Program-made: the position numbers and the translations under genes | The notes under the pieces: generated by a model | Databases searched by the model: none | What the model saw: only the letters and a program-made list of their open reading frames with translations | Told to the model about the DNA's origin: nothing | Shown here: positions 1 through 64,000 of the stretch, piece by piece | Position numbering within the stretch: the stretch's first letter is position 1 | How the letters are laid out: each line of letters starts with the position of its first letter | Assembly (NCBI GenBank): GCA_963989385.1 | Contig: OZ022503.1 | Location: forward strand, 48,234,858-48,298,857 | DNA length: 64,000 bases | Reading direction: 5' to 3' | From: Ctena decussata | Lineage: Eukaryota > Mollusca > Bivalvia > Lucinida > Lucinidae

Positions 1-1455
1 CCAAAATCTTCAAAACTTTCCATGAAATCTTATGTTCTACCATTTTCCCATATTTGACCATGCCACAAAAAAGGTCAAGGTAAACCAAAGGTCATTATTT
101 GAACAGTATTGGTAATACTTCAGTACTCCATGCGACTTACCAAGTTTCAAGGCCATCGGTCTATTTGTTCTTGAGAAAAAAGTATTAAAGTTTTATATGA
201 TAAATGGGTATGGCGGCCCCGTTCATCATGTGACCTGGACTGTTTGAACAAATTTTCATTCCCTCAACCCCTGGAGACTCTATATGAAAATTGGTTGAAA
301 TTTGGCTTTTGAGATAATGTATGAAAATGTCAAAATAAGAGAGACCAGGGTCAAAAGTCAAAAACTGGCCTTGACCTCTTGTACTCATAATTCTTCATGA
401 CCTCAGTAAGATGAGTGTATATACCAAGTTTTAGGCCAAAATCTTCAAAATTTCCCATAAAATCTATGTTCTAGCATTTTCCCATATTTGAACTTGCTGT
501 AGAAAAGGACAAGGTCAATCAAAGGTCATAATTTGAACAACCTTGAAGGAACTTGAGTACCCGATACTACTTATCAAGTTTGAAGGTCATTGGCAAATTG
601 GTTCTTTCGAAGAATTTTTTAAAGGTCTTTGTCATATATGGGCATGGTGGCCATGTTAATTATGTGACCTGGATCGTTTGAACAACGTTTTGTTCTCTCA
701 AGCCCTGGAGGCTCACAAATGAATTTTGGTTACAATTGGCCCAGTGGCTTTTGAGATGATGTTTGAAAATGTCAAAATATAAGAGACCTGGGTCAAAGGT
801 CAAAGAATGACCTTGACTTTTTGTACTCGTAAACTTCATGTACTCATTAAAATGACTGTATTTACCAATTTCTCATATGTTCAAAACTTACCATGAAACA
901 TTATGTTCTAGCATTTCCACATATTTGACCTTGCCATAAGAAAGGTCAAGGTCAACCTTAGATCATCATTTGAACAATCTTGGTAGTACTTGAGTACTTT
1001 ATGCTACATACCAAATTTCAAGGCCATTGGTCTATTGGTTCTGCAGAAGTTTTTTGAAGCTTTTTACCATATATGGTTGTGGCAGCCATGTTGGTCATGT
1101 GACCTGGACCGTTTGAACAAATTTTTTATCCATCAACCTCTGGAGACTCTATGTGAAATTTGGTTACAATTGGCCCAGTGGCTTTTGAGGAGATGTTTAA
1201 AATTGTTCAAAACACGAGAGAAAGAATGACCTTGATCTCTTGTACTCATAAATCTTCATGTACTCAGTAAGATGGCTGTACGCACCAATCTTTAGCCCAA
1301 AATCTTCAACGGTTTCCAAGATATCAGATGTTCTAGCATTTTTCCATATAAAAGCACAAGGAAGCAAATTTGACCTTGCCGTAAAATACAGTCAAAATCA
1401 GCCCAATGTAATAAGGACGAGTTACACTTTACTATTGCAATGTGCCCACTGAAAA
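1..1455. repeat. Tandem array, period about 435 bp
   Basis: Diverged tandem copies of a unit of about 435 bp. The same phrase (AAAATCTTCAAAA..TTCC) recurs near 1, 436, 878 and 1297, and the phrase CATGTGACCTGGA recurs at similar spacing. The first copy is cut by the window edge. The unit resembles the 3' part of the composite element at 29690-29983, so this may be the inside of a large repeat-filled element. Short open frames here are chance frames in the repeat. Confidence 0.8.
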
Positions 1456-1667
1456 GGCCGATTTTCGAAGGTAGGCAGATAACCACAAAAATATGAAGAA
1501 ATGTTAGCTATTTGTTTCTAGTTTATTCTGTACGATTTCATTTTCCGGTATTTTAATGCATTTTATGTTAATTTTGCGATTGAATACATGTACTGTCTGC
1601 AACATTTAACATTGAGCCTATGGGAATTTTAACTATCAACGTCCACTATGCATCCAAATTTCACTTC

Positions 1668-1766
1668 ATCCTACCCTCGTAACCACTACAATTTTTATAT
1701 ATAATTATTCCTCATATACATATTCATCATAATCGGGTTATATAACGGTGGTTACGAGGGTAGGAG
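1668..1766. repeat. Short foldback element
   Basis: Inverted repeat with arms CCTACCCTCGTAACCAC and its complement around an AT-rich centre of about 55 bp. Probably a small MITE-like hairpin; no duplication of flanking bases could be assigned. Confidence 0.65.
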
Positions 1767-1961
1767 TAAACGAAAAATAAAATTTTTGGGTAAATTTTCA
1801 TGTATCCAACGCTAGGACTAAAGGATTTATATCAAAATCGCAGCAGCATATTTTGTAACTGATAGAAAATAGTGGCATTATTCGACTCAGCACATCTTTC
1901 TTAAAGTGTTCATTTTTGTAGTATGTGTTCGTAATGCCCTTACCAAGGATTCCGTGGGTGT

Positions 1962-2007
1962 GTGTGGTGGTGGTGGTGGTGGTGGGGGGGGGGGGGGGGG
2001 GGGGGGG
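1962..2007. repeat. TG/TGG microsatellite and poly-G run
   Basis: GTGTGTG passes into a TGG run and then a long G run. The apparent proline-rich frame on the other strand is an artefact of this repeat. Confidence 0.9.
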
Positions 2008-2394
2008 AAGGGGGGCGCAGCGCAAGGCATGCGTATCGGTATGGCGTAATATGCGTATGTAAGGCGTTAGACTGAATGTCCTCCATCATCATGCTGTGAT
2101 ATAACCTCTGATGTTATAATGTTGCGACGTGGTCAGATGATGTATTCCTCTGCCTGAAAGCTGATGCATTCTAAAATTCTGTGACCTTGAATTTTGGTCC
2201 ACTAACTTTGTATGAAAAGTTACTTGGATGAGCTGTTTCCTTACCTCTTTTGATACCTTTGCATTGGGGTAAGAGTGCTGATATTTACTCAGATCATATC
2301 CATTAAATGTAGGAACTGCAAAGCATCCATGCATACTGAGTCTTTAAACTTTATGCATGGACCAGGATTTTCGCTTATTTCTCAACACGGTTTT

Positions 2395-2495
2395 TGGATT
2401 TGCAACATAATAACAAATAGTCGGTCAGTCAAACGATGCAAAAAACAATCCTCATACTATTTGTAGGTTTCTGTGACATATATTTAAATTCACTG
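2395..2495 (+). other. Paralogue of the giant element's insertion site, uninterrupted
   Basis: This stretch matches the left flank of the 24-kb element (about 4520-4554) up to ATACT at 2454-2458, and then matches the right flank (28866 on) with ATACTATTTGTAGGT identical. It therefore contains one ATACT and no element. It appears to be a local duplicate of the target sequence and acts as a related empty site. Confidence 0.6.
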
Positions 2496-2504
2496 TTTTT
2501 TAGC

Positions 2505-4479
2505 TCACCTGAGCCATAGGCTCAGGGTGAGCTATTGTGATCACCCAGTGTCCGTCGTCCGTCGTGCGTCGTGCGTCGTGCGTCGTCAACAATTTGCTTT
2601 AAATGACATCTTCTCTGAAACTGCTAGGCCTAGGGCTTTGATATTTGGTATGAAGCATTGCCTAGTGGTCCTCTACCAAGTTTGTTCAAATGGTGGCCCC
2701 AGGGTCCAAAATGGGCCTGCGGCAGGGGGTCTTGGGTTCGAAACTAAAAAATACTTAAAAAATCTTCTTCTCCAGAACTGCTTTGCTCAGATGCTTGAAA
2801 TTTGCTATGTAACATTGCCTAGTGGTCCTCTACCAAGTTTGTTCAAATGGTGGCCCCAGGGTCCAAAATGGCCCTGGGGCAGGGGGTCTTGGGTTCGAAA
2901 CTAAAAAATACTTAAAAATCTTCTTCTCCAGATCTGCTTGGCTCAGAGGCTTGAAATTTGGTATGAAGCATTGCCTAGTGGTCCTCTACCAAGTTTGTTC
3001 AAATGGTGGCCCCAGGGTCCAAAATGGCCCTGGGGCAGGGGGTCTTGGGTTTGAAACAAAAAGATACTTAAAAATCTTCTTCTCCAGAACTGCTTGGCTC
3101 AGAGGCTTGAAATTTGGTATGAAGCATTGCCTAGTGGTCCTCTACCAAGTTTGTTCAAATGGTGGCCCCAGGGTCCAAAATGGCCCTCGGGCAGGGGGTC
3201 TTGGGTTCGAAACTAAAAAATACTTAAAAATCTTCTTCTCCAGAACCGCTTGGCTCAGATGCTTGAAATTTGGTATGTAACATTGCCTAGTAGTCCTCTA
3301 CCAAGTTTGTTCCAATTGTGGCCCCAGGGTCCAAAATGGCCCTGGGGCAGGGGGTCTTGGGTTCGAAACTAAAAGATACTTAAAAATCTTCTTCTCCAGA
3401 ACTGCTTGGCTCAGAGGCTTGAAATTTGGTATGAAGCATTGCCTAGTGGTCCTCTACCAAGTTTATTCAAATGGTGGCCCCAGGTTCCAAAATGGCCCTG
3501 GGGCAGGGGATCTTGGGTTCGAAACTAAAAAATACTTAAAAATCTTCTTCTCCAGAACTGCTTGGCTCAGATGCTTGAACTTTGGTATGGAACATTGCCT
3601 AGTGGTCCTCTACCAAGTTTGTTTAAATGGTGGCCCCAGGGTCCAAATTGGCCCTGGGGCAGGGGATCTTGGGTTTCGGAACTAAAAGATACTGATAAAT
3701 CTTCTTCTCCAGATCTGCTTGGCTCAGATGCTTGAAATTTGGTATGTAGCATTGTCTAGTAGTCCTCTACCAAATTTGTTCAAATGGTGGCCCCAGGGTC
3801 CAAAATGGCCCTGGGGCAGGGGTCTTTGGTTCGAAACTAAAAAATACTTAAAAATCTTCTTCTCCAGAACTGCTTGCCTCAGATGCTTGAAATTTGGTAT
3901 GTTACATTGCCTAGTGGCCCTCTATCAAGTTTGTTCAAATGGTGGCCCCAGGGTCCAAAATGGCCCCAGGGCAGGGAGTCCCAGGTTTGAACCATAGAAA
4001 TACATAGAAAAATATTAAAAAATCATCTACTTCAGAACTGCAAGGCTCAGATGCTTGAAATTTGGTATGTAGCTTTGCCTAGTAGTCTTTTACCAAGTTT
4101 GTTCAAATGATGACCCCAGGGTCTAATATGGCCCCACCCTAGGGGGTCCTGGGTTTGAACCATAGAAATACATAGCAAAATATTCAAAAATCTTCTTCCT
4201 CAGAACCACTTGGCTCAGATGCTTGAAATTTAGTATGTAGCATTGCCTAGTGGTCCTTTACCAAAATTATTCAAATGATGGCCACAGGGTCCAAAATGGC
4301 CCAGCCCCAGGGGGTCCAGGGTTTGAACCATAGCAATACATAGAAAAATATTCAAAAATCTTCTTCAAAACCATTTGGAAGTGGTTGCAAACTATCAGGT
4401 TTGTTAAATGATGACCCTTGTTTGACCTTTAGCCTTTTTGGTCAGGTGAGCGATTCAGGGCCTCTTGGCCCTCTTGTTT
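2505..4479 (-). mobile_element. Composite element with 157-bp tandem repeats
   Basis: One end is a near-perfect hairpin (GCTCACCTGAGCC, then its complement with one extra G), followed by a GTCCGTCGTCC-rich stretch. The middle is about 12 tandem copies of a roughly 157-bp unit, each marked by the phrase TGGTGGCCCCAGGGTCC, diverging toward the far end. The other end has a short hairpin AGGGCC-TCTT-GGCCCT just before CTTGTTTC. The same two end types occur at 54690-56027. Bivalve elements with central tandem repeats are known, some of them Helitron-related, but assignment to that class is only inference. Open frames within are repeat translations. Confidence 0.7.
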
Positions 4480-4554
4480 CTTATATTTTCAACATTATAT
4501 ATGCATCCTACTAAAGACAATGGTTCAGTCAGACATTGCAAATGACATCATACT

Positions 4555-4639
4555 CACACTGGTCTGGCATTCAACACGGGTAACGAAGACAACGTCCAGG
4601 TTTCGTAATTCCTACGTCTAGCCAACGACGAAAATGGCG
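4555..4639 (+). repeat. Left terminal inverted repeat of the giant element
   Basis: 85 bp, identical to the reverse complement of 28781-28865. The terminus is CACACTGGTCTGG, preceded by the target duplication ATACT at 4550-4554. Weaker similarity continues to about 4665 (GGGGGCGAATCGGT). Confidence 0.9.
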
Positions 4640-4722
4640 GATTTTAATGGGGGCGAATCGGTCATAACACATTCAATTATTGATTTTTACGTATTGTAAA
4701 GGGTATCAATTAAGCCAATACT

Positions 4723-4732
4723 CTTACGGACC
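4723..4732 (+). promoter_or_regulatory. Subterminal motif CTTACGGACC, left
   Basis: Begins 168 bp from the left terminus. The reverse complement begins 168 bp from the right terminus (28688-28697). The same motif lies 95 bp from each end of the 408-bp relative. Symmetric placement suggests a transposase-binding site; this is inference from position only. Confidence 0.5.
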
Positions 4733-4869
4733 CCAGAAATTATGCTCGATTTTATTGAGAATATCCAAAAACGGTCACAAAGATGCCCGAGGGAGAAATG
4801 CAAGATCCCGCGAGACAGCTACTGCTGATATCACTGGGGAAAGTAGGATTCTTAGATTCTAGCTCTGTT

Positions 4870-5690
4870 TAACTGCCTTTATCACTATATTCAGCTGCTG
4901 ATTTTTTTATGCGAACTTGGAGCAGTATGAGTAGTTGCCTGTTATGTAAATTTATTTGAATGTCATTGTCTCTATATGCATATATTGCTATTTTTTCATT
5001 ACAACGACCATGCCAACGTAATCAATACAGCGCGGAAATAACGAAGTTAACTTTTATTTCACATTTAAAGTGATTAAACTGCAAAAATGTTTACGTATGG
5101 CGGGTTCAAAAGTGACAGGTGTAATTAACGCGGTACTATAAGCCATAAACATGAAGTGATTCTAAGTCATTCGATGGATATCAGCTGTAAAAGTTCACTT
5201 CAGATGGGGCCTTGCTTTTCAGTGAAACACTAGCGAGTCTAAAACGGGTCAGTTGCGCCACAGAGGCTTGAAATAATAGTTTCTGTATAGCGAACAAAGA
5301 CCTAGCTACTAATTACAATGATTTCCTCGTCAGACTTATATAAAATAAGGTACCCCAAATAGTTTAACCAAGGATTCCTCCCCTTGTATATAAATAAATA
5401 CAATCGGTATCCTTTTACCCATACCAAATCTAATTCTGGCCCCTATGGCGGCGCACACCAGTAAGGAATTTACTGCTTGGTAATTTGTGCAATTGAGTCC
5501 TTATAGCAAACACAGCTGAACCATTATCCATCTTACAATGACAAACAAGTGCAGCGTGAATGAATTATAGCTGGTAAAAACTCACTAGTTGTAAAATTAT
5601 TTTTCATGTCACACACGTGTCCTTAAACGGTTATGGACGGACACATGGTGCCTCATACTGCGGACATGAGAACGTACATCATAGGTGCGG
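4870..5690. other. AT-rich stretch, nothing recognised
   Basis: No long frame, no recognisable repeat arms and no splice-flanked exon that reads convincingly. It lies between the left end of the giant element and a low-complexity tract. Confidence 0.5.
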
Positions 5691-5694
5691 GGAG

Positions 5695-6045
5695 TGTGTG
5701 TGTGTGTGTGGGGGGGGGGAGAATTTTACAACAATTCTACAATTATGTTTCTCGATTACTCTAATAAGTTCTGAATAGTTAGATCCTTTGAATGCTAGGA
5801 ACACATCAAAGAAACGAAAATAGCAGAATTGTTTGAGTCTCTTCTTGACCAGTAATGAAATGTGCATCACCGCCAACGCTCCCACCCCCTGCCCCGATTA
5901 CTCTAATTAGTTCTGAATAGTTAGTTCCTTTATAAGCTAGGAATACTTCAAAGAAATGAAAATAGCAGAATCAATTAGATGAATCTGTTCATGGCCAGTG
6001 ACGAAACGTGCCACATCAACAACGCCCCCGGCCCTTCCCTCTTCC
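5695..6045. repeat. TG/G microsatellite and a roughly 145-bp direct duplication
   Basis: A GTGTGTGTG-G(n) tract is followed by two tandem copies of a roughly 145-bp unit starting near 5749 and 5897 (both contain CGATTACTCTAAT and TTCTGAATAGTTAG). They differ by many point changes. No coding content. Confidence 0.75.
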
Positions 6046-6215
6046 AGCCACGCCACCACCCCACCGCCATTTCCCTAACACCGGCTTGAGCAGATAGACC
6101 CCCCTCCAAAAAAAAAAAATCTAAATGAACTCAATGATCCGAAAGGACCAGAAAATATAATCTGAACTAGTGTAGTCAGTCTTTCCGCAAAACGGTTCCC
6201 CTTTGTTATATAAAT

Positions 6216-6450
6216 GAGCCGCGACACGAGAAAACCAACAATGTGGTTGTGCGGCCAGCGCAGACTCAGATCAGTCTGGCCATCCACCTAGCCCGATCAG
6301 TCTCTTCACTAAGCGCTTAAAGGGTAGCCAAGGGTCTAAGCTACCTTCATGCGGACAGCGAAGACTCTGATCAGACTGGGCGGATGCCCAGGCTGATCTG
6401 TGTCTGCGCTGGGCGCACGACCACATTGTTGGTTTTGTCGTGTCGCGGCT
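6216..6450. mobile_element. Palindromic foldback element, family A, copy 1
   Basis: Begins GAGCCGCGACACGA and ends with its complement TCGTGTCGCGGCT. The whole 235 bp folds on itself: AGACTCAGATCAG near the left is matched by CTGATCTGTGTCT on the right. There is no coding capacity, so it must be non-autonomous. First of 11 near-complete copies in the window. Confidence 0.85.
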
Positions 6451-6937
6451 AAAATATCGGTTGCAGGTTCAGTGTGACGTTGAATCTTTAAAGTGTGACA
6501 CCAAAAGGTGTTGGATTGCAACCATGTTTTTTAATACTTTACTACCCTGATATTATTTTGGTTAGTCTATATCTTAATTAAATTTACTAGGAGTAACCGT
6601 AGTTATTATTTATTTATTTTTGATGTAGAGAGCATGTTAATGTGCTTGAGACAGGTCTTCGAAATGAGTCACAAACAAGCAGTGAAACACGCATGCACTG
6701 TACCAGTGGCGGCCCTTAACGTTACCATGCGCTGATTGATGCATTTTGCAAACCTTTTTTGTGAATTTAAGCTATAAATAATCACTAGCCGTTCTGATAT
6801 TGTGGTCTGTGTCATATTTTGTTCGGATTATAAGTCCAAGTGATTCCACTATGTAAGGGTCAAGCGTCATAGTCCCCCTGAAAAGAAATGATGTGCTGGT
6901 ATGAGGGTGCCTATCAGACTACGCGGGCTATAAACCC

Positions 6938-7117
6938 TGAGGCCACCATTTGAACAAACTTGATTGAGGTCCACTAGACAATGCTTCATACCAAATATCA
7001 AATCCTTAGGCCTAGTGGTTTCAGAGAAGATGTCGTTTAAAGGAAATTGTTGACGACGGACGACGGACACTGGGTGATCACAATAGCTCACCCTGAGCCT
7101 ATGGCTCAGGTGAGCTA
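6938..7117 (+). mobile_element. Terminal fragment of the composite GCTCACC element
   Basis: Matches the 2505-2700 end of the composite element in reverse orientation: part of one repeat unit, the GACGACGGACGACGG stretch, and the closing hairpin ending GGTGAGCTAAAA. The rest of the element is missing. Confidence 0.75.
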
Positions 7118-7289
7118 AAAAATAATAATAATAAAAAAAACGCAGAGTCATTCATAACTTGGGACTGCGGAGGCACTGTAACTATAAAAGAGAAAATATT
7201 CCATCCATCTGCATCCTTTTATCGTAGCAGCCCTAATTTTATAAAGTTATCCAGGACCGAAAGTATGGTATGCTTATTACTTTTGACTC

Positions 7290-7540
7290 GCCCTTTTAGG
7301 GGGGTGGTCGGGTGGTGCGATGGTGCTGTGTGTAACTTCCAGTGCCGGGGCGTCCTACTGATCTGGAATTGTAGGGCAAGGGCCTACTGTGCTTGCACTA
7401 GGTGCGGGTGGGGTGGTTTGGACATTTTTTCTCTCGTCTATCATTTCTCCTCTTTCTCCCTCTCTGGGAGACGGCCCGATATAGACTGAAATACTGTCTC
7501 AAAGGGTCGTTAAAACCAAAACAATCAATCAATCAATCGC
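7290..7540 (+). mobile_element. SINE-like element ending in (AATC)n
   Basis: Has a conserved body (CAGTGCCGGGGCGTCCTA, then GCACTAGGTGCGGG) and a tail AGGGTCGTTAAAACC followed by AATCAATCAATC. Related pieces are at 51595-51765 (minus) and 62195-62265. The short simple-repeat tail and dispersed copies suggest a SINE; the family name is unknown to me. Confidence 0.6.
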
Positions 7541-7974
7541 CCTTTTAGTTGTCGGACAGTCTCACCAGGGATGCGCCAATTCTCGAAAAACTGGGTAAAA
7601 CCTGACATACCTTTACAAAAATCAATGAAAGAAGGTAAGAGTTCACATGATTCGTAATCCCTTGTGTAAATACAGGGCCAACGTCAAAAATAGCCAGTCC
7701 TCATTTCTTTTAAAATCGAGACACATTGGAGATACATCTGAAGCCTCTAAGGTAAGAACGTAGTTTTAAACATTAAACGATGCTTCAAGAGTCCCAGTGA
7801 GTTAAATATTTTTATTTATTTATGCATATAGTTTTGCTTTAAAGTATTGAAATATTGATCACCGTAGTCAAAAGTTTGCACACGTCTTAACAGATTTGAC
7901 GTGTCGATGTAAACCTCAGTCGCTGTGTTTTCTTAATTCCGCTTTCTGGCAAATAGTGCAAAGCATCTTGTCGC

Positions 7975-8100
7975 CTTGAGCATCAACCCCCCCCCCTCCC
8001 CCGCTGTCATTGTAATTGTTAATTTGCACATTGAGCATCACTCCCCCGCCCCCAACCCCCACCCCCGCCCGCCCTTGTCATTGTTAATTTGCACGATGTA
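7975..8100. repeat. C-rich local duplication
   Basis: Two copies of a roughly 60-bp unit (TTGAGCATCA, C-rich block, GTCATTG, TTAATTTGCAC). Proline-rich translation here is not a gene. Confidence 0.65.
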
Positions 8101-8203
8101 TCTGACATTATTATCAACTAATATCAATATCGTTATTTATGCTATCGACCGGAACGATACGATACAAACTAGCTGTTGAGAATTAGGTATTGACCGAGCA
8201 ATA

Positions 8204-8299
8204 TCCCAGCGGGCACATGACGTCGAAACGACGTCGTAGTGACATCGATGCGACGTCAAGTGGCATGGACGTCAGTGCGACGTCATTTGCTCCTGGGAT
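8204..8299. mobile_element. Small ACGTC palindrome, family B, copy 1
   Basis: Termini CCCAGCGGGCACATGACG and CCTGGGA bracket repeated GACGTC half-sites. Same family as 14244, 18789, 25768, 26163 and 39463. Confidence 0.7.
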
Positions 8300-8401
8300 G
8301 GTTTTCGCCAGTATTTATTGTTGGGGTCACTGTTTGGTCATCTATGCATGTTTCGAATTTTTCTTCGGAAAAGTGAAGTTGTAACAATTTAGCATACATA
8401 T

Positions 8402-8583
8402 ACACGGTGGTAATACCGTTTTAGGTACCTACGTTGTTGACCGAGACGGTACTATACATGCCGGCTGTCGACCGAGCTGCATTTGCTGGCGGTTGTCTCG
8501 GTCGACAGCCATTTTTGCACGTTTGGTAAATGAATGGCTTGGTCGACAGCACAGGCAGGGAAACTGGTATTACTACCGTGGTA
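8402..8583. mobile_element. MITE with TACACGGTRGTAATACC ends
   Basis: 182-bp foldback-type element. The left end ACGGTGGTAATACCGTTT pairs with the right end AAACTGGTATTACTACCGT. The middle has repeated GGTCGACAGC-type inverted motifs. It ends 25 bp before the proposed first exon of the zinc-finger gene, so it may supply or disturb its promoter. Confidence 0.65.
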
Positions 8584-8607
8584 TAGCATGAAATACAGGA
8601 TCAGAAG

Positions 8608-11600
8608 ATGGATCTAGGAAACAATGAATACCGTAACAAAAGAATAGAAATGCTGCGCGTTTTCAACGAAGATGACATGGTAAAATATTTGAGGTACTAG
8701 AGATATTTGTCTTTTTGTCTACAAGAAAAGCTTTAAAATCCAACCGAATGTTCTTAAGATGGATGGATTGCAATTTCACGCCCTTTTCAACAGTAATTAG
8801 GTCTTGACGATGGAAATGTGATTATGAAAGGCGGTATGCAACAGCTTCGTTTACGTTTGAAAGATTCCAGCGAGGTTGAACCCAGGACCGCTAGATCAGC
8901 AGGCTAGCGCTTAACCAGCCGAACCACCGGGCCTCAAATGCCTGTAAGAATATCGTCAGTCCGGCTTAATTTAGTGTCAATTACTTTCAACGTTTCCAAA
9001 GTTTTTAACGTAATTCTTTTGTGCTTTTATCATTATCAACCTCCCAAAAGGTAACAAGGCAAATTATTTTTTATTTTACTTAGGACCGCCAGGTCATCAG
9101 ACCAGCGCTACCGTGGCTTTTTCAGTTGTGTTATGGGCTCACCGTATGCTGGCATAGCGTACAACAAACATAATCCATCCCTCACCCTTCGCTGTCTTTA
9201 ATCGTCTCCCATTCGAAAACGTGTGCCTTTACTCACACTGGTCTGGCATTCATCACAGGCAACGAAGGCAACGTACTATAAAACTTGATTTTTTCGCACA
9301 CCTCTTAGATTAATTTCAAACTACTATTCTTACGGACCCGGCAGTTTGTCATACCTCTTAGTCTGACCAGATTTTTGAAGAAATTCCGTCTAGTATAAAT
9401 GCAGTGCTTGAATAAGTTTATTTACCGATCCGTTACCTAGACGTTGTAGGCCAAAATTTGTTTTCAAGCATTTCTTCAATATGCATACGAATTCAATAAA
9501 ACTTTTGATTCCTATTTCAAGAGCCGGGGATCGGATGGTCCGTGAGACTATACTTCTGAAACAAACTTCTCCTGATGAGCGGAACAAGCAAGATTCATGT
9601 ACGTTGTCTTCGTTACCTGTGTTGAATGCCAGACCAGTGTGTTACTGCTTGGTTGTTGATTGCTGGCCCAATAAGGATTCAAACCCACCCCCTTTAGCGC
9701 CATATCTGAGAGTTGAAAGAAACAACAGTCATAGATATGTTTGATTGTTGTCGGCAGACATGGCCTTCACCGTTGATGGTATATCACGACTTAAATTAAA
9801 TATGACGAGAGTAAATTAATGATCCCGTTTTTACAACAATTTACAAATGATTTAGTACCTTGAATTTAAGTATTATTTCTGTAACAAGACCAAATGTGGC
9901 AATAAAAGATGCAATTTCTGACAGTTTGAATTAGGACATAATAGTTGATCATTCAATCAGACTATTATGTTTTCGTAGGTTATCGAAGTTTCATCGTGAC
10001 AGGCCTACGCTGTTCAAGAGTTCTCTTCAAACAAATTAAGATAACAGATCATCCATAAATAAACTGTTGATCAATGAGCTGACTGTTATATTCGATGGAT
10101 GGATAACATGGGGTTTTACGTCCTTTTTAACAGTATTTCAGTCATATCAGGACAATGGGCTCGTGATAATGAAAGGCTGTGTGCAACGGAACCCAGTTTA
10201 CGATAGAAAGAAAACCGCCTACGGCGGGGCTCGAACCCGCGACCGCTAGAGCTTAACCCACTGAGCTACGGGGCTTCTTTTATATATGTACGCCAAAAAG
10301 TACGAAAGCCTAAAACAACAGCCAAGAGAAAGAGAAAAATTAAAATTGAGCCGCGACACGACAAAACCAACAATGTGGTTTTGCGCATCCGCCCAGTCTG
10401 ATCAGAGTCTTCGCTGTCCGCGTGGAGGTAGCTTAGACCCTTCGCTACGATTTGAGCACTTTACGAAGTGTCTGATCAAACTGGATGGATGCCCAGGCTG
10501 ATCTGAGTCTGCGCTGGGCGCACAACCACATTGTTGGTTTTGTCGTGTCGCGGCTCAGATGAGGTTATCGACCTTATGCACAGCTTCGTCACGACAAAAT
10601 CAACAAAGTGGCATGTCCAGCGAAGGCTTAGATCAGCCTGGGCACCCGCCTAGTCTGATCAGAGTATTTGCTGTGTATTAAAAGGGAAGCCAATCTTTCT
10701 TTTCTTTGGCGGGGAAATTATTTACCCTGACGAAATTGTAAAACCTTTGTTTATCCCGTAAACAGTTAGTTTCTGACGGCATTTTGATGCCGTCTGGAAG
10801 AACACGTCATGTCGTTCTAAGTAAAAGGTAAAACTATATAAGAACTTTTCCCATCGAGAAAAAAAAATTTTCTCTATGGACTTGGCGATTTCTTTTCGCC
10901 CATCTATTCTGTTCTACCCAAATTAACCACGTGCTTTCTCAGATCAGTAACTACACAGAATCAGCTCAATTGTTGCAAACAGTCGGCACCTTTGACACCG
11001 ATGTCTCGCAGGGAAAGCTGGGAAATTTTCATTCGGCTTACATCGGCAGTTATTTTTGCACGTTTTACCAAAACTGGATAATACCCATAAGCCGATGCCC
11101 CAAATACACGATAATACCCTCTTACGTGAATGAAATCAGTTCTGGCTTTCATTTGGTTCACAGATACGCAACATTAAGCCCCCCCCCCCCCCCTTCAATA
11201 AAAAAATGGCAATAGCGAGACTGAAGCGAGTCAGTGAATCAACCCAGCTAGACCTGTTATCTTAAGTCTGTAGATTCATGATATGAGCGAATCAGATAAC
11301 AAAGCTTCTGATCAGATTGCATGGATGTGCAAGCTGGTCTGAGTCTTTGCAGTTCGCAGATGCCAGAAGCACCATTTTAATAAGTTGCAGCTCAAATATC
11401 AGTTTTTCTTTGTTTCAGGAAGAAAATGCATCAGTGCGACAAGTGCTGCAAGTCATACGAGAGAAAGAAATCTCTAGATAAGCACATACGTGTGCATGAT
11501 GAACTCAGACCTTTTGTGTGTCACATCTGCACAAAGTCATTTGTATACAAGGACAACTTAAAACAGCACTTAATCACCCACACAGATGCAGCTACTGAAA

Positions 11601-13156
11601 TTTGCCCGACTTGTGGTAAAAAATTTAAACAAAGAGGTGGTCTGCATAAACACATGAGCATCCATGATCCGACAAGGTATGTGTGCGGCACTTGTGGGAA
11701 AAAGTATGATCGCAGAGAATACTTGATGGCACATGTAAATACCCACGGTGATAAACAAACATGCAGCTCATGTGATGCTAAAGTCTTCCATTTAGACAAA
11801 CACATTTGCAAGAAGGAGAGAATAGAACCTCAGTACGAGTGCCAAATTTGTAAGAAGAGGTTCAGGCAGAAAAGATACCTAAGGGAACATACAAAATATT
11901 CCCACAGTATGGCATATTCATTTGAATGCCAAAAATGTGGCAAATTTTTTAATTACAGATCCAGTCTGCATAATCATAAGAAATTCTGTGAGACACAGTC
12001 TCAAGTAGCGGCCCATACTGAAACATTGCCTCTGTCTCCTGTTCAAGTTCAGGCTCAGGATCGTACTTGTGCCCAAATTGAAACACAGCCTCCATCTCCT
12101 GTTCATTTTCAGGCTCAGGATCGTACTTGTGGTATGACTGAAGCAAAGACTCGTGTTCTGGATCATGTTCAGACTCAGGATCACGATTATTCCCAGCCTA
12201 AAACATGTATTTTTGCACCGATTCATGTTCAGACCGAAGATCAGAGTTGTGCTCAGACTGGAACACAGATTTATCCACAGGCTCATCTTCAGACTAAGGA
12301 TTGCGTTGCTGCCGAGATAAAAGGACTTAGTCATTCTCAGGCTCATGATACATCTAAGACTCAGCAATATGAGTATGTTCAGAATGAAATGCAGCGCCAT
12401 CCTCAGTCTCATGTTCAGATACAGGATCATGCTTGTGCTTGGATTGTATCACAGTCCCAATTTTCTAATTTTGTTCAGACCCAGGATCGTACGTTTGCAC
12501 AGACTGAAACACTGCCTTATGATCTGGTTTCTGTTCAGGCTCAGGATAGTTCTTTTAGCCAACCTGAAACACCTCTTCTATCCCCATTTTATATTCAGGC
12601 GCAAAATCATACTAATGCCCTGACTAAAAAACTCGCTCATTCACCGGTTCTGGCTCAAGATCTGGCTAATGTTCAGACAGAAACACTGCCTAATAAACCA
12701 TTTAATGTTCAGGCTGAGGACCAGAATTATATCCAGACTGAAACACTGCCTCATTCACCAATAAATGTTCAGAGAAAGGTTCGTGCTTATGACCAGGCTG
12801 AAACCCTGCCTCTTTTACCGCTAAGTGTTCACACTGAGGATCTGGCTTATGTCCAGACTGAAACACTGCATCATTCAGCTCTAAATCTTCAGGGATATGG
12901 TTTGGCTTATGCCCAGACCGAAACACTGTCCCCTTCACTACTTAAGAATCAGTCTCAGGACTTGGCTTCTGTCCCGACAGAAACACTGGCTCATTCACCA
13001 CTTGCTGTTCAGACTCATGATCTTGCTTATGCACAGACTGAAACTCTGCCTCATTCGCCACTACATCTTCAGACACATGATTTGGCTTACGTCCAGACTG
13101 ATCCACTGTCCAAGTCACTGCTTCAGATTCAATCTCAGGATTTGGCACACACCTAG
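8608..13156 (+). CDS. C2H2 zinc-finger protein with 20-residue repeats
   Basis: Proposed two-exon gene: exon 1 8608-8693 (ATG in good context, AAG ATG G) and exon 2 11419-13156. Exon 2 follows a clear acceptor (TTTCTTTGTTTCAG), the junction is in frame (phase 2), and the product is about 607 residues. Exon 1 encodes a short charged leader and is less certain; otherwise the start is the ATG at 11426. Nucleotides 11432-11990 encode about seven zinc fingers, five or six canonical C2H2 (for example C-x2-C-x12-H-x3-H) and one shortened C2HC (near 11761-11810). They are likely nuclear DNA-binding. From 12001 the protein is about 19 repeats of 20 residues, consensus near QTETLPHSPLNVQTQDLAYA. The stop at 13154 lies inside the array. 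It sits inside the giant TIR element, convergent with the YqaJ gene; a role in that element is inference. Confidence 0.7.
8760..8936 (-). mobile_element. tRNA-headed SINE
   Basis: Read on the minus strand, it starts with a tRNA-like head (GCGCTAGCCTGCTG region and B-box-like GGTTCAACC) followed by a body ending in AATCCATCCATC. Relatives are at 10085-10276, 54355-54520 and, as a tail only, 19530-19600. It lies within the proposed zinc-finger intron. Confidence 0.65.
9234..9641. mobile_element. 408-bp MITE related to the giant element
   Basis: Ends CACACTGGTCTGGCATTCA share about 40 bp with the giant element's termini. It is flanked by TTACT on both sides (9229-9233, 9642-9646). The motif CTTACGGACC (right copy with one mismatch) begins exactly 95 bp from each end (9329-9338; 9537-9546). 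There is no transposase frame. It is a non-autonomous relative nested within the zinc-finger intron of the large element. Confidence 0.85.
10085..10276 (-). mobile_element. tRNA-headed SINE
   Basis: The minus strand begins GAAGCCCCGTAGCTCAGTGG (A-box-like) and has a good B box, GGGTTCGAGCCCC. A body like that of 8760-8936 follows. The arms do not form a complete cloverleaf and the body is shared with other copies, so this is a SINE rather than a tRNA gene. Confidence 0.75.
10348..10556. mobile_element. Foldback family A, copy 2
   Basis: Full termini GAGCCGCGACACGA and TCGTGTCGCGGCTC, with an internal deletion relative to the 235-bp form (209 bp). Confidence 0.85.
10587..10692. mobile_element. 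Foldback family A, half copy
   Basis: One arm only (CACGACAAAATCAACAAAG through GTCTGATCAGAGT), starting 30 bp after the previous copy. The other arm is lost. Confidence 0.65.
10700..11418. other. Intron sequence before the zinc-finger exon
   Basis: Holds a homopolymer C run near 11178 and a decayed fragment resembling a family A arm near 11300-11360 (TCTGATCAGATTGC, TGGTCTGAGTC). No convincing exon. Confidence 0.45.
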
Positions 13157-13740
13157 ACTGACACAGCCTAGTTCACCATTAATTGTTCAGACTCAGAACC
13201 TGGCTTATGCCTAGACTAAAACACTAGTACCATCTCATTCACCGCTTAATGTGCTAAAATATGGTTTGGCTCACGCCCACACTGAAACACATTCCCAGCC
13301 GCCACTTCACATTTAATCTCGACTAAAATGCCTCATTCTCTATTTACTGTTCAGATTCAGGATCTTGCTTAAGCCCAGATTGAAACACTGCCTTATTCTC
13401 AGATTTAGACTTAGACTCGGGATCTGGTTTATGACCAGACTAAAACAATGCCTCATTCACCTCTTAATGTTCAAATTCAAAATCACGCTTTTGCCCACAC
13501 TGAATTACTTCCTCTTTCACCACTTAATGTTCAGTTAAGATCACACGTTTGTCCACACCAAAGCACTTTCTTATACATCTTTCTTGTTTAGACTCAGGAT
13601 CATGATTATACCCACACCAAAACAGTATCTCGCGTTCCGCATTGTCTTCTGACCCAGGGTCATACTCATGTTTAGACAGATACACAAACTAAGTCCTCTT
13701 TTCCTGTTCATATCGCGGATTATGATTAGGCTCAGCCTGC
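12001..13740 (+). repeat. 60-bp minisatellite, coding then decayed
   Basis: About 29 units. From 12001 to 13156 the period is exactly 60 bp, preserving the reading frame. Beyond the stop the same unit (CAGACTGAAACACTGCCTC, TTCAGACTCAGGATC) continues to about 13740 with stops and small indels. This suggests that the array once coded further, or that its tail was never under selection. Confidence 0.9.
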
Positions 13741-14243
13741 AGCGCAGACAGGTACAACCAGTTGGTTTAAACTAGGACATTGTCTTCAAATTCATTCATG
13801 TCGCTAAATTTGTTATCAGTTCTGCATTTCACCTTATTTAAATGGCGTAAGTAGGCCATTCGTGTTATAATTCGAGTTTAATGTATGCTTTCTATTTCAA
13901 ATTTTAAACACTTCAAGAAAAGTTTTGTGTGTGATAGCTATGATAAACGGAGAAAATTTGAACTGATGTCGTAAAACTATGATAAACCGATGGAGAAATT
14001 TGAAATATTTAGCAGCCCTTTTATGCATTGTTGATTTTGGTAAATTATTTTTTCAGTTTTGTCTTACTTTAATTCAGTTCTAATGGTGGATGGTGTTCAT
14101 GGTGTTTTTGACGAAAGAGTTCTAATTTAGCTTTATAGGCAAATGATAATTTTCACGGAACGATTATAAAATGAACCAGTTGGTGGAAAACCCTCATATA
14201 TGTATCATTCTATTCGATAAATGTGTTTTGGTTCTGTTATCCT

Positions 14244-14330
14244 ATCCAGCGGGCACACAACATCGAAATGACGTCGTATAGATGTCGATGTCAATACGAC
14301 GTCATTTCGACGTGATTTACCTGCTGGGTA
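14244..14330. mobile_element. Small ACGTC palindrome, family B, copy 2
   Basis: TATCCAGCGGGCACA at the left and ACCTGCTGGGTA at the right enclose GACGTC repeats; 87 bp. Confidence 0.7.
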
Positions 14331-14479
14331 TTTACATTTCCAGTATTGACATTACCGGGGTAAAAATTTCTTTTTACTATTTTTGGTCTTAGTCTTTGTT
14401 AATGTGTAATGACAGCTTCCCAATGCCAGCTGTAAAGACAATTGTATGCGGAGATATTTCTCTCCTCCTGTATATGGGT

Positions 14480-15080
14480 TAAATGTCTAACGCAGGAGAC
14501 AAAAGTTCTTACACAAGAGGTAGAAAAGTAGTATATGTGAGTTTTATTTCCTACATAGGAGAAAAACAGGTTTGTGCAAGAGATATAAACGCCTGCATCC
14601 TACCTGGATAGAAAGATATACTGTAAAAAAATCGGTAGATTTTACGGTAGAATAACTGGCAACCAGCTGCCAGTCCATTTCCCGTTAATTTTAGGGGTGC
14701 CCGTAAACACTGGCGGAATCATCACGCAGAGTAGGGTAGAATAAGATAGGTATTGTTTGGTCTTATAGCCCTTCAACACTATGAAGTATTTTCGGGTGTG
14801 GTCAGTTAACATAACTCTGCCATATCGAGATTTCGAAATATGTTCTTCAGGAAAATAACGGGGAATGGACTGGTAGCTGGTTGCCAGGTATTCTACTGTA
14901 AAATCTATGGATTTTATTTTACAGTGTACGCCTGCAAAGAAGATATAAAGTCACACATAGTCCTAGTTTATCTCCTACTCAAATGACAGGGAGCCTACGT
15001 AGGCGTCCGCCTTTCCCAAAAGAGATAAAAAAATACCACGCAGGAGTCGATGCCTCTGTATAGGAGATAAGAAACAACCT
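14480..15080. repeat. Decayed AGGAGATA-type repeat tract
   Basis: Scattered copies of CCTACGTAGG/AGGAGATA-like phrases, resembling the minisatellite at 36675-37118 but far more diverged. It is interrupted by the MITE at 14619-14928, whose flanks GCCTGC and CGCCTGC match. Confidence 0.45.
14619..14928. mobile_element. MITE, TACTGTAAAAA family, copy 1
   Basis: 310 bp with inverted ends of about 65 bp (ATTTTACGGTAGAATAACTG and GGCAACCAGCTGCCAG, complemented at the right). No coding capacity. The sister copy is 15080-15400. Confidence 0.8.
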
Positions 15081-15400
15081 ACACTATAAAAAATCCGTAG
15101 ATTTTACGTTAGAATAACTGGCAACCAGCTGCAAGTCCATTTCCCATTATTTTTACGGGCATTTGCCTGTAAGACGTTGTTGGAAATCACAAAATGGAAG
15201 TTTTATGTGAACTTGGCGCACTCGAAAATAACTGTATTAATGAAGGGATATCTGACCAAAACGACACCTGCTCTATTTTGTCCCACTCTGCTTGATGATT
15301 CCTGCAATTTTTACGGGCGCCCGTAAAAAAATAACGGTAAAAGGACTGGCAGCTGGTTGCCAGTTATTTTACCGTAAAATCTACGGATTTTTACAGTGTA
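15080..15400. mobile_element. MITE, TACACTGTAAAAA family, copy 2
   Basis: Ends TACACTATAAAAAATCCG and its near complement; subterminal CTGGCAACCAGCTGC as in copy 1. The central portion differs in part. Confidence 0.8.
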
Positions 15401-15829
15401 GTTACCCTGAGCACCGGGGAAATGCATGTCAAATCCACGAATCGGTCTGACGAAGGGTTTAAATCGCACATGGACAGCATTTTATTCTCTCGTCGTTAAA
15501 GGTGTTTTCATCATCCTATAAGACTGAAATACTTTTGACAGTGCAAAAGCCATTAAGCAGTCCACGTTTGCCCAAACAGAATAAACATTTTGAACAACAT
15601 GGTGTTCAATATTGATATTTTATTTAGTAATAACATTACTTGATAAGAAAAGGTATTTCGTGCAAATTGATACATGAAATATACAACATTTATTTTCATC
15701 GTTGTCAACAGGCAACTCAACCTTTACTTTTTGCCACTGTTAGTTTGAACTTCCCTTTTAACGACACAAATGTTTTCACTTGCACAGAATGATTTGTATT
15801 TCGTGATTTGGGCTTAGTTATTCAAAAAC

Positions 15830-16040
15830 TAACGACGCCGTTAGTAAAAGAGACGTCAAATTTTCAAACGTAGTAGATCCGATTGAGGGCGAAGAGCTGT
15901 TGCGGTGCATAAGCTCTTCTCGCAAAATATATACATGTAAGCACACTTGATTTGTATGTGTACTAAAAGACTTAACGAATCTTTGACTAACGACGTCGTT
16001 AAGCTACCGATGCTTTGAACGACCTGGCCCCGGAGTTAGG
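15830..16040. mobile_element. Degraded MITE end, family with GCTTTGAACAA
   Basis: Contains GACGACGTCGTTAG-like arms and the closing phrase GATGCTTTGAACGACCTGG, seen also near 48795 and in the full foldback at 63197-63532. Confidence 0.45.
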
Positions 16041-16293
16041 AAGTCGGCACGTTAGGCATTATTGCTCTGGTAATACCGATCAGAATCCCGATATTCCTCG
16101 GGCTATTCGATTATATGTATACATATTTCTTCGAGCAGCCCAAGAAATACCTCTTTACCTCAGTAATTATGCTGAAATTTGATCACTCTGACTATTTGGG
16201 CTAGAGTTACTGTAAAGTTTCAGTTCTTGTTTCATTGTGATACTACGTACACTAGCCAAAATGCAATCTCGGAGGAAAATACATAGACTAAAA

Positions 16294-19200
16294 CTATTCA
16301 TCATCATTTTTAATAGCCTTTTCATCGTAGTCCTCACCATAACCAGCTCGTACTGTTGACAAAAGCTTTGTTTCGTTGCATGTATAAAATGTGTGGCGCA
16401 TAGGCCGCTGTCCTTTAGGGGGAGCATCAAGGTCTTTGGTAATTTCACCCAACTTTCGGCGAACCTTGGTCCGTCTTCGATTCGTCTTGTCAAATGTATG
16501 ATTCCTGGAAACAGAACAAGAAACATTATCTATCTTTGTGTTATGCTAGACTGTCTAAACGTTGAAAACCGATCGATCGTAGCTTAAGATAGTGTTTTGT
16601 GGTAAATACAAAAATGTGAAAAAAAAAGATCAAAGTGAATTTTTGCGCAAAGAGGTTTTAAATCACCATCATTTTTGAAAATACATTTAGGTTTGAACGT
16701 CAGAAGAGCATCCCGGCAATTATTTGTTCTTATTTGTTATTAAATGCATTCATTAATTATAGAAAGGGCAGGTATATTTTTTTCTTATAAACAGTCTAAA
16801 CACTACATCACTTTGACCAAGACATACGTGTAAGTGAAATTGTTCAGTCTTAAAAAGTGGACTCCCTTAAGTACTCATCATAATTTTGACGAAAATATGA
16901 AACAACCTACTTTTTTCTATCTGCTCTACCTCATTATGTGTAAAGTGTTGAAAAAAAAGTTGCTGTGAGGTTCTTCTCAATTTATAGAAGTACCTTCAGA
17001 CTAACTCATTTTCAATAATATCTTAGGTCTGAAATATAGTTACACGTAAACTGGCAAGTACCGTCAAACATTGCCAATGATCGACATTCACCGTATACAT
17101 TTCATAATATTACCAGTTTTATTTAACACCGACAAGCGGGTTTAATGTGAAGATGGCAATATCAGAATACCACATGCGGTCCAATCCTTTAGAAATATGG
17201 GGAACAAACATGGTTTTTCGTGCACTAACATTTGTCAGGTTCTTAAGAAGTTATTAAAACCCGAAGCAGAAGGCTACCCAAGCGATCTAGCAAATGAAAG
17301 TGCAGTGAAAAAGTGTGTTTGATCGTTATCATCGTTATTATCAAAAGATACAGATAAAGTTTTATTTAACATCGCATATTAGAAACAGACAGCATGAGCT
17401 CTGTGGAGCCTTTATTGCGACAAACAAGGTATATCCAGTGACAATTTATACTTACCTGATGACTTAACTTTAACTTCCTAGGACTACCCTTTAAAGGCGA
17501 GTGTCAGCCAAGGGAGCTCCTAGTACCATTTTTACGCCTTTGGTATGGCGCGGCCGGGATTCGAACTCACGACCTCCCGTTACCGAACCGAACACTCTAC
17601 CACTGAGCTATCGGGGCCGGTATTACATAAATTGAACCACAATGCAAAAAACAAAACAAAAAAAAAAAAAAAAAAAAATGAAAAAAAAAAAAAAAAAAAA
17701 AAAAAATTGGGAAAATCACTTCGATGTCATGTGCTCTTCAATTCTTGAAAGATTCGAATCGTATTTAACTCTCGCTTACAAGTCTTTCATCGATAACCAT
17801 AACTGCACTTGCAAACTACTCGGTTGCTTCTCTACTGATACGGTATTGCCCTTAAAATTGCATATGATAACCGCAAAGTGGGACATCATTAGCACGTGAT
17901 TTGCCATATCAACTAATGGGTTTGTGTGCGTTTAAACATGCTGGTAAACAACGTGTGACCCGATAATGTGATTAAAGGTTGCTTTTTCCTATGAAAACCG
18001 GAGGCTACTCCAAGGCGGAAAAAATCGACAGACTTTGCATATTCAATCTTTTCATAAGACGAATCACACCAAATGCGTGTTTACTGGAGGCTATAGTTTA
18101 GTAGTTTGACACTGGCGAAAGGACGGGTGACTTGTTATCTTGACTCCACGACGCGCACGCGAACATATATGAGCCGCGACGCGAGAAAACCAACAATGTG
18201 GTTGTGCGCCCTGTCCAGACTCAGATCAGCCTTGGCATCCGCCCAGTCTGGTCAGACTCATTTTAAGTGCTCAAAGGATAGCTAAGTGTCTAGGCTACCT
18301 TCATGCGGACAGCGAAGACTCTGATCAGACTGGGCGGATGCCCAGGCTGATCTGAGTCTGCGCTGGGCGCACAACCACATTGTTGGTTTTGTCGTGTCGC
18401 GGCTCATATATTAAAAGTTCTTGTCTATTTGTCAACTTCAAATCAAGGGCCATCATTTTATAAGATCACGAACAGTGCAGCCTATCCTCAGTCTGGATTG
18501 ACGCATTTTAGAAAGAAAAGAAAAATCTAAATACCCACCTAGGTTCTATGGTCTCTAAACAGTCGAATTTTCGTCCGGGGTCTTGGATACACCTCATCTT
18601 GTCCTTGCTAAGAGAAATTTCGCCTTCTGTATGTGGATACACTGAAGACCTTGATGTCTTCATATGAAATCCTCTGAAATATAGCCGTGCCGTCGTTTAA
18701 TTTATCATAAGTTAAAACAAGAAACAATAATGGTCAAACAATAGAGGTCAAATAGGCATACATTTATGACTATTACAATTGCCACTCATACCCAGCGGGG
18801 GCATGACGTCAAAATGACGTTTATGCGACGGGATTGGCATGATGTCATTTTGACGTCGTGTGCCTATTGGGTATACTTTTGTCACTCTCGCGTGACTGCA
18901 TAACTAGTAGTAGAATATTTGAGCCGCGACACGACAAAACCAACGAAGTGGCATGCGCGCCCATCAAAGACTCAGATCAGCCTGGGCATCTGCCCAGTCC
19001 GACCAGAATCTTCGCTGTGTGCTTTAAGGGTAACTAAGGGACTACGCTACATCGACGCCAACAGCGAAGAATCTGATCAGACTGATCATATGTCCAGGCT
19101 GATCTTAGTCGGCATCAGCTGGGCGCACAACCACTTTGTTGGTTTTGTCATGTCGCTACTCACTTCACATTGTGTTTTATTCTTTTCTTTTACGTTGGAT

Positions 19201-22200
19201 TCACAGAAGTGGGTTAATTTCAGAAATGCATGCAAGTCAGTGGATGTTCAGAAAAGGGTGAAATACTTTTGGCCTCCGACTGTAAACCCCTTACGGCTTT
19301 ACTCCCCATGTGAGCTATTCACTTTAATAGACATCGATTACATACTAGGGGACCGAATAAACCGTTGATATAAATAAAAATCACTCACATAATTTTCACC
19401 TGAGAATTGAATTCGCGTCCAACAGGCGTGGGTGTGGCTATTTATATAGTTCATGTTAAAAATACACTGTTGACTTCTACAGCGGCTTTATTGTCTTAGC
19501 TCTTGTGAAAAAGATAATATGGGTGGATGGATGGCTGAATTGCAACTTAACGTTTTATTAAACAATATATCAGGACGACCGGAGGGTTATGATGATAGAC
19601 TGTCCCACTGGGCACACAAGGTTGAATCAATCTCGACTCGACCGTGATTCAACGTCACGACGTTGAATCAAGGTTGTTTCAAGGTTGATTCAACTTTATG
19701 TGTCTGCTGGTTGTCTGATTGAACCGAAATGGGTGAGACGATAAGGTTGCCCAATAAACAATATTTCAGTTCTTAGGAGGTGAGGTAGGAACTGGTAAGA
19801 TGATAAGGATGCCCCGTCATTTCGTGCCGAGGTAGGAATTAAACCGAGTCTGCTATTTTCAATTTGCTGTGTTACTTACCTCTCAGGGTTGCACTTGTAA
19901 GTCATAACTTCTGCGAGGCTTGACATGATTCTTGGTATATCTTTAGCCTTTACGGACATGGTGTTGTTGACGTTCATATCCTGAATAATCCCAACACACG
20001 TCTCTGCGGGTAAACTACTCGCAGTCCTGACACAGTAAGATGACCCACCGCACATACCGTACAGCTGCAGTTTCGATTCAATACCGGAAATAAATCCTTC
20101 AAACGATACAACTGACCACCCCTTTATGTATTGCGTTGGTGGTGGAAAGCACCCAAAGTCGACGTCTTTCAATAAATAATCACGTAACTGTAGCCATCGG
20201 TCGATTCTATCATTTATATCTATTGCCGGGATATCCTCTGCCTCGTACCACCTACGTATTAATCTACAAAAATTTGCCTCATTTCTATATCCTATTTTTA
20301 TCATTTCTGTTTCAACTTCTTCAGAGAAATGTGTTTGAGCAAAGGCGTTTGATTGTTTATCGACTAAATCGTCTACAAGTGCAGGCGTCAGTTTTGTTTT
20401 GTAAGACCTAGCGACTTCTTTCCATGCTTTAGGTGAAATATTTTGTAGACCGACAGTACTAGTTCTTATCCTGAGATTCGTCAGCAAATGATGTGAATCA
20501 ATACACTTGCAAAGAAGTTCATCTGTGGCTGGATTAACCTCCGGATAAGAATACCAGTCTATGTCAATATCTCTCTCTGTTGTTTTTATTTTAGATGTCA
20601 CGACACGTTCGTTTTTCCATTTTTCGAGCTCAGAGGGAAACAAATACTGGGCGTATGCGATGTTGAGAACGGATTTCGGCACTTTCCTACTTCTCAGAAT
20701 TCTTTCAGCTAATGTCTTCAGAAAAGGAACTTGAAATGTCCGTTTTCGCTTTTTTGGCACAGCTTTTGAACAGTCTCCAATAGACTGAGAAATAGCATTT
20801 ATCTTTTTATCCTTTGTCCACGTTTTGTTATAGTTAAAATTCACATTTTGCTGAATGATACCAGTGATGAGATCTAATTCCGCTCTTATGAAGCTTGCAA
20901 GTCCTTCTGCGTTTTTCAGCATTTGACTCAGTTCTATTAGTGAAAACTTCTTCCATTTTTCACTCCTTTTGCTCTCTCGAAGGCTCGATAAAATATGGCT
21001 GTAGTCCTTTTCTTGGAGGGTATAACGGTCATTAATACTGTTTTCAACTACTGTAACCTTATCTCTTCTGAAACTAGAAGACTGGTCAAGGTTATCTGCG
21101 ATGGAATTGCTCTCGTTTTCTTCGTGGTTGTTTGATTCGTCTGTTTGACCAGGATTATCAACTGTCTGCCCAATAATGTAGTGCTCAGTATTCAAACTCT
21201 CCGAGTGATTGGTAGAGTCAGATTCGTCTTCAAAAAGATCATTCAACGGCATCACAATACCGTCTCCTTCAGGGTTTTCTTCACATTGGCTGTGTTGATT
21301 GCGGACTAGTTCCTCGATTTCGTTCCCTATGCTGTTTACGGCACTGATGAGTTCATCATCGCCACTTGACGATATAATTGCCATTATATCGTCAGGAATC
21401 CAGTCGTATGTCACAGATTTTGTCTCTGGTGTGTCCATGAAGATTTCAGTCTGATTCTCTCCCCTTTCAGAGTCATCTGGTTTTCGTAGCCAGTACTTCT
21501 GAGCTGTTCTAGTTCGTACAGTTTGGAATGCATGTCCAGTTGAAGAGACCGTTAGAGTTCCAGATTTCTGTATTACCGAAATCCCTTCAATGCTTTCCTT
21601 ATCAGGCCTCAGCGTCACACAGTTTAATTGTTTCAATTTATCAATGATTTCTTTCTTTTTCATTTTTGTTATCAAGCCCCAAACGTCTTTTTGAAACTGG
21701 ATTTTTGTCAGTGGTTTGCCCGCAGAATCGCGTACAAGCAGACCGTACCATTGGCCATCAAATGCAAGAAGGGGAATTTTCAAGCCATACTTCATGCATT
21801 CTTGTAAAACATAATTACTGGCTTTTCGCAGCTGATCTGAAGTAAACTTGTAATCTTTCAGTCCGAACGCTATAGGCATGGAATTTGGTAACTCTGATGA
21901 CCAACTACGATCCTTGTTTGATATCACCCACACCATTACTTCATTTGCTTTCCTTCGGGAAAGCTGGTGACCAGTCCGCAAGACTGTCTCAGATTCATCC
22001 AATGCCATTCTAAGATCGCTTAATATTTCCTCTATCTCTCTAATTTCTTTAGATTTCCTTGTGGTTCTGTAATAGGCGGTTTCTGTATAGACGTCATTAT
22101 TATTTTCATTTGACATGCGGATAGAGGGTATTTCAGCCAGCAACCTTACTTTAGAATCACAGTAGTTCTTGATTTTTAATTTCAATTCCCTTGTGATTTG

Positions 22201-24171
22201 TTTCAGTTTTTTCGGCCGTAATGGTTCATCATTGCCGTATAAGTCATCTATCTCTGTCTTAATTGATTGCCACAAATCTTCATCAAAATCAAGTTCAAAA
22301 AAAGTTGAGCTCTCTTTCGTGTAGCATACAAACAGAAGCTGCTTTACAGATAAAGCATACATTTCACTTAGACACTGACAAACATAGTAACTTGGAATTT
22401 CGTAGTATATGTTTTCTCGCCTTTCTTTGGGAAAAGGGCATTTTATTTCTACTGCAGACACGCATATTGCATCGTCCATTGTAGAAGTATTGGACAATCG
22501 TAGACTTCCGTCTGGCGAAACTTCAATGAGTATGTCTTTTTGCGAACCGCTTAGCAAATAACAACCTTCTTCTACGTAACATAGTTGTGGACAGAACATT
22601 GGCAAAAACTTTCCAACCATTGTAGCCACTGCATTAGGTTCATTCATTACACCGTGTTCAAAATATTTCTTCACTTCATCTGTCACAGGCATTTCCAAAC
22701 CTTTGATTTTTTTATCGAAATGAGCTTTCTGCTCCTTTAAAGACCTTAAACCGATCGCACTGTGAATGCTACTACCAGTTACCGGCGCAGAAGCCCGAAC
22801 TGTATGCCACATATCACTTCGCTGCTTGATTAAACGTGTTGGTAATGGTTGATCTTGACAGTCAACATCTTTCAACTGAAACATATTTGTTTGGCTTTTT
22901 GGGTTAGCTTCGTCGGCGACACAGAAATTATGGGATGTCAAATTAAGTTCACTGCCAATTTGACATAATTTTCCAACATTACGCAGTGCTGTTTCAAGAA
23001 ACTGTCTGACACGATACAAAAACGCTTGGATTCCACTGATTGCAAATACAAATTTAGACGTCTTCCAATCCTGACCGGCGCGTTCTTTTAACTGCTGCAG
23101 TCCATACTCTTGTTTCTTTTGAAGAGTTCTACTTTCTTTCAGTCTTATTGTCACAAAATATATCAGTACCTTCATCATATCCACAATACTAAACAGCTGT
23201 CTTCTTTCTAGATCACGTTTTGCATCAATAGAAGCGACCATACTGTTAATATCACATATGAGGGCTACCTCTTTTTCTAATCTTGTGCGATTTTCTTCTA
23301 CAGTCGGAGAATTATCAAAGCCAAACATATCTACGTCACCATGTTCACCGTCTAATCCTGATGTAACTTTCTTCCCGTCTACACAAAGCATATTCATCTT
23401 ACTAAAATCACTTGATTCAACAGTTCGTAGTACCTCGTGCATCAATCCTGGTTTAATATAATTTGGAATACTCCCAGCACCATCAAGAAGCACACAGCGA
23501 GCTGGTACTGCAAAATTTATAGCGGATGAATCCGGCTGAAGCAATGTTCGTTTTGTTTCTTTAGTCAAAATCTGTCCTTCAAATCGAGGGCCAGCCATGA
23601 AAGACAAAAATTTTCCATGAAAAAGCCGATAGCCCGCCCTCCAGAATGCCTTTGTTTCATTCCAATACCACATCGTGTTTACAGATGCGCATGAGAACCA
23701 CCTAACGGTTTCCAGCCATAGTCTAAAGGCTATATTTGTCAGAGGATATTTACGTTTCTTTATGAGATTAAAAAATATTGTCAGATAAAACAAAAGCCCA
23801 GCACTGGCTAATATGGTTGCCACTTCCATATCAGTTGCGATCTCCATATATTCTTTCATTTCAGGAGTTAACGTTTCGCTCGCTTCATCAAAAAGTATAT
23901 TTTCTTCTATCACTAAAGTTTGTTTTTTGCATGGTGACGGTGAGGTAAGTAATTTTAACTTTTTGCGCGATGCTTTTTTATGTGAAGAAACGGGAGTAAG
24001 ATTTCTTTTGAACGTTGCACAGCATGTTGGAAACATTTTGGAAGGTGTTCTCGTCGGTGTTTTACAAGGAGTTCGTTGAATAGTATTGGAACGTTTGTAC
24101 TGACTGTGTACCACTTTCATCTTCTTCGGCCTCTTCAGCCACAGGAAGACACTTCTTTTTCGCTTGCCCAT
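16294..24171 (-). CDS. YqaJ-type nuclease protein, three exons
   Basis: Exons 24171-19880, 18673-18539 and 16504-16294 give 4638 nt and about 1545 residues. The long open frame ends at a TAA that is part of a splice donor (GAG|GTAAGT). The next exons have acceptors ATTTCAG and TTTCCAG, and both junctions are phase 2. The start ATG has G at -3 and +4; an acceptor-like ATTTCAG at 24219 suggests a 5' leader exon. Residues 1-75 are very basic; 116-137 are hydrophobic. Residues about 447-640 match the YqaJ/lambda-exonuclease fold: TGS at 465, E511 in HGVMNE, D554 in SPDG, and E575-x-K577 in VEIKCPFP. Other notable blocks are VDG at 264-266, GDVDMFGF at 278-285 and FDGQWYG at 804-810. Residues about 950-1060 are acidic. 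YqaJ proteins resect or cut DNA. Lodged in the giant TIR element, it is the best candidate for mobilisation or replication, by inference. The smaller exons are less certain than exon 1. Confidence 0.75.
17540..17706 (-). mobile_element. tRNA-like SINE head with A-rich run
   Basis: The minus strand reads GGCCCCGATAGCTCAGTGG with a B box GAGTTCGAATCCC. The arms do not pair as in a functional tRNA. An A-rich tract lies at its far side. Confidence 0.6.
18171..18405. mobile_element. Foldback family A, copy 3
   Basis: Complete 235-bp palindrome within YqaJ intron 2, flanked by ATATAT on the left and ATATAT on the right. Confidence 0.9.
18789..18873. mobile_element. Small ACGTC palindrome, family B, copy 3
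   Basis: TACCCAGCGGGGGCATGACG to GTGTGCCTATTGGGTA, 85 bp, within YqaJ intron 1. Confidence 0.75.
18921..19161. mobile_element. Foldback family A, copy 4
   Basis: Complete left end GAGCCGCGACACGA; the right end is mutated (TCATGTCGCTACTC). Lies in YqaJ intron 1. Confidence 0.8.
19530..19709. mobile_element. SINE tail plus GTTGAATCAAC palindrome (family C)
   Basis: 19530-19600 matches the body of the SINE at 10085. 19603-19709 is a separate small palindrome with ends TCCCACTGGGCACACAAG and TGTGTCTGCTGG and repeats of GTTGAATCAA. It shares outer ends with family B but not the inside. Confidence 0.6.
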
Positions 24172-24327
24172 GTCTGGTTATACCTTGGTGAATTTGGAAC
24201 TACGACAGATACTGACTACTGAAATGTCAAATTAAAAATAGAAAATAAGCTTCTCACAGTTAGTAAGCAAAACAAAACAAAAAAAAAGAAAAAAGGAATA
24301 CGTTGCATTAACACGCCGGGTAAACTA

Positions 24328-25250
24328 TCAAAGGTAGCTCCGACGGCGGTACATGAAAAATCGGTTGTGACAGGCATCCGGAAGGGCCTGTGATTAGCAA
24401 AACATTGACATTAAAGGGTACTAGTAGGTGTCCGTCTTTTCTTAAAAATATATGATAACCATGGAGTTTATTGAAAATCAAATAGTGCTTTTCGACCCTT
24501 GAAAATATAAAGTTTTGTTATCTGTCATACCAACCACCACTTTTCATGAATATGAAAGATACGGCTGTAAGTGCCTTTGAGGTCAGACAGAAGTACACAT
24601 AAGAAACGTTTTGATCGAAAGATTTCCTAAATGCAATTTTCCTTCTTACGAATCCGTTTCTTACGGCGCACTGACATAAAAGTAAGGCCCTGTCCCAACC
24701 TTTATATAGACAATCTGCAAATAAGGCTGGACTCTCTGGAAAAAATGGAGGTGACTGTGATGGCAAGGTCTGCAAAAAAACCTTCAGCTTTAAGCTATAT
24801 ATTACTTAAAACACAGGCACCGACATGCTATCATAGGCGCATCCATTAATTTTTAAAAGTATCCAGCCTTATTTTGGGATAGTCGACATTTATATTTGAG
24901 GCAGGAACTTTAGTTTTCATAAGTTTTACAAGACAAACGGATTCGTAAGCATGACAATTACATTTTGGACTTCAAACAACCGAAAAGTTTTCGCTTTGTG
25001 TATTTCTGGCTGACTTTGAAGCGATTTCAAATGTCGCATCTTTCTTGTACATGGAAAGTTCTTGGGGATATGACGGATGACAAAACTATATGAGGGTCAA
25101 ATAACACTCTTTGATTTTTAATCCCCGGTTTTATGTATTTTATCAAAACACGGGTGTCTTCCTTTTATTGTCACTTTTTGCCAAGCACAGGCCACTCTGG
25201 ATGAATGTCACAACCGATTTTATTACCTCCGTCGGAGGTACCTGTGAAAG
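24328..25250. mobile_element. Inverted-repeat-bounded segment, about 0.92 kb
   Basis: Left arm near 24331-24382 (GGTAGCTCCGACGGCGGTA, AATCGGTTGTGACA) is repeated inverted near 25195-25250 (TGTCACAACCGATTTT, CCTCCGTCGGAGGTA). It lies just upstream of the YqaJ start. Short frames inside match nothing I know. No target duplication was identified. Confidence 0.5.
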
Positions 25251-25445
25251 TTTACTAGGCGTGGTTAAGCAGGCGTATGAAAAGACGATAGTCTGTACAG
25301 AAAAAAAATAGCATCCATGAGTATTTCAAAAATAAAAGTACAACAATATGTTTTAGTTGAAATTCATAAACGGTTTCAATTCAAATAACATTTTTTCATT
25401 ACCTGCTTCTGGCATTGTATATGTATATAATATGCTACTATAATT

Positions 25446-25668
25446 GAGCCACGACACGAGTAAAGCACAAAATGGTTGTGCGCACAGCACAGACTCAGAT
25501 TAGCCTTGGCATCCACCCAGTCAGATCAGGGTCTTCACAGTGCGCTTATTGGGTAGCTAAGGGTCTAAGCTACCTCCATGCGGACAGCGAAGACTCTGAT
25601 CAGACCGGGCGAATCTGAGTCTGCGCTGGGCGCACAACCACTTTGTTGGTTTTCTTGTGCAGCGGCTC
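25446..25668. mobile_element. Foldback family A, copy 5
   Basis: GAGCCACGACACGA to GCAGCGGCTC. The right arm lacks about 12 bp of the usual stem (TGCCCAGGCTGA missing). Confidence 0.85.
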
Positions 25669-25767
25669 ATATGTATTCCAAAACTAAGACTGACTTGTCA
25701 TAGCGGCATGGATCTTAGCGGAAGTTGGCTTCTATTGACCCATTTATGCCCAGTGGACTAGACCTCC

Positions 25768-25879
25768 TACCCAGCAGGCACATGACGTTGAAATGACGTC
25801 GTACTGACGTCGATGCGACGTAATGACGTCGCATCGACGTCAGTATGACGTCATTTTAACGTCATGTGCCTGCTGGGTA
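25768..25879. mobile_element. Small ACGTC palindrome, family B, best copy
   Basis: A 112-bp, almost perfect palindrome from TACCCAGCAGGCACATGACG to its complement. It contains about ten ACGTC/GACGT half-sites around a 4-base centre. TGACGTCA-like sites resemble CRE elements bound by bZIP factors, but function is unknown. Confidence 0.85.
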
Positions 25880-26036
25880 TTCTGTCTTCATCAAATGAGT
25901 ATGTTCATTTGACAGTTAAGGGGTTTCCCAGGTTCAGTTTATGTTTAAAGAGTAAAGAGTAATACCCATTTGACTTAATAAGACAAAGCCTTTATTTAAG
26001 GGTCAAGAATATATAAGTAAACTGCCGAAATTAATT

Positions 26037-26297
26037 ACGTGCGTTGCGAAAGACTGGCGAAGCGGGGGATCGAACCTACGATCTCTGTATTGGTAGTCTT
26101 CCGCCTTAGCCTCTGTACTACTGCATGCCGCTTCTACACGAGAGAGAGAGAGACAGAGACGACAAGACGTCGAAATGACGTAGACGTGACGTCAAATCGA
26201 CGTCATGCAGATATTGCAGCACGTGCCGTCGAAATGACGTTACGTCCACGTTGATTCGACGTAATCACGTAGCATCGGCGTCATGTGCCTGTTGGGA
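26037..26297. mobile_element. tRNA-like SINE head and decayed family B palindrome
   Basis: 26037-26135, minus strand: GAAGCGGCATGCAGTAG with B box GGTTCGATCCCCC; the acceptor-like 7-bp stem pairs but the T arm does not. 26163-26297: diverged GACGTC repeats ending CATGTGCCTGTTGGGA. Confidence 0.55.
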
Positions 26298-26419
26298 CTG
26301 GCCAAACTTTAGCTACATTCTTCACAGAGAGAGAGAGAGATACAGACAGAAAGACGGACAGACAGCGAGAGAGACAAGCACTTTCATATACGTAATAAAC
26401 TAGGGCTGGTGGAAAAATA

Positions 26420-26793
26420 TGTTCCTCCCAATCAGGGTTCACAGGACTTTTCAAAAACACATGGACTTCATACAAGGGGGGGGGGGAGAGAAATACAGTA
26501 TCACTTGTATTTATGATCAGAATGAAATTTCGATGTCCAGATGGGCTATGGGTTTGGAATCAGAGAAGGATATGGCAGCCAAAGGAGAGGGATGGGCTCC
26601 GCCTTTCCTATGCTTTACCCAAGATACAGTGGGTCTCTGACCTCGGCTACCCCTACGAAGACTACGAGAAGCTTTACCTTTACCCAGCAGGCACACAACG
26701 TTGAATCAACATTGAATCAACCTTGATTCAACATAATGACGTTGAATTAAGGTTGAATCAAAGTTTAATTGAATGTTATTTGCCGTATGGGTA
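26420..26793 (+). mobile_element. SINE 3' part and family C palindrome
   Basis: 26520-26680 (GAATCAGAGAAGGATATGGC, AAGATACAGTGGGTCTCTGA) matches the 3' half of the SINE at 39088-39365. 26681-26793 is a GTTGAATCAAC palindrome, TACCCAGCAGGCACACAACG to CCGTATGGGTA. A poly-G run is near 26478. Confidence 0.65.
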
Positions 26794-26879
26794 CCTATCC
26801 CGCCGTCTTTGGAATTCAGGCTTTCACTACACACAGCCTTTCATCTCCATATGACTGAAATCCGACTGAAAGGGACACT

Positions 26880-27165
26880 TACTGACTGATTGACTAAACC
26901 GTTGCTTAACGTCCACGGTAAACAGCTATGGTCATGTCGAGACGGTCAGTTAACCTAACCACACTATTCCTGGGCAGGCTTAGACTTCCTAAGCGGCAAA
27001 CCAGTAACCAGTACTAAGTGCACATATTTTCGCCAGTAACTGACAACTGCCCTTCTTGAATCAGCGGAAGGAGAAACGAAAGTATGTGGTCAGACCGGGT
27101 ATCGAACCTAGGTCCTCTGTCTTGTAAGTCAGTTACAATACCTATGCCATCTGACTATCATGAGC
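26880..27165 (-). mobile_element. tRNA-headed SINE, long-core type, copy 1
   Basis: Nearly identical core to 44697-44965 (GCTTAACGTCCACGGTAAAC, CACACTATTCCTGGGCAGG). A tRNA-like head sits at the right on the minus strand (B box GGTTCGATACCC). Confidence 0.8.
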
Positions 27166-27169
27166 AAAA

Positions 27170-27330
27170 CGGGAAAAACCTAAGTCTACCAAATTAGCCT
27201 GCGTATACACGCAGTTTGATAACGATCATCACTGTCTGCTTACACAGCCATTGTGCCAGAAAACAACAAAACCTGTGATCAGGCTGCGTAAGTGCGCAGG
27301 CTGATCAGAACTTTCGCTGTCCACACATGC
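27170..27330. repeat. Diverged inverted repeat with TGATCAG arms
   Basis: GCCTGCGTATACACGCAG and GGCTGCGTAAGTGCGCAGG hairpins followed by CTGATCAGAACTTTCGCTG. Distantly like family A. Confidence 0.4.
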
Positions 27331-27589
27331 CCCAAAAGACCATTTTTTCCTCATAGCACGGCGCATTTTATGATTTGATATTGCCCTGTTAGCGTAACGA
27401 AGTACAACCCCAACTGGCCTTTACGGCCAGTTGGCTATGGAAAACTTTTAGCTTTTTTACCCATTAGTCATATGCAGCGTCTGGTCTGGATCTGTACCGC
27501 TGATTAATGTCCAGTGTGTGGTTTGCTGGGCTTTAATTGGGGCAATTTGGAAATAGGTGTCGTAGGTTTTGCAGCATAGGTAGAGGCGT

Positions 27590-27790
27590 ACAGGTTTGAC
27601 AGCACAGTTGGAGAAAAGAACACAGACCTTTGAGATGATCTGCTACCGAAGACTAATGAACATTTTGTACAAGGATCACGTAACCAATGAGGTTTGCAGA
27701 AAGATCCAAGCCGCCATTGGAGAATATGATGAATTCCTGGCCATGGTCAAGAAACGGAATCTAAGGTGGTCCTTTTTCAGGACACGGGAG
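27590..27790 (+). pseudogene. LINE ORF2 3' fragment
   Basis: The frame from 27596 contains the phrases QLEKRTQTFEM, CYRRLM and KDHVTNE, ending KKRNLRWSF. This is the familiar C-terminal region found in LINE endonuclease/reverse-transcriptase proteins, close to RTE/CR1-type elements. Upstream reverse-transcriptase motifs are missing, and the frame runs into a G-rich repeat at 27787, so it is a truncated relic. It lies about 1.1 kb from the right end of the giant element and is a nested insertion. Confidence 0.7.
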
Positions 27791-28687
27791 GGGGGGGGGG
27801 AGGGGAGAGGGGGCGGGGCGAGGCGAGGCGAGGCGGAAGAGGTGCGCTCGCGAGGTAATACGTACATGTAGGCGCTACGTATCATTTGTCTGCAGCTACC
27901 TATCTCGCGAAAAGGTTCGGAGAGGGATGCCCGTTGCTTTCATAGACTTTCCCATCACCTTTTCCTATCGATTTTTTGGGGTTTAGTGGCATAAAGAAAT
28001 TTAATACAGAAATGCGTGATTGTTGTACTAAATTTGATAAAGGTACATATATATTATGCAATGTCCATGACGTTTGGACAACGTTGGGTAGACGTTGTTC
28101 CATCGTCGTGTGCTCACTGTGGATCAGGCTGTTACAAGTTTGGTAAAATGGCTGGCATTTAATAATTCTGTCATATACAGTCGAAAAATATTGCAAATCA
28201 ACATAATGACGCCAAACTGACTGACTACATATTAGCGAGTCATAGAGCAATAAACGGCATAAACATTTCATTGTCACATATGACAGTTGTTAAAAACTAT
28301 AGTAAACGGTAAATTGGTGCAAAATATCTGTACTGGGCTCTGGAAACTGCTTATTTGACCTTTTTATTAAAAAACTTCGTTATTTTTCCGCTGTACTGGA
28401 CTCGTTGCTAGGGGCGTTGTACTGAAAATTCCTTAATTACAGCGCTATTACCGACTCCAGATACAAAAATGGTATTTTATTCATTTTAAGTATTCAGTAT
28501 CTTCGTTCGCACAGCAAAACAATTTTCCAAAACATCTCATTTTATCAGTTATGCGTCATTTTCTTTCTGTTCATGTAGAAAAGACACTGTAAAGCAAACG
28601 CCTCTCAACGGAGATTCAGCACTACAATTAAACGTGCGTGCAAAAGCAGAAAATACCAATACATACCAAACGCATGATAATTTTAGC

Positions 28688-28697
28688 GGTCCGTAAG
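28688..28697 (-). promoter_or_regulatory. Subterminal motif CTTACGGACC, right
   Basis: Mirror image of 4723-4732, at the same 168-bp distance from the terminus. Neighbouring bases (AAATTAT) also match between the two ends. Confidence 0.5.
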
Positions 28698-28780
28698 GCA
28701 TTTATTATAGGGTAAAACTGATGCATTTCATTACAATGGGTAAACAAAGTTTACTTACCGATTCGCCCCCTCACAATAGT

Positions 28781-28865
28781 CGCCATTTTCGTCGTTGGCT
28801 AGACGTAGGAATTACGAAACCTGGACGTTGTCTTCGTTACCCGTGTTGAATGCCAGACCAGTGTG
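28781..28865 (-). repeat. Right terminal inverted repeat of the giant element
   Basis: 85 bp, exact reverse complement of 4555-4639, followed by ATACT at 28866-28870. Confidence 0.9.
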
Positions 28866-28870
28866 ATACT

Positions 28871-29685
28871 ATTTGTAGGTCATTGTGACTTGTATTTCAG
28901 GATCCATTGAATAACTAATATTTAATTGAATCTTCCTCGGACTTGGAATAGTAAGTCACTTCAGCCCTGCGTCTCATTTGGTACTACAATCTACATGTAG
29001 GTCCCTGTGACCTTAATTTCTCGGTTCACTGATTTTGTCTAATATTTTAAACATCTGTACCTGTGTAGCATCCATAAATACATAATATTTCATACGTGTT
29101 TATTAATATTTGATATGATGAAGCTCTCATTATATGTATAAGTAGTGAATAATGCTTAAGAAAAGAACAAGGTTGATGACCTTTTCACGCATTTGCCAGA
29201 ACACAAGAGTGCAAAGCGTTTCGCCAAGAATACATTTGCTTAACAATATCGGTCGGTTATAATCGACTTCCTGTTCATTTGTTTCATTATTTTCACAAAA
29301 CCAAAGGCTTTACATGCTTATTATTGTGTTAATAAACACTTGTAAAATCTACTGTTCTGAGGTTTCGTAAAAATTCAAATAAAAATTCTCCTTACTAGAT
29401 GTTTTGAGCGGAAATATCTCTTTTAGACTGTGGATAAGAACCAAAAGTATTATATCTGTCAGTTTGGAGGGCTGATATGTCAGCGGAATAGCTTATCATA
29501 TCGAAAAACCGCAGGTAGTTAGTGTACCCCGTTCAGGACCCCATATGCAATAAACCGGAAGTCACGTGATTATTTATGAAACCGCAAACTTAAAAATGTG
29601 CTTATATAAACTGCCAAATGCCAAGCTTTTATAAACATAAATTTTATCAAGATCGGTCGTGGGCACAAAAACGGCCAAAGTGTAA
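28871..29685. other. Right flank, AT-rich, locally duplicated phrases
   Basis: The phrase TGTAGGT..TGTGAC recurs at 28876 and 29000, as at 2463 left of the element. The target locus was therefore probably a diverged local tandem duplication. No gene seen. Confidence 0.5.
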
Positions 29686-29689
29686 CCCG

Positions 29690-29983
29690 TCCTTTAAACA
29701 ATCTTGGTAGTACTCGCTTACCCGATGCTCCATTCTGGTGAAGATTTTTAAGGGTTTTTATCATATATGGGCGTGGTGGCCATGTTGGTCATGTGACCAG
29801 GATGTTTGAACAAATTATCGTTCCTAAGACTCCTGGAGCCTGCATCTGAAATTTGGTTACAATCGGCCCAGGGTTTCAGAGGAGAAGTCATTTGAAATTG
29901 TGGACGGACGACAGACGTACGATGGACAACAAAGCCTACCTATACTATAAGCTCCCCTGGAGCCTCTGGCTCAGGTGAGCTAA
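29690..29983 (+). mobile_element. End of a composite GCTCACC element
   Basis: Contains a unit like that of 1-1455 (CATGTGACC, TTTGAACAA), then a GACGGACGACAGACG stretch and the hairpin GAGCCTCTGGCTC-AGGTGAGCTAA. Confidence 0.7.
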
Positions 29984-30003
29984 CCAGAGGACCATTGGTT
30001 CTG

Positions 30004-32350
30004 TAGCTCACCTGAGTCCATTCACCCTAAGCACTCAGGGGTAAGTAACTGAAAGGTAAATGTACAATATGGCCTAATTTCAAATTTGACTGAGTTGTTA
30101 TGCTTGTCCTAGTTAATATTAGCAAAATTGATGAAGTTACAATAAAAAAAAAAACATGTTTGTAAAACTTTATGCCTAAATATTGCAGTTACACAGAAGT
30201 AAATGCCAATTTGCACTTTTCTCAATGCAAGTCTATAGAAACTTTAAAATGCCATAGCAATGAAACCACGTCAGCAACAATAGAAAACAACAATATTTAT
30301 GTAGTGGCTAATGTCATAAACATGTATGCAGAGAATCAGCTTCATCCCCCTATATTGTATTTGTGGGAAAGATTTTAGAATATTGTTTCAAAAATTTTCC
30401 TTTATGTTGCCATGGCAACGAATCGAATTCAGCGATTTGGACAAAATTAAGATGAATCATAGAGTACTACTCAAGAGACATTTCTGTAGAAAAAAATCCA
30501 AATAACTGCAGTGAGGTAGCAAAAAAATGCCAATTTCCATTTTACCCATTATAAATTAATGGAAACTATAAGTTGACATAGCAACCTAACTGCTTAAGCA
30601 ATTCCCATGAAAAACATTTATTCTAAAGAGGCTAGTACTAAGAATTTTTCTGTAAAGTTTGAGCTTTATTGGCCACATAGTTTCTGCAAAAATGATATTT
30701 TAATATCTTTTCTATTTTTAATCATTTGGTTGCAATGGCAATAAGCCAAATAGTGCAATTTGCATAAATTGAATGAGAGTGGTTGAGGACTACTCTGGGA
30801 ACATTTCTATAAAATTTTGTCAAAATACCTGCAGTGACATAGCAATAAATGCAAATTTACTTTTTTCACATTCTAAGTCAATGGCAATTTAAAGCTGCCA
30901 TAGCAACCAATCTGCTGAAGCAATTGCCAAGAAAAACAGTACTTTTATAGAGGAAAGTACTGAGACCTTTTCTTTGAAGTTTCAGCCTTATTGGTTGCAT
31001 AGTTTCTGAGGAGATGATGTTTGAATATTTTTTTCTATTTTTAACCTTCGGTTGCCATGGCACCCAGCCAAATTGTGCTATTAACATAAATTTCATGTTA
31101 TTGATAGAGAGCTACTCAAGAAACATTTCCGTAAAAGATTTGTCAAATCATCTGCAGAGAAATAGCAATAAATGCAAATTTTCAATTTTTCCCATACAAG
31201 TCAAAGGAAACTGTACGTTGCCATAGCAACCAAAGTTCTGAAGCGATTTGGATGAAAAACAGTATTATTGGTTCCCCCTGCCTATAGATGCTAGATATGA
31301 AATTTGGTAAGAATGAGCCTTGTCGTTTAAAAGGAGATGTATACTAAATAAAGACCAAGCACAAATACATTTTCTACATTTAATTTTGATACCGAACACA
31401 AAATATTAACAAAAGGTGCATTTTTAGCATTTTTCTTGTTTTTATGGCCTTGCCCTTGACCTTGGAAGATTCTGGAGGAAACGAACTGTACATGTATTTG
31501 AAAGCTATTGTAATATTCCAAATAAAGACAAAGTATGAATACACATTCTGTATTTACTGTTGATACGGAACACAAAATATGAATGAAAGGTGCATTTTAG
31601 CATTTTTCTTGTTTTTGTGACCTTGACCTTGACCTTGTAGTTTAATGGAAGAAACAAGCTATATGTGCATTTGAAAGCTATAGTAATATATTAAATAAAG
31701 ACCAAGTCCAAAGACATTTGCTCTATTAAGTGTTGATAAAGAACATAAAATGTGAGAAAAATGTGCATTTTAGCATTTTTCTTTTGTTTGTTACCTTGAC
31801 CTTGACCTTGGAAGCTACTGCAGGAAACAAGCTATATGTGCTTTACAAAATTATTGAAATATATTAGATAAAGACTAAGTACAAATACATTTTCTGTATC
31901 TACTGTTGATACAGAACATAAAATATGAACAAAATGTGCATTTTTAGCATTTTTCTTGTTTTGTGACCTTGACCCTGACCTTGGAGGTTACTGGAGAAAA
32001 CAAGCTATATGTGCATTTGAAAGCTATTGATATATACTAAATAAAGGCCAAGTAGAAAGACATTATATAAATTTACTGTTGATACAGGAAAAAAAATATT
32101 AACACTAATGTGCTTTTTTAGCCTTTTTTTTTGTATTTGTGACCTTGACCTTGACCTTGGCTGTTACTGGAGAAAGCCAGCTATATGTGTATTTGAAAGT
32201 TGTTTTCATTCACTAAATAAAATCCAAGTACAAAGACAATGCTGCAATATTTTGTTGCTAGAGAACACAAAATCATAAGGAAAAAAACGCATTTTAGCCA
32301 TCTTTTCGTGCTTCTGTGACCTTGACCTTGACCTTGAACATAGAAACTAG
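30004..32350 (-). mobile_element. Composite element with 325-bp and 175-bp arrays
   Basis: Starts TAGCTCACCTGAGTCC. 30060-31330: about four copies of a roughly 325-bp unit marked by TTGCCATAGCAACC and GTTGCCATGGCA. 31330-32345: about six copies of a roughly 175-bp unit marked by GACCTTGACCTTGACCTTGG and GTGCATTTTTAGCATTTTTC. The far end is not recognisable. No coding content. Confidence 0.7.
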
Positions 32351-32359
32351 CAATATGTT

Positions 32360-33595
32360 GATATTTTATAAAAGACCAATTTACTATTAAGTGTTTTTAA
32401 AAATTTAGGAACACATATATTTATAAGATATGATGATTTGACATTAAACGTATTATTACCCTACATTTTGGAATTTTGCGACGGTCCACTTATTGTTGCT
32501 ATGGTAACGCTTCAGTAAGTATACTTTCCCAGGCATGTTTTTCCAGAAACTTATTCTTGGAATGTTGCTTTGTTAGATGAAGCTGCACACATATGCCGGT
32601 ATGGCTGCAAGAATTCTACAAATAACCTTAAAACTGCCTTAAAATAGCCTTTCGCAATATAGCACTACCCCCACCCACTTTGCCAAAGCCTGATGACATT
32701 ACAAGCATTCCAAATACAATTCAAAGTTTTGGTATCGACTCAAGGTGAACAAGACATTTACATATGAGAAGCATTCAGAGTATGTCATTCTTTTTCTAAT
32801 ACATCAATTTGTTAGAAATATGTCTATTTTAGTACAATTTTTACCTCAATTTCTGACAAAATATTCAACAGCCGTTGCCATGGCAACGGGCACATGTAGG
32901 AATGAAATCGACATGGTTTTCGTACTTTGGTGTCACAATAAGTAAATAAGGAAAGTTTGAGCAAAATCGATGAGAATGCGTGGCGCGACTTTTTAAGTGG
33001 TTACAGAGAATGGCTCTTAAATAGTATACTGCAGTTTCACACGAGAATCAATGTTATGTATGGCCTGGCTTAATGTTGCCATTCTTGTCGTGCCGTCATT
33101 TATAACCTTATGATAACTATTTCCTCATTAAAATATTATTCTACTATTAATATGACTTTCGAAATCAGTTGCGATTGGGACTTATTTTACATGACGTGAC
33201 TTAATATCGAAACTAAAAGCATGCAAACTGCCGGGTCAGCTGGAAGCTGGAGGTTAAAAAGGAGAAGTCGCGATACTGTTTTATAATATGTCAATCACTG
33301 CAAATATCTACTGGCAGCATTTACTCGTTTATGCCCAGCGAAATGTTCTTTCCTTATCAAATGAGTGAGTCCACTTGTCGATCTTTTCTGGTACATTTGT
33401 CCTTGTGGATCTGATCAATTGTAAGGGAGATCATCCTTGAAGAATCGCCAAGGAAAGCCGCATGAACACTAGACTCCTAATGGTGGTGGCGGTATGGAAT
33501 AAAGCTCGGGATCGGCACTAAACAGAAATCGATGCCGTAACCTTCAAGGGTAATGTGGCTTAATCCGCTGCACAATTATTATTAATTTTTTACTG
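32360..33595. other. AT-rich stretch, nothing recognised
   Basis: No repeat arms, no tRNA-like head and no persuasive exon found. Confidence 0.5.
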
Positions 33596-33599
33596 TTTT

Positions 33600-33790
33600 T
33601 CACACCCTGGCAGCACAGTTGGTTAAGCGCTGGACTGCTTATCTAATGGTAGTGAGCTCGATTCTCGCTGAAGGAGGAAGTTCCTACTTTCATCCGTTAA
33701 TGGGGTTCCATTGCACAGCATACAACATTTCATTTACATCGTCCCATAGCCTGATATAAATGAAATGCATTTGAAAAGGATGTAAAATTG
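33600..33790 (+). mobile_element. tRNA-headed SINE
   Basis: Plus-strand head GGCAGCACAGTTGGTTAAGC (A-box-like) and GTGAGCTCGATTCTCGC (weak B box), then a non-tRNA body. Confidence 0.55.
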
Positions 33791-33837
33791 AAAGATATCC
33801 GTCCATTTCACGGCCTGCATGGACCACTATTGCAACT

Positions 33838-34064
33838 GAGCCGCGACACAACAGAACCAAAAATGTGGCATGTGCGCCCAGCAAGGACTCAGATCAGCCT
33901 GGGCATCAGCCCAGTATGATAAGAGTCTTTGCTGTCCAAAGGGAGGTAATTTAGACCCGTTAGGAACGTTTTAAGCGCGCAGCAAAGAGTCTAGACAGAC
34001 TGTCGAGGCTGATTAGTCTTCGCGTGCCGCACATGCCAACTTTTGATTTGTCGTGTAGCGGCTT
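33838..34064. mobile_element. Foldback family A, copy 6
   Basis: GAGCCGCGACACAA to TCGTGTAGCGGCT. The arms are more diverged than in most copies. Confidence 0.75.
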
Positions 34065-34884
34065 AGTCATGTACAAGTACCTTATATACATGTAACATCC
34101 TTGCGTCGGAGCGACTCACGTTGCTACACGTACTTCGTTTCCAACATCCTCAATTTGTATGTATACCACTGAACATAACCCTTAAGACGATGCACCTTGA
34201 GGATACGACACTTTATTTATCACTAGACAAAAACTGGGTGACATAAATGTTTGGGAGATAACAGCTACATATCTTGTCATGTTATAACTACTGACAAGGG
34301 AAACCTGTATCATACTCATATGGCAAAAAAAAAACTAATCACTGATTTGCGCGAACAGAATCTGCATATTAAGATACTGGAAGGACAAAAGTGTTTCCCA
34401 ATACATACTAGTAGCAGATACCTCCTTTTATGTGTTAGTTTGTTTTTTCTTTCTTTCTTTTTTCACAATTTGGAATTCAAAAATACGTGACTTGTGGATG
34501 TTTAAAAGATTTTTTTAAGAAAAGAACAATTGAACAAATAAGGTAATTTGCGACGCAGAAATCTAAAAAAATAACCACCATTATTTAAAAAATGCATTTA
34601 AGCCTGAAGGTACTTCAATTTGATGAGAGTAATGGCATTTGTATTATTTTTCCATCTGCTTCAGCTCTTGATAGACCTTTTCCTGGCTAGCCGTTAAATT
34701 AGCCCGCTTAAGCGCATTTTCTTTTTAGTTGCTTCACATACCCTGAGTTTGCCGACAATGTTAGATCCAAAATCAGACGTGAGAGACAGTTTATCCTCAC
34801 TCGCAACACTAACTAGTCTGCAATAATCGGAATACTCCAACTGGGTAGTTTTATATTTTATTTGCCTCTGTCAAGGCCAAAATT

Positions 34885-35105
34885 GAGCTACGACACGAGA
34901 AAACCAACAATGTGGTTTTGCGTCCAGCGCAGACTCAGATCAGCCTGGGCATCTGCCAAGTCTGATCAGAGTCTTCACTGTCCGCATGGAGGTAGCTTAG
35001 ACCCTTAGCTACTCTTTAAACGCTTAGCAAAGAGTCTGATCAGACTTGGTGGATGCCCAGGCTGATCAGAGTCTGCGCTCGGCGCACAACCACATTGTTG
35101 GTTGG
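34885..35105. mobile_element. Foldback family A, copy 7, right end truncated
   Basis: Left end GAGCTACGACACGA. The right arm stops at ACATTGTTGGTTGG, losing the terminal CGTGTCGCGGCTC. Confidence 0.8.
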
Positions 35106-35109
35106 TTGG

Positions 35110-36590
35110 TATTTACTATGTAATGACAGAGTTATATCATTATATAGATATTTCATAAGTGTGGTTCTTTGACATTAAACTGACATTTTAACTGTTGGAC
35201 ATGAGCTCTCAAATGTTTTAGTTAATATAATTATTGCTTGACACGGAGCCTGTGTACAGACGTTCTCGCACAACAAAACCTGTTACAATAATAACCGAAA
35301 ACTAGACATGCGTCCAAAGTACACAGATGCCCTTGCCTTATGGCCTTTGCTCATAAGACTGCTTCATTCACCCCACACCCTAGCTTTACCTTAGAGTAGA
35401 ACTCTGGTCCAAATATTTGTATCTATTTGACTATAATGTCCAACTGACACAAAGCAAATAGATTTGTGCAGCTCAGCTATAGTAGGTTTTGCTACCTACC
35501 TACAGAGTATGTAGAAAGGCTATATTAAAGATAGTGACCTTTTTAGAGATATAGCGTGGATCTCAAGCATTTTGCTGAAGAAAAAAGTGAAAAAGGGCGA
35601 TAACTCCCATGATTTAATTGGTGCATTTATCCCAAATCGATTTCACCCCAAATCCAAGCTGACCTATATTATATAGATGCCTGCTATTGTCACTTATAAA
35701 ATATACATGAGATTAGTAAAGAGCTAGTCTGTGCATTTACATAACCAGACGCTACCGGTTCCCGCCCTTGTTTAGGATCATAGTTTGTGGCTTATTCCGA
35801 GGACTTTGGGATCCAACAGGGAGAAGCTCTATTTCCATTTCTGTAAATAATGACATTTAGTAGGTCTTTAACTTAAAAAATGGAGCACAAAATGTAGTAG
35901 CTAGCGCTCAAATGAAGTTTGCATCAGAAGGTAGACTACTAAGTCAGTTGTTCCCTTTGGCAATACAGAGCCGACTTGTATGCTACCCACTTTGTGCACA
36001 TTGAGGGTCGTGCCCTGCACCAGACGGAGAGAGAATACCTCATGGTGACACAGAGTAGTTGCTAGTACTGACTTTCACACCACCTTTACCCAGTACTAAA
36101 TCGGTTCGACGGCATCTCCATACCCTTTGCAGACTTCTCGTGTTAAATTTGTTATAGTTATTTTAGTTTGGAAGTGAACACATAAAAATCTCCGACGAAG
36201 AGAAATGTGCAATATCAAAATAGAATGATTTATTGTATCTACAAAAATAGCAACTGTGACTTTGACCTTGTCCTTACCACCCTGAAACACGAATTCGTTC
36301 AAGGCATTGTCATGCCCAATATTTGTATGTGGTTCTGAAATATGAACTCGTTCAAGACATTGTCGTATCCAATAATTGTATGAAGTTATATCAAATCAAT
36401 TAATTGCTTTTTTATTCTTAATTGATAGAAAATAAGACTATAACAATGTAATTGTGACTTAATTTTATCCGATACTTGAAAGCGTATCCTAAAAATAATT
36501 AAGGGTGCATTTGAAGGGAGATAACCATAATACAATTTTCCCATTATTGAGATGCAGATTAATAAATAACACGTTTCGAATTTATGATTT
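35110..36590. other. AT-rich stretch, nothing recognised
   Basis: No inverted ends, no long frame and no tRNA-like block. Confidence 0.5.
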
Positions 36591-36674
36591 TTACTATTAT
36601 AAAATTACATTATTTGTAGCAGGCAGTAATTTGAGCACAGAAACACATAAAATACATGCTAAATATCTCTTACG

Positions 36675-37118
36675 TATGAAATAGCTAAATCCTACGTAGG
36701 AGATAGTAATTCCTACGTAGGACTTACTAAGTCCTACGTAGGAGATAGTAAGTCCTACGTATGGCTTATTATCTCCTATATAGGAGTTAGTAAGTCCTGC
36801 GTTGGACTTATTATTTCCTACGTAGGTGTTAGTAAGTCCTACGTATTGACTCAGTTCTACATAGGAGTTAGTAAGTCCTACGTAGGACGTATTATCTCCT
36901 ACATAGGAGTTAGTAAGTCCTACGTAGGACTTTTTATCTCCTACATAGGAGTTAGTAAGTACTACGTAGGACATATTATCTCCTACATACGAGTTAGTAA
37001 GTCCTACGTGGGACTTATTATCTCCTACGTAGGAGTTAATAAGTCCCATGTAGGAGTTAGTAAGTCCTACGTAGGAGTTAATAAGTCCTACGTAGGAATT
37101 CCTATCTCCTACGTACAT
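36675..37118. repeat. 21-bp palindromic minisatellite
   Basis: About 20 units of 21 bp, alternating TCCTACGTAGGAGTTAGTAA(G)-type and TCCTACGTAGGACTTATTAT(C)-type, each holding the 12-bp palindrome TCCTACGTAGGA. The 21-bp period keeps frames open on both strands (SYVG-rich). No promoter or flanking exon supports a gene. Confidence 0.9.
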
Positions 37119-37410
37119 GTATGAGATAAATATAATTTTTACCTGTCACTAGGACGCTTCCATAGTGCCCATTGGGGAACTTTAAAGTTTAAGAATATTT
37201 TGTGACTTTTGCCATTTTTCTTATACATTTTCTTAAGATTTAATGTAAACAGATCACAGATTTTATTTAGGTTGGGCACTAAAACACTCTGTGTATAAGA
37301 ATAAATGTGCATTCCTTTAGCGTCAAAACGCCATGCATAAAAACCATCACTGCGTTTGCCTCTTGTGCAACGATCATACTTTGTTCCTGCGAAATGATGA
37401 CATAGAGCAG

Positions 37411-37600
37411 AGTCGGGTAACTTCGGACAGCGTTTAAATTCGGACAGTGGCATTGTTTCCTTTATATGTCAGTTGTTTGGAATTAAAACAAAAGTAAATG
37501 GACAAACTGTGAGAATCCTGATGAGCCGTCTCATCTGGATTTTCACTGTTTGCAAAGGTATGTCCGAATTGACATAATGTCCGAATTTACCCAACTTGAC
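37411..37600. mobile_element. Foldback with TCGGACA arms
   Basis: GGGTAACTTCGGACA at the left pairs with TGTCCGAATTTACCC at the right, and an inner TTCGGACA/TGTCCGAATT pair is also present. About 190 bp; MITE-like. Confidence 0.6.
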
Positions 37601-37780
37601 CCTACAATGGACTGTGCCTCAGCTGAGTCCTTATCAGTGTTGGCTGATCATTGTAATTATCAATTTTAGTTGGAATATTTGTTGATTAAAATGCGGCATC
37701 TAAATAATTGGTTGATGTACATTTTAAATCCTGATGATGCTACATGTACGCAGAAACGAAGGATGGCCAGGATCTCATTT

Positions 37781-38003
37781 GAGCCGTGACACGAGAGAAC
37801 CAACAAAGTGGTTGTTCGCCCAGCGCAGACTCAGATCGGCCTACGCAGCGACCTAGTCTGAACAGAGTCTTTGCTATTTGCTGAAAGGTAGATTAGGGTC
37901 TTAGCTACCTCCATGCGGACAGAGAAGACTCTGATCAGACTGGGCGGACCTGAGTCTTCGCCGGTCGCACAACCACTTAATTGGTTTTGTCGTGTCACGG
38001 CTC
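37781..38003. mobile_element. Foldback family A, copy 8
   Basis: GAGCCGTGACACGA to TCGTGTCACGGCTC; the compensating change keeps the stem paired at both ends. Confidence 0.85.
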
Positions 38004-38230
38004 AAACTTTTGTTCTATCCCGTCATCGTCACGGCAGTGTTTGACTAGATGGCAGCGTGCCGCACGCTATCTTGACGCAGCATCATTTCCATGATTACAT
38101 GTTTGAATACTAAGAGTAATGTAAACACTCAAATTTGTAGTTTATCACAATTTTTATAATTTTTTTTATTAAGGCATTATACCGAAACGTCATAAATAAA
38201 GAGTGACTGTCCAGAGTATATAATATTTAA

Positions 38231-38773
38231 GGTAGGTTCCTGGACAATGGATATCAATTTTGTTCACACAATAATTTTGTCTTATTCTGCATAGTATTAA
38301 ATACTCTTATTTTTCTGAAACTGTTGCTACTGAGAAAACCGTCAGATTTTGTTGAAAACTGTCGTTTTTATCTGGTTTATTTTCTTTACTTAAACAATGT
38401 GTTGGAATTCCAGTTCTAAAAATAACTTTGTCATATGTCTATAAGTTCGTGATTTCAGGCGTCATTCTCCAAAGGTCATTATTTTTCTTTGTTGTGAGTT
38501 CTCCTAGAGGTCCCGGCATGGCAGATCAGTTAACACTATCCCAAAAAGGAATGCAGCATAACGTCAGCCGCGTTATCTATTTCTGGCGCGAACTAAAAAT
38601 AGTGACTGGTGTGCGAAGCAGAGTTAGGGAATCCCTCGCAAAACGGCGTATCTAATACTTTTGGCCTTACACTTTTTAGTGAAAATTATTGATTATCTTG
38701 TCATAAGTGCTTTCCGACAATTTAGAACAAAATCATCAAAATTATGACATATTCTAAACTCCAGGAACCAACC
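38231..38773. mobile_element. MITE with GGTTGGTTCCTGGA ends
   Basis: Left GGTAGGTTCCTGGA, right TCCAGGAACCAACC, with TTTAA on both outer sides (38226-38230, 38774-38778). TTAA-type duplications occur in piggyBac- and Kolobok-like elements; the class here is uncertain. The 75-codon frame inside shows no known domain. Confidence 0.65.
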
Positions 38774-39087
38774 TTTAACTGTCTCATGTAGATCTACATG
38801 AACAAGAAAATTGACCAAGAATCAGTGATAAATGATTGGTGTTTGCACGGAACAAGATTTGATGGAATAATGATGAAACATTAAATGTTTCAAATGCATC
38901 ATCGTTTCTGTTGAACATTAAATTTTTCATTTTTGCTGCATACAAAATTAAATTAATAAACGTAATAATAGGGACTTTATGATAAGCACAGACCGGTGTA
39001 TCGCAGGTACATTTTACCAAAATACTTTTATCATTTCATCACGTTTCCCCGCGCTTTGTATGATTTTACATAGATATCACTTTAAAG

Positions 39088-39365
39088 AGAGGCGCCGTGG
39101 TCGAGTGGTTAGAGTGACTCGGTTATGGTGCAGAAAGTTGCCGGAAGGTCGTGAGTTCGCGGCTCACCGTCGCCATCCGACGACTGGAAAACTCTCTCTG
39201 TCAGCCCAGCAGTAAATGGGTACCTTTCTCGAATCAGGGAAGGATCTGGCAGCGAAAGGAGAGAGATGGGCTCCACCTTTCATCAGCTGTGCCCAAGATA
39301 CAGTGGGTCTCTAACCCCCACTGCACCTACAGCTATAGGCTATGGGAAGCCATTACCTTTTTTAA
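39088..39365 (+). mobile_element. tRNA-headed SINE
   Basis: Head GGCGCCGTGGTCGAGTGG (A box) and GGTCGTGAGTTCG (B box), then a body with GGGAAGGATCTGGC and AAGATACAGTGGGTCTCT. The same body occurs at 26520-26680 and 48445-48660. Confidence 0.75.
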
Positions 39366-39462
39366 CTTCAAAGATTATGCACGCACCTACCCTGTAACAA
39401 CCCATGACGTCTGCACAAAATAGCCTTTTAGGATATGCAAACAGCGTTAACACAGAATAGCT

Positions 39463-39575
39463 GCGAAATAATGGCGTCGTGATGACATTGTACTGTCCTC
39501 AATGCGATAAACTGACGTCGCAGTAACGTCAGTACCGTAACGGCGTCATTTTGATATCCTGTGCCTGCTTGTTAT
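39463..39575. mobile_element. Decayed family B palindrome
   Basis: Diverged GACGTC repeats ending CCTGTGCCTGCTTG. Confidence 0.5.
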
Positions 39576-39848
39576 ATTGATTCGATTTATTAATACAAAA
39601 AAGGATACGTGGATGCTCCGATTAGAATATTAACTGGTCGCAAATGCTCAAGGCCCCTTTCTTTGAGCTTATGCGTGAAGTCAAAACACTTGCCTGTTTA
39701 GGAATATTCCTATTATTAGTTGATTATTCCAGACACAGCTATAATCACTAGCGCCAGGATTCTTCTTCGAGACTTGTTTTCACATTGTTTTATATGCACA
39801 CATGTTATGGCGTAAAATACTTTGTAAATTGACCGACTTATTAAAACT

Positions 39849-40086
39849 GAGCCGCGACACGACAAAACCAACAAAGTGGCATGTGCACCCAGCGAAGACT
39901 CAGATCAGCCTGGGCATCCACCCAGACTGATTACAGTCTATGTTGTCCGCAAAGAGCTAGCTAAGACCCTTAGCTACCTTTTAAGCGCTCAGCAAAGACT
40001 CTGATCAGACTGGGCGACTGCCCAGGCTGATCTGAGTCTGCGCTGGGCGCACGTGCCACATTGTTGGTTTTCTCTTGTCGCGGCTC
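39849..40086. mobile_element. Foldback family A, copy 9
   Basis: Complete termini; 238 bp. Confidence 0.9.
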
Positions 40087-40089
40087 ATA

Positions 40090-41580
40090 TTTTTTTTTTT
40101 TACCATTTGTAGTCCTGATATTTGTCGTACTACGCTAGTATAGAAAGCAAATTTTTCATATATGACAGTTTAATGTCAAAAGCAACACTTATGAAATATT
40201 TATAAAATAATACTACCAACTTCTCTCAAGATATTGGGTCACAGTAACCGATTCGAGTAATTTCCTGAAGGTGAATGGGTACACTTTGGCGGGAAGCAAC
40301 TCACATTTTTATTTTTGGCTCCCTTATCAAAAGGTGTCAACTCATAAAGGAAAGAATTATCTCCCCGGAGGAGCCATTTCTTTCTCCCAGGAGAAGTGTT
40401 AGATTGCACTTAGATTGGGCTGGTGGGGCGAGACGGAGGCAATCTTATTTGATGCATCTCACGTCCGTTTTAATATTGTCGGATGTGTATTTCCAAAAAC
40501 ATATTTCAGTCAAAATATACACATACATGTACTCATTTCATGGCGTTTTTGTACACCGTCATCATTTGAAGAACGCCATATTCAACATAAATTTGTGCAG
40601 TAAAACGCGACATTAAGCGTAAAGATGTGCTGTGTTTACTTTCAGTATCCGTTTAATTAAAAGTATACTAAATGCAATCTACGTAAGAAAGACGCCTGTT
40701 CCCGCAATAACTTACCTTGCTGAATGTGTGCAATTGCCTTTTTTCTTCTTTTTTTTAACTTTATTCATGCAAACTGCTTGTGAAGACTATTAAAAGATAA
40801 AAAGCAAAATTAAATATTTGAATCATACACTCACCTAAACACAAAAAATAGGAAAATCCATTTGGGTTTTTGATCATTTTAGACACCAAAGTCAAAATGC
40901 GCGACAAATTGTACCCTCTGTGGACCTTCGAATATTCCGCGATTCATTTGACCAATGAAAAAATTGTTACATGTTTATATTTTGCAGGTTTAGTCGTTGT
41001 TAAAGCAACACGAGGGACCGTTACGTCAGAAGCGATTTAGACCAGTTTTCACAAATTTAATGGTTGCCTGATGAGCAATCACCTTAATGCTTTGCTCGAC
41101 AAAGGCTTTTTTTATTTAACAATGAAGATTTTCTTTGTCTAGTTTGTACAAGTAATGGCTTCTAACGAATCGAAGAATGAAAATAATTCCTAATCCATAA
41201 GCGTCTAATTATCCTACACGAACATAGTTTTTGTGTTTTTCTAAGACTTTTGAGCGTTTCACATTGTAAACATTTTTATAACGTTATTGATTGTCTTTTT
41301 TTCTTATCTATTATATGATTATTTCGTTACTCTGTTGCTTTATTTATCGCGTTTATTTTAGACATAAAAGGATCTCTGATAGTTGTAATGTTAATTTACC
41401 TATAAAATTAGTCAAAATTATATTTTTTATATACCCAAGAATTTCTCTTGAAATTTGTTGCTCTCAACTTCCCCTAACTGGCTATGAATTTAATTTCTAA
41501 TTTTGTTGCACATGTACTTCAATTTTTGGTGAAAAAGGCCAAATTTTATAGTTAAACGTAATGGAACAGGAAAAGTTTTT
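40090..41580. other. AT-rich stretch, nothing recognised
   Basis: Poly-T run at the start. No gene or repeat arms identified. Confidence 0.5.
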
Positions 41581-41590
41581 TAAAGGTACT

Positions 41591-41690
41591 TCCCCCCCCC
41601 CCCCCCCCCGTGCCTCAGCTAGCCACTTTGCATGTATGTGTGTACTATCATAAGACACATTATATATGAGTGGCTTGCTGAGGCACGGGG
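41591..41690. repeat. C-run and foldback with GTGCCTCAGC arms
   Basis: CCCCGTGCCTCAGCTAGCCACT pairs with AGTGGCTTGCTGAGGCACGG around about 50 bp. The C-run is part of the left arm. Confidence 0.65.
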
Positions 41691-41699
41691 GGCAAAGGT

Positions 41700-43320
41700 A
41701 GTCTACAGCTGAAAAACTGAAAAAGTGGATGGGGTACTTACACCCTTTTTATCTAAAAATAGGCTAAAGTACTTATTATTGAAAACATATTGCATAATAT
41801 CAGCAACAGTAGTGTCTACGTCAATTTTAGCATAGTTACCGATCAAAATTTCGACATATTAGAAAAACCAAAAAATGACTTATTTTCAGAGACTGAAAAT
41901 TTCATGTACCCCTCTTGATAAAACTGGTTTAAGTTACTCTAGAGGCATGATAATTTTTCAAAATCACTATTAAAACGTCTTTATAGTACATAAGTCTACA
42001 TATTAATGCCAAATATTTCAACTTTTGCTGCCTGAGGAAGGTGCAATCATTTGTCGAAAAATAGGCAAATATGCATTGATACTGTCAGAGGTCCTTTACG
42101 GCATGACGGTAGATCCGGTTTTCGAACGGCTTTGTTCATGAGGAAAGCAAACTGGAAGTCACAAAAGACTTAAGGCGGAAAAACATCGATGTGCACATAT
42201 TCGTATTAAACTTGAACAGGTGTAATGTCCGACGATGTGTTCCGAAAAATGCCGACAGAATAACAAACCATGTAGACCCTGGTCAGACCTCGTTTTCTAA
42301 GAAGTCAGACCTCAGTTTACACTATTTATTTGCTCGCAAAATTTTGTCCCAATATATAGAATCAGTTTACAATATTATTCACACTCAGATAATTACCTCC
42401 ATGAGAAACGCAAACCTTCTCTGTGCAGAATGGTGTGAAACAAGATGTTATTATACTTAAGTTCAAAGCAGCCGCATATCCTCATGACCAATCTTAGCAT
42501 GTATACATATGAACTATACATGCAAACACCAGCTTGTACGCATGAACAGTCTACCATAGGCATTTTTTTGCTCATGCACATATAGGCTTTCGTAGATATC
42601 GTAAAACCAGAAAGGTGTGAATAGGCATGCGGCCAGACTCAGCGTACGTAATTCATGTTTGCCCCTCGACAGGTTTTGACACGATGTAGCTCATACATGA
42701 CCGGCTTAACGTCACCGCCGTAAACAACAAAATCGCACTAACGTCAGCGGAGGTTAATCCTACTCGTCACATTGACAGTCAAAGAGTTATGTTATTATCT
42801 CTTTACTGCGTAAGAGAATTCTTCAAAAGCGGCCGCCGAAACTTATGCATAATCAAGTATAGCCTGGTTTCCAGGCTAAATGGTTATATGTAATGAAATG
42901 GTACAAGGGTTAACGTCTTTTAATTCTGATGGCCAACATTGTGTTCTGGGGTAACCCTGCAATTACCATGATTACTTGTTTAAAAAAATCCTTGTAGAGT
43001 TAGCTTTCTTACAGATATGCATTTGGATACAGCCTAAATCAAGTACTATAATAGCACGCATAAGCATTACACGAAGCACCCGTGTAAACGCTATACTATT
43101 ACCAGTAAATTTACGGTTATCCTAGACATGATTACAATGTCATTTTATTTAATATTTATTTCATTCTTTTTCCTTCACAAAATCAACACCATGCATAAGT
43201 GTCTCGTGCATGGCTATTTAACCCATTTATTACGAGTGCACTATTCTATCTTTAATGGACGAGTTCATTTGTCATTTTAAGGGTGTCCGGTTAATTTTAT
43301 TTTTATCATTTCTTATTTAA
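41700..43320. other. Non-coding stretch
   Basis: Around 42240-42360 there is a repeat-like phrase (GTAGACCCTGGTCAGACC) also seen in diverged form near 43590. Otherwise nothing recognised. Confidence 0.4.
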
Positions 43321-43324
43321 TTTT

Positions 43325-43549
43325 AAGGGCGTAGCTACGTATACGGCAAATACGCAAGTGCGTATTGAAATTTTGTCAAAATTGACAAAATTTCAAAACG
43401 CACCTGCATATTTGCATGCTGATATTTTATAAATTAGACAAGATTTCAATACCAATTACCAAAGTGGCTGAAATACTAGCTTTCCTTTCAAGAAGTAGAG
43501 CATAAAACATGGTTGTGCGTATCATGAAATTGCCCCTAGTTACGCCCCT
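43325..43549 (-). mobile_element. hAT-like MITE, CAGGGGCGTAGCTA family, copy 1
   Basis: Right end AGTTACGCCCCTG, left end GGGCGTAGCTACG (short by about 3 bases). Flanked by AATTTTAA on both sides, an 8-bp duplication typical of hAT elements. An inner palindrome TTTTGTCAAAATTGACAAAA is conserved in all three copies. Confidence 0.75.
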
Positions 43550-44415
43550 GAATTTTAAGGGGAAAAACAATTTGGTTTATGCAAAAAGGGTAGACCCTAT
43601 TCAGACGCCGGATATTGCGGCGTCTGATCTGGGTCTGCACTGTTTGTATATGTCCCTTTCATTAGACGTTAGGCATCAACGGGTTAATATAATGTATTGC
43701 GAATACATATGCTTTGGGTGTGCTATGTAACGTGAGCGCTTAAAGTCTCCATAGTCCTATCAGCGGTAAAAACGCCTAAACTCAAATCATTGTAAAAAGC
43801 TGTTGAACCTTCACATTTGGTAATAAAATGAGGGTTGGTGTGCATATACTGAGTCATATAACTGGCAAAAAGTAGAGAAAACAAGTTTTTGAAACACAAA
43901 ATATAATTTCCTGTTTTGGTTTCTCGTCTAGCAATGCTATATAAACATAGGCGGGATAGTGATTGGGACTCCACGCCTGTACATTGTATTTTTTACCATT
44001 TTATGAAATCGAAAGTAAGTCGTTTTAGTTGCCAACTAAAATGACCCAAATAAGATTTCAAACCCTGTTTATGTGAAACTCAAGGCTGTCTTATTTTTTA
44101 AAGCTGGCTAATCACGGTCATTTACAATTACGAAACTACAGTGAGAATCTTGCAGCGATACGTCATGATAAAATTTTTCATGCTGATAGGCTCTTTAAAA
44201 ATCAACAAACGTGGTGAAACAGTATAAATATTATATGTCAGAATACATTTTTTCTAGAAAGAAGGTACCCAAATACATTGCTAAAGACAAACAATCTGCA
44301 CTGATTTGAGGAACAAACTGAATAAGTGTGAAACGGTCGAAATTGTCACTGATTTTGAACTTTAATAAACCTAAGTGAAAGTAAAATGCTGAGAAACAGA
44401 GTGGAAGCGTGATCA

Positions 44416-44638
44416 GGGGCCGTATTCATAAAACGACTTAAGTGGTTGCTATGCTGTTGGTAAGGCTAAATTTCTTTGAAGGATATTCCCTACAACTATG
44501 AAATTTGCTCTGGAGGAACAGTCTTACAAAGACTGTTCCTCCAGACCAAATTTCATAGTTATAAGGAATCTCCTTTATAGATATTTAGCCTTAGCAACCG
44601 CATAGCAACGACTTAAGTGGCTTTATGAATACGGCCCC
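44416..44638. mobile_element. Foldback with GGGGCCGTATTCATAAA ends
   Basis: About 223 bp. The arms pair along nearly the whole length (ACGACTTAAGTGG, AAATTTCATAG) around a GACTGTTCCTCCAG hairpin centre. No coding content. Confidence 0.85.
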
Positions 44639-44696
44639 AGGTTCTTACGAGTAGTAAGCATCACCTGCCTGTTATAACGCATCCACCCTGTTGTTG

Positions 44697-44965
44697 GTTG
44701 GTTGATTTGATGCTTAACGTCCACGGTAAACAACTAAGGTCATGTCGGGACGGTCAGTTAACCTAACCACACTATTCCTGGGCAGGCTTAGACCTCCTAA
44801 GCGGTTAACCAGTACTAAGTGCACATACTTTCGCCAGTAACTGACAACTGCCCTTCTTGAATCAGCGGAAGGAGAAACGAAAGTATGTGGCCAGACCGGG
44901 ATTCGAACCCAGGACCTCTGACTTACGGGTCAGGTACCCTACCGATTGCGCTACCCGGCCCGGCA
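44697..44965 (-). mobile_element. tRNA-headed SINE, long-core type, copy 2
   Basis: Minus-strand head CCGGGTAGCGCAATCGGTAG and B box GGGTTCGAATCCCGG. The core is shared almost base for base with 26880-27165. Probably the youngest SINE in the window. Confidence 0.85.
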
Positions 44966-45045
44966 TATCCACCCTGTCTAAGTACTGTATATGTATCTGG
45001 TTAACTAGTTAGTGAAAATGAAACTCCGGTAACTGAAAGCCATAT

Positions 45046-45280
45046 GAGCCGCGACACGAGAAAACCAACAATGTGGTTGTGCGACCTGCGCAGACTCAGA
45101 TCAGCCTTGGCATCCGCCCAGTCAGATCAGACTCTTTGCTTAACGCTTGAAGGGTGGCTAAGGGTCTAAGCTCCCTCCATGCGGACAGCGAAGACTCTGA
45201 TCAGACTGGGCGGATGCCCAGGCTGATCTGAGTCTGCGCTGGGCGCACAACCACATTGTTGGTTTTGTCGTGTCGCGGCT
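45046..45280. mobile_element. Foldback family A, copy 10
   Basis: Complete 235-bp palindrome, very close to copy 3 at 18171. Confidence 0.9.
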
Positions 45281-45284
45281 TATA

Positions 45285-46270
45285 TTATGTTTCCGCCGTG
45301 GCCATCAAGTCGGAAATAAGAAACGGCCGCATTGTAGGCATACACGAGGCCATGGCGTCTCCCACAGAACTTTTTAAGAGCTGCACATGCTGACACAAGC
45401 TTCGCTCTACGATCACCCTGTGACAACAAAATTTCAGACACGCTAAAAGTAATCAATCCTGATCATGTCCTTACAAGAATAATGTCACTTGTTTTGCTTA
45501 ATCACGTCAGTGAATTACATGTACGTGTGGTATTCCTCGAAATGATTGAGAATTGCATTTTAGCTCTCAGTGGCTAGCCATATGTTATCAACAACATTAT
45601 AGACGAGTAAACCACAAGATAAGGACCTCATTTTCAAGTTTGGGAGACAAACATGACAATATGATGCGTTTCTTGTATCTGTTATTGGCGAATATGGGCT
45701 AGGGTACACCCCTGTAAAGTTATGTCCATTGAATTTGATCATATTTGGCTATACTACCTTTGCTCTTAGGAAATATGTTATTTTCTCCACTGTTCACCAT
45801 CATCTTTATTAATGGTCTCTAAAGAATTCTGCATGGTTTGTATTTGTTAATTCCATTTTCTGAAAAAGGGACTGGTAATTGTGACATACGAAGAAAATTG
45901 AAGGCATGAAAAACTGAGAAAATCCGATCTGCTAATGATTTGATTGAAATGTTTTTGTCAAGGTATGGAGAATCATGTCAAAACTTATGTCCATAAAAGC
46001 TCATTTAGTAAGCATAACAAAACTATGGACTGTTTTCAGTGTTCTACCGAGATGCATGAAAATAAAAATGCATCTGAGCAAAATACTCCAAGTCAAAATT
46101 GCAGTGTTCCCCAATTTTATGCACTTTTTCGAAATTAAGTACTCTGTTTGAGAGCCAGCTGCACCTACAGCAGACAAGATAATTAAAATTATTTCTTAAA
46201 ATGACATCAATTATCATTAGATTAGAAAATAGTTCAGAAAGTAAATACTTTATCATTATCTTATCCACAA
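45285..46270. other. Non-coding stretch
   Basis: Two short frames (45560-45742 minus, 45944-46138 plus) lack splice or domain support; otherwise AT-rich. Confidence 0.4.
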
Positions 46271-46272
46271 AT

Positions 46273-46507
46273 GAGCCACGACATGACAAAACCAACAATG
46301 TGGTTGTGCGCCCAGCGCAGACTAGATCAGCCTGGGCATCTGCCCAGATCGATAAGACTCTTTGTTAAAGGTTCATGGGGTAACTAAGGGTCAAAGCTAC
46401 TTTCATGCGGACAGTGAAGACTCTGATCAGACTGGGCGGATGCCCAGGCTGATCTGAGTCTGCGCTGGGCGCACAACCACAGTGTTGGTTTTGTCGTGTC
46501 GCGGCTC
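46273..46507. mobile_element. Foldback family A, copy 11
   Basis: GAGCCACGACATGA to TCGTGTCGCGGCTC, with AAAT directly before and AAAT directly after, a possible short target duplication. Confidence 0.9.
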
Positions 46508-46509
46508 AA

Positions 46510-47190
46510 ATAACGATTTCATTCGGTTAGGGTAAATAAATTTCAAGTCAGACTAAAAATCTCTGGATGGCACAATTCAAGGGGAGATAACTTTTGTGAA
46601 ACAAGGTTAACGGTTATACTACTGAGCTTAAAAACTCACAATGGGATGTTGTTCACAAATGAAAAGAGCCATAAAGTCTATGCCCGTTTTGTCAACTCTA
46701 ACTGCTTCAATTGATATTTGCGAAAAATCCCATTATTTTTGAAGAATTCTATACATTGCAATTTTCCCGCCAGGAAACCTTTCAGCAACGGAAACACTGT
46801 CAAAGCGGGTTGTGGTAAAGTGAGGCAAATGTATTTACATGTATCTAAGAATTCAAAGTTTACATGGTGTCGGACTAGTGTGACCAGCTAAATTCCGATT
46901 AAGCATGAAGCGCCTCGTCAAATCTTACTCATGACCTCTAGCGTCAGCATCTCGCAAACGTCAAACGGTAAAATTTCATTCCTTTATTTACACTTCATTT
47001 TAAGCCATACGTTTTAAATCGAAAAATACGCGAAATCAATGATGCAGAAATTTCTAATTGTCATGTTGTGTCTTCGCGTCGATCAGCATTAACCATAGCT
47101 GGACGTTAGTGAAATCGCTTAGTTATCATGACATCCGTTTTGGCGGACGCCACGCGGCCGACTGCCCTGAATTGGCGGATGAGGACGGTT
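46510..47190. other. Non-coding stretch, nothing recognised
   Basis: No repeat arms and no exon-like frame. Confidence 0.45.
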
Positions 47191-47194
47191 GCTT

Positions 47195-48223
47195 CTGTCA
47201 GAGAGTAGCTTTTCCCCCCTAGTAGATTTTCCCCCCGGAAAAATGACTATGATTTTTCCATAGTAGACTTTCCCACCGGAAAAATGGCTATATAGTAGAA
47301 TTTCCCCCCGGAAATATGACTATGTAGCCAATTTTCCCCGGGGAAAATCTACTATACGTGTTTTTGCATAGCCGTTTTTCCCCTCTATAGTGGATTTTCC
47401 CCCTGGTAACATGATTGAAGGAAAACACGCTACATAGTGGAATTTGCTCCTTCTCCAACTATAATAGTCAGGTTCATAACTGAAACAGAAAGGGTATCTG
47501 TCCGTAAAATATCGATGGATAATAGATAATAGACACATGCATGTGTCCACCAGTCTTATTATCGTTTTGGGGAAAACGGGTAGGCATTTTGCTTTTCCAT
47601 GTTAGCCAAAAACGGATCCGAGTGTACGTGGTTTTGTGCATAAATTTGTATAATTTTGTGTTGATACAAGCGTTCATCTGTGCGTGCGCGCAGCGGAGTG
47701 CCTGGACTAGTGTTCGTCTTCCATGCAGGAGTCGTGGGCTCGACTCCCATTGGGAAACACGTCCGATGATGATTTTCAATGTAATAAACTCCCTACTAAA
47801 TCAAACATGACTAGACAAAGCACCCGTTCGTACATCTTCCTGTAAGCTTGCATGCGTATGTGTCTGCGATGGGAAGAAATCGCAGCCTGTTCGTTCCTTT
47901 TATTAGTAATTATTGATTATTATAAAAATATGGTTTCTAAATTTGCATATTAATTTTTTTAATTAATCACGTTAATTACCTCCCTTGAAGTACTGATACA
48001 TTTCTTATGCGATTAATTCCGTAAAATGTCTCTGTTCCATTCCGTTCCGTTTCGTTCCGTTCCGCATAATACCAATAGTCATACCAAATTCACTAATAGC
48101 CAATTTCCCGGTGGGGGAAAAAGGACTATGGGGGAAAAAGTGGCTCTATTGGGTCCGGACAATTCACTATATAGCCGTCCTTCCTATAGCCATTTTTCCG
48201 GGGGGAAAACCGCTCTCTGACAG
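47195..48223. mobile_element. 1.03-kb inverted-repeat element with TTTTCCCC tracts
   Basis: Left CTGTCAGAGAG, right CTCTCTGACAG, flanked by CTT on both sides. Next to each end are irregular repeats of CTATAGTAGATTTTCCCCC-like sequence in opposite orientation. The centre holds a tRNA-like fragment (47690-47770, GTGGGCTCGACTCCCA). No transposase frame. Confidence 0.65.
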
Positions 48224-48444
48224 CTTCAAGCATGTTTTTTTTTATATATATTGAACAAAATATTAGTAATTGGTCACTCGTTAACATTCCGATTATTATT
48301 GTAACCAAACTTTTGGGTTGTTATCTACTTCTTTAAAGTAAATGTGTTTTGTTTTATGGGAGTTACGACCTTTTTCAGCTTTGTAAACCACATAATGTTT
48401 TAAAAACACATAAAAACTATATCAGCTGCCACAAGGTCAATAAA

Positions 48445-48660
48445 TTTCAGGGACAGTGGGGGCTAGAGGCTTATTATATGGGCGAAGCATATAAAAGGCG
48501 GAGGCCATCGCTCTCCTTTGACTGTATCATCATTCTCTGATTCGAAAAAAGGTAACCATTTTATTACTGGGTTGACAGAGATGTCTTTAGTCACTGGCTG
48601 GCTGCACCCGGATTCGAACCCGTGACCATAATCGATCGTCTCTAACAACTCGAACTCGGC
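48445..48660 (-). mobile_element. SINE, minus orientation
   Basis: The minus strand has B box GGGTTCGAATCCGGG and a body like 39088-39365 (GGTTACCTTTTTTCGAATC). The head is partly lost. Confidence 0.65.
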
Positions 48661-48664
48661 GTGT

Positions 48665-49835
48665 CACTGCAATGCAAAAGCTTCTCTCATTTTGCCAGCG
48701 AAAATAATAAATAGATTAATAAATAAATAAATAAAAAAATATAATAATCACTTTGCCAGAGGATTTAACCAATCCTTATTTTACATTTTTTTGAGCTAAC
48801 GATGCTTTGAACAACTTGGCTTAGCGACTGTATTTGCAGTGCTCAGCTTATAAATTTTATGAAATGTTTTGTTTTATTGTTTTTGTCGCTGGCTCACAAA
48901 AAGACTGATGAAAATGCGCATACATGTTATATTTTTATTTTCATTGTATTTAATCTTAATTTGCACAGACATGTAATACATGTTCAAATAGATGATGTTC
49001 AGTTTCAGAATTTATTTATTTTGGGAGGTTGGGGTGGGGGTCGTGGGCGGGGAATTAATGAGCGAAAGCTGCAGTCTTTTAATCTAAATCAGCTTAATTA
49101 TTTCGACAGGCATAACAGTTCGGTACATGTATCAAATTTGCATTTTAGCAAACTCGCTATTTTTTCATTTCTCATTCAAAAGCTAGTCAGGAGATAACCA
49201 CTATAAGCTTTTAGCTTTAAATTGTACATAATACAATGTGAATTGATTAGCAAAATATTGTTTAAACCAAATCTAGCCTCCCTTCTTTTTCTTGATATTC
49301 TTTGAGTCATGAGCACCGCCATTGATACGTACAGTATTAATATGTTGTCTTTGATCTCAGGTTGTTATATTATGTAATTGCTCTTTAAAAGTTCGAAACG
49401 GTTTAACAAGCACGTATAAGACATACCCACACAATATTTTATCTGTATATTCCGATACAATAAATACTCCACTAAGAGATAAACCCCTGCAATCTTTACG
49501 TTAATCTGTTAATTTGGTCAAGAGTAGCACGAGTTTTCTTTTACGCACGCCATAGGCTGGCTGCAGTTGAAGAATAAGCAACAAGACGGATACATGCATG
49601 AGATTGGCGGGAATGCTACCGCTTTAGCGTAAGCTCATTTCCGCAAACTTTGACTTCAACACGTCGGTGGAATTTATCTATTTATTTACTATTTTTTATG
49701 CCGGAATTTCGGCGGGTTTCGTTTGTTACACTTTTACGATTTTTTTACGATTTTTGCAATGGTTGTTTTGTCTATTTTGCAAGCCGGCTTACAGTATCGG
49801 GTGAGGCCTTTTCGCGGCGAAAACACGAAATGGCT
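48665..49835. other. AT-rich stretch with a MITE remnant
   Basis: 48790-48850 carries GAGCTAACGATGCTTTGAACAA, an end of the family at 63197-63532. The rest, including a glycine-rich short frame near 49020, shows no gene. Confidence 0.45.
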
Positions 49836-49967
49836 CAAAACTACGGAACCCCTAAAGGGACATTTCCTTTCCGATATTTATCAAAAAAAAAAAAAAAAAA
49901 AAAAAAAAAAGGAAAATTAGAAGGGAAATCAAAACAACAAATATCTTGATTTAACGACTTATTATTA

Positions 49968-50128
49968 AGGAATGAATTTCATTTTTCTGGTGTTTATCGA
50001 AGTATTAACTACATTGGGTCGCCTGCAAAGTAAGTGAATCCCGAAGGGGCTCATACAAACTTTGCTAGCGACTCAATGTAGTTTATACTTCGATGAACAC
50101 CAGAAAAATTAAGTTCATTGCTTATATC
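49968..50128. repeat. 160-bp palindrome
   Basis: TTTCTGGTGTTTATCGAAGT and TACATTGGGTCGC on the left are complemented at the right. A short loop contains CCCGAAGGGG. Confidence 0.8.
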
Positions 50129-50796
50129 TACATTCTTTTCTGTCTATTAATAGACCACAAATTTGCGTTAGGGCTACAGTTGAAGCAGAAAAACATTTAT
50201 ACGCAGGTTTTCGACTAACAGCGGAACATCGTCAACGACGTCATAACGTCATAGATTGGAGAGAAGCATGGTTATTCTGACGTCACTTAACCTCATGTAA
50301 CGTCTCGTGAACCGATGCAGTTATTGAAGTATAAACTACATTGCGTTCTAATGGTTTACCATAGGGCTTTTCAATAAATGCACAGAGAATGTAAATATTA
50401 TCGTTTAAACGACATAATAAGTCGTATAAACGATAAAAATAGAATGGAAATTAAAACAAGAAAACTAGAAATGAAATTAACTCAAGAAAAACAGAAAGAA
50501 ATTGAAACAAAAAGATGTCTTTTAAACGACTTATTATCTACTTTCCATTCTGATAAATATCGGAAAAGAAATCGAAACAAGATAAAATTTCCTTTTAAAA
50601 GGAAGGTTTGCACAGCTAAAACAGTGAAATTTTCATGAGTTGTTATTGAAGTGAACCCGATTGTTAGTGCACTTTCTGTTGCTTACTTTTATTTAGCAAA
50701 GTATTTAATTTCTAACTTCTTGAATGGTGGCATTATCCACGGGTGTAAGGTAAAAAGAAGTGTAGAATTTATTTGAAAAACAAATTGAGGAAATAT

Positions 50797-50845
50797 TCAC
50801 ACACACACACACACACACACAATACACACACACACACACACACAA
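50797..50845. repeat. (CA)n microsatellite
   Basis: Two CA tracts separated by AATA. Confidence 0.95.
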
Positions 50846-51594
50846 TACAATAAAAACAACAACAAAAAAACAGTTTTCCAACATTTTGGCCGGCCGTTAG
50901 TCATGTCTCAAGGAAAATAATTATATGGACCTATTTCAAGTCTTTTCTTTACGGCTGTTGAGTCACATTTAGATTGAATCAAAATTTTAGGAAAGACTGT
51001 TTCAAACCCATGTCTATGGAATCTTGGCACATCTGAACTTGGCATCAAACGAAGAAATAAATTAATATTTACTGAAGTTTACTTTTGGTTTAAGTGGCAT
51101 CAGTGGCAGTGACTGGAACAAACTTTTGACACTCTGAGAAGAAAATGCATGCCGTTATTGTTTGGACAATAACTTGCTTTACACCATTTGGGAACAACAA
51201 AGCACGGAACCTATTGCGTTCGTATTTCCATGAACTCCCGACAAATGAAATTTATCTTTTATATTTATGCTATGTTTTTACATCAATTTTGTTTACTCAT
51301 TCGGAAAGTTCTGACTAATTTAACGCCAAGCAAAGGACGAAGAATAGTTATTACCCAACGTGTTTGGTAATGAATACGACACTATGACATGACGAATGTC
51401 AAACGTTACGTCGGCCAATCATCTATTTGAATTATCCGTGACGTTGCTTACGCGTAAGATTACATGAATGTGTGTTGTTCGTGGATGTATGAACATCGTC
51501 AGCCCAGTATAGGTTCATCTAAGGAAATCGTCGACGAGTGTAAATATTTCTCTGTACATTTGTATAGCTGAACTAAGAAGGCAACATTAGAGAG

Positions 51595-51765
51595 TGTTAT
51601 AAAAGCAAGAAAAATGTCCACACAGCCCGACCCGCACCTACTGCAAGCACAGTAGGCCGACCTTATTCTACTATAATCCAAATAAGTAGGACGCCCCGGC
51701 ATTGGAAGTTATATCCAGCATCATCGCACAAACCAAACAACCCATCCTTTGTCATAAAGCTGTCA
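51595..51765 (-). mobile_element. SINE-like element, relative of 7290-7540
   Basis: Minus-strand body GGGGCGTCCTACTTA and GTGCTTGCAGTAGGTGCGGG match. The 3' tail is not preserved. Confidence 0.6.
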
Positions 51766-52149
51766 ACCAATCCCCAGTTTCAAATTCTATCAATTCTGAG
51801 TTTCAATCGTTAACAATTCTGAATTGTCCCCTTTTTCTGTATAATTGTTCAGGCTATTCATGAACATGTTGATGGCCAAAAAGAAATTTATCAGATGCTT
51901 AAAATATGTACATAATATATCGCTTTGTGCCATGGAAAGGCCTGTTGCAATGCGTAAGCGTTAAGTACTCACCGACATTACCGACTTTTACATACATAAC
52001 ACGGTCAGTTCTACATATACACAAGCCACACACATAGACAGATGGAATAATTTTTCTTCAGTTAATGTGATAAGGGAAGAAAATCGTCAAAAGCGCTTGT
52101 TTCTAAATCCGATGAATAAATTTGAACTCTGCTCTTTCAGTTTTTACAG

Positions 52150-52314
52150 ATACACATATCAGCCCACTCCGGCATTAGCGCAGTCTTATCAGTCTATCCT
52201 CAGCATAAAAGATGTCTTCATCATGGATCATTATGAAGAATATATTTGCCAAAAAAGACTGATCAGATCCCATGAATGCACCGGCGCTGGACAGTGTGCC
52301 GGCTGCTCTGACCA
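52150..52314 (+). CDS. Candidate orphan exon, function unknown
   Basis: Acceptor TTTCAGTTTTTACAG before 52150 and donor CCA|GTAAGA after 52314 bracket a 165-bp open stretch with phase 2 at both ends. It encodes about 55 residues with a charged middle (MDHYEEYICQKRL) and a cysteine cluster (CTGAGQCAGC). The stop of the longer frame again falls inside the donor. There are no partner exons or recognisable domain; it lies within the 3.6-kb inverted-repeat element. Could be chance. Confidence 0.3.
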
Positions 52315-52915
52315 GTAAGATTATGCGATGCCCTAAGGCCTATTTTTCGCGACGCCGCTGCATGATTTTCGGAAAAGCTAATGCTTTGCGCTATTGCTAT
52401 ATATAAACACAGTTTCTGACACAGGTTTTGGTATATTTCTTCGGATGCAAAGCCAAATACTTTGCATTAAATTCAGAGTTTCATTTTTTATGCAATCAGT
52501 TTATAAAAAGAAAAATAAATGTGGCCAAGTTCAAGGCACTTGTAAAAGAAATACGTGCTTTTTAACGGAAATATTAAAAAAGTAGGTACTATCAAAAACA
52601 GAATAAAGTTCCCATCTGTTATTTTTAGCAGATGAGGTAAATCGATCGGATATGGGTAAAAATAGACAAAATCGGACGAGGTCTTTGTAATGTCTGTGAA
52701 GAAAATAATGAAGAAATGCAGTCTCAAACCGGAACGAGCTTTCCAATCTCTTTGGCTTAATATTGCGGTCCTCAAAAAAGTTTAGACCGAATCGTTGCAG
52801 TACACACTCTCCAGGTATTTTCCGACTTAATGTAAGTGTGACGTATCGTTTCTTCCGAAAATAACTCGGTATCACTAAACCACTTGAATACTGGCTTGCC
52901 GTCCGAAACGGCAAG

Positions 52916-53390
52916 CCAAAAATTAGAACGGAAATCAAGACAACAAGTATCTCGTTTAAACGCCTTAATATATCGTTTAAACGCCTTAATATATCGTTTA
53001 AACGACTTAATATGTCGTTTCAATGATATAATAAGTCGTTCAAACGAGATATGTGTTAGTTTTATTTACTTTCTAATTTTACATGTCGTTTAAGCGATAT
53101 AAACTAGATATCTGTTGGTTTGTTTTCCGTTCTAAGTTTCTTGTTTCAATTTCTATTCTTATAAATATTGGAAAGGAAAGAAAATAATAAGTCGTTTAAA
53201 CGACATATTTTTTTGTTTCAATTTCTTTTTTGTTTATATTGATATAAATTCCAATCTGGTTTTCTTGTTCTAATTTATATTCAATTTTATATCGTTCAAA
53301 CGACACAATATATCGTTTAAACGATATAATAAGTCGTGTAAACGAGATATTTGTTGCTTTGATTTCCGTTCTAATTTTCTTGTTTCAATT
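52916..53390. repeat. TCGTTTAAACGA palindrome array
   Basis: Repeated GTTTAAAC-centred palindromes spaced by TTAATATA; the outer arms (TTAGAACGGAAATCAA and complement) make the whole block a foldback. Just before it is a hairpin GGCTTGCCGT/ACGGCAAGCC (52895-52919). Confidence 0.8.
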
Positions 53391-53666
53391 TCTATTCTGA
53401 TAAATATCGGAAAAGAAATGTCCCTTCAGGGATTCCGTACAAAACAAGCACCATATAATCTTGAATATGAAACTACTAATAGAGAAAGGATTCCTTTCTT
53501 TTTTTTTCTCTAGCTGGGTCTGTAAAACTTATATCGTGTGATTTGTGTAAGTGTAAGCTGGGGATAGATAAGGTGGATAGCTGACTTGTTTGCCCAGTGG
53601 CTACGCTAACGCTAGAATAGAACTAGCCTTTGCAGTAAAAACTAACAACAGAGAAGTTTTAACAGG

Positions 53667-53889
53667 GGCGTAACTAGGGGCAATTTCATGATACGCACAA
53701 CCATGTTTTATGCTCTACTTCTTGAAAGGAAAGCTAGTATTTCAGCCACTTTGGTAATTGGTATTGAAATCTTGTCTAATTTATAAAATTTCAGCATGCA
53801 AATATGCAGGTGCGTTTTGAAATTTTGTCAACTTTGACAAAATTTCAATACGCACTTGCGTATTTGCGTATAGGTAGCTACGCCCTTGT
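53667..53889 (+). mobile_element. hAT-like MITE, copy 2
   Basis: CAGGGGCGTAACTAG to TAGCTACGCCCTTG; about 85-90% alike to copy 1 by eye, opposite orientation. TTTAA-rich flanks, duplication unclear. Confidence 0.75.
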
Positions 53890-54354
53890 TTAAGAGAAAA
53901 CTAATTTCAATGACGTATAAGGTGATTGATCAGAGCATATCAGCACTCACCCGAAGGCTTTTGACACAATAAATATAAAATTGCAAACTGAAAAGACAGT
54001 ATGAAGAGAAAGAGGAACAGGAAAAAATATTTTCAGGACAATCTCAGATTTTGTCACAATTCCATGACTACTCCGCTTCCAAGTATCATCTTGACAGATC
54101 ATAACAATATCAATAGTAATTATGCACTTTAATCATGTTTCTCTCCCTTCGACCGCCGAGGTTACGTTACTTAATTTCCCCAGTGCATTACAATGTTTTC
54201 CATAACCGTCTGTCCTCTGAAGGACCAACACTAAAAACTAATACTTCAAAGGTCATAGGCTCGAGTACGACTTGGGTCGTAATTTCGTTTTAGCTTCTGG
54301 AATTTTCCTTCATCGTAGCTCAAAGGTGCACTGGATTAGATATTTACATACTGG

Positions 54355-54520
54355 ATGGATGGATGACTTGCGTGATGATTTTACATACTTTTTTCTACAG
54401 TATTTCATTCATATTAGGAAAATAGAAGGGTGATAATGAAAGGCTGCTGCAATGGTGCCCCGCCTCCAGTGGGACCGCGAGATCAGCAGGCCAGCGCTTA
54501 ACCTACTGAGCTCCCGGGGT
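54355..54520 (-). mobile_element. tRNA-headed SINE
   Basis: Same body as 8760-8936 and 10085-10276 (GATAATGAAAGGCTG). Head CCCGGGAGCTCAGTAGGTTA on the minus strand, B box decayed. Confidence 0.65.
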
Positions 54521-54689
54521 TCCTAAGCTGGTTGTAGTCAACCCCAAATAAATATCAGTATCTGTCAAAAATGGAAACACACAAACAGGGCAATAGTCAG
54601 AATGCCCTGTTATCGTGCTGAGCTGTTATTGTGTTGTACATGTAATGCTATTTATTGTGCTAGCTTCTTTACTGAACATGAAAATAAAA

Positions 54690-56027
54690 AAACAAGAGGC
54701 CCACGGGCCACAAAGCTCACCAGATCTCTAGTTCAAAATTGCTATCAAATTTGTATAGGCTGAACATTGCTGTCACATTTGTACAGGCTAATACAAAATA
54801 TACAACTACAAAGTCTCAGTCTGACAGTCTGTTGAGTTGATAACAAAATATATAACTATTTTCCGTATATTGATTGCAATAAATGCCATTTTTTAATTTT
54901 CCCCATTACAAGTCAAAGCAACTCTTAGTTGCCATAGCAACCAAACTAAAGAGCGGATTTTATAAAAAAAAAAAAAAAACATAAATTTTCAATCACCCAG
55001 CCTACGGATACTACAAATGAAATCTGGGCCTTATCAGCACAATGGCTTCTGAGGAGAATTTTTTTTAAGTATTTTTCCATTTTTTTGCATTTGGTTTCCA
55101 TGGCAACCAATAAAAGGAACAGTGGGAAAAAAACATAGCTAATAAGAGACTTCTCAAGGAACAATTTTTAAAAGTTTTGCCAACGTATCTGCAATACCCC
55201 CAGCTCAAGGATGCCACAGATGAAATCTTGGCCTTATTGGCCCAGTGGCCTCAGAGGAGATAATTTTTTAAGTATCTTTTTTTTCTTTTTTTTTACATTT
55301 CAGTTCCCATGGCAACCAATAAAAGGAGCAGTGGGCCAAAAACATATAGCTGATAGAAGACATCTCAAGGAACATTTCTATAGAAGTTTTATTAAAATAT
55401 CTGCAATGGCTTGGCAGAAAATGGCATTTTTCAATTTTCCCCATTATAAGTCAATGCGAACTCTAAGTTGCCATAGCGGCAACCAAACTGAAGAGCCGAT
55501 GATCATAAAAACACAAACTTTCATCCCCCAGGCCAAAGATGTCACAGATGAAACCTGGGCCTTATTGGCCCAGTGACTTCAGCGGTGATATTTTTTTAAG
55601 TATTTTTTTTTCCATTTTTTGCATTTTGGTTTCCATTGCAACCAATAAAAGGAGCAATGGGCCTAAAATCATGTAGCCGATAGAAGACATCTCAAGGAAC
55701 ATTTCTATAAAAGTTTTATCAACATTACTGCAAAGACTTGGCAGAAAATGCCATTTTTTCAATTTTCCCCGATATAAGTTCATGTGAACTCTAAGTTGCC
55801 ATAGCAACCATATTAAAAGGCCAATTTTCATAAAAAACACAAACTTTCTATCCCCAAGCCCAAGGATGCCACAATTGAAATTTGTGCTCAATCGGCCTAG
55901 TGGCTTCAGAGGAGATGTCGATTAAAAGTGTTGACGGACGACAGACGACGAGGACGACATACGACGACGACGGACCACTGCCTATTCTATAAGCTCCACG
56001 GGAGCTTCCGGCTCTGGTGAGCTAAAA
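54690..56027 (+). mobile_element. Composite element with 330-bp tandem units
   Basis: Starts CAAGAGGCCCACGGGCC...GCTCACC and ends GGAGCTTCCGGCTC-TGGTGAGCTAAAA after a GACGGACGACAGACG stretch. Both end types match 2505-4479, but the inner repeats (GTTGCCATAGCAACC, TTATTGGCCCAGTGG) are different, with about 3-4 units of about 330 bp. Frames within are repeat shadows. Confidence 0.75.
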
Positions 56028-56029
56028 AT

Positions 56030-56375
56030 GAAAGTTTTCAGGCCATAATACCAGCCGACCTATAGCTAGCAAACATCGAAGGCACATACGCATTATTTTG
56101 GTTTTGCTAGATATTCAGTTTAATATTCCAGTGCCATATTGATAGTACATGTCTTTCCTCTTCTGAGGTATCTATTATCTAATGTATTCCGTTTTGATAA
56201 ATCTTACTTAAATTTTTATTTGTGCATGGGCACAGGATCTTTTTTCAGAATCAATAAACACATAAAACCTTTGATATTATGCAGTGTTTATAGAGATTGA
56301 CAGCATTATCTCCCTTTGAATGATATTTTTTTGTTTGAAATGCCATGATGCACAAGTTCGTTGCTTTCATTATAT
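56030..56375. other. Short AT-rich gap
   Basis: Nothing recognised. Confidence 0.5.
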
Positions 56376-56378
56376 AGA

Positions 56379-56525
56379 GGATCTTACATGAGTGCTCATG
56401 TATTATTGAATTTATTAAACGAGTTGGGGAAAAAGATAAGATGCGAGGCTTTGCCGAGCATCTTATCGGTTTTCCCCAACGAGTTTAATAAATTCAATAA
56501 TACAGGAGCACGAATGCAAGATTCT
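56379..56525. mobile_element. Foldback with GTTGGGGAAAA arms
   Basis: TATTATTGAATTTATTAAAC and GAGTTGGGGAAAAAGATAAG on the left are complemented on the right around a 12-base loop. The outermost arms are AATCTTGCAT-like. Possibly the core of a longer element reaching about 56730. Confidence 0.8.
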
Positions 56526-56734
56526 ATTTATCATATGACACTAAAATCGCATTTTATTAGCAAAATTCGCACTAAAACGTCACGATTTTACCATTAGAAA
56601 ACGCGACGTTTTAATGGGCGTCAACGTATAACGTTACGACGTAATTTGCATATTTAATCCACTAGTGGATTATCGTTTTTAATGCATGGCTTTATTACAC
56701 TCTCATATGCGACGTCATATGATAAATTTTCTTC

Positions 56735-57840
56735 AAGGTCAGATTAATTGTTTTGGTTGCCTTGCAGCTCAGTGTGAACATATCTAGATTGGTTTTTAAA
56801 AGGTCTATCTTGAAATATAAATATTTTATGTGCTTTTGAAAGTCCATTGACATTGAATGCATGAATTCATTATGACTCAAGTTGTAGATTTTCATGCCTT
56901 CGAACTGGTCGAGTTTTAGCCTGCATAATTTGGGACAAAAAACAATGCTGGTCAAATTATATAACTGAAAAGGATTACCACTCTAATTATAAATAATTTC
57001 CTCAGCTTTCAGTCTGTTTAAATTTGGCAATTTTACGTTTTTGGGCACGGAAAAAAGGCTCCCCTTTTATATTTAGAATAATTTCCATATTGCTGTCAGA
57101 ACCTTGAATATTATGGCACTTAAGATATTATCATTTATTTATTTATTCAATAAAGTTATTTTTTTTAAATACTTTACTTTTCTCTGAGCATTATAGAACG
57201 AATAACAGTGACTCTGAATTTCGTATAGCATGTTTGCAGTTGGTTATAAAAAGTTGGTGTTTGTTCATTAGCACGTCACTTTGAAAGTCTGGCAACAACA
57301 GTCGGAGGAACCATGTACAGTAAAATTCTATAAAATTAGGACGCCTAAGATAATATCTGTTACTGTCCTAAGAAGTAAACGTTTTTGTTTTTCAATGTAC
57401 TAGGGCGTCTAAAAGATGCAGATGGAAGGGCAAGCATTGTTTGCGTAGTTCAGAATGTTCTGGGTCAACCTTGTTTGCTCAGACAGTATGTCCAAATATT
57501 AAGAATGTTCCGGGTAGACTTAAAGAACTGTTTTCCGTTGCAGAATGATCAGGTGCCATGCCTGGATATGCATATAGGGCTTATGCTTCTGACCTCATTT
57601 GCATAAAGCAGAATTAATCCTACGCTCGCTTATGTCCGTGGAAAAACTGTCGCAGAAGTTTAACTGATGTGCACAACCGAGGCGTGCGGCAACTATTGTA
57701 AAAAAAACAGACACGTATTCTCGGCAGCAGACGTAACTGGGGCTTATCAGTTTTATTTTGCGTTGTAAGATGGAAGATATGGTTTTGTTGTCAGTTTTAC
57801 AGACGCTCTTCCCCGCCCTGTAAAACATACAGATTTTGAT
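56735..57840. other. Non-coding stretch
   Basis: AT-rich, with no supported gene. A short plus frame at 57385-57606 has no domain or splice support. Confidence 0.4.
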
Positions 57841-57849
57841 ATTTTGTCG

Positions 57850-58895
57850 GCTTTGATCAAGTAAAAACTTCTTGATTTAATTGAGTGGACCTTCCAAAGG
57901 GAAGGTTCAACTTATCTTGCATGTAACGAAAGAAACGCTTTCTTTAATTCTGAAAACCAAAACCGATATAAACTTTGTTCATGTCAAAATATGTGTGAAG
58001 CGTTAACATACCTTTTAGATAATATTTACATTAGATTTGGTACGAAGTTATAAAGACAAATTGTTGGTATTACGGTTGGTACTTATTATGCTTCTGTTGT
58101 AGTGGATTTGTTTTTATTTTGCTACGAAAGAGATTTCATGTCTTCTCTTTCTAATGATAAACAATCTGAAATTGTTGAAGCTTTTGATTCTACATCTAGA
58201 TATCTAGATGACCTTTCAAATATTGACAATCCTTACTTTGAAGGCATGGTGAATCAAATTTATCCACCTGAGCTACAGTTAAACAAAGCTAATCAGCCGA
58301 TACTGAAGTCTCTTTTTTGGATTTACATTTATCTGTTTCAAATGGATTTGTTTTATCCAAAATTTATGATAAACGCAATGACTTTGATTTTGACATAGTA
58401 AATTTTCCATTTTTGGATGGTGATGTTCCCCGTTCTACCTCTACGGGTTTTACATCTCTCAAGATATTCGGTTTGCTAGAGAATCTAGTCATGTGACTCA
58501 CTTCAATGCCCGTAGTAAAATTTTAACTGCTAAGCTTCTCCAACAGGTCTATAGATATCATCAGCTTCGTACGATGGCCCAGTTGGCTCACTTTTCATTT
58601 ACATACTTCTTCACAATTCCGAATTCCGATGATTGCTTAAATAAGAGCCGCGACACGAGAAAACCTCCATAGTGGTTGTACGCCCAGCGCTGACTCAGAT
58701 CAGCCTGGGAATGCGCCCATTCTGATCTACGATGGCCCATTTGGCTCACTTTTCATTTCCATACTACTTCACAATATAAATGTAATGCTACAGTCTTCAT
58801 GTTTAGTGGTTAACCCAATTATGGTTGAACACGTTGCTTCCCTCTTTAATTGCACGCTGGTTGATCAGGCATCAGACTCAATGATGGGCCCGACA
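57850..58895 (+). pseudogene. Decayed reverse transcriptase of a retroelement
   Basis: Several frames together resemble one reverse transcriptase. FGTKLYRQIVGI lies before 58090 and FLFCYERDFM near 58110. RYLDD at 58195-58220 is the catalytic YxDD box, followed by NPYFEGMVNQIYPPELQLNK. After a frameshift the frame resumes (DFDFDIVNFPFLDGDVPRS near 58375-58440), with a far C-terminal block (VNPIMVE, SLFNCT) near 58815-58890. Frameshifts, a missing stretch and the family A fragment inserted at 58645 show it is dead. Such proteins are common in mollusc and coral genomes. Whether it belongs to a Penelope-like or DIRS-like class could not be decided. Confidence 0.75.
58645..58727. mobile_element. 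Foldback family A, partial copy
   Basis: Left arm only (GAGCCGCGACACGA to CGCCCATTCTGATC), inserted within the reverse transcriptase relic, which resumes with a repeated phrase GATGGCCCATTTGGCTCAC. Confidence 0.75.
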
Positions 58896-58899
58896 TAAA

Positions 58900-59640
58900 G
58901 CTACTTAATTTAGTTGGTTGGGGCCGGAGTTTGCCCTGTCTGTTGCTTGGTTATTCGGGGTTCAACTGATAGTTTTCTTTTGCTCCGGTATTTCAGTGGT
59001 GTTGTCTGACTTCCCAGGGGTCTGCTGGTGTCGCAATACGTTCTTTCCGTTGAATCCTCATCTATGATTCATCATAGGCCTTATCTGTGATTTGTTTGTT
59101 TCCGGCGATGATTCATTGATGAGGTAGGAAACCTGCATGCGGACCAAACAGCTAACTTGATGTTTTAAACCACCGCAGAAGCAGAGAGCGAGGTTTGGGC
59201 CCAGTAAAACATGTTTTAGCCCCAAAGTAATCTTTTGCTGACCGTTCCAAGGCGGTACTTCTGTTGCGGTTCCTTGATGTTATATTGTGCTGTGTCCGCT
59301 TGTCTATGGTCACTGGCGGTTTTGTCACCCGTATTGCTGCCAAATCTGCCTTCTGCTTTGTTTTGTTTTGTAACTAAAATAAAAAAATAAGTAAAAACAG
59401 ATGTTGATGCTGTCATTGGGGTTGCTGAATGACCCTCTGTTTGGGAAAGAGCTGCTCATTCGGTTTACTGTGCGTGTCTTTCATAAACTTGTCACTTTCT
59501 GTGTGTATGTGCTTCTTTCCCTATTGGTTTTGAGAGCGGAATGTGGGATTTGATTGTATCAATTCCTGATCATAGCCCATATTTTTACTTTGAACTAGTC
59601 AATGGCATAAAGCAAAGTAAAGCAAAATCAAAGGCTTAGA
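58900..59640 (+). other. Probable 3' trailer of the retroelement relic
   Basis: GT-rich non-coding sequence directly following the reverse transcriptase block; no genes. Assignment is positional. Confidence 0.35.
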
Positions 59641-59654
59641 GGCTTAGTTCAAAA

Positions 59655-59875
59655 AAGTTATAACCCCCCCTCCGCAAGGAGGGCTGTAACTAATGTTGTG
59701 AGAACTTAGATTAGATTAAACATATTTTATTGACTTTATATACAATGGGGTTGGGCTACAAGTTCTCGCAACATTAGTTACAGCCCTCCAACTTGTAGCC
59801 CGACCCCTTTGCTATTTATTTAGGCAATAAAATATGTTTAAACTACCCCCCCCCCCCCCCCCCCCCGCAAAAAAA
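59655..59875. repeat. Foldback with GGAGGGCTGTAACTAATG arms and C-run
   Basis: The arm at 59680 is complemented at 59770-59792; outer AAACATATTTTATTG/CAATAAAATATGTTT arms extend it. A long C-run follows at 59847-59866. Confidence 0.75.
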
Positions 59876-60825
59876 ATGAAAAAAAAATATAAATAATACT
59901 AAAATAATATAAAATAAATTAATAATAATAATCAGAATAATAATAATAACTTGCCTTTTTCTAGAGACGGTCAAAAAAGAGCGGTCAAAATGTAATCTGT
60001 AAGATTACAAGGTATGGCTACTTTACAGTGATGGAAAGGTAGCAGGTGGTGTGATTTTTAGGCTGACTAATGTTTTTTTATTATTATTATTATTTGTTAC
60101 TTCCATATATGCATTCGGTTCTTCAAGATATGCATGTTATTTAAAAAAATTAACATATCCGTAAAATAGAAGAATAGATATACACATGCATTGCAGATGC
60201 AAAGTGATACTAACATATTCAGTGATGAAAGGGAACAAGTGTGATATCCCAGGACTTTAATGGTAGTCAGTAAACAACTACAAAATATATGAAGCTATGA
60301 CCCGCATTTAAAGAACAACCTGGAAAATTATGGATATCAATCACGCTTTACGCCAAAAAAACAACAACAAAAAAACCTTTGACGGTATTAAATACGAACT
60401 GCCTTTTTAGACCACTTTTAAAACTGGTCGGGCCATCTATTTTGACAAATCAGTGTGATATTCAGCCATTGTATACCGAAAGGGATAGAACATCTCGTCA
60501 CATTTTACATGACTGATCATCTCAATGTTTGGAATTTAATGCGATGACAGTGCACGAAGATCATTTCGAATTTGTTGAACAACTGCTTTCTATAACGTGA
60601 AGAAAACAAAAACGTAATTATGATATGGAAAATTAAACGATTCTGTGAATCAAACCTGCGATATAAGGTTAAAATTAAGGAATATATCACTGATTTGTAA
60701 ATGAACACCACCATTGTACATGTATATTGATAGGCTGACAACGTTGACAAATGTCCTAATCAGTGTCTTCAAAATGAATATTTAACATATTGTCAGTGTC
60801 ACTTACTACGAGGGCCAACTGCGCT
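59876..60825. other. AT-rich stretch, nothing recognised
   Basis: AAT-rich low-complexity sequence at the start; no gene or repeat arms. Confidence 0.45.
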
Positions 60826-60829
60826 CACA

Positions 60830-61440
60830 TTTCATTTCCACATTACTTCAGTTTCGAATTCTGCACTCCGAAATTCATAGAAAAATGAACGCTTGTTATA
60901 CTAAACTATTTCGTATCGTCAAGCCTTCAAGTGAAATGATTAATGTAAAGCATAAAACAAAAAAGACTCTTTATCATGACTAAATTCCTTTAAAAGGTCA
61001 TTTAGAAACAAACAAAAAAAATTCACCCGAAAATAAAACGGGAGATTTTCAAACAGAAACCTATATTTTTTTCAAAATCAAAAGCCATACCACAATTCCT
61101 AGCGGGTAGTGAAGATAGGCAATAAAGTTATCCAGGAAAACCAGAATCAATAGTAATAACCAGTATTATTAGAGGAGTGGGCCGTGGGTGGGGATTAAAC
61201 AGCATGTATTTAGCTTGCTAGAATGTTGTCCTCATCTATATCTTAAAATCGCTGTTTAAGGTTTTGTGTGTGTCTCCTGCTACGATGGCCCGTTAGGCTC
61301 ACTTTTTTATTTCCTCACTACTTTCAGTCCGAATTCTGTACTCCGAAATTCGTAGAAAAATGAACGCTTCTTATGCTTATTTATTTCGTATCGCCAAGCC
61401 TTTAAGTGAAATGATTAAAACATACAAGTTTAGCTTTTGA
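60830..61440. repeat. Duplicated block, copy 1
   Basis: Contains two blocks repeated at 62960-63730: ACCCGAAAATAAAACGGGAG...TTAGCTTGCTAGAATG, and GGCTCAC...GAAAAATGAACGCTT...AAGTGAAATGATTAA. The second block itself occurs twice here (60860 and 61290) and relates to 58725. A repeated element tail is likely. Confidence 0.65.
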
Positions 61441-61764
61441 AAAAGCTTGAGAGGTTATCCCTAAGCAAATGAATCTATAGGATGCAAGTGGTAAAGCAGA
61501 AAATTGGCAGCAGTACAAGTTAATTTTATTGTATTCTTGGATTTGTTGAAACTGTAGGTAAGTGGCGAGTTTGACAGCTTTTTCATTTTGTCTAGTGATT
61601 GCTTGTAACAGTTGAGTTTCGGTGCTATTAACTTTTGTTAGATGACCTGTACTGTTTAGTAACGTCTCTTCGTAAGTGGACTGCACACTCTGGTAAGTGC
61701 TTGTATTAGGTGAGATTCTTGTATTAGGCGAGATGAAGTTTTCTGGATAAGTTTTACAGCTCAT
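61402..61764 (-). pseudogene. Possible LTR-retroelement leader and gag start
   Basis: A 120-codon frame, polar and helix-like in its middle, with no known domain. Immediately upstream on the minus strand is TTTGGCGCACCC, which resembles a tRNA primer-binding site after an LTR end in ACA. A second copy of that junction is at about 62795-62850. Suggestive of an LTR-element remnant; the frame could also be chance. Confidence 0.3.
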
Positions 61765-61829
61765 GTCTTAGCAATGCTAGAAGGGACCCTGCAGCTGGGT
61801 GCGCCAAACTGTGGGAGCAAATACCGGTA

Positions 61830-62955
61830 AATAGTGGAACTTATTGATCTGTACTGTTAAGTGATTACTGAACTTTCAGGTAACTGTTTGTATATGATGA
61901 GATAAAGTGTTTTAAGGTGGACGATCCCGGAAGAACTCTGTTCTTGCTTGTTTGAAAAACAAACAGAGTTATTGTTCATCATCAAATCGACTAACTGTGG
62001 AGTATATACAGTTATAATATACACTTACAATATCTACCGTAAAGATCCTAAGTTTTAGGGCACATAGGTCTGTACAAACAGTGGAAACTGAGATCAGACT
62101 GTTCCTTAGGAACCAGAATGATTAAGATCTTCACAGTTTCCATTCCATCTGCGCATTTTTGTCGACATTACTCTGTGGTAGAACCGAATAACAGGAAAAT
62201 AAATAATAGGGCAAGGACCGGCTGTGCTTGCAGCAGGTGCAGAATTTGGGCAGTCTGTTTTGGGGATATTTTGAACTTAAACATTGTTTTTCTAGGAAAC
62301 AAAACGGTGAAATGTTTGTTTTTTTGTTTTATTCTTTAACATACGATGTAAGTTTTACTAAAATAATATGCATAAGCATGCCCCATCGATTGATGATATT
62401 TTTCATGACGTTTTTCATGAAATTCAATTTTCTTGCATTTTTTCAAAGAATGTAAAAATATACTTATTAACAAGAAAACTGCATTTTTTTGTTATCAGTT
62501 TGTTTCAAATATCCTATATTACAGATTATATGATTTGCTGAAATGAAAGTGCATTCATGTGCTAGAGATATGAATTTTAATGGAAAATGTGTAAAAAAAA
62601 TATGTAGAAATACAAAATATTGTTTTTTAGGAAAACAAAACGGTGAAAATTGTTTTTTTCTTACCCAAATGTTTTATAGCTCTTTGGGTTATTTAGACGG
62701 TATAATGGTTTGAATGCCCCGCCAATATTTCTATTCAGTATTCGTCTACCTTAAGATATAAGCTATAAAGATCATGCATTAGCCGGATGCTGGCGAGAAC
62801 CCTGTAGCAGGGTGTGCCAAATGTAGAAGTACCGGGAAATAGTAGGACCTGTATTTTAACAAAAGGAAACGGCGTACAAATCGAGTACGAATTCCTATCT
62901 TAATATGGTTATCCCCGAGGGGATAACCAATAAGACTCTATATAACTAAATGCCA
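61830..62955. other. AT-rich stretch, possible LTR remnant
   Basis: Lies between the two primer-site-like junctions; contains a fragment of the SINE-like family at 62195-62265 and two copies of GGAAACAAAACGGTGAAA (62297, 62630). Confidence 0.35.
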
Positions 62956-62959
62956 TCAA

Positions 62960-63730
62960 AAGGTCATCAAGAAACAAAAGAAATTTGACCCGAAAATAAA
63001 GCGGGAGATTTTCAAACAGAAACCTATATTTTTTTAAAATCATAAAACATACCACACATCCTAGCATGTAGTGGAGACAGGCAATAGTTTTTCCAGGGAA
63101 AAAAAATCACAATCAACAGCAAAAGTCATTTCGAGTATACCAAGAGGGGTGGGGTGTGGGGTTAAACAGCATGTATTTAGCTTGCTAGAATGTTGTCCTG
63201 GGCCCGGTTGTTCAACACTAATGATGTTGTTAGTTAACATTTTGTTAAAATTTCAAACGTTAATATCTCAAATATGCCAATATTTTTGTTGAAAAAAATG
63301 TTAGAAGCTTTTGCGCCTAACGAGCTCGTTAAGAGTTCAACTTGGTAATTTTTTTACGACTTTGTAATCAAATACAGTGATATTTTTGTTGAAAACATGT
63401 GAGAAGCTTTTGCAGCTCCTCACATTTTTTCATAAAAATATCACTGTATTTGATTACTAAGTCGTAAAACAATTACCAAGTTAAACTCTTAACGAGCTCG
63501 TTAGGCTAACAATGCTTTGAACAAAAGGGCCCACATCTATTTCTTAAAATCATTGTTAAAACTTTTGTGTGTGTCACATGCTATGATGGCCCATTAGGCT
63601 CACTTTTTATTTCCATACTACTTCAGTTCCGAATTTCGTAGAAAAATGAACGCTTCTTGTACTAATTTATTTCGTAGCTTTCAAGTGAAATGATTAATGT
63701 GTAGCATAAAACGAATAAGCGGTGGTTTTT
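62960..63730. repeat. Duplicated block, copy 2
   Basis: Same two sub-blocks as 60830-61440, here split by the foldback at 63197-63532. Confidence 0.65.
63197..63532. mobile_element. Foldback element with GTTCAA ends
   Basis: GGGCCCGGTTGTTCAA to TTTGAACAAAAGGGCCC. Arms include CTAACGAGCTCGTTA on both sides and CAAATACAGTGATATTTTT with its complement around a short loop. It interrupts duplicated block 2 between AATGTTGTCC and ACATCTATTTCTT. Confidence 0.85.
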
Positions 63731-63782
63731 ACACAAGGGTTTATAATTGAGAAGATTCTTGCTAAGAGTGATTTGTTGCCCA

Positions 63783-64000
63783 GGGGCGTAGCTAGGAGCA
63801 ACTACACTGTACGCACAATTATGCTTTATACTCACTGAGGGTTATGATAGGGGTTAATCCGCTTAGATACTTCAAATTTTCTGTCTGTTGGCAGTTAGCA
63901 TTAAAATCATGCCCAATTAACAACATTTCAGCATGAAAATACGCAGGTTTGTGTTGAAATTTTGTCAATTTGACAAAATTTCAATACGCACCTGCGTATT
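63783..64000 (+). mobile_element. hAT-like MITE, copy 3, cut by the window edge
   Basis: Begins CAGGGGCGTAGCTAGGAGC; the conserved inner TTTGTCAATTTGACAAA is present. The right end lies beyond the window. Confidence 0.7.

Follow-up and report, generated by a model that had tools for sequence, protein, structure and literature searches.

Positions 4550..28870 of the window, a 64,000-nucleotide stretch of the Ctena decussata genome (C6:48234858-48298857), very probably form a complete 24.3-kb cut-and-paste DNA transposon. On its minus strand the element would encode a spliced transposase of 1545 amino acids, with a P-element-like RNase H (DDE) core that contains a YqaJ nuclease domain. An earlier note had proposed a giant DNA transposon at this location, and the proposal is supported by convergent end pairs, matching flanks and empty sites for the window insertion.

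Element ends and their family in the genome

The left terminal inverted repeat (4555..4639, plus strand) and the right one (28781..28865, minus strand) are exact reverse complements over 85 bp, with imperfect similarity continuing to about 109 bp (94.6%; to about position 4662 on the left). The ends start with CAC and have the sequence CACACTGGTC. Directly outside them lie two copies of ATACT (4550..4554 and 28866..28870), so that the identical ends and the 5-bp target-site duplication of the earlier note were both read exactly. Repeat searches of each end region alone gave no match, the arms being far apart, and a search of viral contigs with the element end likewise yielded 0 matches.

These ends belong to a family dispersed through the source genome of the window, an assembly of 245 contigs and 1.66 Gb. 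Searching it with the 85-bp end brought up 705 first-look candidates, and the 40 that were scored are all 99-100% identical. A 43-bp end allowing at most two mismatches occurs at 220 forward and 230 reverse places, compared with 0 and 0 for a reversed-pattern control. Among 100 listed of these 450 places, there are at least 39 convergent end pairs within 30 kb, spaced 2.3-27.2 kb apart (median 10.5 kb), and no pairs in another orientation; the earlier note had proposed looking for inverted pairs 10-30 kb apart with matching 5-bp flanks. A further 22 of the 100 are single ends, the partners of which may be among the remaining places. Exact 5-bp duplications flank 24 of the 31 pairs examined out of the 39 (the window included), with 4-bp duplications at three, 6-bp duplications at two and none at two. 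By comparison, mismatched combinations of left and right flanks (n = 930) gave 5-bp identity 11 times, 4-bp identity 11 times and 6-bp identity once. The 5-bp duplications are varied and AT-rich, with A at the first position in 15/24 and T at the fifth in 16/24. An alternative reading with a 3-bp TAC duplication and one extra base at the end was dropped given the varied 5-bp duplications at 24/31 pairs.

Past movement of the element is also recorded at its insertion site. When the host flanks of the window insertion were joined with a single ATACT and searched against the genome, the best 40 of 2452 first-look candidates all matched unbroken across the junction, with 89-92% identity, indicating that the insertion target was one copy of a dispersed repeat. 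Two of the 40 scored loci were aligned (L111 and L112), and both have exactly one ATACT at the junction, providing paralogous empty sites.

A second full-length copy, flanked by a duplication of AACTG, is located at C3:107682496-107709724. The two elements are collinear at 97-99% identity (window positions 25671-27270 being outside the comparison), and the C3 copy carries an additional 3.56-kb insertion with a 6-bp overlap. Two shorter copies are deletion derivatives that lack both the transposase and the zinc-finger gene. The first, L059 (5.7 kb), joins window positions 4555-5722 to 24201-28865 at 97.6-98.5% identity, minus about 108 bp, and the second, L060 (9.7 kb), is older, with segment identities of about 82-96%, and corresponds, gaps apart, roughly to 4555-10787 and 25152-28865. 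Given their lengths, and with no close transposase match inside them, the other pairs are inferred to be deletion derivatives as well. The earlier note had also argued from the identical ends to recent movement, an argument of little weight: all 11 of the 11 pairs compared retain identical 85-bp ends, including the diverged L060, making end identity a weak clock.

The probable transposase gene and its predicted divided catalytic domain

The putative transposase gene comprises three predicted exons on the minus strand. Exon 1 (19880..24171) opens with the ATG and lies in a frame that spans 1433 codons between stops and 1431 when counted from the ATG; exon 2 (18539..18673) and exon 3 (16294..16504), the latter supplying the C-terminus and stop, are predicted from homology to the Mercenaria protein P0002, with GT-AG boundaries for exon 2 and an AG acceptor for exon 3. 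The intact 1431-codon frame of the earlier note is therefore present, though only as the first of the gene's three predicted exons. Similarly, the YqaJ nuclease that was reported as an enclosed gene is there, and it is likely part of a P-element-like transposase rather than cargo.

Homologues number 27 in total, with searches returning five (first search; 7991 candidates scored), 15 (alignment query; 7993) and 16 (P0010 query; 6550). Named sources are Mercenaria, which provides the nearest named homologue (46%), Mytilus edulis, M. galloprovincialis, Batillaria and Owenia. In viral contigs, 38 stretches fit the pattern and none was confirmed as a relative. Within the same genome, the transposase query gave 49 matches (33 scored of 116 candidates), and among the scored candidates the only close copy is that in C3 (96-98% amino acid identity; three stops), the other matches having 27-50% identity. 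Across 1428 codons of exon 1, the C3 copy differs from the window by 12 synonymous and 21 non-synonymous changes, one sense codon turned into a stop and three gaps in the alignment; this second transposase copy is broken. Some of the distant relatives are present as copies 94-99.6% identical to one another, which suggests that activity may be recent. The stretches read around two sets of relatives in the same genome gave no inverted ends, either within 8-9 kb of L011 or at the drops in homology that bound the roughly 14 kb common to L024 and L025, and the rule of 5-bp duplications and CAC ends is hence established for the family of the window element only. A weak CAC pair with TATAT at L011 was discarded, since chance can produce such a pair.

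Pfam recognizes YqaJ alone in the window protein (E 1.6e-7), as a lambda-exonuclease-type domain encoded at 22357..22809 on the minus strand; the RNase H domain of P-like transposases (TNP-like_RNaseH_N; PF21787) gave no match there at E up to 1. In the Batillaria homologue P0021, however, YqaJ (504-657) is followed by PF21787 (796-871, covering profile positions 64-132 of 137; E 1.4e-5), and P0022 has the same match more weakly (0.015). Twelve of the 27 homologues were scanned, P0021 being above the cut-off and P0022 below it, and PF21787 was not found in P0001-P0005 or in the five further proteins scanned alongside P0021 and P0022; precomputed Pfam annotation of the homologues places it in P0021 alone. 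The position of PF21787 downstream of YqaJ in these two proteins pointed to a P-like RNase H domain that is interrupted by YqaJ. Structural modelling is consistent with this, predicting a P-type RNase H catalytic domain whose alignment to the Drosophila P transposase (6p5a) covers chain 199-565; in P elements a GTP-binding insertion domain lies between strand 5 and the glutamate helix. In the model, a long helical hairpin and the YqaJ nuclease are placed between the proposed first catalytic aspartate and the rest of the RNase H domain.

Three invariant acidic residues are candidates for the catalytic triad: D265 (codon 23377..23379, minus strand), located on the first strand of the model; D805 (21757..21759, minus strand), the P0021 counterpart of which, residue 863, falls within the PF21787 match; and E1390 (20002..20004, minus strand), located in a modelled helix. 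Counting covering rows only, they are conserved in 16/16, 12/12 and 10/10 sequences of alignment A2 and in 15/15, 16/16 and 14/14 of alignment A3, the two alignments having four proteins in common. Based on order and secondary structure in the model rather than residue-level alignment, they are proposed to correspond to D230, D303 and E531 of the P element. A sequence search of the PDB with the window protein gave no credible match; with the A3 profile it gave LHK-Exo (E 2e-4) and no transposase. No THAP domain was matched by Pfam at E up to 1 in the window protein or P0001-P0005. The N-terminus is uninformative in this respect: residues 1-98 were modelled with pLDDT under 50, and an N-terminal model of pLDDT 62.5 listed only coiled-coil and other helical matches.

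An unlikely alternative is that the 24-kb element is mobile and the YqaJ protein an accessory nuclease, with another, unrecognized transposase moving the ends. In ISL2EU, YqaJ is a separate open reading frame next to a DDE transposase (PMC4482050, PMC9179366), and close copies of the gene occur at just two loci among the 33/116 scored candidates, implying that most end pairs depended on something acting in trans. Translated in all six frames, the stretches 4640-11383, 13157-19875 and 24178-28780 gave no Pfam match at E up to 0.1, the two long frames having been scanned at the protein level; Pfam could miss a spliced transposase that has diverged and lies elsewhere in the element. The P-type fold and candidate triad modelled for the YqaJ protein favour its being the transposase itself.

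Comparison with known transposons and proposed mechanism

P elements are model cut-and-paste transposons, 2.9 kb in length, that are distinguished by their use of GTP and by target-site duplications of 7-8 bp, as also found for Galileo (PMC4168063, PMC7776569). The window element appears to share with this superfamily (P, 1360, Galileo, THAP9; 6p5a/6pe2) the modelled catalytic fold and candidate DDE triad. It differs in its 5-bp duplications, its 24-kb length, its separate zinc-finger gene, the lack of a detected THAP domain and the YqaJ nuclease and helical hairpin between the first and second aspartates. Given the duplication length and the THAP result, it is not filed as a P element, though it would work like one.

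Transib and RAG-like elements resemble the window element in their terminal CAC and 5-bp duplications, features also reported for protostome RAGL elements (PMC7204232), yet membership of this group is very improbable. The ends do not fit the RSS/Transib-like consensus CACTWMC (PMC7204232), the transposase model does not look Transib- or RAG-like, and the scans run so far point away from a Transib/RAG1 match. ISL2EU, of the PHIS superfamily, is a eukaryotic transposon that likewise has a YqaJ exonuclease; identity with it was rejected, as its YqaJ is a separate open reading frame and its duplications are AT (PMC4482050), whereas YqaJ here is inside the transposase. Being embedded in a transposase also sets the nuclease apart from lambda exonuclease, YqaJ and LHK-Exo.

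Maverick/Polinton elements carry genes for a protein-primed polymerase B, an integrase and capsid proteins. They are large DNA elements with inverted ends, as is Teratorn, and in this they resemble the window element. No Pfam match to Maverick polymerase B, integrase or capsid proteins was found in its six-frame stretches and two long frames, and Maverick identity was rejected accordingly; from both Maverick/Polinton and Teratorn it differs in having no viral replication or capsid genes by Pfam and in its transposase. Teratorn combines piggyBac with a herpesvirus (PMC6431247).

It seems likely, with less assurance than for the element itself, that the window element represents a distinct superfamily of P-like transposons widespread in molluscs and annelids. 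The hallmarks of such a superfamily would be 5-bp duplications and a 5'-3' exonuclease of the lambda type housed in the catalytic domain, by which excision and a programmed resection of the ends would be coupled, and its YqaJ genes would have been counted among the 'recombinases' or endogenous viral elements of bivalves. Scallop and clam YqaJ genes have been described in these terms (PMC10225492, PMC7826175), and the superfamily could account for some of them. The available text of a bivalve transposon study that searched 17 superfamilies, P included (PMC10294476), makes no mention of YqaJ, nor does that of a giant transposon paper (PMC6431247). The accessible PMC literature yielded no report of a P-like transposase with a YqaJ domain in its interior, subscription journals and Repbase being outside the search. 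If correct, the split catalytic domain with a second nuclease, the 5-bp duplications and the 24-kb body would indicate the extent to which the P fold can be remodelled, and transposition and end resection would be linked within one protein.

Mechanistically, the transposase would bind the element ends (CACACTGGTCTGGCATTCA...) and mediate P-element-like DDE excision and integration, with D265, D805 and E1390 cutting the ends, which would then be joined to AT-rich target DNA at staggered positions. Its YqaJ exonuclease may trim back either the element ends or those of the donor, thereby steering repair. Resection followed by interrupted or incomplete repair could yield internally deleted derivatives, which the intact protein might then mobilize in trans.

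Nested insertions and the zinc-finger gene

A non-autonomous relative (MITE) of 408 bp, missed by the earlier note, is nested in the element at 9234..9641. Its ends agree with those of the large element over the first ~41 bp, and it is flanked by TTACT (9229-9233 and 9642-9646); the C3 copy and L060 are without it, each having one TTACT, and so represent its empty sites. The window also contains a different MITE family, present as an inverted pair at 43325-43550/53663-53887. Both observations could favour two unrelated MITE ends flanking 24 kb of host DNA by chance, a reading ruled out by the empty site of the window insertion and by the second copy, in which the same interval recurs with the same ends on another chromosome, and the outer ends moreover share 85 bp as against about 41 bp with the MITE. 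A nested dispersed repeat of ~240 bp (18171..18405) is likewise absent from the C3 copy.

The zinc-finger gene that the earlier note placed within the element is indeed present and is common to both full-length copies. It is a C2H2 zinc-finger frame of 590 amino acids with a 20-residue repeat region (11384..13156, plus strand). It is probably a gene of the element, which may have been captured and may encode an additional protein with a DNA-binding or regulatory role. All three first-look candidates in the genome were scored; apart from the window, the gene has a counterpart of 99% DNA identity in the C3 copy and a 75% match, about 600 bp long, at C11.

Other YqaJ/P-like transposase families

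Among the 30 loci fetched from the same genome, other, distant genes for YqaJ/P-like transposases, akin to the predicted protein of the giant element in which a YqaJ nuclease lies inside a P-element-like RNase H domain, also occur as copies that are 94-99.6% identical. These form the near-identical groups L011/L021, L013/L031, L015/L020/L036, L018/L019, L024/L025 and L026/L027, and several of the genes retain open frames of ~1400-1730 codons. Given this near-identity and the long frames, several YqaJ/P-like families may be recently mobile. Loci L063/L064 and L024/L025 belong to a stretch of ~14 kb common to two copies, on contigs C9 and C4, at roughly 92-99% identity. Homology is lost sharply at its limits, and inverted ends, sought at these drops, were not found for either copy.

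The C3 copy and a zinc-finger relative

The second full-length copy of the giant element, on contig C3, carries a 3.56-kb insertion (G000:C3:107682830-107686389); the sequences on its two sides overlap by 6 bp, at window 4884-4889. An open frame on contig C11 (L070; C11:3247167-3247763) is 75% identical to the element's zinc-finger gene, and is possibly its host source gene or part of a related element.

Repeats in the window

A ~240-bp repeat family, its members about 75-92% alike, is nested in both orientations inside and around the giant element (window 6209-6457, 10382-10693, 18165-18413, 18915-19165 and 25440-25676), and it recurs at several points within 33819-46512 and once more at 58637-58730. 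Two tandem arrays are also present: about 11 copies of a 156-bp unit, 88% alike (2638-4366), ending some 185 bp ahead of the giant-element insertion, and a 21/42-bp array containing palindromic TCCTACGTAGGA units (36671-37115). A separate MITE of ~225 bp, with termini GGGCGTAGCTAC...GTTACGCCCC, is unrelated to the giant element; its two copies (43325-43550 and 53663-53887) are inverted relative to each other and 98% alike. A third relative (84%) lies at 63888-64000, where the window end cuts it off.
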